Positions 1 through 64,000 of a stretch of DNA of 64,000 bases are shown in pieces. Both the position numbers and the translations under genes were made by a program. The notes beneath the pieces are model-generated. The model made no database searches. It saw nothing but the letters and a program-made list of their open reading frames with translations, and was not told the DNA's origin. The stretch is from Spirogloea muscicola (Eukaryota > Streptophyta > Zygnematophyceae > Spirogloeales > Spirogloeaceae): NCBI GenBank assembly GCA_009602725.1, contig WELB01000168.1, positions 156,530 to 220,529 on the forward strand, written 5' to 3'. How positions within the stretch are numbered: position 1 is the stretch's first letter; each line of letters begins with the position of its first letter.

Positions 1-12
1 GCGGCGGCGGCC

Positions 13-2250
13 ATGGCGGGCCTGCCGCCGCAGCGCGCGGCGAACCTGCTGGCGGGAGTGGCGCGCGCCGCCGTGGCGCTCGGCCTCGGCGGCTCGCTGC
101 TCAACGCCTCCCTCTACACCGGTAAGCTCAGGGTTTAAGGCTTTGGGGGTCAGGGTTCAAACCCTTAGCCCCTCACCGCTCTGCCCTCCGAGTCCTCCAG
201 CGCTAAGTCGGCGCTGGAGGAGCTGAAAGCGGCGGCCGGCGCAGTATACACTACCGGTTCACCTGTGTCGGTTTGGGGTACGGTGTATGTTCATATATCT
301 GGAAGTGAGAATGCTAAGAGACAGAAGTCAGTCATAAAAGCTCTGTGTAAGTGGTCAAATTATCTGTGCGGCGGCCGCAGTGGACGGCGGGCACGAGGCG
401 GTGATCTTCGATCGGCTGCGCGGCGTGCTGGACCAGACGACGGGCGAGGGGACGCACTTCATCGTCCCCGTGCTGCAGAAGCCCTTCATCTTCGACGTCC
501 GCACGCGCCCGCGCTCCATCACCTCCGTCACCGGCACCAAGGGTGCGCCTAAAACCCACATCCCCGGCAGCCCGCCGGCCCGCCTGCTGAGACCTCAGGA
601 CTTCGCAGCTGGGGTGCAGAGTTCGACTCCCGCAAAGCCTTCCTCTGTCTGCCTGTCTTTCTCTGTGAGCTTCTGGAGAGGCTTCTGGTACGGCTCTAGG
701 TGGGCTCTGCACCGGGTGTGGCCTTGGCGGCCACTGACGAGCCGGTGCCATGTGCTGCGGCGTCGACGTCCGGCGGCAGACCTGCAGATGGTGAACCTGA
801 CTCTGCGCGTGCTGTCCAAGCCCAACAAGGAGGCGCTGCCCACCATCTTCCGCAACCTCGGGCTCGACTACGACGAGCGTGTGCTGCCGTCCATCGGTAA
901 CGAGGTCCTCAAGTCCGTCGTGGTGAGGCTCCTTTCCCCTGCTTGCCGCTGCTCCCGTGTCCCCCGCTTAGGCCGGCCCGCAAGCCCTCGTGCACTGCGG
1001 CGCTACTGCCTGATGGGCGCTGCGAGATGATAAGCTCCTGAACACCCGCACGGTGCCTTGACCCCGCCGCCACAGGCCCAGTTCAACGCCGACCAGCTCC
1101 TCACCGAGCGGCCATTTGTGAGGCCTCCCTCTGCCATCTGGAGTGGCTGTTGATGTGGGATGCTCTTTAGGAGCAGTGTGCTTGTTGAGCTGGCAGGGAA
1201 GGACGCGGGCCATGCACTTCAGACACTAGTGTTGGAGCCTTGGCTCTAGGTTTTGGCTTCTCACTTTCGGGAATAAGGATTTGGATGTCTTGGCGTTGGG
1301 CGACGGTCAAAGGCGTTGACAATTGGAGCAGGGTGGCCTGCCATTGTCTTGGGCAGCTCGGAGCTCTGACTACTTGTCTTTTGGCCTCGTATCCATGCTT
1401 TGAGATGTAGGTGTCGAAGCTGGTCAGGGAGGGCCTCATGAAACGTGCGGAGGACTTCAACATCCGGCTCGTTGACGTGGCCATTGTGAGTAGATGTGAT
1501 CAATTGTAGTTAGTCTAGTGGACTGTCACGAATGGACTGTCACTGTACACTGGTGTATAGGGGATGCCTTTTCTTACTTGGGATTGACTGCAGCAGGGCT
1601 GCATGCCACACTGATCGACGCAGACCCATTTGTCTTATGGAGCGGAGTTCTCCAAGGCAGTTGAGGCGAAGCAAGTTGGTAAGTCCTCTTCGACCTGTGC
1701 AAGCTGCCCGCCTGTCTCAGCATAGCGTTGACTCAGTAGCCGAAGCTGGCAGACCAATGTAGTGGCCAACTTCTGGTGGTAGAGACCCGAATGGCAATGA
1801 GGTCGAAGGGCTGCTCGCCTGACCATTATTTGTTGGGCGGCTGCAACAACAGCCCAGCAGGAGGCGGAACGGTCGCGCTTTGTCGTGATGAAGGCGGAGC
1901 AGGAGCGGCGGGCAGCTGTCATCCGTGCAGAGGGCGAGAGCGAGGCCGCCAAGCTGGTAATGGCAGCTGCGCTACCTCTTCTTCTGCTGCTTAACTGGCA
2001 GCTTCATTCTTGCTGGACATGCACCGAGCACCATGATGACTGGTCTGATTCGTAACATTGTGGGTGGCCTCCTTTGCGTGCGCAGATCTCAGAGGCCACT
2101 GCATCAGTTGGAAATGCACTCATTGAGCTGCGGCGCATTGAGGCTGCGCGGGAGATTGCTGGCACGCTGTCCAAGAGCCGCAACGTCGTCTACCTGCCGT
2201 CAGGCAACAACATGCTCCTTGGACTCAACCCCAACCTTGGAGCCAGTTAA
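13..2250 (+). CDS. PHB1: Prohibitin, type I (PHB1/plant PHB3-4 class)
   Basis: Inner mitochondrial membrane scaffold protein that forms ring complexes with type II prohibitins. Eight exons join in frame: 13-121, 381-542, 780-922, 1076-1117, 1411-1485, 1624-1678, 1853-1956 and 2086-2250, giving 284 residues, close to the usual 270-280. The N-terminus has a hydrophobic anchor (about residues 8-34). The SPFH domain follows, with [27 protein letters not shown], and [18 protein letters not shown] then [12 protein letters not shown]. The C-terminal coiled coil contains [27 protein letters not shown] in near-canonical form, and [17 protein letters not shown]. All junctions are GT-AG and every phase matches. 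The ATG at 13 gives an N-terminus like that of plant PHB3. The first 12 bases are GCG repeats, so the promoter is outside the window. Function is assigned by family; the exon chain is read from the sequence. Confidence 0.96.
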
Positions 2251-2366
2251 ACTGGCACCGGGAACACTCAGACTTGTGAAAGCGCCAGTAAGCTCCATGC
2301 TCTGGCGTCAACTGCACTTTGAAAGCACTCAAATCTTGCAACATGGCTGACATAGCATGGGTTGGC

Positions 2367-2579
2367 TTTGGAATGAGAAAGTGCTCGCCCATTGAGAATA
2401 GGGGCTGGAACAACCAGCCCGAAAAAGAATGAACAGAGTACGAGAAGGGGGCCAGGGGAAGCGCTAAGTAACAGAAACAAAGCTGCTACGAGACACTCAG
2501 TAACCCCTGCTAAGCAGCCGCAGATCAGAGATGCTGGGCTCCTGGAAGTGGGTCCCCTGGCCAGAGCCAGAGTTTGGAA
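2367..2579 (-). mobile_element. 5'-truncated LINE 3' end with tail A and putative 7-bp TSD
   Basis: On the minus strand this holds the end of the element's protein (SDLRLLSRGY then stop), about 60 bp of 3' UTR, and the hairpin tail that ends in AATGGGCGAGCACTTTCT. TTTGGAA flanks it at 2367-2373 and 2573-2579 and looks like a target-site duplication. It differs from the copy at 42354-42538 by about one base over 180 bp, so both are recent. No internal promoter of SINE type was seen. Confidence 0.75.
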
Positions 2580-2589
2580 AGGGTGAAAT

Positions 2590-3398
2590 CCATAGTCTGG
2601 CCGCTAGCTGGCACGTTCTGAGTGTTGTCCAGGCCACCCACTCGATGTAACAAATTACAGATGAAAGAGGGCACTGCCCACAGAGATCAGAGAGACCGCA
2701 TGACTGCCGCTGGGTAGTGCGGGGCACGCACAGACAGGGCCTGCACTTTGCAGGCTCTGTGTTACTTTGAAGTTGGCACAAGCTTCCAAGGCAAAGAGCT
2801 AATTGGACTAAGTTCGAATGACTTATGTTGTCTAATATTGTGTGTATGCGGAGACGCTTTTGGCTGCCAGCATCACTTAGGAAGGCTTGTGAGGTTTTTC
2901 CAGACCGAAAAGACTCCTGCAGAGCGAGGAGGAGCACTTGTCCAGCGGCACATTAACGAACAGCATCGTTGAGGAGCAATAGTTACAATCCAGCATTGGT
3001 GGGTCAGCACTAGCTGCACATATGACATAAATAGTCCGCGGAGACAGATCAGGCCAGCACTACAAGGCTGTGGACAAGGGGAGAGGAAGTAAGGTCGTGC
3101 TCAGATCAGAGTATTGGGGAGTTATTTGCTTCTCAAGGGCTTTGGACAGAGAGCAGCAAAGGAGATGGCAAAAGCCCGACGCTGATCTGCACAGCTGAGC
3201 GTGTCCTTAAGAACTCCGACCTATGGGGCTCCTCCATACGGCATTTTGCGTGCCGCTTGTAATAGTGAGGGCGTGGGAGCGTGGCATCTCTCACAAATCT
3301 GCATCCCAATTGCACCATGATGTGAGACATATCCAAGAGGCCAGAGCTCAGCACAGCTGAAATGCAATGTGAGCCACAAGAAACACAAGAGCAACACA
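2590..3398. other. Intergenic region without a recognised gene
   Basis: This spacer lies between the retroelement fragment and the end of the VAL-like gene. I see no conserved protein in any frame and no hairpin tail module. It probably carries the 3' UTR of the minus-strand VAL gene near 3399. The short open frames here lack codon or family support. Confidence 0.4.
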
Positions 3399-6300
3399 CT
3401 ATGCAAGTACCTTTGCTGCCAAGGTGATTGGGTGTCGGCACGTCAAGCAGGTCTGCTTGCTCCTGCCATGGCCCACCACCTTCTGCACTGGGGGCGCCCT
3501 CGGATATACATCCTGGCGCAACTGCTCCTTGAGTTGTTGTTGTTCCTTTGCTTGCTCCTCAGCTCTCCCTGCCTCCTCCTCGTCACTATCGCGGCCTGGT
3601 GACCGGTTCAGCTCAATGTCCATCCTCCTTCCGGGTGCCCTCCCTTTCTCCACGCGCCGCGCTCTGTCCAGCTCCGGCCGAAGACCGTGTGTGGCGCCTG
3701 CACTAGCTGCTTGGACGGCTGGCTGGTCATCCGACCAAGAAGCTGGTGGAGCAGGTGGCAGGGACGGAGGGATGGCAGCTTCACGGGGCTGGGTGCCGCT
3801 TGGTGGAGCGGCTTGATTGCTGGCCGAGGCGTGGGACTGAGGGGGGAGGACCGCCAGGCTTGAGAGGCCCATGCGATAGAGGTAGCGATGTAGCGGCGCG
3901 CTAGCATCGAGCACTCTCTGGAGGAGGCCGCCGCCGGCCGGCGCGCCGACGATGGCCCCTGGGCCCGTCCCTCCGCCGCCAACCCTGGTGCTGGCCACCC
4001 TGGCGCCGCCAACCGCTGTGGCAGGCACCACACGGTTGTGCGACCTGTGAGAGTCGCCCGGCAGGGGAGAGCGCGATGCCGCAAGGGCCGGCCCCGGCAC
4101 CATGACTCCAGAGGAGCGGGCCGACACAGCGGCTCGGCGGTCGCGCCGCCGCCGCTTGCGAGCTTCCGCGTCCATCTCAACATCCTGCCCTGTCAATAGG
4201 GCCTTCCGCTTCACGAGCTTGACAGGCTCTGGTACGCTGGGCTCGGGTCGCCGTAGACGGCGGCTATTAAGCGTCCTGAAGCGCCGTCGGACCATTGCGC
4301 ACACCTGGCACTGGCAATTTGGAGCATGCCGTGGGCCCCGACCAGAGGGCGCCTGAAGGCAGACAATGCAGGTGCAGCCGTTGCGGTGCCTCGGATGCCG
4401 CGTCGTCAGCACCGGCTGCGCAATACCACCTGTTCCATCCTCCTTGGACATATTTGCCCAGGAGGGCTGCTGGTCCAGTGAGAAGGCGTCTGCTTGCCTC
4501 AGTGGGACCAATTTTGCTGCAGCCGTGTGGCTGCCATCTTGGGTGCTCTGAGCACAGGCTGTGCAAGGGCAATCATGCTCATGGCCATCCACTCGCACCG
4601 TCTCCATCATATCATCCTCGGTGCCGCCTTCGGTGTTCGGCTTGATTGAAGTGCTCACAGCAATGGCCCTACTCCTCCCATCCGGAGGGCTTGCTTTGGC
4701 TGGAGGCTCCATGCTATTAGCGTTGGCTGGACTGCTCGGATTGCCGCTTGGAGGACTCAGGTGAGATGGGCTTGGCGTTGCTCTTGAAACATCATCTGTG
4801 CTGTGTGCCTCAGGACTATGCTCTTCCTGGCCTCGTCTTCCCTCCTCTTCCTCCTCTGGCTCCATAGCCAGGCTGGCAAGAGCTGCGAGGCGCGACGTAT
4901 CTTCCACATTCTCGCCCTTCTCTTCCTCTTGAAGGCTCCGGAAATGTGTGCCCTCCGCATCCTCCGTCTGCTCGGAATCTGTTGCAACATGCAGACAAGG
5001 GGGCAGCATGCAAGAAAGAGGTGGGCGCCTCGCAAAACAAATAAGCTTGTCTGACACAGAGGAAGTGATGTGGAACTGGCAGAAACCAGCATCAAAGATG
5101 CAAGTGTTAACACAGGTATCTAGCATAAGCTGTCAACTATCAGATCAACACGTCTCTGAGGAAGGACAATATGACACTTGAGAAGCGTTCTTCTGAATTT
5201 GAGGAAGGTGACACAATCTCGAGACAGCAACACATACCATCGCTGACAGTAAGGCCCAGAAGGCGATCAATTTCTGCGTCACTCATCTCTTGGGCCACCC
5301 TGCATGATGCCCTGCGAATGTGGATGTGAAGGCCAGTGGTTAGCCGGTCATCTCTATCTTCTTGAATAGGCTGTCCGACTCTTTCCACTGATAACTGAAC
5401 GGTAGGATCAGCATGGCCGCAAGCTGATTGATAACAAGGGCACCTGCTCGGATCCCAAGTGTTTGCAGCACAGGTCCAGTGCTTTGGAACCTTTGCGGCC
5501 CGAGGCACACGGCGCCAGCTGCCACAGTCGTCACATTGTGCCCATTGATCCTGACCCCTGATGCAACCAATTGGTCAGTTAGTGCCACCTATTGGTTGTA
5601 GCAAGACTGAACAAGGCTCCAGACACATACAACATGACCATCAAACAGGTATACGAGGAATCACAGGATCATTCTTACATGAAGGAACTATGTCAATCTT
5701 GGACAAGCTAGTTTACATAGCTGCCAGGCCAGTTTCCAGTCCTTAAGCATGAAACACGGCATTAGGAGATGAAAAACTTATATAGCCACACGCAAGGCTC
5801 TCTCTCTTCAGATAGGAGCAGATCTTGGCTCTGTCATGGTCACAGAAGAAGCACTCACTTGTTCTGACTGACATGACAATGATCTGTCGGAATGAGCTCC
5901 GGAGGTTCCTGCAGGGCGTATGTGCAAGTACAGCAGCTCTATCACTCTGTGCACTCTAAAGCTTGGTCGTCCAATTGGACATGAAGGTACCACTAATATT
6001 TCTGTGAGCTGCAATAACACCTGCTAGTACCTCTGGCATAACACCAAACTTTGTACATGACCTGCAATGGACATGATTGTGCACGGATTGCCGAAGTATG
6101 CGCATTGGCAGGCCTCATGATATGAGCCCACGCTAAACAACAGTTCTATGTGGGCAGTAGTACGACCAAGTTGCACAAGAGGTCAATGCGTGTCCAACAT
6201 ACCTCGAACTCTTCAATCTCATAACCATCAATTGACACCATTGTTGGTACACAATAAGAAGGGGCAGCCAAGTGACTCTGCAACTGTAAACAAAATGGTC

Positions 6301-9300
6301 AAGACTGAATTAACTTGGACTGATGGCATTTCTAAAGGCAAGTACTTCCAGAAAGCAAGCACGGTCGCAGGCTGCAGACCTCACCTGCGACCAACTCTGA
6401 GGCTCTTCCCGTGGGAGCTGAGGGAGCTGTTGAGGGCGAGCACTTGGTGTTGTCAACTGCAGCTCTTGCAGAGGCCGCACCTTCTTGTGAGGAATAATAC
6501 TGTTTCTCTGTTGCTTTTGCGAACCTCCACTGACCTTCCGCTTCTGCGGCGGCACTTTTGGGCCATTCTTTGTGTTGGTTGCAGGCGCAAGCAAATCCTG
6601 TTGCATCGTTTCGAAAGATCGAAGCTGCCAATCAGCTACTTTGTGCTGAGCACACCAAGAAGCTGTGCCCATCAGCTTTGTCAAAACATCTCTATTGCAA
6701 CCAGCAGAAGGTCATCAACATGAAATGAGCTTCCTGGATACTGCTAAGCACTGTGCACAAGGCTCGTCTGATGGCACTTGCACACAGCACATGAAATGCA
6801 AGTGTTCTTTGGCCCCGCTCAACGAGCTTGCACATTGATCCACAAACTCACACACTACTCACTCCAGGTTTTCCAACTTAAGGTTGTGCCTTCTATCAAC
6901 ATCTAAACATAGCTCAAGCAGAAGCTGGGATTTTGGACCTGTGGAGAGCCGTCCGCAAGCCTTTTGAAGCCCAAGACCATCTGACCTCCTGGCTCCAGTC
7001 TGCTGAAAGTCACTGTGCAGCAAAATGTAAACGGCAAGTGGTGCGGTCAAACATCAATGTGAAGATGGCTCAATCGGCTCACAGACACGGAAGCGTCAGA
7101 TACTTATTTGTGTCCAGCACACGTGACCGACTTGCAAGTCACAAGAACATGCATATGCTAGCAGTGTTGTAGTACCTTTGTCTCGCGCTTGAGGTTTCTG
7201 GCACTGAATGAATGGTGTAACTCCTTCCAAAACATACATGCGACTGTGATTATTGGGCCAGTAGCGGAAGTGGAAAGACCACTCTCTCCCAGTGACATCA
7301 TGCATAGGATACGTGACTCCCTCCGGTGAGTTGATATCTGGAAAAACCATCTGGAGAGCAAGACGATTGTTGCTTGCAACAGAAAGATGGATCAACCAAC
7401 AAAGGCCTCAGCCTTTGTCGTTGATTGAGAGATGAAGGAGCAAGAATGAATTGCTACTCGACTTGGATGCAAAGTAAGCTTGATACAGAGCATCACTGCA
7501 ATGTTTCTCCATTACATGACAGCAATTTTGCAGCAGTATGCACTCCAGCGCTGCTCTACAGCATCTCAGGCTTAAAAACAGCAGAGAAGGCAAAAGGCAA
7601 CGAGGTCACAGACCTCAGCAGCTGCTTTTGGCAGAACAAGTCTGCCAACTCGACCTGCATCACTGGCGCTCAGTACCTTCTCAAAAAGAAAGACCAATAC
7701 TGCTGGCTTGCCGCCCCACAAGATGCTTGTTGTACCACTTTTACCAAAGTCAAGAATTTCACCACATGTTTATCCAAGAGCAGATGCAAAAATACCCTTC
7801 CTACATAAGAAATGGAGTAGCCGCACAAGGTTACAAGCTCATGTCTTGACTTAGAACAAAGCATGCACCAAGAACAGATGTACGAATGTGGCTCAGCATG
7901 AGGATACGAGCCATCCGCTGGTCTCGAGCCATTGACACCACTAACAAGCTTCCCATTGCTGAAGCAGTGGGGATGAGGAGTTGACTTGTGCTTGGCTGTA
8001 GACTTTTCCACACTCACAACCTCCACTGAAATTGGCGGGATGGCAGCAAGTGTGACTTGATGAGCTGTAGCCTGTTGAAAGGCAAGCAGATCGGCAGCTA
8101 CACTTGGTGAGACGCCGTCAGCCTCCTCGGCATCAGTCATAGGCATATCAGCAGCAGTGAACAGAACGTTCCCACTGGGCTTGGGTGTAGACGTGACAGG
8201 TGCTGGACTCTCCTTCTGCATGCTCAGTGCTTTGAGGGCCTCAGCATCGCATACGGCCTGGGTAATAACATTATTTGGCGGGGGGCTACCCCCATCTGCC
8301 TCCGTAACCTGCTTCTCAAGATTCTTCTGCAGGACAAGGCACGCCCACAACTCCAGATCATTAGAGGTGGCCTGAGTGGTTACAAAAAGGTTTCAACCCA
8401 ACAACAATTGATGAATAAGTGCGCCGTCAATTGCTCCTTCAGACGGAGAGACTTGACATGCTTACGTTTATAGCTGCTAAGCAAGAGTGTCACAAGCTAT
8501 TCATAGTGGATGAGCAAGCCTATCATGAGAAGGTGAGTTAGCCTTGATGTTCTGGTTCTGCGCAGTCTAGTAAAGGCACTACGTTCACGAAGCATTTGCT
8601 GCAGACAACTTACTGATTCATCTGGTGGAGATGTAGCATCAGGTTTGGGTGGCCTTCGCCTTGTTTTGACAGGAGGAATAGTCAGATAATTAAATGTACC
8701 AGGTTGAGCATCTCCTGGCATAAGTTCCTGAAGGACATGTGCAGGCCCTGGTGAGCAGCATCAACATGACTGTTGTTGGCCGCTGCACAAGCCAACTGCC
8801 AGCTACCAGGAAATGAGGGCACAGACCCTCAACAACACTTGCCTGGACGTCGCCTCTGCCTGTTGTGCAAGAAGCGCATTCCACACCACCCGCATCGAGC
8901 AGGTAGAAGGTCCTGACTGCAGCTACGCAGCCGCAGTGCACTCTCTGCAGACAAAAGGCTGTCAGGCAGGAACCTACAGCATAGTTGGACCCTTGACCGA
9001 ATTGATTATAAAGAGAGACGGACATCTCATTCGTGTGTTACAAATGCTTGCACTTGCCATAGGCAGAAAATTATCCTTGCAAACATGTACATAGGCATCA
9101 GGTGATGCATATATCCACAGTGAACAGAAGGCTCCAACCCTTCCTTTAATACCTTGCTGCAAGATGAGCAGAACCGCCAACCCATATCATCTTGATGGAA
9201 TGTCTCGCAGAAGCGCAATCTGTTGTAAGCCAAGCTGGCAGAGGAGACACCAGAACAAATACGACACCCACTCAGTTTGAAATGCCAAGGGAAAAGCTTG

Positions 9301-10116
9301 TCAATAAAGGAAGCTTGACAATCCAAGCCCTTGGCCTCACTCTTGATATCGTTGAGATTGTTAGATTTGCTGCACTGGAGCAAGATCAGGCATGGGGGCT
9401 TGTCGCCAATAACTGCTGCAACGATAATGATTAGGCTGCAGAAGTCGTTGACAGATCTCTAAGCACAGCGCTGCTAGATAGTTCAGTGTGCATTCGTCAA
9501 TAGCAGAGCCACACAGTGACTCTGAGCTCAACATGACACCTGCTAAATATGGTGGTAAGCCGCTAATAACAAGGTCGCTAGCCAAGGGGACAGCGGCTGG
9601 TGTGGTCAGCATTATCCGAGACTGCGGGAGACGAGAATTGTGGAATCTCCTGATTGGTGACAGTGCACACGTTACCAAGTTCATTCCTGGTGTAGTGCTC
9701 GTTTGCATTTGCTTCCAAGACCAAGTCCATGCAGAATACTCAGTGGCAGCAACTGCTGCATTGTGCCAGGCACTCAAAGCTCCGCCACTATCTGCAGGCC
9801 GAATATTTGGACCGAACTCCGACCAGAAGTGGCTCAGTGAGCACGAGTCGAAGTGCGACTGCAGAGGAGCTCAGAGTTCTTCGGCCAACTGCGTGATCAG
9901 CGACTATGCATGCCGGGACACGTACCCGCAGGCGTTGCAGAGGTCCGCCAGCTGGCCGCCGCGCTTGGGCCAGCCCTTGCGCCAGGCGGCGGACTCCGTG
10001 GCCCTGCATTTGCCGTTAGCACAGGTCCGGTTTGCGGGGCTCGGAGGCGTCAGGGCCGCCGCCCGGTCCTTTGCTGGCCCCGGCACCGCCACGGCGACTG
10101 CCGGGACGCCCGTCAT
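3399..10116 (-). CDS. VAL: VAL/HSI2-type transcriptional repressor: PHD-like, B3, CW and C-terminal Cys motif
   Basis: In plants, VAL proteins bind RY elements through B3, read histone marks through PHD-L and CW, and recruit Polycomb to silence genes. Exons I can place: 10116-9926 ([20 protein letters not shown]), 9234-9153 ([18 protein letters not shown]), 8944 to about 8842 ([17 protein letters not shown]); together these form the PHD-L finger. Linker exons lie between about 8720 and 7900. B3 spans 7699-7614 ([20 protein letters not shown]), 7350-7176 ([20 protein letters not shown]) and 7012-6939 ([16 protein letters not shown]). A linker exon sits near 6600-6350. CW spans 5557-5444 ([26 protein letters not shown]) and 5311-5238 ([11 protein letters not shown]). 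The last exon starts at 4978 and contains [13 protein letters not shown] and [16 protein letters not shown], the paired Cys motif of VAL1/2. Several linker junctions are not resolved. The frame stays open into the gap upstream, so the true start may lie beyond 10116. The stop at 3399 is preceded by a donor-like AAG/GTACTT, so the C-terminus is provisional. Confidence 0.9.
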
Positions 10117-10168
10117 GGTGCCGCGCCGGCCGCCTCGCCAAGCAGCCGGCGCCGCCGGCGCCGCCGCG

Positions 10169-10524
10169 NNNNNNNNNNNNNNNNNNNNNNNNNNNNNNNN
10201 NNNNNNNNNNNNNNNNNNNNNNNNNNNNNNNNNNNNNNNNNNNNNNNNNNNNNNNNNNNNNNNNNNNNNNNNNNNNNNNNNNNNNNNNNNNNNNNNNNNN
10301 NNNNNNNNNNNNNNNNNNNNNNNNNNNNNNNNNNNNNNNNNNNNNNNNNNNNNNNNNNNNNNNNNNNNNNNNNNNNNNNNNNNNNNNNNNNNNNNNNNNN
10401 NNNNNNNNNNNNNNNNNNNNNNNNNNNNNNNNNNNNNNNNNNNNNNNNNNNNNNNNNNNNNNNNNNNNNNNNNNNNNNNNNNNNNNNNNNNNNNNNNNNN
10501 NNNNNNNNNNNNNNNNNNNNNNNN
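10169..10524. other. Assembly gap (356 N) upstream of the VAL-like gene
   Basis: A run of N directly follows the GC-rich first exon of the minus-strand VAL-like gene. It probably hides the 5' UTR, the promoter and perhaps extra N-terminal codons. Translations through the gap are meaningless. Confidence 0.99.
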
Positions 10525-10950
10525 GAGAGAAGAGCTCGCCCATAGAAGAGAGGGGCTGGCAGAAGCCAGCCAAAAAAGAATGGACAATATCCAAAGAGCT
10601 CCAACACTAGCTAGGCATCTAGACAACTAGACATGACGGAACCACACGAAGTTCAATACCCGCGGGTGAGCAACATCAGGTCAGAGTAGCTCGAGGCTGG
10701 AAAAGATGCAGCCGGGCGAGACCCGGAAGCAGCAACAAGAGCACGGCCCGCGCGCGAGTGGACGGCATGAGCGAGTGAGCGTTGAAGGGACACGGAGAGC
10801 CGCATCCGGAAAACCTGGGCCAGGGAGCCGGCCGCGTTGAAGCCGGGCAGCCCCCCTGGCGGACCCGGCCGCCGCTCCATGGCCTGCCGGGCAAGCCGCT
10901 GGAGGAGATCCAGCCAGCCGCTGCCGTAAGCCCCGTGGACGTCTATGGCA
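10525..10950 (-). mobile_element. 5'-truncated RLE-type LINE: C-terminal domain plus tail A
   Basis: The minus strand reads GFNAAGSLAQVFRMRLSVSL, HSRAGRALVAASGS and finally SYSDLMLLTRGY with the stop near 10653. A 3' UTR and hairpin tail follow (GGCTGGC...GCCAGCC and ATGGGCGAGC, about 10535-10590). The 5' end runs into another tail at about 10951. No catalytic domain remains. Confidence 0.8.
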
Positions 10951-11260
10951 AGGGCTGTGAACAGCCAGCCCGAAAGAATTTGACCAAATAAAGTTACTGA
11001 TGAGGTCCGACGGGGCCAAAAAGCGCTTTCCCAAAAGCTTTCCTGGTAGGGTCATCACTTAGTAACCTCAACTTGAGCCGCAAAGAAGAGCAAATAATTG
11101 TGTAACGCCAACAAGAAAGAGCTCTTATAATGCAGAGGCCGATGGCTGTGGTTGGCCTGCCCAGAAAAAGAATGCAGGCATTGGCTGTGAGAGGCCAGGA
11201 ATGAATAAGCGGTGCGCATGAAAGGGAGGCCAACCGTGCCAGTACACTGTTGTTGAAAGA
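10951..11260 (-). repeat. Cluster of LINE tails E, D and G
   Basis: At 10951-10995 the minus strand shows a GGCTGGC/TGTTCA/CAGCCC hairpin preceded by AATTCTTTC (tail E). At 11140-11205 there are two tail-D hairpins of the TGGCCTCTCACAGCCA type. At 11205-11250 a diverged tail G appears (TTGGCCTCCCTTTCATGC). None carries coding sequence. They look like stacked, extremely short retroposed ends. Confidence 0.6.
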
Positions 11261-11479
11261 ACAAAGCCAGAAGTGAGAGGGGCTAAGATAACAGAACTAA
11301 TTGCAATGGAAGGGGCGCTAGTACCCACTAGCGAGCACAGAGAGAGAAGGCGCGCGGTGCTCAGGAGATGAGAGGGAGGCCACAGTAAGCAAATAGGCCG
11401 TTCAGCGATAAACTAGTGCGGGGCTACACCAGGCGAAGCAGCTTGCCTGGCGTGCAGTAACTCAACGCCAAAGGCCAGA

Positions 11480-12245
11480 CAGGTCAGCAGGCCGGCTTCG
11501 ATGCCGCTGGGTCGCTTGCTCAGGTTTTCGCATGCGGCTGTTAGACTTGCTCAATTCCCAGGCTTTTTCAGTGAGTGTACTTGTGAGGAGGCCGGGCTGC
11601 TGCTTCTGGGTTCGGCTGAGGTTACTTCCGGCGCAAGGTACTCTGACTTGGGGCTGCTGACTAGGCGTAATTCAGCATCCCTCAGTGTAGCCGCTTGTGT
11701 AGCTGTGTTAAGAGCTTTCAGGCCCTTACAGACCCATGACCTAGCTTTTTTGGCTGGCCTTCACAGCCGACGCCCCCGTTTGTAAGACGTTTTCTCGAAG
11801 CCCTATGCTGATGGGGCTGAGGTAACCGTGCGAACGCCGGCTGAAGGAAGGAACGAGAGAAGCTTTCGAACGCGGCCTACCGCAACTCGCCAGCCGCTCT
11901 TCAGCTCGCTCCCCTGCCCGTCAGCCGCGGCGGCGTCGGCTGCCCACTTGCTCGCGCCTGCGAGGCGGCGTGCCTGGGCAGCTGGGCGCAGGTCGCCACT
12001 CACGTCCCCAGCGCTCTGCTGTCGCGCCCTGGAGAAGAGGCGGCAGCTGACGTGGAGACCTCCGCTGCCTTCCCATTCGCTGTAGTCTCTTGCCTATGCT
12101 TCTGTACTTTTGGCGCCTTCCGCTCGAGGCAAGGAGGCAAAAGTTGCTGATCATCCCGTCAGATGACGAATTTTTCCCCCTTGCCATCAGACGTCCAGGG
12201 GTCGCTTGGCGCTCGGCGCGCGGTTGCTCGAGCACCTGCACCGGC
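11480..12245 (+). mobile_element. Decayed LINE C-terminal fragment and unassigned sequence
   Basis: Between 11480 and 11680 the plus strand reads AGFDAAGSLAQVF and, after disruption, YSDLGLLTR, matching the C-terminal domain of the local LINE family. It is older than the 2.4 and 42 kb copies, since the reading frame is broken. From 11700 to 12245 I see no gene. Confidence 0.55.
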
Positions 12246-12850
12246 TCGCAGCGCTATATTGAGTGCTTCGTAGCTGCTTTGTTCTTTCTTATTGTGCTTG
12301 TTTTCCTTATTTTCTTAGCGCTTCCGTCTCGTCCTTTGTTCATTGTTTTCTGGGCTGGCTTTTCCAGCCCCTATCCGCAATGGGCGAGCCCTTCTTATGT
12401 TCTTTGGCTTTGAACATTGTCCATTCTTTTTGGGTTGGCTTTGCCAGCCCCTCTTCTCAATGGGCGAGCACCTTCATTCTTATGTTCCGACGTCACCCAA
12501 GGGGAGCAGGCCGACTTCAACAGGGCAGGCTCGCAATGCACGAGCACTTTCTCTCGCCCTGGTGTATCGCATGAACCTCTGTATTGCTGCAGCGGTCAAT
12601 GGGACACGCGTTGCATCTGCTTGCCGGGCGCGCTTTAGCTGCAGCCTGACTATAAACAGGGGACCCGCTACTAAGAGACTAGTGACTCTGACCTGCGGCT
12701 GCTCAAGTTAGAATATTGAGCACCCCGTGACACTTGAGTCGCTGTGTGCCTTTGGCGCTTTTCTGGCCCCTTCAAACTTTGTTCAATCACATTTCTGGCC
12801 TGGCCAATCACAGCCATCGCCCGCTTCTGGAAGAGTTGTTCCTCTTCTTG
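12246..12850 (+). repeat. Two tandem A tails, decayed C-terminus, and tail D
   Basis: Two tail-A hairpins lie in the same direction at about 12345-12395 and 12415-12470. A decayed C-terminal domain follows at 12500-12715. At 12755-12845 there is a tail-D copy (CTGGCCAATCACAGCCATCG). The order tail, tail, coding end, tail shows repeated insertion in one place. Confidence 0.6.
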
Positions 12851-12959
12851 CACATTCTTGTGTGCTGGTCTTCACAGGCATTGCCTTACCTTTGCAAGAG
12901 CCGCTTTCTTTCTGCTATGAAGTATATGCGGCTGCTAAAAAGTGAATGAGCGGCAATAT

Positions 12960-13320
12960 AAGAAGGTGGCCTTCCAACTGGGCGGGGGCTATGAATAGCC
13001 AGCCCGAAAGAGAGCAGGCCCGCGGTGCGCATGGATGAAAGGGTGGCCGATTCAAGCCAATACATTGATAAGGAAAAAGTTAGTGCGAGGATGGGCTACA
13101 TAAACGGAAGCCCTATGTAAGGTGGCTAAGGTAACAGTGTGACATCAGTACCTACGAGTGAGCTCATACAAATTTGGAGCAGGAGCGCCGGCACAGAAGC
13201 CTGTGGCCTGACGTTAAGCGAGCCCAGCACGCCCGAAAGAAAGTGGCTCTCCCAAAAGGGCGAGGGCTGTGAACAGCTAGCCGGAAAAGATCTGACAAGG
13301 TCCAAAGGGCATGAAAAGCT
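12960..13320 (-). repeat. LINE tails G and E, minus strand
   Basis: The region holds AATAGCCAGCCCGAAAG (12995-13012), a diverged tail G at 13018-13075, and a tail-E hairpin at about 13255-13300 (GGGCTGTGAACAGCTAGCC). No protein domain is visible. From 13320 to 13790 I see nothing that I can identify. Confidence 0.5.
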
Positions 13321-13789
13321 AAGGGGGTTTGCCAACGAGGGCTCGTCACTCTTCCCGATCGGGCAAGAGGGACGGCTCGTCACTGCGACATCAGGCATGC
13401 TTCGCACTAGAAAAGAAGTGAGGTCTTCTCACCCTTGTCAACTCTTTTCATGACCTATGAAGATTTACGGGGGCTGCTGTATAAATTGGTCCTCCCTCAT
13501 CCAGCATCTGGCCCGGCTAGTTGACGTGCGCTGTCGCAGTTGGGGGGGCAGCTTGGGGCACACTACATTCGGCAGTGCTTATGGTAAAAAGAGTGCGGCT
13601 CCCGCTTAATGTGCAGCGCTCTGGTTATTTATCAGCGTGCTGGGCGTGCTCTAAGTCAGGCCCCCAGCTCCCCTGGCGGCGCTCCGGCTCCTCATACTAA
13701 GTAGAAGAAAATTAGCCTCCTCAAATTAGCCTGTCGCATATGTATCTGCTCACCCGTGGGTACTGATGTCTAACTGTTACCTTGCCACC

Positions 13790-14335
13790 TTAGCATGGAC
13801 ACAACAGCATCTTCCAATATAAGGCAGTGGCTGTAAAAGGCCAGCCCAAAAAGAATGTTCAAGGTCCAAAAGTCTGAAAGGCATCAAATTTCACAGAGCT
13901 ATGCAAGAGACTACTGCAAGTAGGAGCTTAGTAACCCTCACTTAACAGCTGCAGTAACTCGCAGCTGGAAGTAACGTACCCCGACGAGACCCAGAAGCAG
14001 CATCCATGGCACGGCCTGCCAGCATAGGTTCAGAAGAAAGTGCGCATGGGGCTTTGATTCATGTAGCCCCACTTTTTCACTAGCTTTTGCCTGAACAATG
14101 TATTGGCATGAGTTGGCCACCCTTTAAATTTTGCGCACCGTGCATCTTGTAGTCTCTTGCATGGCTGTGTACATAGAAGCAGGGCTCGCCCATTTAAGAT
14201 AGGGGCTAGAAAAGCCAGCCCAACAAACGACGAGAAGGGGCCAGGGGAAGGCACAAAAACTAAGAAAAAGAGGCACAATTAGACACTAAGCAGCTACGAT
14301 GCACTCAGTAACCTCTGCTCCTTCGGCGCCTATGG
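13790..14335 (-). repeat. LINE tails D, G and A
   Basis: A tail-D-like hairpin lies at 13825-13860 (GTGGCTGTAAAAGGCCAGCC). A plus-strand tail-G relic is at 14093-14155. A tail-A copy with UTR and coding end is at 14180-14330 on the minus strand, closing with a revcomp of GGTTACTGAGTG. Each is 5'-truncated. Confidence 0.55.
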
Positions 14336-14339
14336 GGCT

Positions 14340-15000
14340 TTCGGCAGCCGCTGGCTGGATCTCCTCCAGCGGCTTGCCCGTCAGGCCATTAACCGGCGGC
14401 CGTGTCTGCCAGGGGGCGCCGCCCGGCTTCAACGCCGCCGGTTCGCTTGCCCAAGTCTATTGCATGCGCCTGGCAGTATCGCTCCAACAAGAAGAAAGTG
14501 CTCGCCCATTGAGGATAGGGGCTGGAAAAGCCAGCCCAAAACAGAATGAACAGAGTAAGACGTCCAACGCTCCCTTGCCCACGCCGTCCACACACGAGCA
14601 GGACGTGCTCTGGCCGTCGCCTCTGGATCTCGGCGGAGTGCTCCTTCCCTGCCACGAGCTACGCCGACCTGATGTTGCTCGCGGGTACTGAGCTTCCCTA
14701 GTGCGTAGTCGTGTTTGGTAGTGTAGTCCTTTAATTGTCACCTTTCTTTGGCTTTGGACATTGTCCATTCTTTTTGGGCTGGCTTTGCCAGCTCTCTTCT
14801 CTATGGGCGAGCTCTGCTCTCCCAGCCACATTTTCGGTAGTCCTCTTTCTTTGGCTTTGGACATTGTCCATTCTTTTTGGGCTGGCTTTGCCAGCCCTTC
14901 TTCTCTATGGGCGAGCATTTCTTTTTCGGCACCTCTTTCTTTGGCTTTGGACATTGTCCAATGTTTTTGGGCTGGCTTTGCTCTATATGGGCTACTGAGT
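14340..15000 (+). repeat. LINE C-terminal scrap and triple tandem A tails
   Basis: 14420-14485 encodes GFNAAGSLAQVYCMRLAVSL on the plus strand, interrupted at about 14490 by a minus-strand tail A (14498-14555). At 14740-15000 three head-to-tail copies share TTTCTTTGGCTTTGGACATT followed by the GGGCTGGCTTTGCCAGC hairpin and ATGGGCGAGC. The third is incomplete. Spacers between copies are short and differ. Confidence 0.75.
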
Positions 15001-15059
15001 GATCCATCCTCCCCCTGTTCTGACATAGCATCTTCACCTTACTTTATAGCTGCTACACG

Positions 15060-15625
15060 CTTGTAGGAAGAAAGTGCTCGCCCATTCTTTTGGGCTGGCC
15101 TTTCCTAGCCACCAGTCAATCTGGCCGGGCTTCCTTCATTGAGGATAGGGGCTGGAAAAGAAGAAGAATGTGCTCGCCCATTGAGAATAGGGGCTGGAAA
15201 TGCCAGCCCAAAAGAGAATAAATTGAGTACGAGAAGGGGGCCAGGGGATGCGCTAAGATAAACAAGCACACAAAGAAACAAAGCAGCTACGAATCACTCA
15301 GTAACCCCTGCTCAGACTTTGTCCATTCTTTTGGGCTGGCCTTTCCCAGCCACCAGTCAATCTGGCCGCGCTTCCTCTGCTAAGCAGCCGCAGATCAGAG
15401 ATGCCCCTCCGATCTTTGTCAATTCTTTTTGGGCTGGCTTTTCGCAGCCCTTGGCCCATTGGGAGTGCCACTTCTCTCTCTTTGGCCATTTGGCCTTTGT
15501 TTGTTTCAAATACACGACAACTTTCCTTTGCAGGAGCTCACTTCCCTGTCCGAAATATGTGAATAGCCAGCCCAGAAAGATTGGACAAGGCCCAGAAGAA
15601 GAAGTGCTCGCCCGTAGCTTATATC
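15060..15625. repeat. Mixed tails C, A and B in both orientations
   Basis: Tail C lies on the plus strand at 15085-15135 and 15318-15385, ending in the CCAGTCAATCTGGCCG motif. Tail A with a coding end is at 15170-15312 on the minus strand. Tail B is at 15410-15470 on the plus strand (GGCTTTTCGCAGCCC, then ATTGGGAGTGCC). A minus-strand relic is at 15555-15615. Pieces are nested so that one interrupts the next. Confidence 0.65.
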
Positions 15626-15639
15626 ACAAAGAAGAAGAG

Positions 15640-17010
15640 ATCGTGTATTAGAAAGAAATGTAGGCCAAATGGCCAGGTACAAAGGCAAGCACATCTAAGA
15701 ATCTACATGTCCTACAGCAGATTGACCCGCTCAATAACCACGGGTCAAAACATAATGGTCACTACTCGATGCATGAATACTAGATGCCAGGAACGGAGCC
15801 CTTCTGCCACCTACTAGAGCTCGCCCAGCTTTCTGGTGCAAGGCACTAGCCTGAGCACGCTGCAAACAGGCCGAAACTCGACGTCGCAAGAGCGACAGAT
15901 ATGCAGCTGGCAAGCCCATCTCAGCCGGAAACACATCTGCGCGTCGAGTGTAGCCTAGATTGGCAATGTTTTGAAGCAGAGTGTGGAAGCGAGGACCCAG
16001 ACAGCCAAAGATGTCGATTGCAGCTGGCAGGAGTTGATCGCATTGGGGGTAATCGGAGTAATGCCGCAGTTTTCTTTGCTGTGCTCCGCTCACTGCGTGC
16101 CCAGCAATGTGTGTTGATGCTGGGCCTTTATATGCCTCCGTAACAACAACGTCGACCAGGGCCCGTGGTCCTCCACCAGGTTGCACGCCCACAATGTCAA
16201 GTGTGCGGCGATGGTGACGTCCCTTGGCGTCCGTAGTGATAGGCATGATATTGTTGACTTCCACGACCGCGCGGTAGCCGGCGTCGCGCATCAAGCCCGC
16301 CAGGGCATCGCGAAGGAGGTTGTGAATGCCCACCACTTCTGGTCCAGTGGGGCATTTCAGCATGTGAGTGGCGAGCACAGCACCCTCTGCACGGAAGCCG
16401 CACTCGCACTGGCGCACCCCAATCAGGCAATTAGGTGGGAGGCCGAGGAAGAGTTGAAGCGATGTCCGAAAGGCCTCGGAGCTGATGCTGAAGGCGTTGG
16501 GCGACGGGGGGAGAGGTGATCCAGTCAGTGGCACCAGGTGTGGCCAGAGAAGTGAGTCTTGCCGAGCTCCTTGGATTGTTCTGAATCTCTGGCAGCCCCC
16601 TCAACCTTCTGCGGCGTTCGTCTTCCACTGCCGTAACCAGTCTGGATTGTGCCCCTCTATCAGAAGCTTGGGCGAGGGTGGAGAATGGCGTGAGTAGGGG
16701 TTGGAGAGAGGGGAAAGAGCTGATGGCCGAGTCGCGGATGCTCCTCAGATCCGCTTGGAAGGGGAAGGAGCCTTCCTCCACATTGCGTACAGGGTCGTGG
16801 AGGCAAGGGAAGCGCATGGGGAGCAGGGAGGCGATCTGGTGCCAGCAGCCCAGGAAGGCTGCTTGCGCCGTCTGCTCCAACGACCGGCAGCCAAGGCCGC
16901 CCATGCGAGTAGGGAGGGAGGCCCTGGCTGCTTTCTTTCTTTGTGTGCTTTGGTTTCTTAGCGCTTCCTCTGGCTTCCTCTGGCCCCCTTCTCGTTCTTT
17001 GTCCATTCTT
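15640..17010 (-). mobile_element. 5'-truncated RLE-type non-LTR retrotransposon (best copy)
   Basis: The minus strand encodes the end of a reverse-transcriptase polyprotein. A post-RT segment (PTRMGGLGCRSLEQTAQAAF, near 16900) is typical of algal LINE-like RT proteins. Next come a zinc knuckle CECGFRAEGAVLATHMLKC (near 16380), an RLE-like core HNLLRDALAGLMRDAG ... LDIVGVQPGGGPRALVDVVV with TEAYK, then HYSDYPQCDQLL and a C-terminal domain ending SDHYVLTRGY (stop at about 15731). The post-RT segment and the zinc/RLE segment lie in different frames, so there is at least one disruption near 16430-16530. The 3' UTR (15640-15730) carries a GGCCAxxTGGCC hairpin (tail F). The RT catalytic domain is absent. 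Family placement in the RLE clade is inferred from the knuckle-plus-D/D-x-K arrangement. Confidence 0.8.
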
Positions 17011-17185
17011 TTTTGGGCTGGCTTGTCCAGCCCCTATCCTCAATGGGCGAGCCCTTTCTTCCTGGAGGGAAGCTGAAGCTGAGGGGAAAGATGAAGAAAG
17101 ATAAAGAAGAGGGGCTGGCAGAAGCCAGCCAGAAAAGAACGTTCAAAGAAGAAAGTGCTCGCCCATTGAGGATTCAAAGGGGGGC
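16930..17185. repeat. Tail A copies flanking the LINE
   Basis: A plus-strand tail A with UTR lies at 16930-17062 (TTAGCGCTTCC ... GGGCTGGCTTGTCCAGCCCC, then AATGGGCGAGC). Minus-strand hairpin relics lie at 17108-17140 and 17155-17175. They sit immediately upstream of the LPA1 start, so its promoter must overlap them or lie in the 110 bp that remain. Confidence 0.65.
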
Positions 17186-17298
17186 GGGGGCTGTGAATAG
17201 ATGAAAGTGTGAAAAGCCAGCCCGAAGTGGCAGCCCAGAAAGCTGGTCAAGAGCCTTAGCTGGTGTCACAAGGACGTAGTCAGGCCTGCCATCCGGAG

Positions 17299-20200
17299 AT
17301 GGCGCTGGCGCTGCCCGCCGCCGGCCTCGCCGTGCCAGCCGGAGGCCCTGCNCTTCCGATCTAGCGCGGCGCTCGGCCGGAGCGCGCCGTCGGCCCGGCC
17401 CCGCGGGCCTGCTCTCTGGCCATGGCGGGCGGGGAGCTCGCGGAAGCGTCGCCGCCTCGTCGCAGCCGCCAGCTCGCCGGACCAGCAAGGCGGCCTGAGG
17501 CAGGCCGCGCCGTCGTCGGCCGAGGAGGCCGTCAACGAGGGCCTCCAGCTGTTCAGGCGCAGGAAGGTGAGAGGGGCCGCCAGACTCGGTATGTTGAGAC
17601 GTCTGTTAGGCTTGTCTAAGGCCATTGTGCAGCGTGCGGCACGGCTCGCCTTTTCCTGCCGCGTCAGGCACGGCAGTCGGCACTGTAATTCGACACTGAC
17701 GGTAAGCTAAACGGAAATGAAGAAGGTTAACATTGAGACGAACAGTTAATGATGACTACAATTACAATATGAAACAGTAATCTGTGTCTCCTCCTTCAAG
17801 CTTCTGAAGCAAGTGTCAATGGGCAGCAGGTCAATGAGGCTCTGTCGCAGTTCAAGGGGGCGCTGAATCTCGACCCGACACCCGAGGAAGCTCAAGCTGC
17901 TCTGTACAACATGGCTTGCTGCCATGCATACAGGTCGTCACTACTTCATATATGACGTCCAATGTCACTTCCTACTGTGACAAGTGTCCTTGCAGCATCC
18001 GCCTGTTGCAAGTCTTGCATGCAAGCTAGCAAGATATCTGTAGGCCTGCTTCAGCGTCAGAAATATTCTATATGGAGCTCCTGACGCCACAGGTAGCAGG
18101 TCAACCAGCTTGGAGAGCAAAGCATGGGCAGGCAAGGATGGGCTTGGAGCCTAATAACGGCAATGGTCAGCGGTATCAACTTCAAAGAAGCTCTGACGAG
18201 CTGTTGTCGCTGGCTTTTGCAGGGAGGAGGGTCAATTGGCGCTGGAGGCCTTACGCAGAGCTCTTGGAGAGTACAAATTGCAATTCAGCGTCATTTTAAG
18301 CGATCCAGACATGGCTCCTTTCCGTGCTCTGCCTGAATTTAAGCAGCTGCAAGAAGAGGTGTGAAGGGGAAATATGGACTCGTCTCCGTATTGCTTCGGA
18401 TGTAGTTTTACTTCCTAAGTACCATGCATCTCCTGCAATGTTTGGTACTGCCAGTGCGCAGCCTTCTACTTGCAACACTGATAGGCATCCGGTCATGCAG
18501 GCCCGGAAAGGAGGTGCGGAGATTGGTCAGAGTTTCCGGAGGGACATGAAGCTGATATCTGAAGTCAGAGCACCATTTCGAGGAGTTCGTAAATTCCTGT
18601 ACTTGACTCTTGGGGCTGCAGCTGGCATCTCCTTCCTCTTCACCGTTCCAGCTTTTCTGAGAGCACTGCAAGGAGGCGAAGGGGCACCCACCTTGCTTGG
18701 CACCGGGCAAAATCTTGCAATAAACCTTGTAGGTAAGCAATCACAAATCATGAAGTAAATTTCACAGTGCAGCCTTCGCAAAGCTCTGCTCGCTGCTGGT
18801 ATGCTGGACCTCTGGCACGCCAGTCGATTCTTTTGGTTGCTAAGACGCGTGTTCAGTACAGTTGATTTACCGCTTGTGTCCCAGCATCAAAAGTTGCAAA
18901 TCTCAGTCTAAGCAGCATACGAGGTATCCATGTTGTGTTTCAAACATGAATGCACTATTGCACTCTTCCTTGGTTGCCAGTGGGCATTATCTGTTGCCCT
19001 TCTGCTGGATTTCTGCTATAAAGTGCAGGGTACTCTATCGTAGATTTGTATTACAAACATATAACCTCTCCTTAAGTGTCTTGACTTGTTAAGGTATTGG
19101 CACCATGGTTGCACTCACAATCTGGGAGCAGAAGGGAGAGGAGGCTCAGATTGTACGGGTATCCAGAGATGAGACGTTGTCGAGGCTGCCCTTACGACTC
19201 TCGACAAACCGTGTCGTCGAACTTGCTCAGCTGCGAGAAACCTCACGGCCGGTGAGAACATGCTGGATGCTGCAACTGCTCGAATTGCCTTTCCTGCCTA
19301 TTCATAGGCATGTTCTTATTCAAGGTCTACAATCAGTAGTGGAATCTTTCTTCCTGTGAAAAAAGAACAGCATTCTTTCTGATATCATCTTGGTCAAAAT
19401 GACTTGCTCCTATGCCTTGCAAGGGCCCTGTATTGTGCTCTTCGTCCATGTCTATGCTGTGGGAGAGGTCTCCGTACACATCTCTTAGGCCCTCGTACTG
19501 CAGCAACGTAGTTTGTGACTAACTAAAAGAACAGGTGAAGGAGCTTGCACAAGAGAGATGTAGCGAAGCAGTAGGAGGACCATTATTTGCAATTTGGGAT
19601 AAGTGCTGCAAGTTGATGATTGCAGATTATTTTGGCAGGAAGCAAGGATCATGTTGCAGCGTCCCTCCAGGCAGCTGAGAAGTACAGAGAGAAGCTTTTA
19701 GAGAGGGGCGTCCTGCTGGTTGGCCTCACCCTCGGGGCCCCGCAGCAACGAGGTCGTGAAGCACCGCCAAAGAAGGGCTTTGGTGGGGAGAAGCCCAAAA
19801 CCACTGATAATGCAGCAGGGACTAGCTTGGTCAGACCACATCTCCCTTCTCAGAGGGTCCTTGTCTTACAGTTCAGCTTGAGGTTGTCATGGACACTGTA
19901 CTGGAGGCTGACGATTATTGATTTCTCTTGGTGTTGCTCTTATGTTAACAGGATGATTTTGCTCAAAGAGCCAAAGAAGTTGCTGCCAAGGGTGTCAACC
20001 AGGTTGAACGTCGATTCAGAGCTGAGCCAGTATCACCTGGTGAATGGACATTGTAAGTCCGCACAGGAACCTTTAACCCCAAAGGTCCTCCTTCAATTGC
20101 TGGCTGCCTGTCATCGTCGACAAGGGAGAGAGTTACTTATCAGCCTTGGTGCAGAAGTCCCACCGCTAGACGTTCTCAATGCTCCTCTGCCCTGTGCTGC

Positions 20201-20572
20201 AGATGGTTGCAGGAGCAGCAGGAGCTTGAGGGCGTCAAGCCTGGGGAAGATGTGTATGTTGTCCTCAGGCTGGATGGCCGCATAAGAAAGTCCGGAAAGG
20301 TCAGTCTCCACAACCTTAGAGACAGTCAAAAGAAAAAGTTGCCGCTGCTGCCAAGCTATAATGTCAAGTCTGACAGCCTGTGTGATGGCAGTCATCACAA
20401 GCGAGCAGTCCAAGATGCCCTTTGCCATGCTTGGTTTCCGCAGAGGTCATCCATGCTTAATAGAGCCTTGAAAATGGAGTCCTTGGTGGCTGTGCAGGGC
20501 ATGCCGGACTGGTCGGCATTAGTAGCTGAGCTGCCACCGCTTGACTCTGTCATCAGCAAGCTTGAACGCTAG
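17299..20572 (+). CDS. LPA1: LPA1 (LOW PSII ACCUMULATION 1), TPR thylakoid membrane protein
   Basis: Membrane protein needed for efficient photosystem II assembly. Exons: 17299-17566 (interrupted by an adapter remnant at 17350-17362), 17830-17933, 18223-18358, 18501-18732, 19094-19251, 19626 to about 19829, 19952-20052, 20203-20299 and 20498-20572. The N-terminus is an Ala/Arg-rich plastid transit peptide. TPR-like helices follow (EAVNEGLQLFRRRK joined to VNEALSQFKGALNLDP; ALYNMACCHAYR). Next are SDPDMAPFRALPEFKQLQEE, SEVRAPFRGVRKFLYLTLG with a transmembrane segment, a second hydrophobic segment GTMVALTIW, and RDETLSRLPLRLSTNRVVEL. The C-terminus is GVKPGEDVYVVLRLDGRIRK and GMPDWSALVAELPP, ending SKLER as in plants. 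The exon 6 donor is uncertain. Convergent with MET1, 306 bp apart. Confidence 0.93.
17350..17362 (+). other. Illumina adapter remnant inside LPA1 exon 1
   Basis: The 13 bases GCNCTTCCGATCT match the end of the common Illumina adapter (GCTCTTCCGATCT), with N at the single uncertain base. They shift the LPA1 reading frame. Leaving them out joins codon CCT (Pro17) to AGC and keeps the transit peptide open through to the TPR exon. This is an assembly artefact, not biology. Confidence 0.92.
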
Positions 20573-20877
20573 ACTACGCAGATGGCAGTGAATGCCTTTG
20601 TTGCAGTAGTGCTCACTGATTGATCCTATTTGGACACGGAAAGAGTTGTAACTTGCAGAATTGGAGGATCTCCTAGCTCCAGTATACCGCTTCATGGTCA
20701 TGCATGGTGTTACAGCTTCGCTGTGGCTGGGACTTTTTGCCATTCTTGGTAGAGTGGGAGGTGAGGGTGGGAGGGCGATGGAAGAGCACTTCTTAAGTTG
20801 CAATTCTATCTGATCAGTGATTTCTGATCGGCTGGGCCGCACATGATCTAGACGGCCTCGTGTTAATTACCGAGCGT

Positions 20878-23800
20878 CTACTTTTGTGCTCTGCTCTCCA
20901 TGGCCTTCTTCAGCATCCTACCAAGCTCTTTCGCCAGTGGTGGCGGCACAGCATTGCCAATCTGCCTGTGCTTGCTCTGAATTGTTCCCACAAAGCAGAA
21001 GCTGTCTGGGAAGCCCTGCAGCTCAACATAGCAACAGAACGATTCTGAACTCCAGGATGCTTAGAGCTCAGTGCCCCTGGTAACCTTCTCCAGCTTAGCG
21101 TACGTCTGTTGCTTAAAGTCGAGCAATTCATGCAGAACAATCCGATTGAGACTGCAACTGATAGTGATCGTTGGTGGAGATGGGTCAGTGGCATGCCTGA
21201 GATCGTGCACATTCGCGCACGGTGACAATCCTGTCCTGCTCTGGGTGGAAGCACATGCCGACCTTGCCCATCGGCTGGGGATCTGTGACGGACGTTGGGA
21301 AGTTCCCATCCCAATCGAGACGGCCATACAGGCCTTTCCACTGGTTGTGCCGCTCAGCTGTATTGGGCAGGCACCATGGCACCAGATCCTCCCACTTTCC
21401 GGAGCTCAGCTTCACCTGAGAATGTGGAGCGGCCGCCACTTTTAGAGGCTTGCGCAGTTAATGATGCAGAGCATGTGCATATAAGTAACATCCTTCAATC
21501 CATCTTTCTGTAACTACGTGCCATGCAGCAGCTTCATTACTTGCGGTTCTCAATAACTATTGCAAGCTATTCTAGGCGTGATCGCCACCCTTGTGATCCA
21601 GTGTACCATGTTAGATGCGGTGCAGAGAACTAGGTTAGATGTGGTAGACCAAAGTGAGCACTGCAGGTCCACACAAACATGGCAAGGTCCTCACAGACAG
21701 GCAGTTGCTGCTCCGATTCAGTACCTTCTCCTTGGGGAGGTCAGCCAGTCTGCTCCAGGCTTCCGAGGGATATGTTTGCACCTCGTGTAGTTAAGCTCGT
21801 TCATTACCTTGGCGATATGGTCGCGCAATTTCAGCTCGCGGCCCCTTATGTGGCGCTGGAACCAGCTCTCAGGGCCCTTCAGGTACTGCAAGAACGCCAA
21901 GGTACATGTCAATCTGGTCTGCCTACACGCAATCTGTCATCGTCCACGACAACGCTCCTGCAAGCCTTGCAGTGAACTTTTGCTTCTAGACTCAGTGCAA
22001 TGGACGTACTGTTTCAACTATCATGGTACCATTGTTGCATAATGAAACAAAAGCTGTTGCTAAGCCTCGTGCTCTACAAGCTCCAGCACAACTAGAAGAG
22101 ACGCACTATTGTCATGGCTTGTCGAGCGCACAGCCCAGATTGAACGTCTGTCGGCCCACTTACCTCCATCTCTTCCCTTGCAGCTCCATTAGATACTTCA
22201 GGGAGGTCACCAATCGTGTCCCGCACAGTGACAGGCCTCCGGGGTGCTCCTTGACCTGCATCGGACACCGCCGCATAGTGCTGGCTATCCGGCAAGCTGA
22301 TCTTGAGCTGAGAACTTGCAAAGACATGCAGCGGTTCTGGCCACTCCGGAAGGGGCTCGTCAGGAGCCGCCGCCCAGATGAACGCACGCTTGCGCGACTG
22401 GGAGACACCGTAGTTGCCTGCCTGCAGCACGCCAAAGCGCACCTGGCGAGGGATGCAGAACAACAAGCTCAGATACTTCTGTATTTCAGAGTTGGTGTCA
22501 GAGTTTTGGCTCGACTGTATTCCATCTTTCAGATGTGTCCTGCATGGCACATCATTCAGTCATCTGCACCTGATAACCCATCTCCAGGAGGGAGGCTACT
22601 GTCAGCCGAAACGTCTAGGCTTTGTTGAAGGAGACAAAATTCCGAACATTCTCCAGAAGGAAGTACTTGGGCCGGAAGTAATCGGCAAAGGATAGGAAGG
22701 CAAGGATCATCTCGCACTGCACGCGGCTCCAGGCGCGCTGGTTGAAGCGATTCATTCCGGAGAAGCCCTGCTCCTCGGGAAAAGCATGCAGCATGTTACG
22801 AGACAACCTGGTGTACCAACATTGGCGAGTCTAAAGGTAAAGAACAGTAATGCCTATGATACACTTGTCAAGGTTCCATGTGAATCGCGCCAGACTGACC
22901 AAGAGCCAAAGTGGCCATCTGTTACATCAAATATGATACATGAATAAGTTGGTCAAGCTCATCACGTATTGTTGGCACACCTGGCAAGGGGGCCCGCCAT
23001 TAATAAAGTCCACATCTCCAGGACTGGGAAGCTTGGCGAGAAGGTCACCGAGATGTGATGCCTGGTCCTGTGCCTCCGGTGTGGAGACGCAGTCCTCTGC
23101 GTCCCCATTTTTTTGCATAATGGCACTGCAACGCCAACACGCATGTAAGTAGTCATGCTGCTGCTTCATGCGGCAGTCTTTGGTTTGCTTGGTCACAGGA
23201 TCTGCACTTACAAGAAGGCATGCATGCAATCCAGAAGCTACAGAGAAAGGCCATCGAGGACTTTGGACAGAAGTCCACCGCTCAGCACCTCAATCATACA
23301 TTAACAAGAAATGTCTCCATATTCTTGTGCCAAATAGCGACACCCGTACATGTCACAGTTCATCTAGATTGTGCAATGGCCTGATACATACGGAGGACTT
23401 CACAGCAAAGGGATAGTGCATGGAGGAACTTGTGCAGGCAATATTTCCCACTGCAGTCCTAATTCTAGACAATCTTTCCACAGACACTGTGCTTACTGCA
23501 AGATGACGTTGCAATTCTTGCAGAACACCTCTGCATGCGAGTGGTTGAGCTTGAAAGCCTCTGCAGCGGGCTGCTCATACTCAATCGCCCACTTCGTAAG
23601 AGTGGCCCCTGCAAGAGCAAGACCAGGGCGCACGGGAGCGCACGTGAGAGAAAGAGAAGGGGGGAGAGGACGAGGGGGCGAGCGAAAGAGAGAGAAGGAC
23701 GGGGACGGGAGGGTGAGAACGACTGTCAGCTTAGGTACGACAAGATGGTGTCAGTTTCAGAAGTTATCCCATTTGTGCAAATTATGCAAATCGCCATCCT

Positions 23801-26800
23801 TGCCTGCTCAAGAGAAGCCCAGGTCCACAAACCCAGGTCCACGCATCCTTACTCCTAGTTAATAATTACCTGATTGCTGAAGTCCTTCCGACAGCCCGCC
23901 ACAGCCCGCAAAGATGTCCAGTGTTCGCAGCTGGTGTGCAGCTGCATCAACATCATCTCCGCCCTGCAGTGCTGCTCTGCAGCGCTCCAATGGGCCTTCG
24001 TCAGATGCATCCACCACCTTGCCCTTGCCCTTGGCCAGCTGCTTGATATCTTGCAAGCTCCGCTTCCCGGTGTCCGAGTCCTGGATGCTGTTCGCAGGCC
24101 CGAGCACTCCACTGATGCTCGAAGGGAGCTGTCAGATGCATCCACATACTGTCAGCTACTGAAGATCTGTGACAGTCAATGTTATGCCGGTACTTAGTTG
24201 CCTGAGCTGTGACAAGTTGCTGCGAGATACCATCAAGAGATTCCAAGAAGGGCCACATTATGATGCCGTCTACATGTAATGAAAACATTGGTAGTGTATA
24301 CAGGACACTGAAGGAGGAGGTACCTCAAGTCTAAGATATACAGTTATGATTGCGACTCTTATGAGGACATCACCTTCTTGACGCTGCCCAAATTTGGATT
24401 GTATGTATATCCGCAGACAAACACGTGGGGCTGTGCCATGGTTGCCAAGGAGTCTAGTCCCTCCTGCAGCCTCCAGACTTCACACCGGCCACGGACCCAC
24501 TCAGAGCTCACCACCACAAGAGCCTCACTATAGTATACCTGTCGACAGTCCGACTTGAGGAGTTGTGAGTGTTTGATTGGAAATGAGTAACATACTGTTG
24601 TTCAAGTCAGCTAGATCAAGCTGCTGGGCTTAGGTCCACTTAACATCACACCGGCAGCTGCCCATGAAGCTCTCAACCCTTAGCAAGTACCTCATTGACA
24701 TCGGCCCGGTATGCTTTATCGGATGACACATCCTCTGGCCTGAAAAACCTCCGCAGCGTCAACCTGCTTGGCACCACGGCCTTATCCTTGGCTTGGCACG
24801 AGGAGAACTGCACACACACAAGCAGGTGTCTCAACGACAGGTGTTGCAGCTAGTGATCACTTCCGTGATTTTCTGAAGCACAATACTACTTACTACGCTG
24901 ATACCATCAGGCAAGCCTGGCGGGCCAGGTGCTTGCCTGCTCCAACAAAGAAGTAATAGACCATGAAGAGATTCAATCAGATTGTACAAGATATCATGAC
25001 ATTCTTAAGAAGGCTAGATACCTTCAACAGCTGGCATATAACAAACGCCCGGAGGCCAATGTTGCGCCCTCCTTTGATGCTCCTATCCTTGGCTTTCTGA
25101 CGCCCACCACCATCGTCATCCTCGTCCAGCTGATTATCACCATCTGCGAGGGCATCTGGGGCCAGATACAGGTAATCGCCCACTCGATACTCTAAACCTC
25201 CATGCCTGTCCAAGGCGCCAAAGGACAGAAGTCAGGTCAAGGCCATGGTGGTATAGCAAGGATATAAGCTCAGGTAGCTAGGCTTCCTGTGACAGAATTG
25301 CGTTCTGAAAGCTGCTGAATATTTCATCTGACTGCAAAATATTTAGTCCTCATTAAATTGATGACAGATCAACACACTGCAAGCCAGAAGACATGTAAAC
25401 CATCGCTTCTGCTCACTGGGCAACGACCTGAAGCCGTTCCTGTCAGGCAGGACTCGGCATTCCATGGCCTCCTGCTGGACGCGCCGCGCCTCACAGGCAC
25501 CACAGGACCCTGTGCCCTGGCCGTAGTGGCTCTTCTCAGAAAGCGCCAGGAAAGCAGCCCGCATTGGAGCATACACTGCCCGGCAGAACAGCTCGGGAGG
25601 CTGCTCAGCCCTCTGCCGCTCTTCCGCGCGAAGACTGTTCACAGTGGGCGGCAGAAGACTAATCAGCTAAGAGATAACGGTATAGCTGCTGCAACTTCAT
25701 CTGCAGTGCTGCAATGGGCCCTGCCACCTTTGCATATATGTGACTAAGGAGAGACATCCTGCATATGGCACACCTGCATGCACACAAACAGTCACACGAT
25801 CTACCAAGTTGACCACAGGGTTGTGCTCCTATAGGACATGCGAACTTCAATTTCTCGTCGCTAGATTACTTGGGCATCGACTCAAACCTGGGCACATGGC
25901 AATATGTATCAGTGATTACCGTTCAGCTTCAGCAGCAGCAGCATGTGCTTTGCGGTGCTGATGACCAAAAGGACGGGACCGCCACTCCAGAGGCGCTGAG
26001 CCTCGGATGGTGCTCAACCGCACGTCCACACACTCCTCGGTCATGAACACTTCCCCCTCGGCACCGGCGTTCCCCAGCACTGTCTCGCTAGCCCGCTTCA
26101 GCACCCGCCCGTGCAGCCACTGCCCGCCGGGCTTGCTCTGCAAGTAGCACCAGTAGTACCAGTCAGTGACGCTCATGGTCTGACCACAGGCATCCAGGAG
26201 AGGTGCTGCAGCATGTCCAGGGTGCCCACCTCATACATGTGCTCGACCAGAGCGAGAGCAGGCAGGCTGCCATCATCGGCGGGTAGTGGGGCCTCGTCAT
26301 AGTAGACGACACCGCCGACAGTCACCTCAAGGTCCCGGACCTTGGCCATCCTATGCAAGCTGCCCTTCTTACAGTTGCCTGGTGTGGCAGATTACGACAA
26401 GGTGGCCACAGTGAGGCTTGTCTGTCAATTTGAAGCAATGCGCCCCAAACAAGACAGACTCACTACCACGGTCAATGCACAACCACTTCTGCGTATATCC
26501 TAGTCCCTCATGCAGGTTACCACGTTGTAGACGCGGTAGTGGCTACCCATATACCTCAGGGTCAGCATGCGATTCTTGCGTCACTCACCTGATGCAGGAT
26601 CGAGCCAAGTGGCTTTGGCCTCTGCGGTCGAGCTGACTGCCATCCTCCTCGCCTCGCGGTCCAGGGCCTTGCGTGGACTTCCAACGTGCTGCGAGAGCAT
26701 GGTCTCGACCTCATCGTCTTCGCTATCGTTTTCCTGGGCTTCCTCTTCCCCCGCCTCTGCTGCCTCTGGTCCCTCTATCTTGACAGACTCTGCAATAAAT

Positions 26801-29800
26801 TATGTTGGAGGGATCATTGTGGAGGTCCAACAGAAGGTCGATGCCAGATGCTGACCACCTATACTGGATGACCAGAGCAAACAAAGCAAACTGCCTTAAA
26901 TGTTAGGCCTCTTTCAATCAGCAGTGACCCATCAGCTGGTTTTACATCAGACTTCAGGACTTGCTCATTGAATCAGGGTTCAAAGGGGATCGCAGTCATT
27001 GCCAGGTTGAGGTATTTTGGGTTCAGATGGTCACCTAGCAGCTTGTCCAATGGCTGACTTTCCTCGTCCGTCCTCGAATAGTAGCTGCTCCAGATTTGGT
27101 GAATCAATCTTGTTGTAGTAGCTCTCATGGGCTTTTTCTTTGTCGCATCTGGCTGCATGTTGGCCCTGTTGATGCAACACACAGACACTTCACATGTCCT
27201 AGTCAAGCATCCCATATAGACAACACCAAGAGACCAGAGGTGGCTACCCCTCACGTGAAGCCACAGGACAATCGAACTGAAAAGCAACAGTCGCCCCAAA
27301 AGAGGTTGAGAGAAACCTAGGATTGGCATTGCGGCCCTTGGCACGAAGGAGGAGCTTCTTCCGGGACAGCTTCAGCTTCGAGTGGTGCCGGAACTCCATC
27401 TTCTCGCGGAGGACGGAGGCGAATTGGCTCTGTCTGACAGTCTTATCTGGGTATTCTTGCAGCTGCTGCAAGATGATCTGCCCGTGCACAACGACGTATC
27501 TCTCCACGTCTACCAGCTGCAAGCGAGTCAATGTCAGAACATAGGGTCAGATACCTATTAGCATTGCAAGCATGACGGCTTCAGACATTCAGTCGACCAA
27601 CTGCAAACAAATTCCGCCAGGCTCTGACCTTGGAGCCCAAAGCCTCGCTCTTGTCTTCGGCCAGCTTGCGGATGACGTCATTGAAAGATAGCCGCGAGAC
27701 ACGGCACTCCTCTTTCAGCATGGTAATAATCCTCACGGCAAGCCGTGCAGTCCTCACCACCGGCTTGTACCATGCAGCATACTGGGAGGATGGCTTGCCA
27801 AGTCTTCAATGAGAGACAGAATTGTTTGAAGGTGTCAGCGATGCCAAATTTTGCTCCATGCTCCAGCGCAGCAGATAATTGGAAGCGATTGGCAGAGGAT
27901 GCAGATTGCTAGTACCATCTTATACAAAGTGAGAGCTTGACAGGCTCGCATAGGTGAGCTTGCAAGAAAGCGGAGATGAGGAGGCACTGAGATACTCGAG
28001 GAGTCAGCAGTATTGCTTCTGTCACCAGATGTTGCACCTGTACCATGCAACGTCTGTGCGGATGGAGATAAAGAGCATGCCAGCGCCGAACTCCACCATC
28101 CACTCTTTGATTGGACTGAGATACAACCGTATGCCGTTCTGCGCAGCAGCCGCTGCTGCTGCCATACGTCCAGACAGAAGACCACCCATCTCAGGAAAGC
28201 GGCCAAGCCCTGCAGGGCATCGGAACTCAAGGACCCATAAAATAGCCGATACTTGACCACCAAGAGATGCTCATGAAGGCCTCGCAAGTGATGATGTACA
28301 GACCTGAAGTTGAGCCGCTGGCTCTTGAGCTCCCACTCGGCCTGTCAGCCTCAATTGCTGCAGCAGCGCCTTCTTTGGCAGAGTTCTCATCCTCCGCCTC
28401 AGCGTCGACCGAGAAGCTGCTGCCGTCCTCCTCGCTCATGAGCCCTGCTGCAAACATCTCAACATCACCCTCCACCCCTGCCACCATCGGCAGCAGCTCG
28501 AGCGGGATGAGGCGCCCCTCGGCGTTGTACAGCGTGAACTCGTCCAGCTTGCATCTTGGCAGGTCGGCGGGCAACGTGTTGTCGTCGAATAACACATATT
28601 CGTCCATCTCGGGCTCCTCGGCGGCCTTGCAAAATTCTGCCAACACATTTGTCATCTCGGTCTATCAGGTCCCGCAGACCAACGCAGCAACTCGACCAAT
28701 GCTACGTTAGTTTGAAAGGAGACTGCTAAGCTCAATTACCATTGCTGCAACTTGCCAACATCTGCGGCGCTGATCTGACATTCACCAGGTCGGGCGTAAT
28801 TGCAGCACAGCAGTACCACTACTAAGTCAGGCAAGTCACCTGGCTCAGGGTAGTCGTCCACGATCTCGTCCTCCTCAATCTTGATGTACACAGCCGCCTT
28901 GGAAGCTGCGCCGCGCAGCCAGGAATGTCAAGGTTAGGTGGCCATCTGTTGATGGTGCTATCTCTGGGTTTAAGGCAGGATGCTGGTGCCAGAGTGATAA
29001 GCAAAAGGACATCCTCAACGCTAAGCTGTCATTGGGTAAGGGTTCGATGGAGGCACCTCTACCGGCCGCCCGCTTCTGCAGCTTGTATGCGGCATCCTGC
29101 TCCTCCTGCTCTAGGAGAAGCCGTGCAACGAGCTCGTCATCATTCATTGCAGCAGAGTCACTGCCTGCGACTGTTGCAGCTACCGAGCAGCCTGCCGCTG
29201 CCGAGGACAAGCACGGCTCCTGAATGCTGAGAGCTTTCTCCTTGCGGGCCGGGAGTTGTCCGTGCAGCTGCCAAGCATCGGTGCGAGATCTGGCCGCCTC
29301 GTCTAGTGCCGCCAGCGAGCGCAGGCCAGAGAAGAGCTGCAGCATCCCAAAGAAGCGCATGGAGCTCAAGGGCTTGTACCTTCAAGTCCTTAGAAGTAGT
29401 GTTTCACTGTCTCACTGCTTCACTGTCACACTGTTAAGTGTTCTGCCCTTGAATCGTCAATTTGTCAGCATCGGACTTGGCAGCAAGCAGAGATGGTAAC
29501 AGAGAGGAGCATTTGCTTGACCTGATCAGTCTCCGAGGCGTCAGCGTCCATGTCATATAGCTGGCGTGCGATGAAGACGCCGTGCCGGAAGAGGGCGTCA
29601 CGAGTGCCCACAACCCCGCCAAGTTTGCTGGTCACACAGCAAGGCCGGCAAGGCCGGCATGCCGATCAGGCGGCCGCAGCCTGAGGGCAGATTTCGACGG
29701 CACTGGCGGGCGACAGTACCAACCTGGAGCCACGCAGGAGCTGCGCGGCGAGACCGTCCAGGTCGAGGCTTGGGTCGCCTCCGTCGGCCTTGGAGAGCAG

Positions 29801-31160
29801 CTTGTACACGCGCACGCACAGATCAGCCTTCTCGAGCAGCGGCGCAAAGAGGCGCTTGTAACGGGCGGCCGGCCGCGCCAGCAGGTACTCGCCTGGACAG
29901 TCCAGCGGAAACCAACGCCTTGATGGTGGACAAAGGTCTCACCACCATTGTGACAAAGTCTGAGATGGTGATGTGAGTAATGTTTGGAGCTGTGCAAAGT
30001 CTGCTGCTAGAGAGAACATCTTGTACACGCTAGGCTGGGCCTCACCGGCCTCGGTCGAGACCCAGACCTCCGCGGCACCAGCATCGTAGCCACCAATGTG
30101 CCACGACACGAGGCTACCGAATCGCTCGCAGCGTATGCCCGCCTCCCTGTCGGGCTGCCAGCCGGGGGCGCGCGGCAGGACGGTGCCCAATGCAAAGAGG
30201 TGCACGTTTTGCAGCATCTCGACCGGCAATGGAGGACCGTGCTCAGAGGTGGGACACTCGTCAATGGTGTCTCGTCCATCGTGTAAGAAAGCACTGTCAG
30301 GACGTGATAAGGACATGGCTCCTTCATCCGAGCTGCGTCGCCTAACCTGCACATGGCCGTCGTCGTCCTCCAGCGAGAAGTCGAGCAGGCGGCGCCGTGG
30401 CAGTCGGGCCTCGTCGCTGCCCGTCCGCATGCCCCCAACGGCGGCGGCCTCGTCTGCGCCGCCGGCGGTGAGTATGAGCGCCTCGTACTCCGTCTCCACG
30501 GCCTTGCTCTGTGCTCAATTGCGCTTTACGCCGAGTCAAGCGACCACCATGTCCACAACGTCGGCCCTCATTGCGCAGCTTGCGGGGCCGTGCAGCGCAG
30601 CTCTCCACCGCCACCTTGTCCGCAAGAGTTCGCGGCGGCTTTGCTTATCATTGCGCATCGAGCGTCACCTGCTTGACCTCGATCAGGTCGCCGTTTGCGG
30701 GCTTCGCCTCCGCCTTGGCCTCCTTGTAGCTCACCGCCGCAGCGGCCGCCCGCTGGGGGCGCTCGGCGCCGAGGCGCTGCTCGGAGGCGCCGCCATTGGA
30801 GGCTTCCTCGGCGCCTGGAGCACGCCCGCATCGGCGCAAGAGCCTCGTCAGTAGTGGACGTAGCACGGCCTTGGCAAGCGCGGGGGAGGATTGACAGAGG
30901 AGCCAGTGGTGCATACCGGGCCTCGGCTTGGCCTTCTTGCCGCTGCCGGCGGCAGTGGCGGCGACGGCGGCGGCGGCGGCGCCCTGCTTCTTGCGCTTGC
31001 CTCCGACGGCAGCGTCGCTGCCACCAGCGTCCTCCGCGTCCGCCGCCATGACGGCAGCACCCGTCTCGGCCCGCGGCCGGCGCGCCAGGTTGGCGGCGGC
31101 GGCGGGGGGCCGGGGGCCCAGGCCGGCGTTGCGCGCGCTGTCGCTCAGCAGGCCCGGCAT
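20878..31160 (-). CDS. MET1: MET1/DNMT1-type maintenance cytosine-5 DNA methyltransferase
   Basis: Copies CG methylation after replication, using S-adenosylmethionine, in the nucleus. Exon 1 is 31160-30917, with a Lys-rich, NLS-like N-terminus (GGKRKKQ). The first RFD domain is at about 30580-30000 ([57 protein letters not shown]). The second is at about 29370-28300 ([20 protein letters not shown]). BAH1 lies at about 26350-25950 ([20 protein letters not shown]), BAH2 at about 25200-24660 ([32 protein letters not shown]). Catalytic motifs: [19 protein letters not shown] (exon ends 23870); [15 protein letters not shown] (exon ends 22981) joined to [10 protein letters not shown] (exon starts 22767); [31 protein letters not shown]; target region [30 protein letters not shown] joined to GFPDSF and [13 protein letters not shown] (last exon 21015-20878). 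No CXXC zinc finger was seen, as in plant MET1. The ATG at 31160 is the best start; several middle junctions are unresolved. Confidence 0.94.
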
Positions 31161-31890
31161 GGCGGCGCCGGGGAGGGCCTCGGCTGCGCCGGCGGCAGCA
31201 CGGCGAGTCTGGGAGGGCCGCCATGGCGAAGCTCGGGGAGGGGGGGCAGGTGTTCGAACCGGGGGAACGCCCGAGCGCGGGAAGGGCGCCGCGGGCCGCT
31301 CCCGCCAAATCGCCCCCTCCTCCTCCCGCCAAGAACAACGGGAACGAAATGAGAAAACGAAACGAAAGTCAAAGAAACAGCTGTTCCAACGCAAGGCTAT
31401 GGCAGTGAGAGGCCCTCGCCCGGCTGCCCTTGGCGCCATTTCCGACCGCCGCGCAGCCCAACCCGCCGCCCCTCAGCCCGGGCGCCGCCGCCCTCTGACC
31501 TCCTCGGCATAGAGTGAGCTCTTCTCTGGCCCGGCTGGCGTGCCGCGCTGTGTCCAGCAGGCGAGCCGAGCAGGCTGACCTCAACGCCGCTGGCTCGCTC
31601 GCCGCAGGTATCAAGTATGCGCTTGTCCATTTCCTCCACCGGTTCTTGGCCCTCGCCTTGCATCTGCGTGCTGCCACGTGCTCTAGCTTCTGCCTCTGGC
31701 CTTTGTGAAGGCAACTGCTTTCCGGCGGCTGGTCTTTCTGACTTGCAGCTGCCACCTAGAGCTCACAAATGACCATCCTTTGTGGTATTTACTTAGTTGT
31801 GTGTTTCAGCGCTTTCGGGCCCCTTCGGACCTCGTCCGTTCTCTCCGGGCTAGCTTATCACAGCCCTCTCCACCCTTGGATTAGCTTACC
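31161..31890 (+). mobile_element. MET1 upstream region with decayed LINE end
   Basis: The MET1 5' region (31161-31500) is GC-rich, without another gene. At 31560-31690 the plus strand reads ADLNAAGSLAAGIKYAL and LHLRAATCSS, a decayed copy of the LINE C-terminal domain. A tail-like hairpin follows at 31840-31880 (CGGGCTAGCTTATCACAGCCC). The MET1 promoter therefore lies within a few hundred bases of old retroelement sequence. Confidence 0.5.
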
Positions 31891-31899
31891 TTTCCTTGA

Positions 31900-33690
31900 C
31901 CGCCCTTTCTGAGCTTCTTCTTCACCTGAGCCTCCTCCTGCCGAGCTCCTCGACCAGGGGCGGAGCTCGCTCCCCTCCTCATGGGACAACTCCGCGTTGC
32001 ATGACTGCCGGCTACCAGACAGCACTTCGCCAGTGCTTCACAGCTTACCTTCCCACCCCCTCCCTCGCCAACCCCCGGCATTTGGAGCGCCGTCAGTGGG
32101 CTCCGACTTCCCTGGCTACCTGCCCTGCTGTCACAGCTGGACTGCAACTACGAGGCGTGACAAGATCCCGGCAGCAGCAAGTACCGAAGTGGTCTCGGCT
32201 GCTGGCCTCTGCATGTACTTATATGTGACGTGGGCCCCCACCTGTTACAAGGCCCTGTGCACTGCAGCTCCAGTCGGCTTATGCTTGCAGCGTGCAATCA
32301 ACGATCTTGTATAACCTCAGCCTCATTCCAGATACAATGTACAAGGAAAGCAGTAAAAGAACGATGAGATGTCTGCTGATTGCAAGGCCGCAGGACTGCA
32401 CACTTTGTGGGTCGGCATTGTAGGAGTGGTGCTTCTCATTCCAGACATCCTGGAGTGCAAGCTCTTGCAGGGTGGTTGGCCATCCAGCTCAGTTCAGTAA
32501 GCCCTCAGCATTGTAAGGAACATAGAAGCGTAGGAGAGCCTATTTTCCAAAGTGCTCAACAGTGTGTGCTCTTTGACAGGCATAATACCAGAGGCCAAAC
32601 TCGCTGGCACCTAGCTTGGAGGTGATGACTACAATTGAGCACAACGTCAATGGGCTTTAAGTTGTGATTTTTGTCACGTTACAGCAGTGCCTGCTTTGAT
32701 TTGGAGTACCATGAAACCTTGGCTTACTCTGCCTGCCTGTGTCTTCAGCGGAATTGTATGTGCAAATCACAGCAACATGCCTGATCTTGGACGGCGACTA
32801 CAGCCTTTTCAGCACTTTCTAATTGCTGGATGATGTCAAGCTGGCTAACGCATTGGCAACTTGCGTGTCTGTAAGCTTTACAAAAAACACTGGGAGGCCA
32901 TCTCTGAGTGTACTTAGCTGTTGAAACCTAGGAGGTGACCATTGGCCTGGCCGCCAACATGGAGCTAGTGCGCTGTGCAGGTAAATGAAGCTTCTGAATA
33001 AACCGCTGCTTTAAGCGTGTCAAATTTTAGAGCTCAACAATTGGAATCATCAGATGACAGATTGAGCCATTTGATTCCAATGATGTACACAGGGCACAAG
33101 CAGTCACATTGCCACCTAGGCAGGATATCGCAAGCAAAGGCACGCGTTCCACAGATGGATGCCGCACACATTACGTCCAAGGAGGTTGGCAAGACTTAAC
33201 GAAGGCCTCAGACTTACGGATTGCCTCAGACCCGATGTGCCAGCCAACCAGTCAAGTCGCGGTTTGTTGCTGAGTTGCTCAACCTTGAGATAGTATACCC
33301 TCACAACTTGAAGAGATGGAAGTCACCCCTTCAATTATTTCTACCCCTTCATGCTGAAGTATTTTGACTTTGAGGTAATGCTCTTGGATGGGCAACATTA
33401 CTAGTCACTGCCTGCAACATCAATAGTGACTTGGCCAGGTCCACAAGAGCCCAGGTCATTGGACATTCGACCGGCTCTTTGTGGTTGTGAAGGCTTAGCT
33501 GATAGTGAGCCTTTAACTAGCAGAGTACCTTACAGAGCTCCAGCAAGAAGCCTAAAGCTACACTTCTTATAGAGCCCACCTAATGTCAACAGCTCACTCC
33601 AAGCTGGAAAAAGAGCCCCACAAGCTGCTAAGAAGATATTCAACTCGACCTGCTAGTGGTTATGAAGTCCATCCTCTAACTGGTATCTTA
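31900..33690. other. Intergenic region without a recognised gene
   Basis: No frame shows a conserved domain, and there is no tail module or clear splice chain. The SEC23 3' UTR probably occupies the right edge, near 33690. Short open frames here look random. Confidence 0.4.
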
Positions 33691-33694
33691 GAGC

Positions 33695-38183
<4,489 letters not shown>

Positions 38184-38596
38184 CCTTATGCCAAGGCCTG
38201 CAGTAACTTCCCATGCGCCTCGGGAGCTGCGCGTCCCGCCTCTCCCGAAGTCAGTCCGACCGCCGCATCCCGCGTCCTTCACAGGCGCGTCTCAGGGGCG
38301 TCGAGCATGGCTTGGTAAGGCTGCCAGTTACGCATCGCTGACAGCTTCAGCTTCCCAATGGAGGGCTCGCCAGGGACCACTCGAAGCTCCTCCTCCTGCG
38401 CTGGACGTGGCGTCCTGTTCGGACCAGAGCGCGCGCGCGCGGGCGCGCCCGCCCGGCGACGGCAGCGGCAGGACAACGGGTAGCACTTGGCTAGTGTTCC
38501 TCAGTGCTGCTCACTCCATCAGGTATCGTAAGTATGCACATTTGTGTAACCAAGTAGTCCTGAGTTAGAGACAGCAGTGGGTAAACGATTTGCTAT
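38184..38596. promoter_or_regulatory. Shared divergent promoter, SEC23 / DUF538 gene
   Basis: This 413-bp interval separates two divergent start codons and must hold both 5' UTRs and promoters. A GC-rich stretch, including alternating CG/GC runs near 38430-38455, lies in the middle. I see no certain TATA box. Assignment is by position only. Confidence 0.5.
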
Positions 38597-39304
38597 ATGA
38601 CAGATGTCACGCCACAGCAGCCAGTGATCGCCGCCACCGCCACCGCCGCGCCGCCTCCGGCTGCCCCAGCGGCCTGGTTGCCGGCACTGCGCCGCTCGAG
38701 CATTGTGGCGGCGGTCGTCGCAGCCCTGCTGCTGCTGACGGCGGCTGCCGCTTGCGGCCATAGCAGCGACAGTGGCGCCGCCATCTTACGATCGCACGCT
38801 GAGTCTGCCCAGGACGTCCTGGCAGCCCACGGCCTGCCCGCCGGCCTGCTGCCGGACGACGTTGCCGCTTACCGGCTCAAAGGCAACGGCCGCTTTGAGG
38901 TGCACCTCCATGGTGAGTGCTATGCGAGCATTGGCGATCAGGCCACCCTGGTGCACTACTCGTCGAAGATCATCGGCGTGCTGGGCGACGGCCGCATCCA
39001 GCAACTGACTGGCATCCAAGCCAAGCCGCTGTGGCTCTGGCTGCAAGTGACCAGTATTTACGTCGACCGACCAAGCTCGGGCGACATTCACTTCAGCGTC
39101 GGCATACTGTCTGAGGCGCTCCCGCTGTCCTCGTTCAGAAAGAGCCCAGTTTGCATGAGGATAGGCAGCTGGGGTCTCCTCGAGCGATCTTGGAGGAGTA
39201 TACCGATCTTTTATAGACTAGCGGTGGAATTTGCAACAAGGGCACAAAACTCAAGAGTAGGATACAAGGGCAGGAAGGATTTAGATTTGGATCGTGGCAC
39301 TTAA
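38597..39304 (+). CDS. DUF538-family secreted or membrane-anchored protein
   Basis: Single-exon frame of 235 residues. The N-terminus is Ala/Pro-rich, followed by a hydrophobic segment (SSIVAAVVAALLLLTAAAAC, about residues 34-53) that could be a signal anchor. The DUF538 core follows: VLAAHGLPAGLLPDDVAAYR, GRFEVHLHGECYASI, VHYSSKIIGVLGDGRIQQLT, GIQAKPLWLWLQVTSIYVD, and IHFSVGILSEALPLSSF. These correspond well to the plant DUF538 pattern; the family's function is not established (some reports link it to stress or chlorophyll breakdown). The family usually ends soon after the SSF...C motif. Here about 55 further residues follow with no similarity that I recognise, so the last part may be intron or non-conserved. 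Confidence 0.85.
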   Translation: MTDVTPQQPVIAATATAAPPPAAPAAWLPALRRSSIVAAVVAALLLLTAAAACGHSSDSGAAILRSHAESAQDVLAAHGLPAGLLPDDVAAYRLKGNGRFEVHLHGECYASIGDQATLVHYSSKIIGVLGDGRIQQLTGIQAKPLWLWLQVTSIYVDRPSSGDIHFSVGILSEALPLSSFRKSPVCMRIGSWGLLERSWRSIPIFYRLAVEFATRAQNSRVGYKGRKDLDLDRGT

Positions 39305-39309
39305 GATTG

Positions 39310-40130
39310 CTTTAGCCATAAGCAGTTGTCTCGCCAACTGACGTTTGGCACAACAATACTCATGGCTGTGCACACTTGGCCCAGTGCCGCTTTAGAACGT
39401 GCACTACCGCTAGAAGAGGAATTGTCGGTGGCCTACCTGTAATACATCTCTGCCAAGTCTGGGCATGCCCTCACATGCATTGCCACGTCTTCATGCAGCT
39501 CGTGCAGGGTGTGATGCAAGATGTGTTTTCTTTGATGCTCCAATCTCGCTATGTCATGGCGAAAATGAAGAGGGACTGCAATATACTTCCTGATCATACG
39601 GCAGCTTAGCTCGAATACAAGGTTCCGATGTCAAGCACAGTCGCCATGAGGAACAAGTTGTAGGAAGCATGGCAATGTCTGCCAGCTGTCATAGAGGCAT
39701 GAGGAGCACAAAGAGGTTTTGCTCCTCATGGCACAAATCATCCCCATATTCTGCCACATACGTGGGTTCGGTCCTCCAAGGCTCGTTAGAAGTCTCTTCG
39801 ACCTGTTTATGGCTAGATCATTTGGTTTCGGGTCACATCAAAACAACAGTGAACGCAATAATGCGATAACACGATCAGACACTGGAGCATGGTTGCGTGG
39901 GTGCTTGCCTTAGTAATTGGCCACTCAGGACCTCCCATCACTCCATACACACTCCACTCCTTTGACCTAGCTTGCTTTCTCAGTCATGGGGCACGATCTG
40001 CTGTAATGACAAATTCCCTTACCGGTGAGAGAACGCAGCTACTGAAAGTAATGGTGGTTGACACTATCGGTGGGGAGACGGAAGGGATGATCCCTCCGAA
40101 AGCTATTGGGAGGTGTCGCCTGACGAAGAC
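39310..40130. other. Intergenic region without a recognised gene
   Basis: No conserved protein, tail module or repeat that I can identify. Probably the DUF538 3' UTR on the left, with anonymous sequence after it. Confidence 0.35.
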
Positions 40131-40134
40131 GTGA

Positions 40135-42010
40135 CTAGGCCAGCCAAGAAGAGAGGCTGACAAGGAAAGAAGAGAGTGACCAAGGAGGGAGGGAGCAACC
40201 TGATGTGCTTGGCAAGCTTAAACCACATATTGGGCCGGCCTGACTTGAGCGAATACGTCACAGCAAGGCAGAGGATGGACGCAGCTCTTCCAGATTGACA
40301 GCAATGGCTGTGAGAGGCCAGATGCCCGCTCAACACAACCTGCCGCCTTGGTTGCAGTATTCGTGTTTCAATTATCACAAGGCTAAGCAGAGCAAGAGTG
40401 TACTTGCAACAAGACCACAGTCGTACATCACCTGCTGCTAAGCTGTGACCCGCTCAGTAACCACGAGTCAGCACATAGAGGTCGCTGACTGATGCCCGAA
40501 ACCGGACGGTGAAGCTCTTGTGCCACCAGCTAAGCCCAACCAACTTCTGGTGCAAAGCATGAGCCTGAGCTCGCTTAAAAGGAGGCGAGGGCTGTGACAA
40601 GCTAGCCAAGCCATTAAAGTGGACAAGCAAAAGAATGCGGCTGCTGATATTTAATAATCGGCTGTGACTGCCAGCCAGATACACACAGGTAATCAGGACG
40701 GAGCCACAGGCTAGGCAGACAGGGCGCCCTCAATACCCCCGTGTCAGCAGTAGGAAGTCAGATGAGCTGAGGGGAGGAAGAGCAACCCCGCTGCGCAAGC
40801 CAGAGGCTGCTGCAAGGGCGCGACCAGCCCAGCGATGCAAAGCAATCGCTTGGGACCATTGTAGGCACATGAACGCATGCGGTAGCAGGACACAAGACCC
40901 AAAGGGTGCGTGTGTTTTAAGAGGTGGAGGGCCATGTGTGGCCGAGTACAAAGGCAAGCAGTTTGACAAATGTACGTCACCTGCTGCTAAGCTGACCCGC
41001 TCAGTAACCACGAGTCAGCACATAGAGGTCGCTAACTGATGCCCGAATACCGGACGGCAAACGACAAGCTCTTGAGCTACCAGCTAAGGCTCGACCAGCT
41101 TTCTAATTCAACGCATGAGCCTGAGCTCGCTGCAGACAAGCTGACACTCGACGACGCAAGAATGACAAGTAGGCTGCCGGCATGCCCATCTGAGCTGGAA
41201 GCACATCCTCACGTCGAGCATATCCCAAACTTGCAATACTCTCCAGTGAGGTGTGTGAGCGAGGGCCCATGCAGCCGAAATTGTCGATTGCGGCCAGGAG
41301 GAGGTGATCGCTGCGGGGATACTCAGAGTAGTGTCGGAGCTTTCTCTGCTCAGCACCTCCACTGCGTGGCCAGCAATGTGCGTGGAAGCGGAACACTTGT
41401 ATGCCTCCGTCACCACCACATCAACCAAGGCTCGTGGGCCTCCGCCAGGTTGTACACCCACAATGTCCAGGGTGCGACGGTGATGGCGTCCCTGGGAATT
41501 CGTGGTGATGGGCACTACATTGCTTACTTCCACAGTAGCGCTGTAGCCGGCGTCACGCATCAGGCCCGCCAGGGCGTCCCGTAGAATATTGTGGACGCCC
41601 ACCACCTCAGGGCCTGTGGAACACCGCAGCACGTGGGTGGCAAGGTCTCCGCACTTCGCACGGAAGCAGCACTCACGCCGAGTTACTCCAATTAGGCAGG
41701 TCGGGGGCAGGCCTAGGCACAGCTGGAGAAGCGTCCGGAATGCTTTGGGGCTGAATTTGAAAGAGTTGTGTATGGGGTGCATGGTGAGCCAGTCCGTTGC
41801 GCCAGGTGTTGCGAGCGATGTGAGTCGTGCCAGAATCCTTGGATTGGTCATGATATCTGGCATCCTCAATGCCATTGCGACGCTCATCCTCAACTGCAGC
41901 CACGAGTCTGGCCTGTGCCCCTTTGTCTGATGCTTGAGCAAGCGCTGAGAAGGGAGTGAAGAGGGTTTGCAGGGAGGGGAAGGAGCGACGTCTTCCCGCC
42001 GGCTAGCTAC
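40135..42010 (-). mobile_element. Stack of 5'-truncated RLE-type LINE copies
   Basis: At least three minus-strand coding ends lie here. A tail-D relic is at 40300-40330. Coding ends stop at about 40454 (SDLYVLTRGY) and 40730 (SDFLLLTRGY). A longer copy at 40985-42010 contains the knuckle region ECCFRAKCGDLATHVLRC, the RLE-like core (HNILRDALAGLMRDAGYSAT; LDIVGVQPGGGPRALVDVVV; TEAYK) and DKGAQARLVAAVEDERR upstream. One zinc-knuckle Cys is replaced by Arg compared with the 16 kb copy. Frames are broken in several places. CTGCTGCTAAGCTGACCCG-type UTR sequence is shared by the stacked ends. Confidence 0.75.
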
Positions 42011-42054
42011 TCAGATTTGCATCTCCTGACTAGAGATTACTGAGCGTTCCCTGG

Positions 42055-42180
42055 CTGATGTCTTAGTCCTAGTCCTTGTCCTTCGCACTCCGGCTCCTTC
42101 AGACCTTGTCCATTTCTTTGGGCTGGCCTTTCCCAGCCACCAGTCAATCTGGCCGCGCTTTCCTCAAGGAGCAGAGTGCT
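42055..42180 (+). repeat. LINE 3' UTR with tail C
   Basis: A plus-strand tail C lies at 42100-42170 (TTTGGGCTGGCCTTTCCCAG, then CCAGTCAATCTGGCCGCGC). It abuts the minus-strand stack on its left and a minus-strand tail A on its right. Confidence 0.65.
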
Positions 42181-42254
42181 GACTCGCGGGTGCTCCTCAG
42201 TTGCACTTGGAATGCCAAGCAGCCTTCCTCCACCTCGGCTGCAGGGCCCGCCAG

Positions 42255-42745
42255 ACAGAAGGAAGGTGCTCGCCCATTGAGAGAAGGGGCTGGCAAAGCC
42301 AACCCAAAATGAATGGACAATGTTCAAAGCCAAAGAAAGAAGTGCCGAAAAAGAAGAAAGTGCTCGCCCATTGAAAATAGGGGCTGGAACAACCAGCCCG
42401 AAAAAGAATGAACAGAGTACGAGAAGGGGGCCAGGGGAAGCGCTAAGTAACAGAAACAAAGCTGCTACGAGACACTCAGTAACCCCTGCTAAGCAGCCGC
42501 AGATCAGAGATGCTGGGCTCCTGGAAGTGGGTCCCCTGGCCGAAAAAGGACTACACTACAAAGTGCAAGACGGTGCAGAGGGAGATGCAGATGACAGAGG
42601 ATGACAAAGGAAGCGCAAGGGGAGGGGGGAGGCAACCTGGTGCCAGCAACCGAGGAAGGCCGGGAAGGGCTGCACCCTGTTCGCGGCGTTGCTGGGTTGC
42701 TGGTTAGCTTCAGAGGCCAGCAGCGAGAGTAACGAGGACAACCGA
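42255..42745 (-). mobile_element. LINE end interrupted by a 185-bp tail-A insertion with 10-bp TSD
   Basis: A minus-strand tail A (42262-42335) leads into its UTR. At 42354-42538 a second, nearly intact LINE end (tail A plus SDLRLLSRGY coding end) is inserted. GCCGAAAAAG flanks it at 42344-42353 and 42539-42548. The uninterrupted sequence GTGCCGAAAAAGGACTACAC exists at about 52735 in a related copy and acts as an empty site. From 42556 to 42740 there is a further relic (AFLGCWHQVASPLPLRF) of the post-RT segment. Confidence 0.85.
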
Positions 42746-42769
42746 CCCCCCTAGCACCCGTGGATGTTC

Positions 42770-42885
42770 ATGGCCAGGAGAGAGAAGGCGCGCGGGGCGC
42801 ATGAAATGAAATGGAGGCCAATCCAAGCCGGTACATTGTCCAGGCAGAGTCTAGGGCTATCTAAACAGGGCTACATAATACAGGG
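42770..42885 (-). repeat. LINE tail G copy
   Basis: Contains GAGAGAAGGCGCGCGGGGCG followed by CATGAAATGAAATGGAGGCC and CAGGCAGAGTCTAGGG. On the minus strand it reads as a 3' end closing with GCGCGCCTTCTCTC. It also occurs at 51540, 53140, 53623 and 60790. It lies about 160 bp upstream of the renalase-like start. Confidence 0.65.
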
Positions 42886-43041
42886 GATAAAAGCAAGCGC
42901 GGCCAGATCCACTGGTGCCTGGGAGAAGGTATCACCCGCCGCTGAAGGAGCTCCTGCAGCCGCCTCGGCCGCGTGCTGCTGCGCGCGCCCGCCGGCCCCG
43001 CCGCCGCCGCCGCGCCCGCGCCCCGCCGCGCGGCCGCGGCG

Positions 43042-45826
43042 ATGACCGCGGCCATGGCTGCTGCGGGCCATGGGAAGACGGCCGCCGTGATCGGCGCCGG
43101 CAGTGAGACTCGATTCCATGGCCCCATTCCTGCCTCCTACGGCTTGAGCTGAACGAGAGCTGCGCTTGTGAAGGTCTCGCCAGCTCGTCGAGACTTGCTC
43201 GTGCCGCAGCATGAGGAGAAACGCCCTCACTGAGCTTCTATAGGCCCGCAGAAAGCGGGGATTGTCAATCCTGTGGCAGTCTCCCGGTTGTGCTACTCAG
43301 CTATACATGGGTTGCGTGCTTGGGCTCCTCCTACATCTAGACATGCTGCCTAGCGAACCGTTACTTCAGAACGTGGGGACCCACCAGAGGTTAAGCACTT
43401 GTTGCTCCAAGACTCATGCCAATCTCTGCTTGCTGTGCTTGCTGCTGCAGTTGCAGGACTTGCGTGTGCCAAGTCTCTCGCTGACAATGGAGTTCTGGTG
43501 TCATTATTCGATCTGGGACGTCGGCCGGGGGGGCGCATGTCACGTCGCTGGTGAGACTGCGTCACCTGTAATTAGCAGCCGCTTTCAGATTTCGTCGGTG
43601 TTTGGACACCTATAATTACCATGTCACGAGATTGATGTATAACTCCCACCTGCAATGCAGCAGAACTAGACGACCATGGGCCTGTCCCTCCTGCCACTTA
43701 CGTGGCCTGCGGAGTATATCCCTGTCGTGTTTCACAGTGAGACGCTCGACGATGGACAGGAGCTCTTCTTTGATCATGGCTGCCAGTACTTCAATGCAAA
43801 GACACCAGTTGTTCGGAGCTTCCTTGACAAGTTCATAGCAGATGGGACAGTTGCAGAATGGAAGGGATGCTTTGGAACGTTGGATGCAGCAAGCAACGTC
43901 TTCTCCAAAGACGAAGTAGGCATCAGTTCAGTGGAACGCCACAGATAATAGGAAATCCGACATTACACCTGGAGATTGACTCAACAAAGACAAGACTTGA
44001 GCTGAAATTTTGCAGCACCTGACTTGCTGTCACAGACATAAGCTGGACAGCAGTCCTACAGCTAATTCCCCCTAAGATGTGCTCAGGATGGTGGCAAGGT
44101 TCGTCTTGTATGTCAGCCTGGAATGGACGCCATGTGTCAGGCACTTGCCCGAAGTGCAGGTATGTCCTCGCGAAACTCATTGTCTGTGGCTCACATAGAT
44201 GCAAGACTGTAGTAGCCTTGTTTCTGCAAGTTCAGGCCTCACCTGATGTGCGTTCTGTGCACATTTTCTTCTCAGTCATTCCTGCTCATATATGTTACTG
44301 CTAGATCTCTCTTTGTCAGTTGGAGAGATGATGCATAAGGCTACTGAGACAATGACAGGAGTGTATCAGGTGCTGGGTACTCCAGCTGCTCTCAGCTACT
44401 TAATCCTATACTTTGGCAGGGTCACAGACACGATTTGGCACACAAGTCTCTACTCTGACATGGGCCAACAAAGGCTGGCAATTGTCAGCAAATAATGGAG
44501 AACAGCTTGGAGTGTACGATTCTGTTGTTCTCGCTGCTGCATACAAGACGTTCTCCATAGGTCGATTGAAAACGCCCTTCTAGCAGAGGGGATCGTTAGA
44601 GCATAGCCAAGGTTGAGTGCATTGATAGTACATGTGCCAGTGCAGTTTCTTGATGACAGGGGTCCAGGATGTCTAAGATGCATTACCTGCATACAGAGTC
44701 CGCCATGGCATAGCATGCTCAATGACCTTGCTGCTCTTTCTGATGAGATGCTCCTTCTCAGATTGCAGATGCTCCAGCTATACCAAAGGTGACAAATGCA
44801 ATCAGGAATGTTGAAGCAGCACCTTCATTTGCCCTTCTGCTCGCATTTGCAGAGCCGCTATCTCAGGTACGTGCAGCCCACTCTTGTCAGATTTTTATTG
44901 CATACTCAGTCATGTTTGATGAGCCTTTTAGGCAGATCTGTCCTTTAGTCTGCAATCTGAGATGAAGGTTGCATCTCTCAGGTACCCTTTGATGCTGCGT
45001 TTGTTAGCAACTCAGAAAGGATCTCTTGGGTTGCCCGAGACAGCAGCAAGCCAGGACGGCAAAGGTGAGTAGTGAAAGCTATGCACTCTCAAATGAATAG
45101 GAAAGGACCAGGTCATGACTGTAAGTTTCTTGCATGCCATCACAACCAAGTCAGAGGTTCTTCTGCTTCCTGATGACCCACGCACTTGGTTGGCCAGACT
45201 TCCAGAATGCTGGGTTGTACATAGTACTGCTGAGTATGCAGTGACGGCCATGCGGAGGGCCCCACCTCCAGGCCGACCCTCACTGGAGCTTTTGCAAGAA
45301 ATTGCCCAAGAAATGTACTCAAGCTTCCAGGCTGCAGTTCCCCATCAATCCCAGCCAGTCACCATGAAGGCGCACAGATGGTTAGTCTGTCATCTCCAGA
45401 CAGTAGTATGTGGTCAAGCTTTGATAGCTCATGATGATGTGACGATTAGATGGTGCTGATGAGCCTGCAATGTTTTCAGTATATGAATCACCATGGGCAG
45501 TCACTGCCCACGCGTGGTAGGTACTGCCATGTGCATCCGGCAGGCATTGTGCCGGTAGCAGCATGTGAAATCACTACACCTGCTGCTCATCTGAGTCAGT
45601 GCTGCTGACTGACACGCAACTCCTGTTGGGGGGGCTGATTGCTAGGGGTGGAGGCTTCCCCACAAATGCTGCAGCTCCTGAGAGCATGTGCTTAACAGAT
45701 GATTCCCACTGCCTTGTGGCCTGTGGTGACTACTGCATCAGTCCTAGAGTTGAAAGTGCCATCCTTAGTGGCCTGGCAGCAGCTGACAAGCTTGCAAATG
45801 TACTCCTCAGTGAGTCACGATTGTAG
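43042..45826 (+). CDS. Renalase-like FAD/NAD(P)-binding oxidoreductase
   Basis: Resembles the plant plastid-type FAD oxidoreductases of the AT3G04650 group, within the amine-oxidase/renalase fold; the substrate is unknown. Exons placed: 43042-43102 and 43451-43550 give AAVIGAGIAGLACAKSLADN and SLFDLGRRPGGRMSRR, the dinucleotide-binding motif and GG doublet. Exon 43737-43915 gives ETLDDGQELFFDHGCQYFNA and VAEWKGCFGTLDAASNVFSK. An exon near 44080-44160 gives VRLVCQPGMDAMCQALARSA. Exons near 45115-45380 give LPDDPRTWLARLPECWVVHS and IAQEMYSSFQAAVPHQ ... MKAHRW. The last exon gives DDSHCLVACGDYCISPRVES and AILSGLAAADKLANVL, the C-terminal FAD-binding segment, with stop TAG at 45826. Intermediate exons (44300-45000) are partly assigned. 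No clear transit peptide precedes the ATG at 43042. Confidence 0.85.
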
Positions 45827-46349
45827 CAACAAAGGTGACTGGTGTCCTCTGTTACCTACTCTACTGGAAGCCTCTTTCTCTGTTTATTGGCATAGTAGCA
45901 TGAATTGGCTTTAATGAGTATTGCAGATGCAAGCAACCCCAAACCACTATGAGCTTTGAAGAAGGGGAGCAAAGGCCGTGACAAATTAGCCTGATGTGCG
46001 CCTGTATGCTGCATGCTCAACATCTCGGCTGAAAGTAGAAGATGCTACATGGAACACTAGGGCAGAGGCAAGATGCAAGGTACCACATATTTGATAATGG
46101 TATAATAATAGCCAGCTCATGACAGGCATACTGCTACTAATGTAAATGTCAACAACTTGTCTTAAACATCACAAAGTTTCCCTCAAAAAGGAGTGCCTTT
46201 GCATTGCAATTGACTGCGTGCACCATATATGCAGCCAAGCCCATGATCGTGCACCGTTATTGATACAGCCAGTTAATAAGCCCCTGGGCCCCTGGAAAGC
46301 GTGTGTGCAGGATGTGAAGTCTGCAGCTGCAGCAGTACCCGCAGATTCC
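45827..46349. other. Convergent spacer, renalase-like gene / glutaredoxin
   Basis: About 520 bp between two stop codons, holding both 3' UTRs. A weak tail-like string (GGCCGTGACAAATTAGCC, near 45972) suggests an old retroelement scrap. No gene is visible. Confidence 0.4.
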
Positions 46350-47867
<1,518 letters not shown>

Positions 47868-48160
47868 GGCGGCGGCGGCGGCAGGCCGGCGGCGACGACG
47901 AGGTCGGCGGCAGCGGCAGCGGCGGCAGCAGCGGCGAGCCGTTTGTGTGCGAGCGCGTGTGCACGTCGCGGCGCATGCTGGGCCGCGTGGGCGCCTTCTC
48001 CAAGGACCCGACGCCGGGGACGTGCGTGACGGTGTGTGGCGTGTCGGAGCTGGACGCGTGCACCGAGGCGTGCCGCCGCTCCGTCTGCGCCTCCTGGCAC
48101 CACGTTCCCAGCTGGAACGACATCTGCATGCGCCGCTGCACCGACGAGTGCCTCCGCTGA
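47868..48160 (+). CDS. Small cysteine-rich protein, 5' end in gap
   Basis: The open frame leaves the gap in a GGC repeat and reads about 96 residues: a Gly/Ser-rich linker, then FVCERVCTSRRMLGRVGAFS, PTPGTCVTVCGVSELDACTE, ACRRSVCASWHHVPSWNDIC and MRRCTDECLR with stop TGA at 48160. Ten cysteines occur in paired spacings (C-x3-C and C-x4-C), which suggests disulfides or metal binding. I do not recognise a named family, although the regular pattern and compact domain suggest a real conserved protein. The start and any targeting sequence are in the gap. It is divergent from the glutaredoxin; a shared promoter, and perhaps a shared redox role, is only an inference. Confidence 0.65.
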
Positions 48161-49320
48161 GCTCCCAGGACGGAGCCCCGCCACAGATAGCTCACCGCCG
48201 AGGGGCCGGAGCGTGGCGAGAGCCGGGAACGGCAGCGAGCGAGGTGTCGAGATGGGGCCCAAGCAGGTGGGCACACGGAGGTGCTCTCCGAGGCCCGGCC
48301 ATTGTGCCCGCTCGTCCTCCTCCTGCGACGGTGCCGTCGTTCGATTTGGTGACCTCCACGTGTGTGGTCGCGTGCTCAAGTACCAGGCTTGGGTCATGAT
48401 GGATGGCAGCAATGTGGCACAAATGTCCGAGTGCGCCACAGCGCCGCTAGCACTCAAGGGTCGACCGGCCGGTTGAAGCGCTTCTTGGCCATCACTTTGA
48501 GGACTGCCCAGCGCAGCCGCTCCGGCAGTGGGGACCAGCTGACGGCACAGCGGGTGTCAGCTTGAATCAGAGCTAGCCCTCTGGCGCCTCGGCCCTTTTT
48601 AAAGTGCTGCTCAGTTGATTAGCCTCAAGGTCGCCCCAATCGTCGCTTCTTCCCCTGTATCTCTGCACACTGGTGCATGGCAAGGACGCGAGAGGTGCGC
48701 TTAGCCTTCCTGCATCAGTTGCTTCGAGTCGCAATGCGTACTGGTGTGACCCCTTTGGAAATCACCTTTTACCACACCTCTGTGGGCCGCTACTCTGCGC
48801 CCCTCTGCGTCCACCTCTGGTGGCCCGTTACTCCTTGTCAGACGTGAAATGCAGTCCCCTCCTTTCCTTGACAAACAAGGCTAGGCTGCACCTGTCGTGC
48901 TTCCCTTTTGATTGCATGAGTCGGCCTCGGGTAAGGTCACCTGGATCCTGCACTGCCAGGCCGTTAATACCGCCAATGCCTAGCAAGCCCCCGGGCTCCG
49001 CACAACATCTTGCTCTGCCATCGCTGCCAATGCAAGGGGAGCTCGCAACACTGCTTGCAACGCTCGACCGTTTGGGTACTCCACTAATGCAAATACGCTG
49101 CTGCAGGTGCAGGGCTGGGCATGAACAAGCAATCAAGCGCGGCCTCGCAATTGACTTGCCTTTTCACGATTTCTGCATTCAGGCTCTAGGACATTCAGCA
49201 CAGGAGACTGTCACATAGTGGTAGCAAGCTGAGTATTGCCCTTAACTGAAATTATAGTTTGTATAAAGACCCCTGATTGTGAAGACCCTCACAAATAAGA
49301 GAACGTCTTTGGGGGTGGCT
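48161..49320. other. Region without a recognised gene
   Basis: A minus-strand frame near 48540-48430 reads PERLRWAVLKVMAKKRFNRP, possibly a gene or element end, but nothing else supports it. A 181-codon plus-strand frame at 48673-49218 has Leu/Pro/Cys-rich random-looking composition and no domain. I call neither a gene. Confidence 0.35.
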
Positions 49321-50929
49321 CTACCAGAGGAGCCTGTACAGGTTCCACACATCGGTCTGGTGCACAACCTCGGCACCTGACCAGCCGGCGGCGCGCGCGT
49401 ACCTGGCAAGTGTTGAGCGTGTCATGCACGTGCCTGTGGCAGACGAAGGGCTGTTTGCCATTGCCTGCGGCAGGCACGCCAGGACGCTGTACCCATAGCA
49501 CAGCCGCGCACGGAAATTTGTGGAATCCTCGTCAGGGCCTGCTAGCTGCAGGTTGCTTGGAGGCGCCGTGTCCCGCCACGGGAGCATGGCTTCCAAGGTG
49601 TCCTCGACCTGCATGCGAAACCGTCACCCATAATTCGCCTCGTAAGCACAGCCATAATTCGACAAACTGGTGATGACCAACAGGCGCTGCACTTCATAAA
49701 TATGGTGGCAGCCATCGCACCTTCTCGTCGGCGATGAGCACGGCGCCTCGGCCCTCCTTGAGGAGCTCGCGTGCAGTGCGCAGTACGTCTATCGGGTTGT
49801 GCATATCGTGCACGCACTCGAGGAGCGTGACAAGGTCGCAGCAGCCCCGCAAGCCGTCCAGCCGCATCATGATATCATGCGCCAGGCCGCAGTGTACCTC
49901 CACGCGGCCTTCCAGGCCCTCCTGTGCCACCAGCTTTCGCGCCTTGCCCACAGAGAGTGCGTCGGCATCGATTGCGTGGACTTTGGACTTGGGGTAGCCC
50001 TTGGCCATGGCAACGCTCGAGTGCCCGCACCCGCAAGCCACATCTACGACACACGGTAAAGCACCATAGTGTCTTGTATTGCACACCATATGGAGCAGAG
50101 GCACGTAGTAATTGTGGGGTCAGTTGGCAGGATATTCAAACAAACAGTTGAAGCGCAGATGCCCGCTAAGTTGAGACGGTCAAGGAGTTACCTGCAATGA
50201 TGCCGCCTTTCAGAAGGATCTTGTCGATGTCTGGCAGCATGGGGATCCAGTCCTGCGTGAGGTGCTGCGCGTACCCCGCCTGGCTGGATGCTGCTATGCC
50301 CGCCACCATGCGCTCACCGTATGCCTCAAATGGGACCCCGCCGCCTGTCCTGCGAGCCTGCAGGTCAGCGAGCAGGCTCAAGGACGCACACTTGACACTG
50401 GATGCCGGACGTCGGCATGGAGCTCGAGAGAAGCCAAGGTGACGAGGGCCACGACGTACCGGAAGGCGTCCAGAAGCTGGGGGATCATAAGGCCGAAGTT
50501 TGCCAGGAACGTCGGCGTGGCTGTGAACGCAGGGCAGGCGGGGTCCAGGATCGCCCGAGCGAGGCCTGGGGCCAGGGCGAACTTGCCGTGCCCGAGCTCG
50601 CCGCCTCCGTCGCCGCCATCGCCGGGGCTGTAGCACAGGTAGCCCTGCGCGGAGCAGCTGCACAGCAGCTCCCGTAGGTAGCGCTCGCAGAGCCCTGTGG
50701 CGGCGGCGAGCTCCTGCGGCGCGACGGCACGGCCGGCGTCCCGCATCGCCGCCCAGACGCCGAGCTGCAGGCCCATCGACAGCTGCAGCACGCCGACGGC
50801 GCCCGCGAAGTCGGCGGCGACGCGGGCACTGACCAGCGCCGCCGCGCGGGCGTTGGCGTCCGGGCAGCCGCCGCCGCCGCCGCCGCCGTTGGCGGGGATT
50901 GGCGGCGCCATGTGAGCCGCTGACTCCAC
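49321..50929 (-). CDS. SAM-dependent methyltransferase with N-terminal winged-helix domain
   Basis: Exons: 50929-50460, about 50365-50192, 50043-49721 and 49608-49321. The N-terminal winged helix (QLSMGLQLGVWAAMRDAGRA, then LAAATGLCERYLRELLCSCS) is the kind used for dimerisation in O-methyltransferases and Rv2258c-like proteins. The Rossmann domain has motif I DVACGCGHSSVAMAKGYPKS, acidic loop HAIDADALS, motif II-III VEVHCGLAHDIM, and LVTLLECVHDMHNPIDVLRT before the beta-5 GAVLIADEKV. The C-terminal part ends YGYSVLACLPQAMANSPSSA ... DVWNLYRLLW. The ATG at 50929 or 50911 both fit; the Gly run after MAPPIPANGG is coded by a GCC repeat. Substrate unknown. Junctions are GT-AG and in phase. Confidence 0.85.
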
Positions 50930-51004
50930 GGCAAGCGCGCCAGGTAGTGACGGAGATTCTGGCTGCTGATGTGAAGAGAGCGGATGTTAGATAAACAGCT
51001 CTCC

Positions 51005-51585
51005 GGTTTACGGCAGTGGCTTTGAGAGGCCACCCCCAAAGGGACTTCCGTGTATAAGAAACAAATGTAGGCCAATTGGCCCAGTACAAAGGCAAGCACA
51101 TCTAAAGATCTACATAACCTACAGCAGATTGACCCGCTCAATAACCACGGGTCAAACATAAAGGTCACTAATCGATGCATGAATACTAGATGCCAGAAAC
51201 GGAGCCCTTCTGCCACCAACTAGAGCTCGCCCAGCTTTCTGGTGCAAGGCACTAGCCTGAGCACGCTGCAAACAGGCCGAAACTCGTCGTCGCAAGAGCG
51301 ACAGATATGTAGCTGGCAAGCCCATCTCAGCCGGAAACACATCTGCACGTCGAGTATAGCCTAGATTGGCAATGTTTTGAAGGAGCGCGTGGAAACGAGG
51401 ACCCAGACAACCATAGATGGTCGCATTGGGGGTAATCGGAGTAGTGCCGCAGTTTTCTTTGTTCTGCACCGCTCACTGCATGCCCAGCGATGTGTGTGAT
51501 GCTGGGCGAGGAGCAGCTGCGGGAAGCATCGGCCAAAGGGGGAAAGCGCGCGAAAATGGAGGCCAATTCAAGCCGATGCATTGTT
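51005..51585 (-). mobile_element. 5'-truncated RLE-type LINE (same subfamily as 15.6 kb)
   Basis: The UTR at 51045-51150 and the coding end SDLYV... (51152 up) match the 15.6-16.0 kb copy almost base for base (GCACATCTAAAGATCTACAT, CCCGCTCAATAACCACGGGT). Coding carries GLPATYLSLLRRRVSACLQR. Compared with the older copy, a stretch near 51420 is deleted. A plus-sense tail-D relic (TGGCTTTGAGAGGCCA) lies at 51018. Confidence 0.75.
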
Positions 51586-51800
51586 CAGGCAGAGTCTAGG
51601 GCAGACTAAACAGGGCTACATAATTCGGAGACCTAAACTAAGGTGCCTAAGGTGACATCAGTACCCATGGGTGAGCACAACATACCCGACAAGCTAACTT
51701 GGGGAGCTGGAGCGCCGCCACGAAAGCCGGAGGCCTGACTTAGAGCGCGCCCTGCACGTTGATGAAGAGCCAATGCTTGCGAGCGCTGCAAACTAAAGTG
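51540..51800 (-). repeat. LINE tail G and related UTR
   Basis: Contains AATGGAGGCCAATTCAAGCC and GGCAGAGTCTAGGGCAGAC, then the CTAAGGTGACATCAGTACCC string also seen near 13120-13160. On the minus strand it is a 3' UTR with tail, interrupting the end of the 51.0 kb copy. Confidence 0.55.
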
Positions 51801-52620
51801 AGAGCCGCATTCTATAACATGCGATTAAGGCCTGCGGAATGCTGAAGTGGCCCAAGCTGCCCCCCCGATTTTGACGACGCGCATCAACCAGCCGGGTCAG
51901 ATGCTGGATCAGGGAGGACCATCTTACGCCGTAGCCTCCGTAGATATCCATGGCACACGTATAAAGATGGTCCTCTCGGGGATGGTCTTGGTAGTGCCGC
52001 TCCTTCTTGCGCTCCGCTCTGGACGTGGCCCAGGCAGACACGGTTGACGTGGGTGCGCCAGCCTTGTATGAGTCGATAAGTACCACGTCCAGGAGTAGAC
52101 GAGGCCCACCGCCCCGGGGGATGGCGACCACGTCCAGACGCCGCACGTATGGCTTGCCGTGCCTTGAGGAGATTGGCATGATGCCGGACACCTCCATCGC
52201 CGGATGATACCCCGCCTCTCGCACAAATCCAAACTTAGTGTCCCTGAGTAAGTCGTGGGAGGCAATGCGCTCACCCCCCTCAACACATCTCAGCATATGA
52301 GCAGCTAGATCGGGCTTGTCATCGGCAATGTGGCCACACTCGCACTGGCGGATGCCAACCAAGCAAGAAGAAGCGCGGCCAGATTGACTGGTGGCTGGAA
52401 AAGGGGGGGGGAGGCCGAGATAGTGGTGGAGCGGTATGCGAAATAGGTGCTGTGAGCCGAGGAACTCGTATATCGGCAGAGCGTTTAGCCACTTAGACGC
52501 GCACGGGGAGCTGATGGAAAGGAGCCGGGTGAGGCCACGTCCAACGGGAATAATGGACAAGGCCTGAAAGAGAATGCGGCTTCCGAAATTGAAGTATCGG
52601 CTGTAAAGTGCCAGCCAGAT
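51793..52620 (-). mobile_element. Second RLE-type LINE subfamily with a 36-bp tail-C scrap in its ORF
   Basis: The minus-strand frame of 255 codons carries the zinc knuckle CECGHIADDKPDLAAHMLRC, then HDLLRDTKFGFVREAGYHPA, LDVVAIPRGGGPRLLLDVVL and DSYK, and HYQDHPREDHL. It is clearly related to, but distinct from, the 15.6/41/51 kb subfamily. Just before the knuckle, LGLPP is followed by the foreign PFPATSQSGRASS and then CLVG. This foreign piece is the end of tail C (CCAGTCAATCTGGCCGCGC) read in frame, and it is missing from other copies. Confidence 0.8.
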
Positions 52621-52624
52621 GCAT

Positions 52625-52985
52625 ACATGAAAGAAGAGATAAGGGCTGAAAGAAGAATTGCTCGCCCATAGAGAAGAAGGGCTGGCAAAGCCAGCTCAAA
52701 AAGAATGGACAATGTCCAAAGCCAAAAAAAAGAGGTGCCGAAAAAGGACTACACTACCAAACACGACAACGCACTAGGGAAGCTCAGTACCCTCGAGTGA
52801 GCAACATGAAGTCGGAGTAGCTCGTTGCAGGAAAGGAGGCACTCCGCCGAGACCCAGAGGTAGCGGCCAGAGCATGTCCTGCATGCGTGTGGACGGCGTG
52901 GGCAAGGGATTGTGAAAGGGCCGGATGACGCCAATAACAGTATTCTAGTCTCCAAGACGTCGGCAAGTGGGCTCTCAATATCCTC
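52625..52985 (-). mobile_element. 5'-truncated LINE end with tail A (paralogous empty site)
   Basis: Tail A is at 52650-52720, the UTR at 52720-52795, and the coding end at 52797 upward (SDFMLLTRGY preceded by SGSRRSASFPATSY). Its UTR contains GTGCCGAAAAAGGACTACAC uninterrupted, the same sequence that is split by an insertion at 42.35 kb. Confidence 0.75.
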
Positions 52986-53029
52986 TAGTCACTAAGGAGT
53001 GGGGGGATAGGAAGGCACAGTGTATTAGA

Positions 53030-53192
53030 AAGAAATGTTGGCCAAATGGCCAGGTACAAAGGCAAGCACATCTAAAAATCTACATAACCTACAGCAGATT
53101 GACCCGCTCAATAACCACGGGTCAAAACATAAAGATATAGAGAGAGATGGCGCGCGGGGCGCATGAAATGAAATGGAGGCCAATTCAACCGG
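53030..53192 (-). repeat. LINE tail F and tail G pieces
   Basis: 53035-53135 matches the tail-F UTR of the 15.6 and 51.0 kb copies (GGCCAAATGGCCAGGTACAA; TGACCCGCTCAATAACCACG). 53142-53190 is tail G. Both are truncated and lie directly 5' of the plus-strand copy at 53.2 kb. Confidence 0.65.
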
Positions 53193-54116
53193 CTCCTGGG
53201 ACTACCGCCTCCATGTCTCCAGGGCGTGCGTCAGTGTGTATGCGGCGAGCGAGGGGCCGAGTCTGGGGAGCAGGCCGCTCATGTTCTGCGCTGCGCCCAC
53301 GGCGGCGAGCGTGACAGCGGCCCACGACCGCCTCCGCGATGCGAGGCATGGCATCCTGTTGGAGGCTGGCTTCTCCGTGGCAGCGGAGCACGCCGGCATC
53401 ATGCCGATCCAGGAAAGGGCCGACGGTCTCCACGCCCGGCGTGTAGACCTAGTGGCCACCCCACAGGCCGGCGGGCCACGTCTTCTCCTGGACGTGGTGA
53501 CCATTGATGCCTACGACCGTTCACACCCAGCCCAATGTGCCACCAAGGCTGGGTATGCGGTCGCCTGCGCTGCTCGGGCTGAAGAGCTGAAGTACGCAGA
53601 CCATCCGCGGGAAGAGAGAGAAGGCGCGCGGGGCGCATGAATTGAAAGGGAGGCCAATTCAAGCCAATACATTGGGAAGACGAGTTCTTCCTGTTGGCCT
53701 TTGATACCCATGGGGCGCTGGGCGCTCGGTGGCTCGAGCTGCTCACCCAGCTCGCCCGCCACATCATCGCCCGTCGCTTCCATGGGGAGCCGGTAGACTT
53801 TCCTGCAGCCGGGTCGCTGGCGCAAGTGTATCGAATGCGCCTGGCCGTCTCGCTGCAGAGGTCTATGGCCCGGGCGTTGCACCTTCGTGCCGGCAGAGCC
53901 CTCGCTGCTGCCTCTGGCTCTGGCCAGGGGACCTACCCACTTCAACGAGCTTAGCATCTCCAACCTGCGGCTGCTTAGCAGAGGTTACTGAGTGATTCGT
54001 AGCTGCTTTGTTTCTGTTTCTTAGCGCTTCCCCTGGCCCCCTTCTCGTACTCTGTTCATTCTTTTTCGGGCTGGTGTTTGCAGCCCCTATTCTCAATGGG
54101 CGAGCACTTTCTTCTT
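53193..54116 (+). mobile_element. RLE-type LINE copy carrying a tail-G insertion with 7-bp TSD
   Basis: Plus-strand order: knuckle CVCGERGAESGEQAAHVLRC (near 53230-53290), RLE-like core (LVATPQAGGPRLLLDVVTID), AEELKYADHPRE, then after an interruption DEFFLLAFDTHGALGARWLE, AAGSLAQVYRMRLAVSLQRS, HLRAGRALAAASGS and ISNLRLLSRGY with stop at about 53991. The UTR and tail A follow to 54116. Frames differ between the knuckle, the core and the end, so the copy is defective. The interruption at about 53623-53672 is a tail G flanked by GGGAAGA on both sides; without it KYADHPRE continues directly into DEFFLLAFD. Confidence 0.85.
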
Positions 54117-54149
54117 AATTCAAGCCGATACATTGGTCAGGGGAAAATG

Positions 54150-55130
54150 GAAATAGTAGTGGGCCGAGGCCTGACTTGTGAGTGGGACCAGTGACGGCCA
54201 GAGAGAGGCACAGCCCTGCTGCTGCCTGCTGCCGCAGCCGCCGCCACAGCTCTGCTGCTGCCGCCTGCCCGCTACCGCAGCTCGTCGCTGCGGGCCTCGC
54301 CGGCTCTCTGTAAGTGCTATGGCTGCGCCCCTTGTGGGGACAGCTGCTAAGCCGCTGACCCCCAGTGAAGTCTCCGCTTCTGGCGGTGCCTCAGGGTAAG
54401 ACGCTGCGCTGTGTGCGCGTGAATGCCCTGTGTGCGCGGGCATTCTGTAGAAGGGTTGTCCCTACACCTCCTATGTCTCCACGAGGACGTGATGACCCCC
54501 TCTTGTGCGTATAGGGGTGGGTTTGTCGTGGGTTTGTCACATTGGTATCAGAGGTGTCCTTGCATCTGGCTAGCCTCGTATCCTTGTTACGGTATGGCTG
54601 ACAACGCAAGGTTCCTTCTGATGCTCTGGCAGTGACTAGTCTCTTGTGACTTGAGATTCCGATGACAAGTGGCCCTCCACCCCGGCGGCAGCCGAGATTG
54701 CCAAGTCAGTAGTTGGCCTGCGTAATACCTGCGGTCAGTGATTGCCTGTCTGTATGACAAGGAGGTGAAAGCGACCGCCGCTGGGCGTCGAGATCTGGCT
54801 ATGTGCCAGAGGCTGTCTGGCCATGTGCCAGAGGCTGTCAATACCCCAGTCGTGGCCCCTCCCTCAGCTACTAGTGCAGCTTTGCGATTTGGGGTATGAC
54901 TTGCGCGATACCATGATTGCTTTGCTTGCCCGGGGCACCAGCTTGCTCAGCAACAATGTGGTGGTATTGTCTCAGCGGTGTGTCTTGCCCGCCACTGACT
55001 TGATCCCTCAGTGTGTTGGTGTAAAGGCAGCTGACTCGACTTGTTGTCAAGGAGTATGTACGCTGATGTCAGTTGTTGTTGATGAAATGCAGTAAGATGG
55101 CCGCCAAACATCATGTGCAACGCCTCAAGC
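54150..55130 (+). mobile_element. Fossil LTR retrotransposon fragment
   Basis: TGGTATCAGAGG at 54543-54554 matches the usual primer-binding site for initiator-methionine tRNA of plant and algal LTR retrotransposons. It directly follows a TTTGTCACA that could end a 5' LTR of roughly 350-390 bp. An ATG at 54594 sits where gag would begin. No protease, RT or second LTR was found, so the element is broken and partial. Family and age cannot be set; it looks old. Boundaries are approximate. Confidence 0.4.
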
Positions 55131-55139
55131 CTCTTACAT

Positions 55140-55331
55140 CACTTGGCAGTATTGTCCCAATTGGACAGAATCATATTTGAAACTGTGACATCCCTGGACA
55201 AGTTCATCGAGCAGGCGCGCCAGTCTCCTTGTTTTCTACAAGAAAGACTGGCGCGCCTGCTCGATAAACTTCTCCAGGGATGTCGCTGCTTCAAGTGTGA
55301 TCTTGTCCAACTGGGACAATACTGCCACGTG
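55140..55331. repeat. 87-bp inverted repeat with 18-base loop
   Basis: Arms 55140-55226 and 55245-55331 are reverse complements at 76 of 87 positions by my count. Both arms, each read in its own direction, encode the same peptide type: AVLSQLD, then SLDKFIEQARQS or SLEKFIEQARQS. Transcription in either direction would give a long hairpin RNA. It lies just beyond the fossil LTR fragment; whether it belongs to it is unknown. Confidence 0.85.
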
Positions 55332-55334
55332 GTG

Positions 55335-55630
55335 CGGAAGACCCACCTTGCAGCATTGTGCTTGATCTTGGCGTCCATTTTCTTGCATTCCATCAATACA
55401 AAATACCAAATGAAATTCGCGTACACTCCTCGAAATCATCGCCCCGAAGCTGCGGGGACCGTTGGTACCTCGAAACGGTAGCTACATACATGTAAGGCTA
55501 CCGGCAACGTTGGTACTCCCAAACGAAGGGAACATTACACATGCGCACCTTACCTTTCATGCGCACCGCGCGCCTTTCTCTCTCTTGCAGCCCCTTCAGG
55601 CAGCTGCGATCTACGGCTGCTCACTAGGAG
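55335..55630. other. Spacer with a plus-sense tail-G relic
   Basis: No gene is visible. At 55550-55585 the string CTTTCATGCGCACCGCGCGC followed by CTTTCTCTC is a diverged tail-G end in plus orientation. Confidence 0.4.
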
Positions 55631-55639
55631 ATATTGAGC

Positions 55640-56290
55640 ACCCAGTGGTCAGTTGAGGCACTGTGTGAAGTAGCGCTTTTCTGGCCCCTTCAACTGTTGT
55701 TCAATCTTTTTCTGGGCTGGCCAACCACGGCCATCACCCTTTTGCTGGAAGATTTTTCGCCACTCTGCTGGCGACGAGTTTGTCGCGCTTGCAGTCTCTG
55801 TCCACGGGGCTTTGGGCCCTCGCTGTTTGACCTTACTCCGGCAGCTTGCGCGGCGTGCTGTAATCCGCCGTCAAGGGCAGCAGAGCGAGCAACTCGGTTC
55901 CAACGCTGTCGGGCGCTTGCTCGGGTGGACAGAATGCGCCTTGCCATCTCCCTGCGGCGTTCCTTGGAATTTGCCAAGCACTTAAGCAGCCGCAGGCCAG
56001 AGAATCTGGTAGTCTCTGGGTAGCGGGTCCCCTGTCTACAGCCAGAGGCTGCAGCCAAAGCGCGACCAGCACGCAGCTGAAGCGCGTACGCCATTGAGCA
56101 CTGCAGCGATAATAACAGGCGCATGCATCTCTTGTACCTCCACAGTAGCTCTTGTGATATAAGTTGTGATATAAGCAGCCGCATCCTCCGAAGAACCCCC
56201 GTGGCAGCAACAGGAGTAGCAGCAGGGCTGCAGTGCACTCGCCCGCGCCAGCTCTGCGCCAGTGCCACAGCCTCCTAGCCCGCACTCCTC
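55640..56290 (+). mobile_element. Old LINE end with tail D, upstream of cytidine deaminase
   Basis: Tail D is at 55675-55760 (GGGCTGGCCAACCACGGCCA), similar to 12755-12845. The coding end of another copy follows at 55890-56025 (RCRALARVDRMRLAISLRRS), old and diverged. From 56030 to 56290 the sequence is anonymous and includes the promoter of the deaminase gene. Confidence 0.5.
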
Positions 56291-56304
56291 CGCAGCCAGC
56301 CTCC

Positions 56305-58359
56305 ATGGCAGAGGCCTGCGGCTGGCCGATTGCGGCGGCCCAGGCGGCGGCGGCGTCCGAGGCGCTGGGCCCATGCACGCGGCCAGGCGCAGCCTCTCCC
56401 GCCGGCTGGCCTGGCGAAGCACTGGAATGCCAGGCGACGGTGTTGGCAATGGCGGCAGCTGCGACGGCGCGGGGAAAGGCCATGCTGGCGCGGCGCATCC
56501 GGCGCCGAGAGGCCGTGAAGACGGAGGCTCATGGAGGCCATGGCCACGGCTTGCCCCAGCTGCGGCAATTGGCTCAGCCAGGCCCGTGCCATGTCAGGCA
56601 GCGGCCAAGGCTCGTGTGCCTGGATGATAGGGCCGGCGCACGGAGCAGCTCGGCCGCCACGGCCGACGAGGCTACCGAAGCCTCGGTCGCGGCAGCCGCA
56701 GGCTTCGTTCTGGAGGCGGCCGACGTAGCACGCCTGCGCTCGGCCTTGGATCTCTCAGAAGGTGACGGCAGACGCCACACTGACGATGGCCCTGGCACTT
56801 GCCGGCTGCTGGCCACCAGCATGGGCGATCGCACGAAACTGAAGCCGATGCTGGTGTGGCGCCTCCGCAGAGGAGCTTCTGACCAGCCTGGTGGTGCCGG
56901 TGCGGGCCCTGGCGCTGGCGCCCATCTCCCGCTTCCACGTGGGCGCCGTGGCGCTCGGCGTCAGCGGCCGCGTCTTCGCCGGCGTCAACCTCGAGTTCCC
57001 AGGCCTGCCGCTGCACCACTCGGTGCACGCTGAGCAGTTTCTGGTCGCCAATGCTGCGCAGCACGGCGAGCGGCAGCTCTGCCTGATTGCTGGTAAGAGA
57101 CTGACGTTCTGATTGCTCGACCGACGACCACTGCCAGAATCTCGTTGGCCAATCTTGCGGCTGGGTCTTAGACCGATTCGTCGCGGCGATGCCGCGCCTT
57201 GTTGAGGTGTCAGTGTCGGCGGCGCCCTGCGGCCACTGCCGGCAATTCCTTCAGGAGCTGCGGAAGGCAGGGGAGCTTCCCATCCTCATCGCCGATGGTG
57301 GTGCAGCCGAGGTCAGCATGCTGAAGGACCTGCTGCCTCACCGGTGAGACTCAGTCCTTGACACCATGACGCTTGTGTACTGCTATTGGGACCTCCTTCC
57401 CTGTGGATGCACATCAGCCAGGAAGATCTTACGCTCTCCTTGAAGGCTCAGCATCCCATACTCTTGAATTCCTGACTGCAACCTTGGTGCTGTCTCTGAC
57501 CTTAGGTTCGGGCCTCACGACCTGCTGGAGGACGACTTTCCGCTGCTGCTGGAGCCACAGAGCCACAGCTTGGAGCTCAGTCTGCCGGCTGGCCAGGCGC
57601 TCGGCGGCAACGGCGGGGCAGCCATGCCTGCTGCCCGTGAGAGGCTGTTGCAGGCCGCGCTGATGGCTGCGAGGTCGGCCTACGCGCCTTACAGGTACAT
57701 GCCCCTTCATCTCATTGCCACCATGCTGCCGGCGCGCCAGTGCTCGTGAACTGTAGACTTATTCTTCCTTGTGATGCTGCGGACAGCCTGGAGCCCTGAA
57801 GCCTGGACTCCCCCTGAAGCCTAAACTCTGTAGCCGCAGCAGAGTGCCTGACTCTCAATATAAGGCCCGGTGTGCAGCGGTTGCCCATCTGGGCTTGCGC
57901 TCGTGACCACCAATGGCGCCATCTTCAGTGGGGCGTACATGGAGTCTGCCGCCTACAATCCGAGCCTCTCCCCATTGCAGGTCAATAACGGCCTTCCTTT
58001 TGGCCCTTGTGTACCAATATACCCTGTTGCGTCTGAAACCCCGTACTGTGACTGGCTTTTTTAAAACTCAGTCTTGAGCATTTTACACACAAATCTGGAA
58101 CACCTTCGTGTTGACATGGCAAAATGCAATGCATGACTTCATAACCGTGCGACTGTCCTTGCAGGCTGCGCTGGTAGCGCTGGTATCGCAAGGAAGGACC
58201 CATTACAGCGATATTACAGAGGCAGTCCTGGTAGAAAAGAGCGGTGCCACAGTCGCTCAGGCCGCCTCCGTGCAGCTGGCGCTTGCAAAAATTGCGCCGG
58301 GGGCCATGCTGACCGTGTACCAGACCTCACAGTCGAACGACAGCGCGAGTGGCACCTGA
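56305..58359 (+). CDS. CDA: Cytidine deaminase (plant/bacterial dimeric type) with long N-terminal extension
   Basis: Zinc enzyme that converts (deoxy)cytidine to (deoxy)uridine in pyrimidine salvage. Exons: 56305-56761, 56871-57092, 57214-57343, 57506-57694, 57878-57980 and 58165-58359, all GT-AG and in phase. The catalytic domain starts near residue 140 ([40 protein letters not shown]). Zinc and catalytic motifs are HAEQFLV and [14 protein letters not shown]: the His and two Cys bind zinc, and the Glu after His-Ala is the proton shuttle. The C-terminal broken-repeat domain has [37 protein letters not shown] and [20 protein letters not shown], as in plant CDA1. The first about 115 residues are Ala/Arg-rich without a known domain and may hold a plastid or mitochondrial targeting signal. 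Plant CDA1 has only about 30 residues there. Confidence 0.94.
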
Positions 58360-60410
58360 GCTGGGCCCAACCAGAAGCTGGACAGCACGGCACTGGTGCC
58401 CGGTGATGCCAGGCCGAGCAGGTCAGCAAGGGCGCCGGACGTAACCTAGCTGGTATGTGATGTTTGCCTCTAATGGCAAGCATCACTATGCAACTGGACA
58501 GGACGCTGCGCAAATGGCACAGCACGCCACTTCAGTAAGGCAAAGACAATGTTGAACTATGTATAGCTTGTGCAGACAACGTCCAGGGCCAAATAAATTC
58601 AGACCAAAGGTGGATTGTGCAGAGTAGCCATCATATACAGCAGGAGCCTTTCCTTTGGCGAGTATTGGTGTAGAGTATGCGCAAGCTTATGCTTGCATGC
58701 CCTTTCATTGAGAGGATAGTCTAAGCCTTTTCTTAGGACATTCTTTTATGAATAAAGCCACCTGCAGCAACAACCACATGACAAGGTCGCAGAAGACCAC
58801 CTTCAATAGTGCACTCATCGAAGTTGCCAAGGCCAGATTTATGTGTCATGATGTTGTATGTGTGCTTGCAGGATATGAATTCTAATGTCCCCACCGTAAG
58901 CAATCGTGTGAAGCGACGGCAAGGCAAGCCCGGTGGTTTTGGGTGTGAAACCATGAGGCCACGGTGTGCATCGTCCTTAGAAGGTGCTGCAGAAGGGAGG
59001 CGTTTGCCTATATGTCCTCCAGATGAAGATACTGTATGGTTGGCATCAGAGCATACAGGTGAAGTGAAGCAAGCCTGGCTCTGCCCACCGATTTCCCACA
59101 GAAGCTGGATCCATGTTGGCTTTGTTTCCAAGGGCTGGCGACCTTTCCAAGTGCATTCACATCTTGTCTTGGATAGCCGCCGTTGCTGCCGCAGCTTCTC
59201 GCCTTTCCCAATCGGATCCCACAGCTGGCCCATGTTCCTCTGCATTGGACGAGTGACCTACTCCGTCTAGGCGGTACAAGACACGGATCGGCTCATGGCG
59301 GCAGACGCAAATCACACTACAAGCGGCTCAGCCTGCACCCATGCTGCAGCCATGGCTAGGGCATGGGAGCAGGCACAGTCGGCTGCAGTGGGGAATTTGT
59401 CCAATGTGAACCACATTCCACAGGGAGTGCTCCGACGGCTCCCTGGGCTTAATCAGATGATGTCTCAAGCCCGACTCGCTGACTCACCACATCATCATAA
59501 TGACCAAAAATGTGTAACGGGCTGGTGGACTATGTACGAATAGAAGTGCCGTGATACACACGCAACTCAGGCTCGTAAGTATCAGGTCGGTCTGCTTGCA
59601 CACTTAAGTACACTTAAGTACAAGCATTATCAGTGCCAGTGCCATCGTAACCTCAGTCCCGAGGCTGTTGACAACATAGCTTGGGGACTTACAGCGGATT
59701 GCTCGAAGCTACTACACGGTTATGCAGTAATACCAGCACAATCGAGCTCATGTGTGGAGCATTGCACCTGTGCTTAGCCAAGGACGTCGTGCAGGACTCC
59801 CTACTTGCCAAGTAGTCTCAATATATCATACAAGAACAATAAAGAGAGGCGTATAGGCGTAAATAGTAAGAGAGGCTCCACAGCTGCCCAAGCAGAAGGA
59901 GCCAGCCGTAGCGCGTACATTGTAAGACTTGCTTGCCCCAACGAAGCCATGCCCTGTAAGGACCCAGAGCCTGTCGAACGCCTACCCAAGCCTGTGGGAG
60001 GATCTTTACTCGTCTCAATGATGGGAGAATGGAAGTACCGGTTGCCGAAAGTTCAGGCTCTGCCTCAGGCTCTGCCTCAAACGTTGTGCTAAGTTGTATT
60101 AGGCAGCCGATGGTGGTTCGACAAGATATGCTCTGTGCACAATAACAGCATTCACAGCAAGTCCCCTGCACAACGCGTGCAGATTCATGCGTGCGTGCAG
60201 GTTTATCAGGTATATCATATCTAAGCTATTGCTTGCAGTAGCAGATCCCGAGGTTCAAGGGAAGGCCTACATATCACTGTCTTGTGTAGTTTAAGTTAGT
60301 TGCAAGCAGTAGACCCGCTAACTGGAGCTTCAAAAGGTAAGGTGTGGACGTGGGCTGCCAGGTGCTTCGTTCAGTTTCTTCTATATCACGGCAAGGCAAG
60401 TATAGGATCA
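58360..60410. other. Region without a recognised gene
   Basis: After the deaminase 3' UTR I find no known domain. A 153-codon plus-strand frame at 58809-59270 and an 82-codon frame at 59295-59543 have mixed composition and no splice-supported extension. A near-tandem ACTTAAGTAC duplication occurs at 59600-59625. A TATATCATACAAG string recurs near 59822 and 60210 in opposite senses. Confidence 0.35.
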
Positions 60411-60414
60411 GCTC

Positions 60415-60495
60415 TTCCAATGTCAAGCAATGGCTGTGAGAGGCCAGCCCAAGAAGGGAGGGTCGGAAGGTGCAAAAACAACGAAACATCCAAGC
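60415..60495 (-). repeat. LINE tail D copy
   Basis: The minus strand shows CTTGGGCTGGCCTCTCACAG followed by CCATTGC, a clean tail-D hairpin, with no coding end attached. Confidence 0.55.
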
Positions 60496-60784
60496 AAATA
60501 AATTGGCACTGATTGTGAATGAGCGTCGTACATCCGACTGGCGTCACAAGCAGGCATGCAGGTGGAGAAACATGGCGATTTGTGGCGATGGGGGCTCAGA
60601 GGGAGCGGGCGGCCCGGTGCAGGGCTCTGCTGGCGCTGAACTCGCCTGTCGCCGCATGGCGGGCAACCTACACCAGCGAGGGTGAAGGCGCGCTCGCACG
60701 CGGGGGGGGGGGAGGGGGGTGGGCGACGGTGAGACGGGCCACAGCCGGGCGCGGGGCTCAGGCGGGGCCGGGTGGACCGTTGCC

Positions 60785-61130
60785 GCTTGAAGAGAGAAGG
60801 CGCGCGGGGCGCATGAATTGAAAGGGAGGCCAATTCAAGCCAATACATTGTTCAGGCAGAGTCGAGTGCAGACTAAACAATGCTACATAATACGGAGACC
60901 TTGAAGAAGGAAGTGCTCGGCCTTTGAGGATAGGGGCTGGAAAAGCGAGCCCAACAAAGAATGAACAGAGTACGAGAAGGGGGCCAGGGGAAGCGCTAAG
61001 AAAAACAAGCACACAAAGAAACAAAGCAGCTACGAGTCACTCAGTAACCCCTGCTAAGCAGCCGCAGATCAGAGATGCTAGGCTCCTGGAAGTGGGTCCT
61101 TGGCCAGAGCCAGAGGCTTGAAGACATAAA
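60785..61130 (-). mobile_element. LINE tail G next to a tail-A copy with coding end
   Basis: Tail G is at 60790-60900 and is nearly identical to the 53.62 kb insert plus its UTR. At 60908-61120 a minus-strand tail A, UTR and coding end (LLSRGY class; AGAGATGCTAGGCTCCTGG on plus) follow. The 60.9 kb copy matches the 2.4 and 42.4 kb copies closely apart from an insertion of AAAACAAGCACACAAAG type in the UTR. Confidence 0.7.
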
Positions 61131-61284
61131 AAGAATCAACTCTTCAATTTTTTCTAAGAAGCGAGACTCTTCCGCTTCGCTTCGCTTTCTAGCCCCGCCT
61201 TTTGCCCTTCAGTCTGTTGGCTCCGCTTGGCGTCCCTTACACGAGCACCGGGCGCGCCTACTCCCCGCTCCACCGCTCTTAGGC

Positions 61285-61360
61285 CCCTCTGAACCTTTGT
61301 GAATTCTTTTTGGGCTGGCTTTTCGCAGCCCTTGCCCCCATTGGGAGTGCCTACTGGTGC
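61285..61360 (+). repeat. LINE tail B copy
   Basis: Reads TGAATTCTTTTTGGGCTGGC then TTTTCGCAGCCC and CATTGGGAGTGCC, matching 15410-15470. No coding end is attached. Confidence 0.65.
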
Positions 61361-62480
61361 CGTCACAAAGCATCAAGAAAGGTGGGGGATGATGAACCGT
61401 CCCGCGGTGGGGGCGCCGCAGCGGTCCCCACGACAGAGGCCCCACTACCCGTCGTCACATGGAGCAGGCAGAGGAGGCGCTGCCCACTGGGCCGTCGCCC
61501 GGTGGCTCCGGCTCCCCCCCAAGCCGTCGTCCCGCTGGGGAGGCGCAGCTGGAGCAGGCCCCATCTAAGGCAGGCCCGGCCGCGNGGCGGCGGCGCGCGG
61601 CGCGCCTCGCGAGCGGCCGCACGGAGCCAGCGGCGCCGTCGCCCGCCTCTCTTTACGAGGCCTCGTCCCGGGGGATTGCCTGCTGGCCCTCAGCTCAAGC
61701 ATGCTGCCGCGCCCGTCGGTGGCCCGGCCGCCGCCGCCGCCTCGCCGGGGGACTTGCCGGCGTCGCGGGCGCCCGGGACCAGCTCCTGTGAGCCTCGCTC
61801 TCATCTACGGTGAGATGCTGGCGCAGGGCTCTCCGCCTCTCAATCAGACCCCATTCATGCCGTCCCTGCCGTAGCACGCCAAGGCGCAGGCTAGGGACCT
61901 CAGCATGGCTGCCGCCGTGGCCCGAGCTCTCTCTCTGCCCTCGCAGACTCCCTCCCGTCTGATCGTCGAGGTGTGGTCACCATGGCCCCCACCATGGTAC
62001 TACTGTATTCGTGACTGGTCAGGGCCAGCTGATACCTGCCATGTGCGCCTGTCGGGCGCGTGGCAACAGTCAGTGACACGCGTTTTCGCTCATTGTGCTG
62101 TGGAGATTGCAGCTCTGTCATGTCCCGCAATGTGTGTTGTCAGCGTGCCGCGCTCGCCGTGTTTGTCAATGCCTCAGACAGTCAATGACGTGCCCTATCC
62201 GACATACCTCCTGGCACCGGCCACTGCAGAAGCTAGCAAGGCTGCAACTGCTCCGAGTCCACAATGTCAAATGGGCACAGCTGCGTGTGCAGGCTAGTGG
62301 TCTGTCATTTAAGTCGTCCCTGGCGTTTAGCAGACCATCTCCAAGCAAAGGTTGTTCTGTCTTGGACCTCGTTCCATGTAGAGGAGTACAGATGTTGCTG
62401 CATGTATGTCACATAGTTACGCGCGAACCTGGTTTTCAGTGCCATGCTGCTTCCACTGATGTATTTGCCTCATGCTGCAG
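61361..62480. other. GC-rich region without a recognised gene
   Basis: Contains a single N at 61585 in a GCG repeat. Plus-strand frames at 61310-61813 are Ala/Arg/Pro-rich and unsupported. Part of 61905-62320 may hold upstream exons of the EGF-domain gene, but I cannot assign them. Confidence 0.35.
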
Positions 62481-63329
62481 GATTCCTCTGCTTGCTGGCA
62501 CGCAGTGGTGCCGAGGGTACAATCACCGCGTTGAGAGCGACCAACGAGTCTGTGACAGGCACAGTGGCCTCAGCAGCCACGGCTCTGTACAGACTTGAGC
62601 TCAGCAGCTGCAGGCCTTCCGACCGCTTTCTGAATGTGGAGCTGGCCAGCACGGAGGCAGAAGGCCTGGCAGGCTCTGACCTTCTGCTGATGCTCAACCC
62701 AGAAAACAGCCTACCTCAAGCTGTTGTCATTGACAGCGGGGGAGTAGTCTTCAACGACGGCACAGTTGGGGACTACGCAGGTTGGCCATTGCTGCACTGA
62801 TACAGAGCACCAACAGCTGCTGAGACGCTTGCTCTAGTCTGTCACTCTTCTTACACCAACTCATGCCTGCAAATGCCACTGGTGGCAATGTTGCATTCTC
62901 CGCAGGCTACAAGGTGAGGCGAGCTTACCAGCAACTGGCGCTGAATCTCTCTTTGCATAGCAACAGCACCTGGTATGCAGGCGTTTTCAACTTTCCCTCG
63001 ACCCCTGAGGCCAGTGATGCGTTTACAATCAGGGCCTGGTGTACAGGTGCAGCCCGGGACCTCTATGCTTCTGGTCGTTGAGGTTGCAGAGTGCAAGCAT
63101 GTCAACTATTCTTTGCGTCACATGCATGCAGCAACAAGTGCGACTAGACCACACACTACGCAGAAAAGTGCACCACTGAGTGTGCAGCTAACTCTCACAA
63201 CGATTGTTTTGGCTTGTCACATTGCAGCATCGCCAGCATGCCCTGCTATGTGCTCTCATCATGGGGTTTGCAGATCAGATGGCACTTGCTTGTGCAGCAG
63301 TGGATGGGCCGACATAGATTGTAATACAG
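62481..63329 (+). CDS. Extracellular EGF-like domain protein (partial; TMEM8-like layout possible)
   Basis: Three consecutive exons with matching phase-1 junctions: 62481-62780 (FLCLLARSGAEGTITALRAT; ALYRLELSSCRPSDRFLNVE), 62906-63046 (AYQQLALNLSLHSNSTWYAG; FNFPSTPEASDAFTIRAWC) and 63228-63329 (ACPAMCSHHGVCRSDGTCLC, SSGWADIDCNT). The last is a clear EGF-like domain with six Cys. The beta-rich, N-glycosylation-rich segment before it, with STWY near its end, recalls the ectodomain of TMEM8/PGAP6 proteins, which also end in an EGF domain before a membrane region; this is a tentative comparison. Both ends are missing: upstream exons are not identified, and the gene must continue to the right, perhaps beyond 64000. 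Confidence 0.65.
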
Positions 63330-64000
63330 GTATTGCCAATGCTCTGCAGTGCCACTCACTACTTTGCAGAGCAGACTGGAAAGATGTCATTAGGTTTGAT
63401 GTTTCAAGGCATGTGCAATTGCCTGTTCATATCTTTAATTTGGAAGCTGCCATGTCATGTCGGGAGAGCCTCGCATGCCATGTTAGCCTGTTGAGGTTGC
63501 AGGCGGGCACTGGCGCTTACCAAGGAGATGATGATCTGCTGCTAAGCACATATCACGATCTTATGGATTGCAGAAGCAATGCCGTTGGGAGACCGACCAT
63601 TGATTTGGCACTCTCTGCAACCAGGACTTTGGCTGTACTTTAAAGTGCAGGTAAGACAGGGAGTTCTCGGGAGTTCACAATCAGTAGCTCATTCATAGGA
63701 GTAGTTTGTATGATGATGACATGACGCTGCTTAGTGCTATATCATGCTACAGTCTTTTGCACGTCCTTCATTTGCTCCTGAGGAGTTGCATAAATGAGTC
63801 TCTAAGTGGTCAAGGTGGTGAAATCTGTCATTGTAAGAGAGCAGAGAGGTGCTGGTTGTGTGCTTATTGAGCAGTAATCGATGGTATTCTGAAGAGATGG
63901 TCTTCCTTTTCTGTTGGCCGACAGGTGCCTGAAAAGAATAGTACATTGCTTGTACAAATGAGACGCACCCGTGGCAGCACAATACTTTTCGTTCTTCCAC
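63330..64000. other. Probable intron/exon continuation of the EGF-domain gene
   Basis: AAAGTGCAG/GTAAGAC at about 63642-63657 looks like an exon end with donor. No domain is recognisable in the flanking frames, so I leave it unassigned. Confidence 0.3.

Follow-up and report, generated by a model that had tools for sequence, protein, structure and literature searches.

Lineage-bound and exchanged 3' tails in a superfamily of LINEs with a restriction-like endonuclease motif in the green alga Spirogloea muscicola

Why do coding ends that close with the same R-G-Y and stop carry different short tails in one and the same stretch of the Spirogloea muscicola genome, and have these tails diverged together with their bodies, or have they been exchanged between them? 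The stretch in question, the window, comprises 64,000 nucleotides, and a sequence-only reading had proposed that it contains one LINE family with at least seven swappable hairpin tails. That such stops are followed by different tails is confirmed by motif counts and by 31 element 3' ends, which were found with references for nine lineages and one chimera. Compared with 30 dinucleotide shuffles, GGGCTGG-loop-CAGCC occurs 24 times in the window (shuffles: mean 0.23, maximum 2), ATGGGCGAGC 16 times (mean 0.13, maximum 1), CATTCTTTTT 11 times (mean 0.07, maximum 1), GTCAATCTGGCC four times (mean 0.03, maximum 1), and CCCGCGCGCC(A/T)TCTCTC and GGCCTCTCACAGCC four and three times (both 0 in the shuffles). 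There are 18 R(G/A)Y* frames, of which about 15 are element C-termini as judged by eye from their 3' UTRs; the frames at 52975 and 32494 are not. The lineage references match 10,109 bases (15.8%) of the window, with classes B, D and E lacking a full reference in this figure.

The elements encode a single ORF with N-terminal zinc fingers, a reverse transcriptase (RT), a CCHC motif, a restriction-like endonuclease (RLE) motif and a C-terminus ending in LTRGY*, and the 3' tail of the RNA begins after the stop with a leader, which is followed by a GC hairpin, an end that differs between the classes and finally a short pyrimidine tract. RVT_1 matches all three proteins searched (E 2e-13 to 1e-18), and R2 proteins are the top matches among solved structures in a profile search (E 1.6e-11), while a single-sequence PDB search gave no match up to E = 1. 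All seven aligned proteins contain, by eye, CxC-x(11-12)-H-x3-C followed by R-x-x-D-x14-D, which matches no Pfam model and which we take to be the RLE motif. No APE endonuclease family matched the three proteins up to E = 1, two of which span most of the ORF. Pfam searches with window fragments gave weak or unrelated matches only, save one to glutaredoxin, AlphaFold models of three window endonuclease fragments were discarded (mean pLDDT 38), and the loci returned by a first whole-genome RVT_1 search read as LTR-type polyproteins. The signature of target-primed reverse transcription is present, with a sharp fixed 3' end, strong 5' truncation and, at differing sites, target-site duplications about 5-12 bp long; the nested insertions at the sites read bear such duplications as well. 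With RT, CCHC and RLE motif, this signature and no APE match, the elements are RLE-type non-LTR retrotransposons. Among the nested sites read, there is no single common target, as insertions lie at many different sites, often inside other elements, and the insertion sites read do not show the 28S rRNA specificity of R2.

The elements do not form one family, as A/C, F, G and H bodies have only 43-59% of their residues from the RT to the end in common. It is very probable that the sister lineages A1, A2, C, F1, F2, G and H, together with decayed others, make up one LINE superfamily (RT-to-end protein identities of 43-89%) in which tails are mostly bound to lineages and some have been exchanged. 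Of the proposed tail classes, A, C, F and G could be tied to long open frames. Class H (GGCTGGCATTTCACAGCCGATTC...CAGCAGCCGC) is an eighth one that had been missed, B and E have one hairpin pattern in common, and class F consists of two related lineages with 82% identical proteins. Class B tails were found only after decayed C-termini, and no intact coding sequence could be tied to D or E. Does tail type follow RT phylogeny, then? In a small tree of nine RT-to-end proteins, the five tail groups need four changes, which is the minimum possible and is reached in 6 of 200 label shuffles, and of 101 coding ends, a sample skewed by the choice of queries, 81 have a tail class that matches their lineage, 6 a different one and 14 none that was recognised. 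Tail classes thus mostly follow the RT lineage, and most tail diversity is ordinary divergence; yet exchange is strongly indicated in one subfamily, as described below.

The window illustrates how densely the lineages are interspersed. A1 is represented by a stop (2497-2499) with class A tail at 2383..2499 on the minus strand (190 nt from the 3' end, 100% to A1), by C-termini or stops with class A tails at 42362..42541 (minus, stop 42476-42478) and 60915..61106 (minus, stop 61041-61043), and by an endonuclease with broken frame and class A tail at 53167..54105 (plus, stop end 53991) that hosts a nested class G tail near 53624. Tails of A1b type lie at 12257..12396 (plus, without coding sequence, 3' end 12389), 14184..14325 (minus, stop near 14305), 15172..15316 (minus, RGY stop near 15298, hosting a nested class C tail) and, nested in the F1 copy listed below with the duplication CCAGG, at 16974..17052 (plus). 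A2 C-termini with class A tails occupy 10534..10972 (minus, stop 10653-10655) and 52660..52915 (minus, stop 52784-52786), the latter tail being the closest to the Cx chimeras within the compared set, and an A2 copy lies at 14563..14812 (plus, stop end 14691, class A tail to 14812); a class A tail-only insertion at 14490..14566 (minus, duplication of about 6-7 bp) is nested in an A2 copy. A2/Cx-type class A tails without coding sequence are found at 12400..12469 (plus, 70 nt, 91%) and 14834..14916 (plus, 84 nt, 92%). Class C appears as a tail without coding sequence at 15082..15130 (plus), as a tail-only insertion at 15312..15371 (plus, duplication AGCAG(A/G)GG) and as a 3' end nested in F2 at 41997..42158 (plus, duplication GCTCCTT). 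Class F tails terminate the F1 copy at 15642..16927 (minus, endonuclease and C-terminus 15734-16600, stop 15731-15733, tail to 15642), the F2 copy at 40909..41991 (minus, stop 41001-41003, 1083 nt, 89%), an F1-like 3' part at 51049..51507 (minus) and an F1 stop (53108-53110) at 53019..53134 (minus). An H copy with class H tail lies at 40637..40905 (minus, stop 40730-40732), a G-lineage endonuclease with C-terminus at 51554..52367 (minus), and class G tails at 42788..42881 (minus) and 60800..60901 (minus, 102 nt, 100%). Class B tails are at 15421..15469 and 61302..61351 (both plus), and a class D hairpin is at 60428..60450 (minus).

A strong case for exchange is the A1c subfamily, whose coding sequence belongs to the A1 lineage and which took over an A2 tail and then multiplied. 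The last 120 nt of its coding sequence are 89-96% identical to A1 and 64-69% to A2, whereas its tail is identical to that of the A2 copy L098 in 69 of 70 nt and to A1 in 54 of 69. At ungapped informative sites, gap-containing columns being left out here and for Cx, the A1:A2 support is 70:2 in the coding sequence (L051) and 0:21 in the tail (L034; Fisher 7e-19). These comparisons come from the two A1c copies read in sequence, one of which is missing its 3' end; L034, L051 and L100 were spotted by reading and not by the script for body-tail mismatches. The A1c junction occurs at 113 places in the genome at up to two mismatches, 66 of them exact, and the backwards control gave 0. The Cx subfamily, with coding sequence and leader of the C lineage, likely acquired an A2-like tail. 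Over 347 nt its coding sequence is 89% identical to the C copy L091 and 69% to A2, its tail is A2-like (91% over 97 nt for L096), and the C:A2 counts are 82:14 for the coding sequence, 3:0 for the leader and 5:31 for the rest of the tail (Fisher 2e-14), so that coding sequence and leader follow C and the remaining tail follows A2. There are 42 places with the Cx junction, against none in the control. Groupings that permit tail retention in Cx were not rejected by AU tests on coding sequences of the C lineage (p 0.105, 0.119, 0.064), nor was a grouping of Cx with C by an AU test that used the short tails (p 0.415). In both propagated chimeras, which reached about a hundred (A1c) or tens (Cx) of copies, the junction falls in the leader, some 8 or some 32 nt past the stop; none of the chimeras seen had an intact ORF of full length.

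Three single A1-tailed chimeras (L077, L100, L108) are suggestive of template switching in the course of target-primed reverse transcription. The RT would begin at one RNA's tail and then jump to the 3' UTR of another, thereby creating a new body-tail pair, which may persist where the tail is accepted by an RT present in the cell; the copying RT might be the body's own or that of A2 acting in trans. The proposed exchange of tails is thus strongly supported in A1c, likely in Cx and suggested by three single copies, but most tail diversity is lineage-bound divergence. Further body-tail mismatches (L065, L071, L075 minus, L035, L047 plus and minus, L040, window position 40457, L034 at 73) were discounted: some are chance matches about 9-13 nt long, some nested insertions, some slips in scoring, and others ends of B-like or F-like type that have decayed. 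A swap of class D onto bodies of the C lineage was likewise rejected: stop plus D hairpin occurs at 121 genome places, one of which coincides exactly with the C-terminus of a C-lineage body (C8:1087166), but the C2 hairpin is only one base off the D hairpin.

What alternatives exist for template switching? The chimeras could have arisen by DNA recombination or gene conversion among integrated copies, which is possible, if rather unlikely. Copies are dense and often nested, which favours conversion, and recombination of cockroach R2-like elements has been attributed to integrated copies (excerpt of PMC7650587), but the junction lies just past the stop in both propagated chimeras, and L077 and L108 finish in the element's pyrimidine tract and then pass into unrelated sequence, as one insertion event would give. 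Ordinary divergence alone, with one tail per RT lineage and all mismatches being nested insertions, chance matches or retained ancestral tails, is very unlikely. It agrees with the clades of tail classes in the nine-protein tree, with the 81 of 101 coding ends, with the several mismatches that proved to be nested insertions or short chance matches, and with the AU tests for Cx; however, Cx changes its affinity within the tail, and a tail nearly identical to that of A2 on a body only 64-69% identical to it, with a junction at 113 places, contradicts this explanation for A1c unless both bodies read are misassembled.

Tails without any coding sequence are common in the window, as had been claimed. 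In this set, 26 of the 31 3' ends match the references over less than 300 nt, and the homology, measured from the 3' end, extends over varied lengths upward of 26 nt, with clusters at 249-252, 271, 285 and 310 nt that are an effect of the extracted stretch lengths. With neither a common 5' start nor a fixed length, these copies look like LINEs with strong 5' truncation, down to 28 nt, and it is most improbable that they are SINEs borrowing LINE tails, for which the short matches and the tails that Chlamydomonas SINEs have in common with RandI/Dualen and L1 LINEs (excerpt of PMC3747384) could be adduced.

Covariation in the stem had been proposed as a check, and compensatory change turned out to be absent in class A. 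As RNAalifold did not recover the hairpin from the class A cores, a fixed-structure count was used instead; in 63 cores, 88.4% of cells are paired with one both-sided change, and of 500 shuffles, 476 reached the number of paired cells and 469 the number of both-sided changes. Folding energy supports the stem in class A only.

How strictly LINE RTs choose the RNA that they copy is a long-standing question. One genome here holds parental lineages together with natural body-tail swaps that have sharp junctions and later multiplied, and the takeover of a tail followed by multiplication opens a test of how elements pick the RNA. If confirmed, the swaps are ready substrates for testing if an RT is faithful to its own tail or also takes that of another element, and 3' tails alone are unfit for classifying LINE or SINE families. 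A bolder reading, which is tentative and on balance unlikely, is that the A2-type tail serves as a common currency that the A2 enzyme or a tolerant type of RT found in A1, A2 and C alike accepts, whereby switched bodies are amplified; elements would thereby have replication machinery in common and compete for it via their tails, and LINE lineages would be recombining modules rather than clonal lines.

A sparse search of titles and abstract openings found no description of LINE tail exchange in green algae, which is weak evidence of absence. Among known systems, the stringent-type tails of UnaL2, SART1 and the R2 3' UTR are similar in having a conserved 3' stem-loop and then a short repeat (excerpt of PMC3747384), but the class A stem is backed by folding energy and not by covariation, and recognition is putative. 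RandI/Dualen LINEs and SINEX SINEs of Chlamydomonas, with 3' repeats other than poly(A), also show algal LINE tails common to several elements (same excerpt), but the tail-sharing partners here are LINE bodies and not SINEs, and Dualen encodes both APE and RLE (excerpt of PMC4640811), whereas no APE was found in our three proteins up to E = 1. RLE LINEs of the NeSL/HERO type (Utopia, Togen and others) have a similar domain order, and HERO includes non-specific and microsatellite-targeting families (excerpt of PMC4640811); no U2 target was seen among the nested sites read. R2 and BLAG elements resemble the Spirogloea elements in encoding zinc fingers at the N-terminus, RT, CCHC and RLE motif in one ORF and in their 5' truncation. 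Recombination and a lack of site specificity are also seen in BLAG elements, but there recombination affects the 5' end and the zinc fingers (excerpt of PMC7650587), whereas in Spirogloea it is the 3' tail that is exchanged.

The window is rich in 3' ends from related retroelements, and the tail pattern noticed by the sequence-only reading is real, as tail motifs are about a hundredfold more frequent there than in dinucleotide shuffles; the reading's list of classes was short by at least one. Downstream of the stop, a leader is followed by a hairpin and a class-specific end, with the hairpin reading GGGCTGG...CCAGCCC in class A, GGGCTGGCC...CCAGCC in class C, GGCTGGCATTTCACAGCC in class H, TGGCCATTTGGCC in F1 and GGCTTGAATTGGCC in class G. 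Past the class end, the next six to nine or so positions have a pyrimidine share mostly of 0.85-1.0 in each of the five groups tested (H, n=7; G, n=21; F, n=53; C together with the Cx chimeras, n=53; A, n=68), with lower values at the initial one to three positions in F and H, and the share drops towards the background of 0.49 by about position 12. Where an empty site can be inferred, this tract is part of the insertion: at locus L055, two copies of CTGCCAGAGATT flank an insert whose end is GGGCGAGCACTTT, and at L037 copies of CTTAGCAGGGGT flank a 28-nt insert, CTCC-ATGGGCGAGC-ACTTTCTTCTTCTT, with four extra bases at the left. On folding, the class A end ATGGGCGA is able to pair with an upstream TTGTCCAT and to close a longer stem, and z ranges from -4.0 to -6.3 in three class A sequences and from -0.5 to -2.3 in the remaining seven folded. 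Covariation, by which the stem was to be checked, is absent from 63 class A cores, and the longer stem is therefore proposed as a candidate structure.

The longest open frames, counted from stop to stop, comprise 1,406 (A2), 1,348 (A1), 1,313 (F1) and 1,267 codons (F2), while the H, G and C sequences were taken from near the RT onward. CxxC...H...C zinc fingers, read by eye, lie close to the ORF N-terminus (zf-C2HC_2 gives one weak match, under its cut-off), followed in order by RVT_1, CxC-x(11-12)-H-x3-C, R-x-x-D-x14-D and the C-terminal SD-x-x-x-L-(T/S)-R-G-Y. Across the 153 Mb and 471 contigs of the searched genome, C-terminal element parts gave 5,720 to 19,130 first-look candidates and at least 135 to 152 matches per query.

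At depth, tails follow the RT. The tree of nine RT-to-end proteins groups A1, A1b and A2 (support 91/91) with class A tails, C1 and C2 (100/99) with class C, and F1 and F2 (100/100) with class F, G and H being represented by one row each. Tail class requires four changes for five groups, which is the minimum and is equalled by 6 of 200 label shuffles. The fetched DNA contains 101 coding ends that span 40 codons or more, a sample biased by the choice of queries. In 81 of them (F1 35, A2 16, C 14, A1 6, F2 4, H 4, G 2) the first class motif 3' of the stop matches the lineage of the coding part; 14 show no such motif, and in six it is discordant. Four of the discordant ends combine C coding with a class A tail; the other two, F1 with H and F2 with C, were set aside as nested or chance. 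The notions of one family and of diversification by exchange of 3' hairpins were both overstated. Exchange of a tail between LINE lineages, with amplification afterwards, is shown strongly in one case and is probable in a second.

The strong case is the A1 lineage with an A2 tail (A1c). On different contigs, L034 and L051 run from A1 coding through about eight nt of A1 leader into an A2 tail. Their last 120 coding nt are 89-96% identical to A1 versus 64-69% to A2, and the L034 tail is identical to the A2 copy L098 at 69/70 positions and to A1 at 54/69. Ungapped informative sites divide A1:A2 as 70:2 in the L051 coding part and as 0:21 in the L034 tail (Fisher 7e-19); L051 stops short after the hairpin, and the C-terminal ending of L034 is altered to RCY. 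The junction string occurs at 113 genome places with up to two mismatches, 66 of them exact, and its backwards control at none. Four of these junctions (contigs C14, C219, C220 and C330) follow A1 endonuclease matches on the same strand, at distances of 299, 299, 293 and 299 nt, which fits A1 bodies at these four places.

The second case, a C lineage with an A2-like tail (Cx), is likely. Twenty ends were fetched out of at least 150 C-terminus matches: 13 carry a class C tail (L076, L080, L083, L085 to L092, L094, L095), three end in an A2-like class A tail (L078, L079 and L081, the last within L096), and of the remaining four, one is the single C/A1 chimera L077, one (L082) consists of N, and two (L084 and L093) continue into other sequence. 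Together with L075, a fourth copy with a class A tail from outside this sample, these Cx elements all combine C coding with a C-type leader of 32 nt and some 100 nt of A2-like tail. L096 coding is 89% identical to C (L091) and 69% to A2 over 347 nt, and over 97 nt its tail matches the A2 copy at window position 52784 at 91% identity; ungapped sites divide C:A2 as 82:14 in coding, 3:0 in the leader and 5:31 in the rest of the tail (Fisher 2e-14; 2e-11, 2e-11 and 1e-9 for the other three copies). The junction is found at 42 genome places (control 0), six of which adjoin C-terminus matches (C6, C39, C46, C48 and two on C112); copies read in sequence account for half of the six. Could the A2-like tail simply have been retained? 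Coding trees place Cx as a clade (97/99 and 96/97) within the C group, but AU tests on 165 or 348 coding columns do not reject groupings that allow retention (p 0.105, 0.119, 0.064), nor does the test on tails reject Cx together with C (p 0.415).

Three further chimeras have junctions that occur once each in the DNA stretches examined. L108 passes from A2 coding through 42 nt of A2 leader into an A1 tail, L077 from C coding through about 55 nt of C leader into an A1 tail, and L100 from an A2 leader into the last A1 codons and A1 tail, the fetched stretch ending inside the class A end. In L108 and L077 the tail closes with the pyrimidine tract, beyond which lies sequence other than the remainder of the host tail; early template switching in target-primed reverse transcription would leave such a pattern.

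Tail-only copies most likely represent truncated LINEs, and many are inserted one within another: 26 of the 31 three-prime ends in the window match references over less than 300 nt, without a common 5' start, and of 30 candidate nested insertions from a script about a dozen were judged clean, with duplications of about 5-12 bp at differing sites. L069 carries, near position 4,230 of its reverse strand, a coding-free class B tail (3' end GAGAGCC-ACTTCTTCT) within an A2 C-terminus, with ACTCGTG at both flanks. Within the first 560 bases of L059, a C-lineage 3' end starts directly behind a long (CT)n array, hinting at insertion into pyrimidine microsatellites. C20:1131099-1135692 and C338:9612-14205 contain the same pair of opposed A1 matches (283 and 1350 aa frames, 4,279 bases apart), either a duplicated segment or a haplotype copy in the assembly. 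Ten LTR-type polyprotein loci (L001-L010) have an identical 1,003-codon end in the stretches examined, so the genome also contains an LTR element that was active recently. The frame at window 46353-47069 (-) matches glutaredoxin (Pfam E 5e-6) and is probably a host gene exon amid repeats.

Among solved structures, R2 proteins rank top against a profile of seven RT-to-end Spirogloea proteins, with LINE-1 ORF2p behind. Template jumping is known for the R2 RT (PMC2718515; PMC8857657), human-mouse chimeras have been used to test the functional exchangeability of L1 parts (PMC3091869), and L1 and Dualen LINEs are named in a comparative study of Chlamydomonas genomes (PMC8226300). Non-site-specific R2-like elements of a cockroach are described as recombining at their 5' end, which is ascribed to integrated copies (PMC7650587), whereas in the Spirogloea elements it is the 3' tail that is exchanged.
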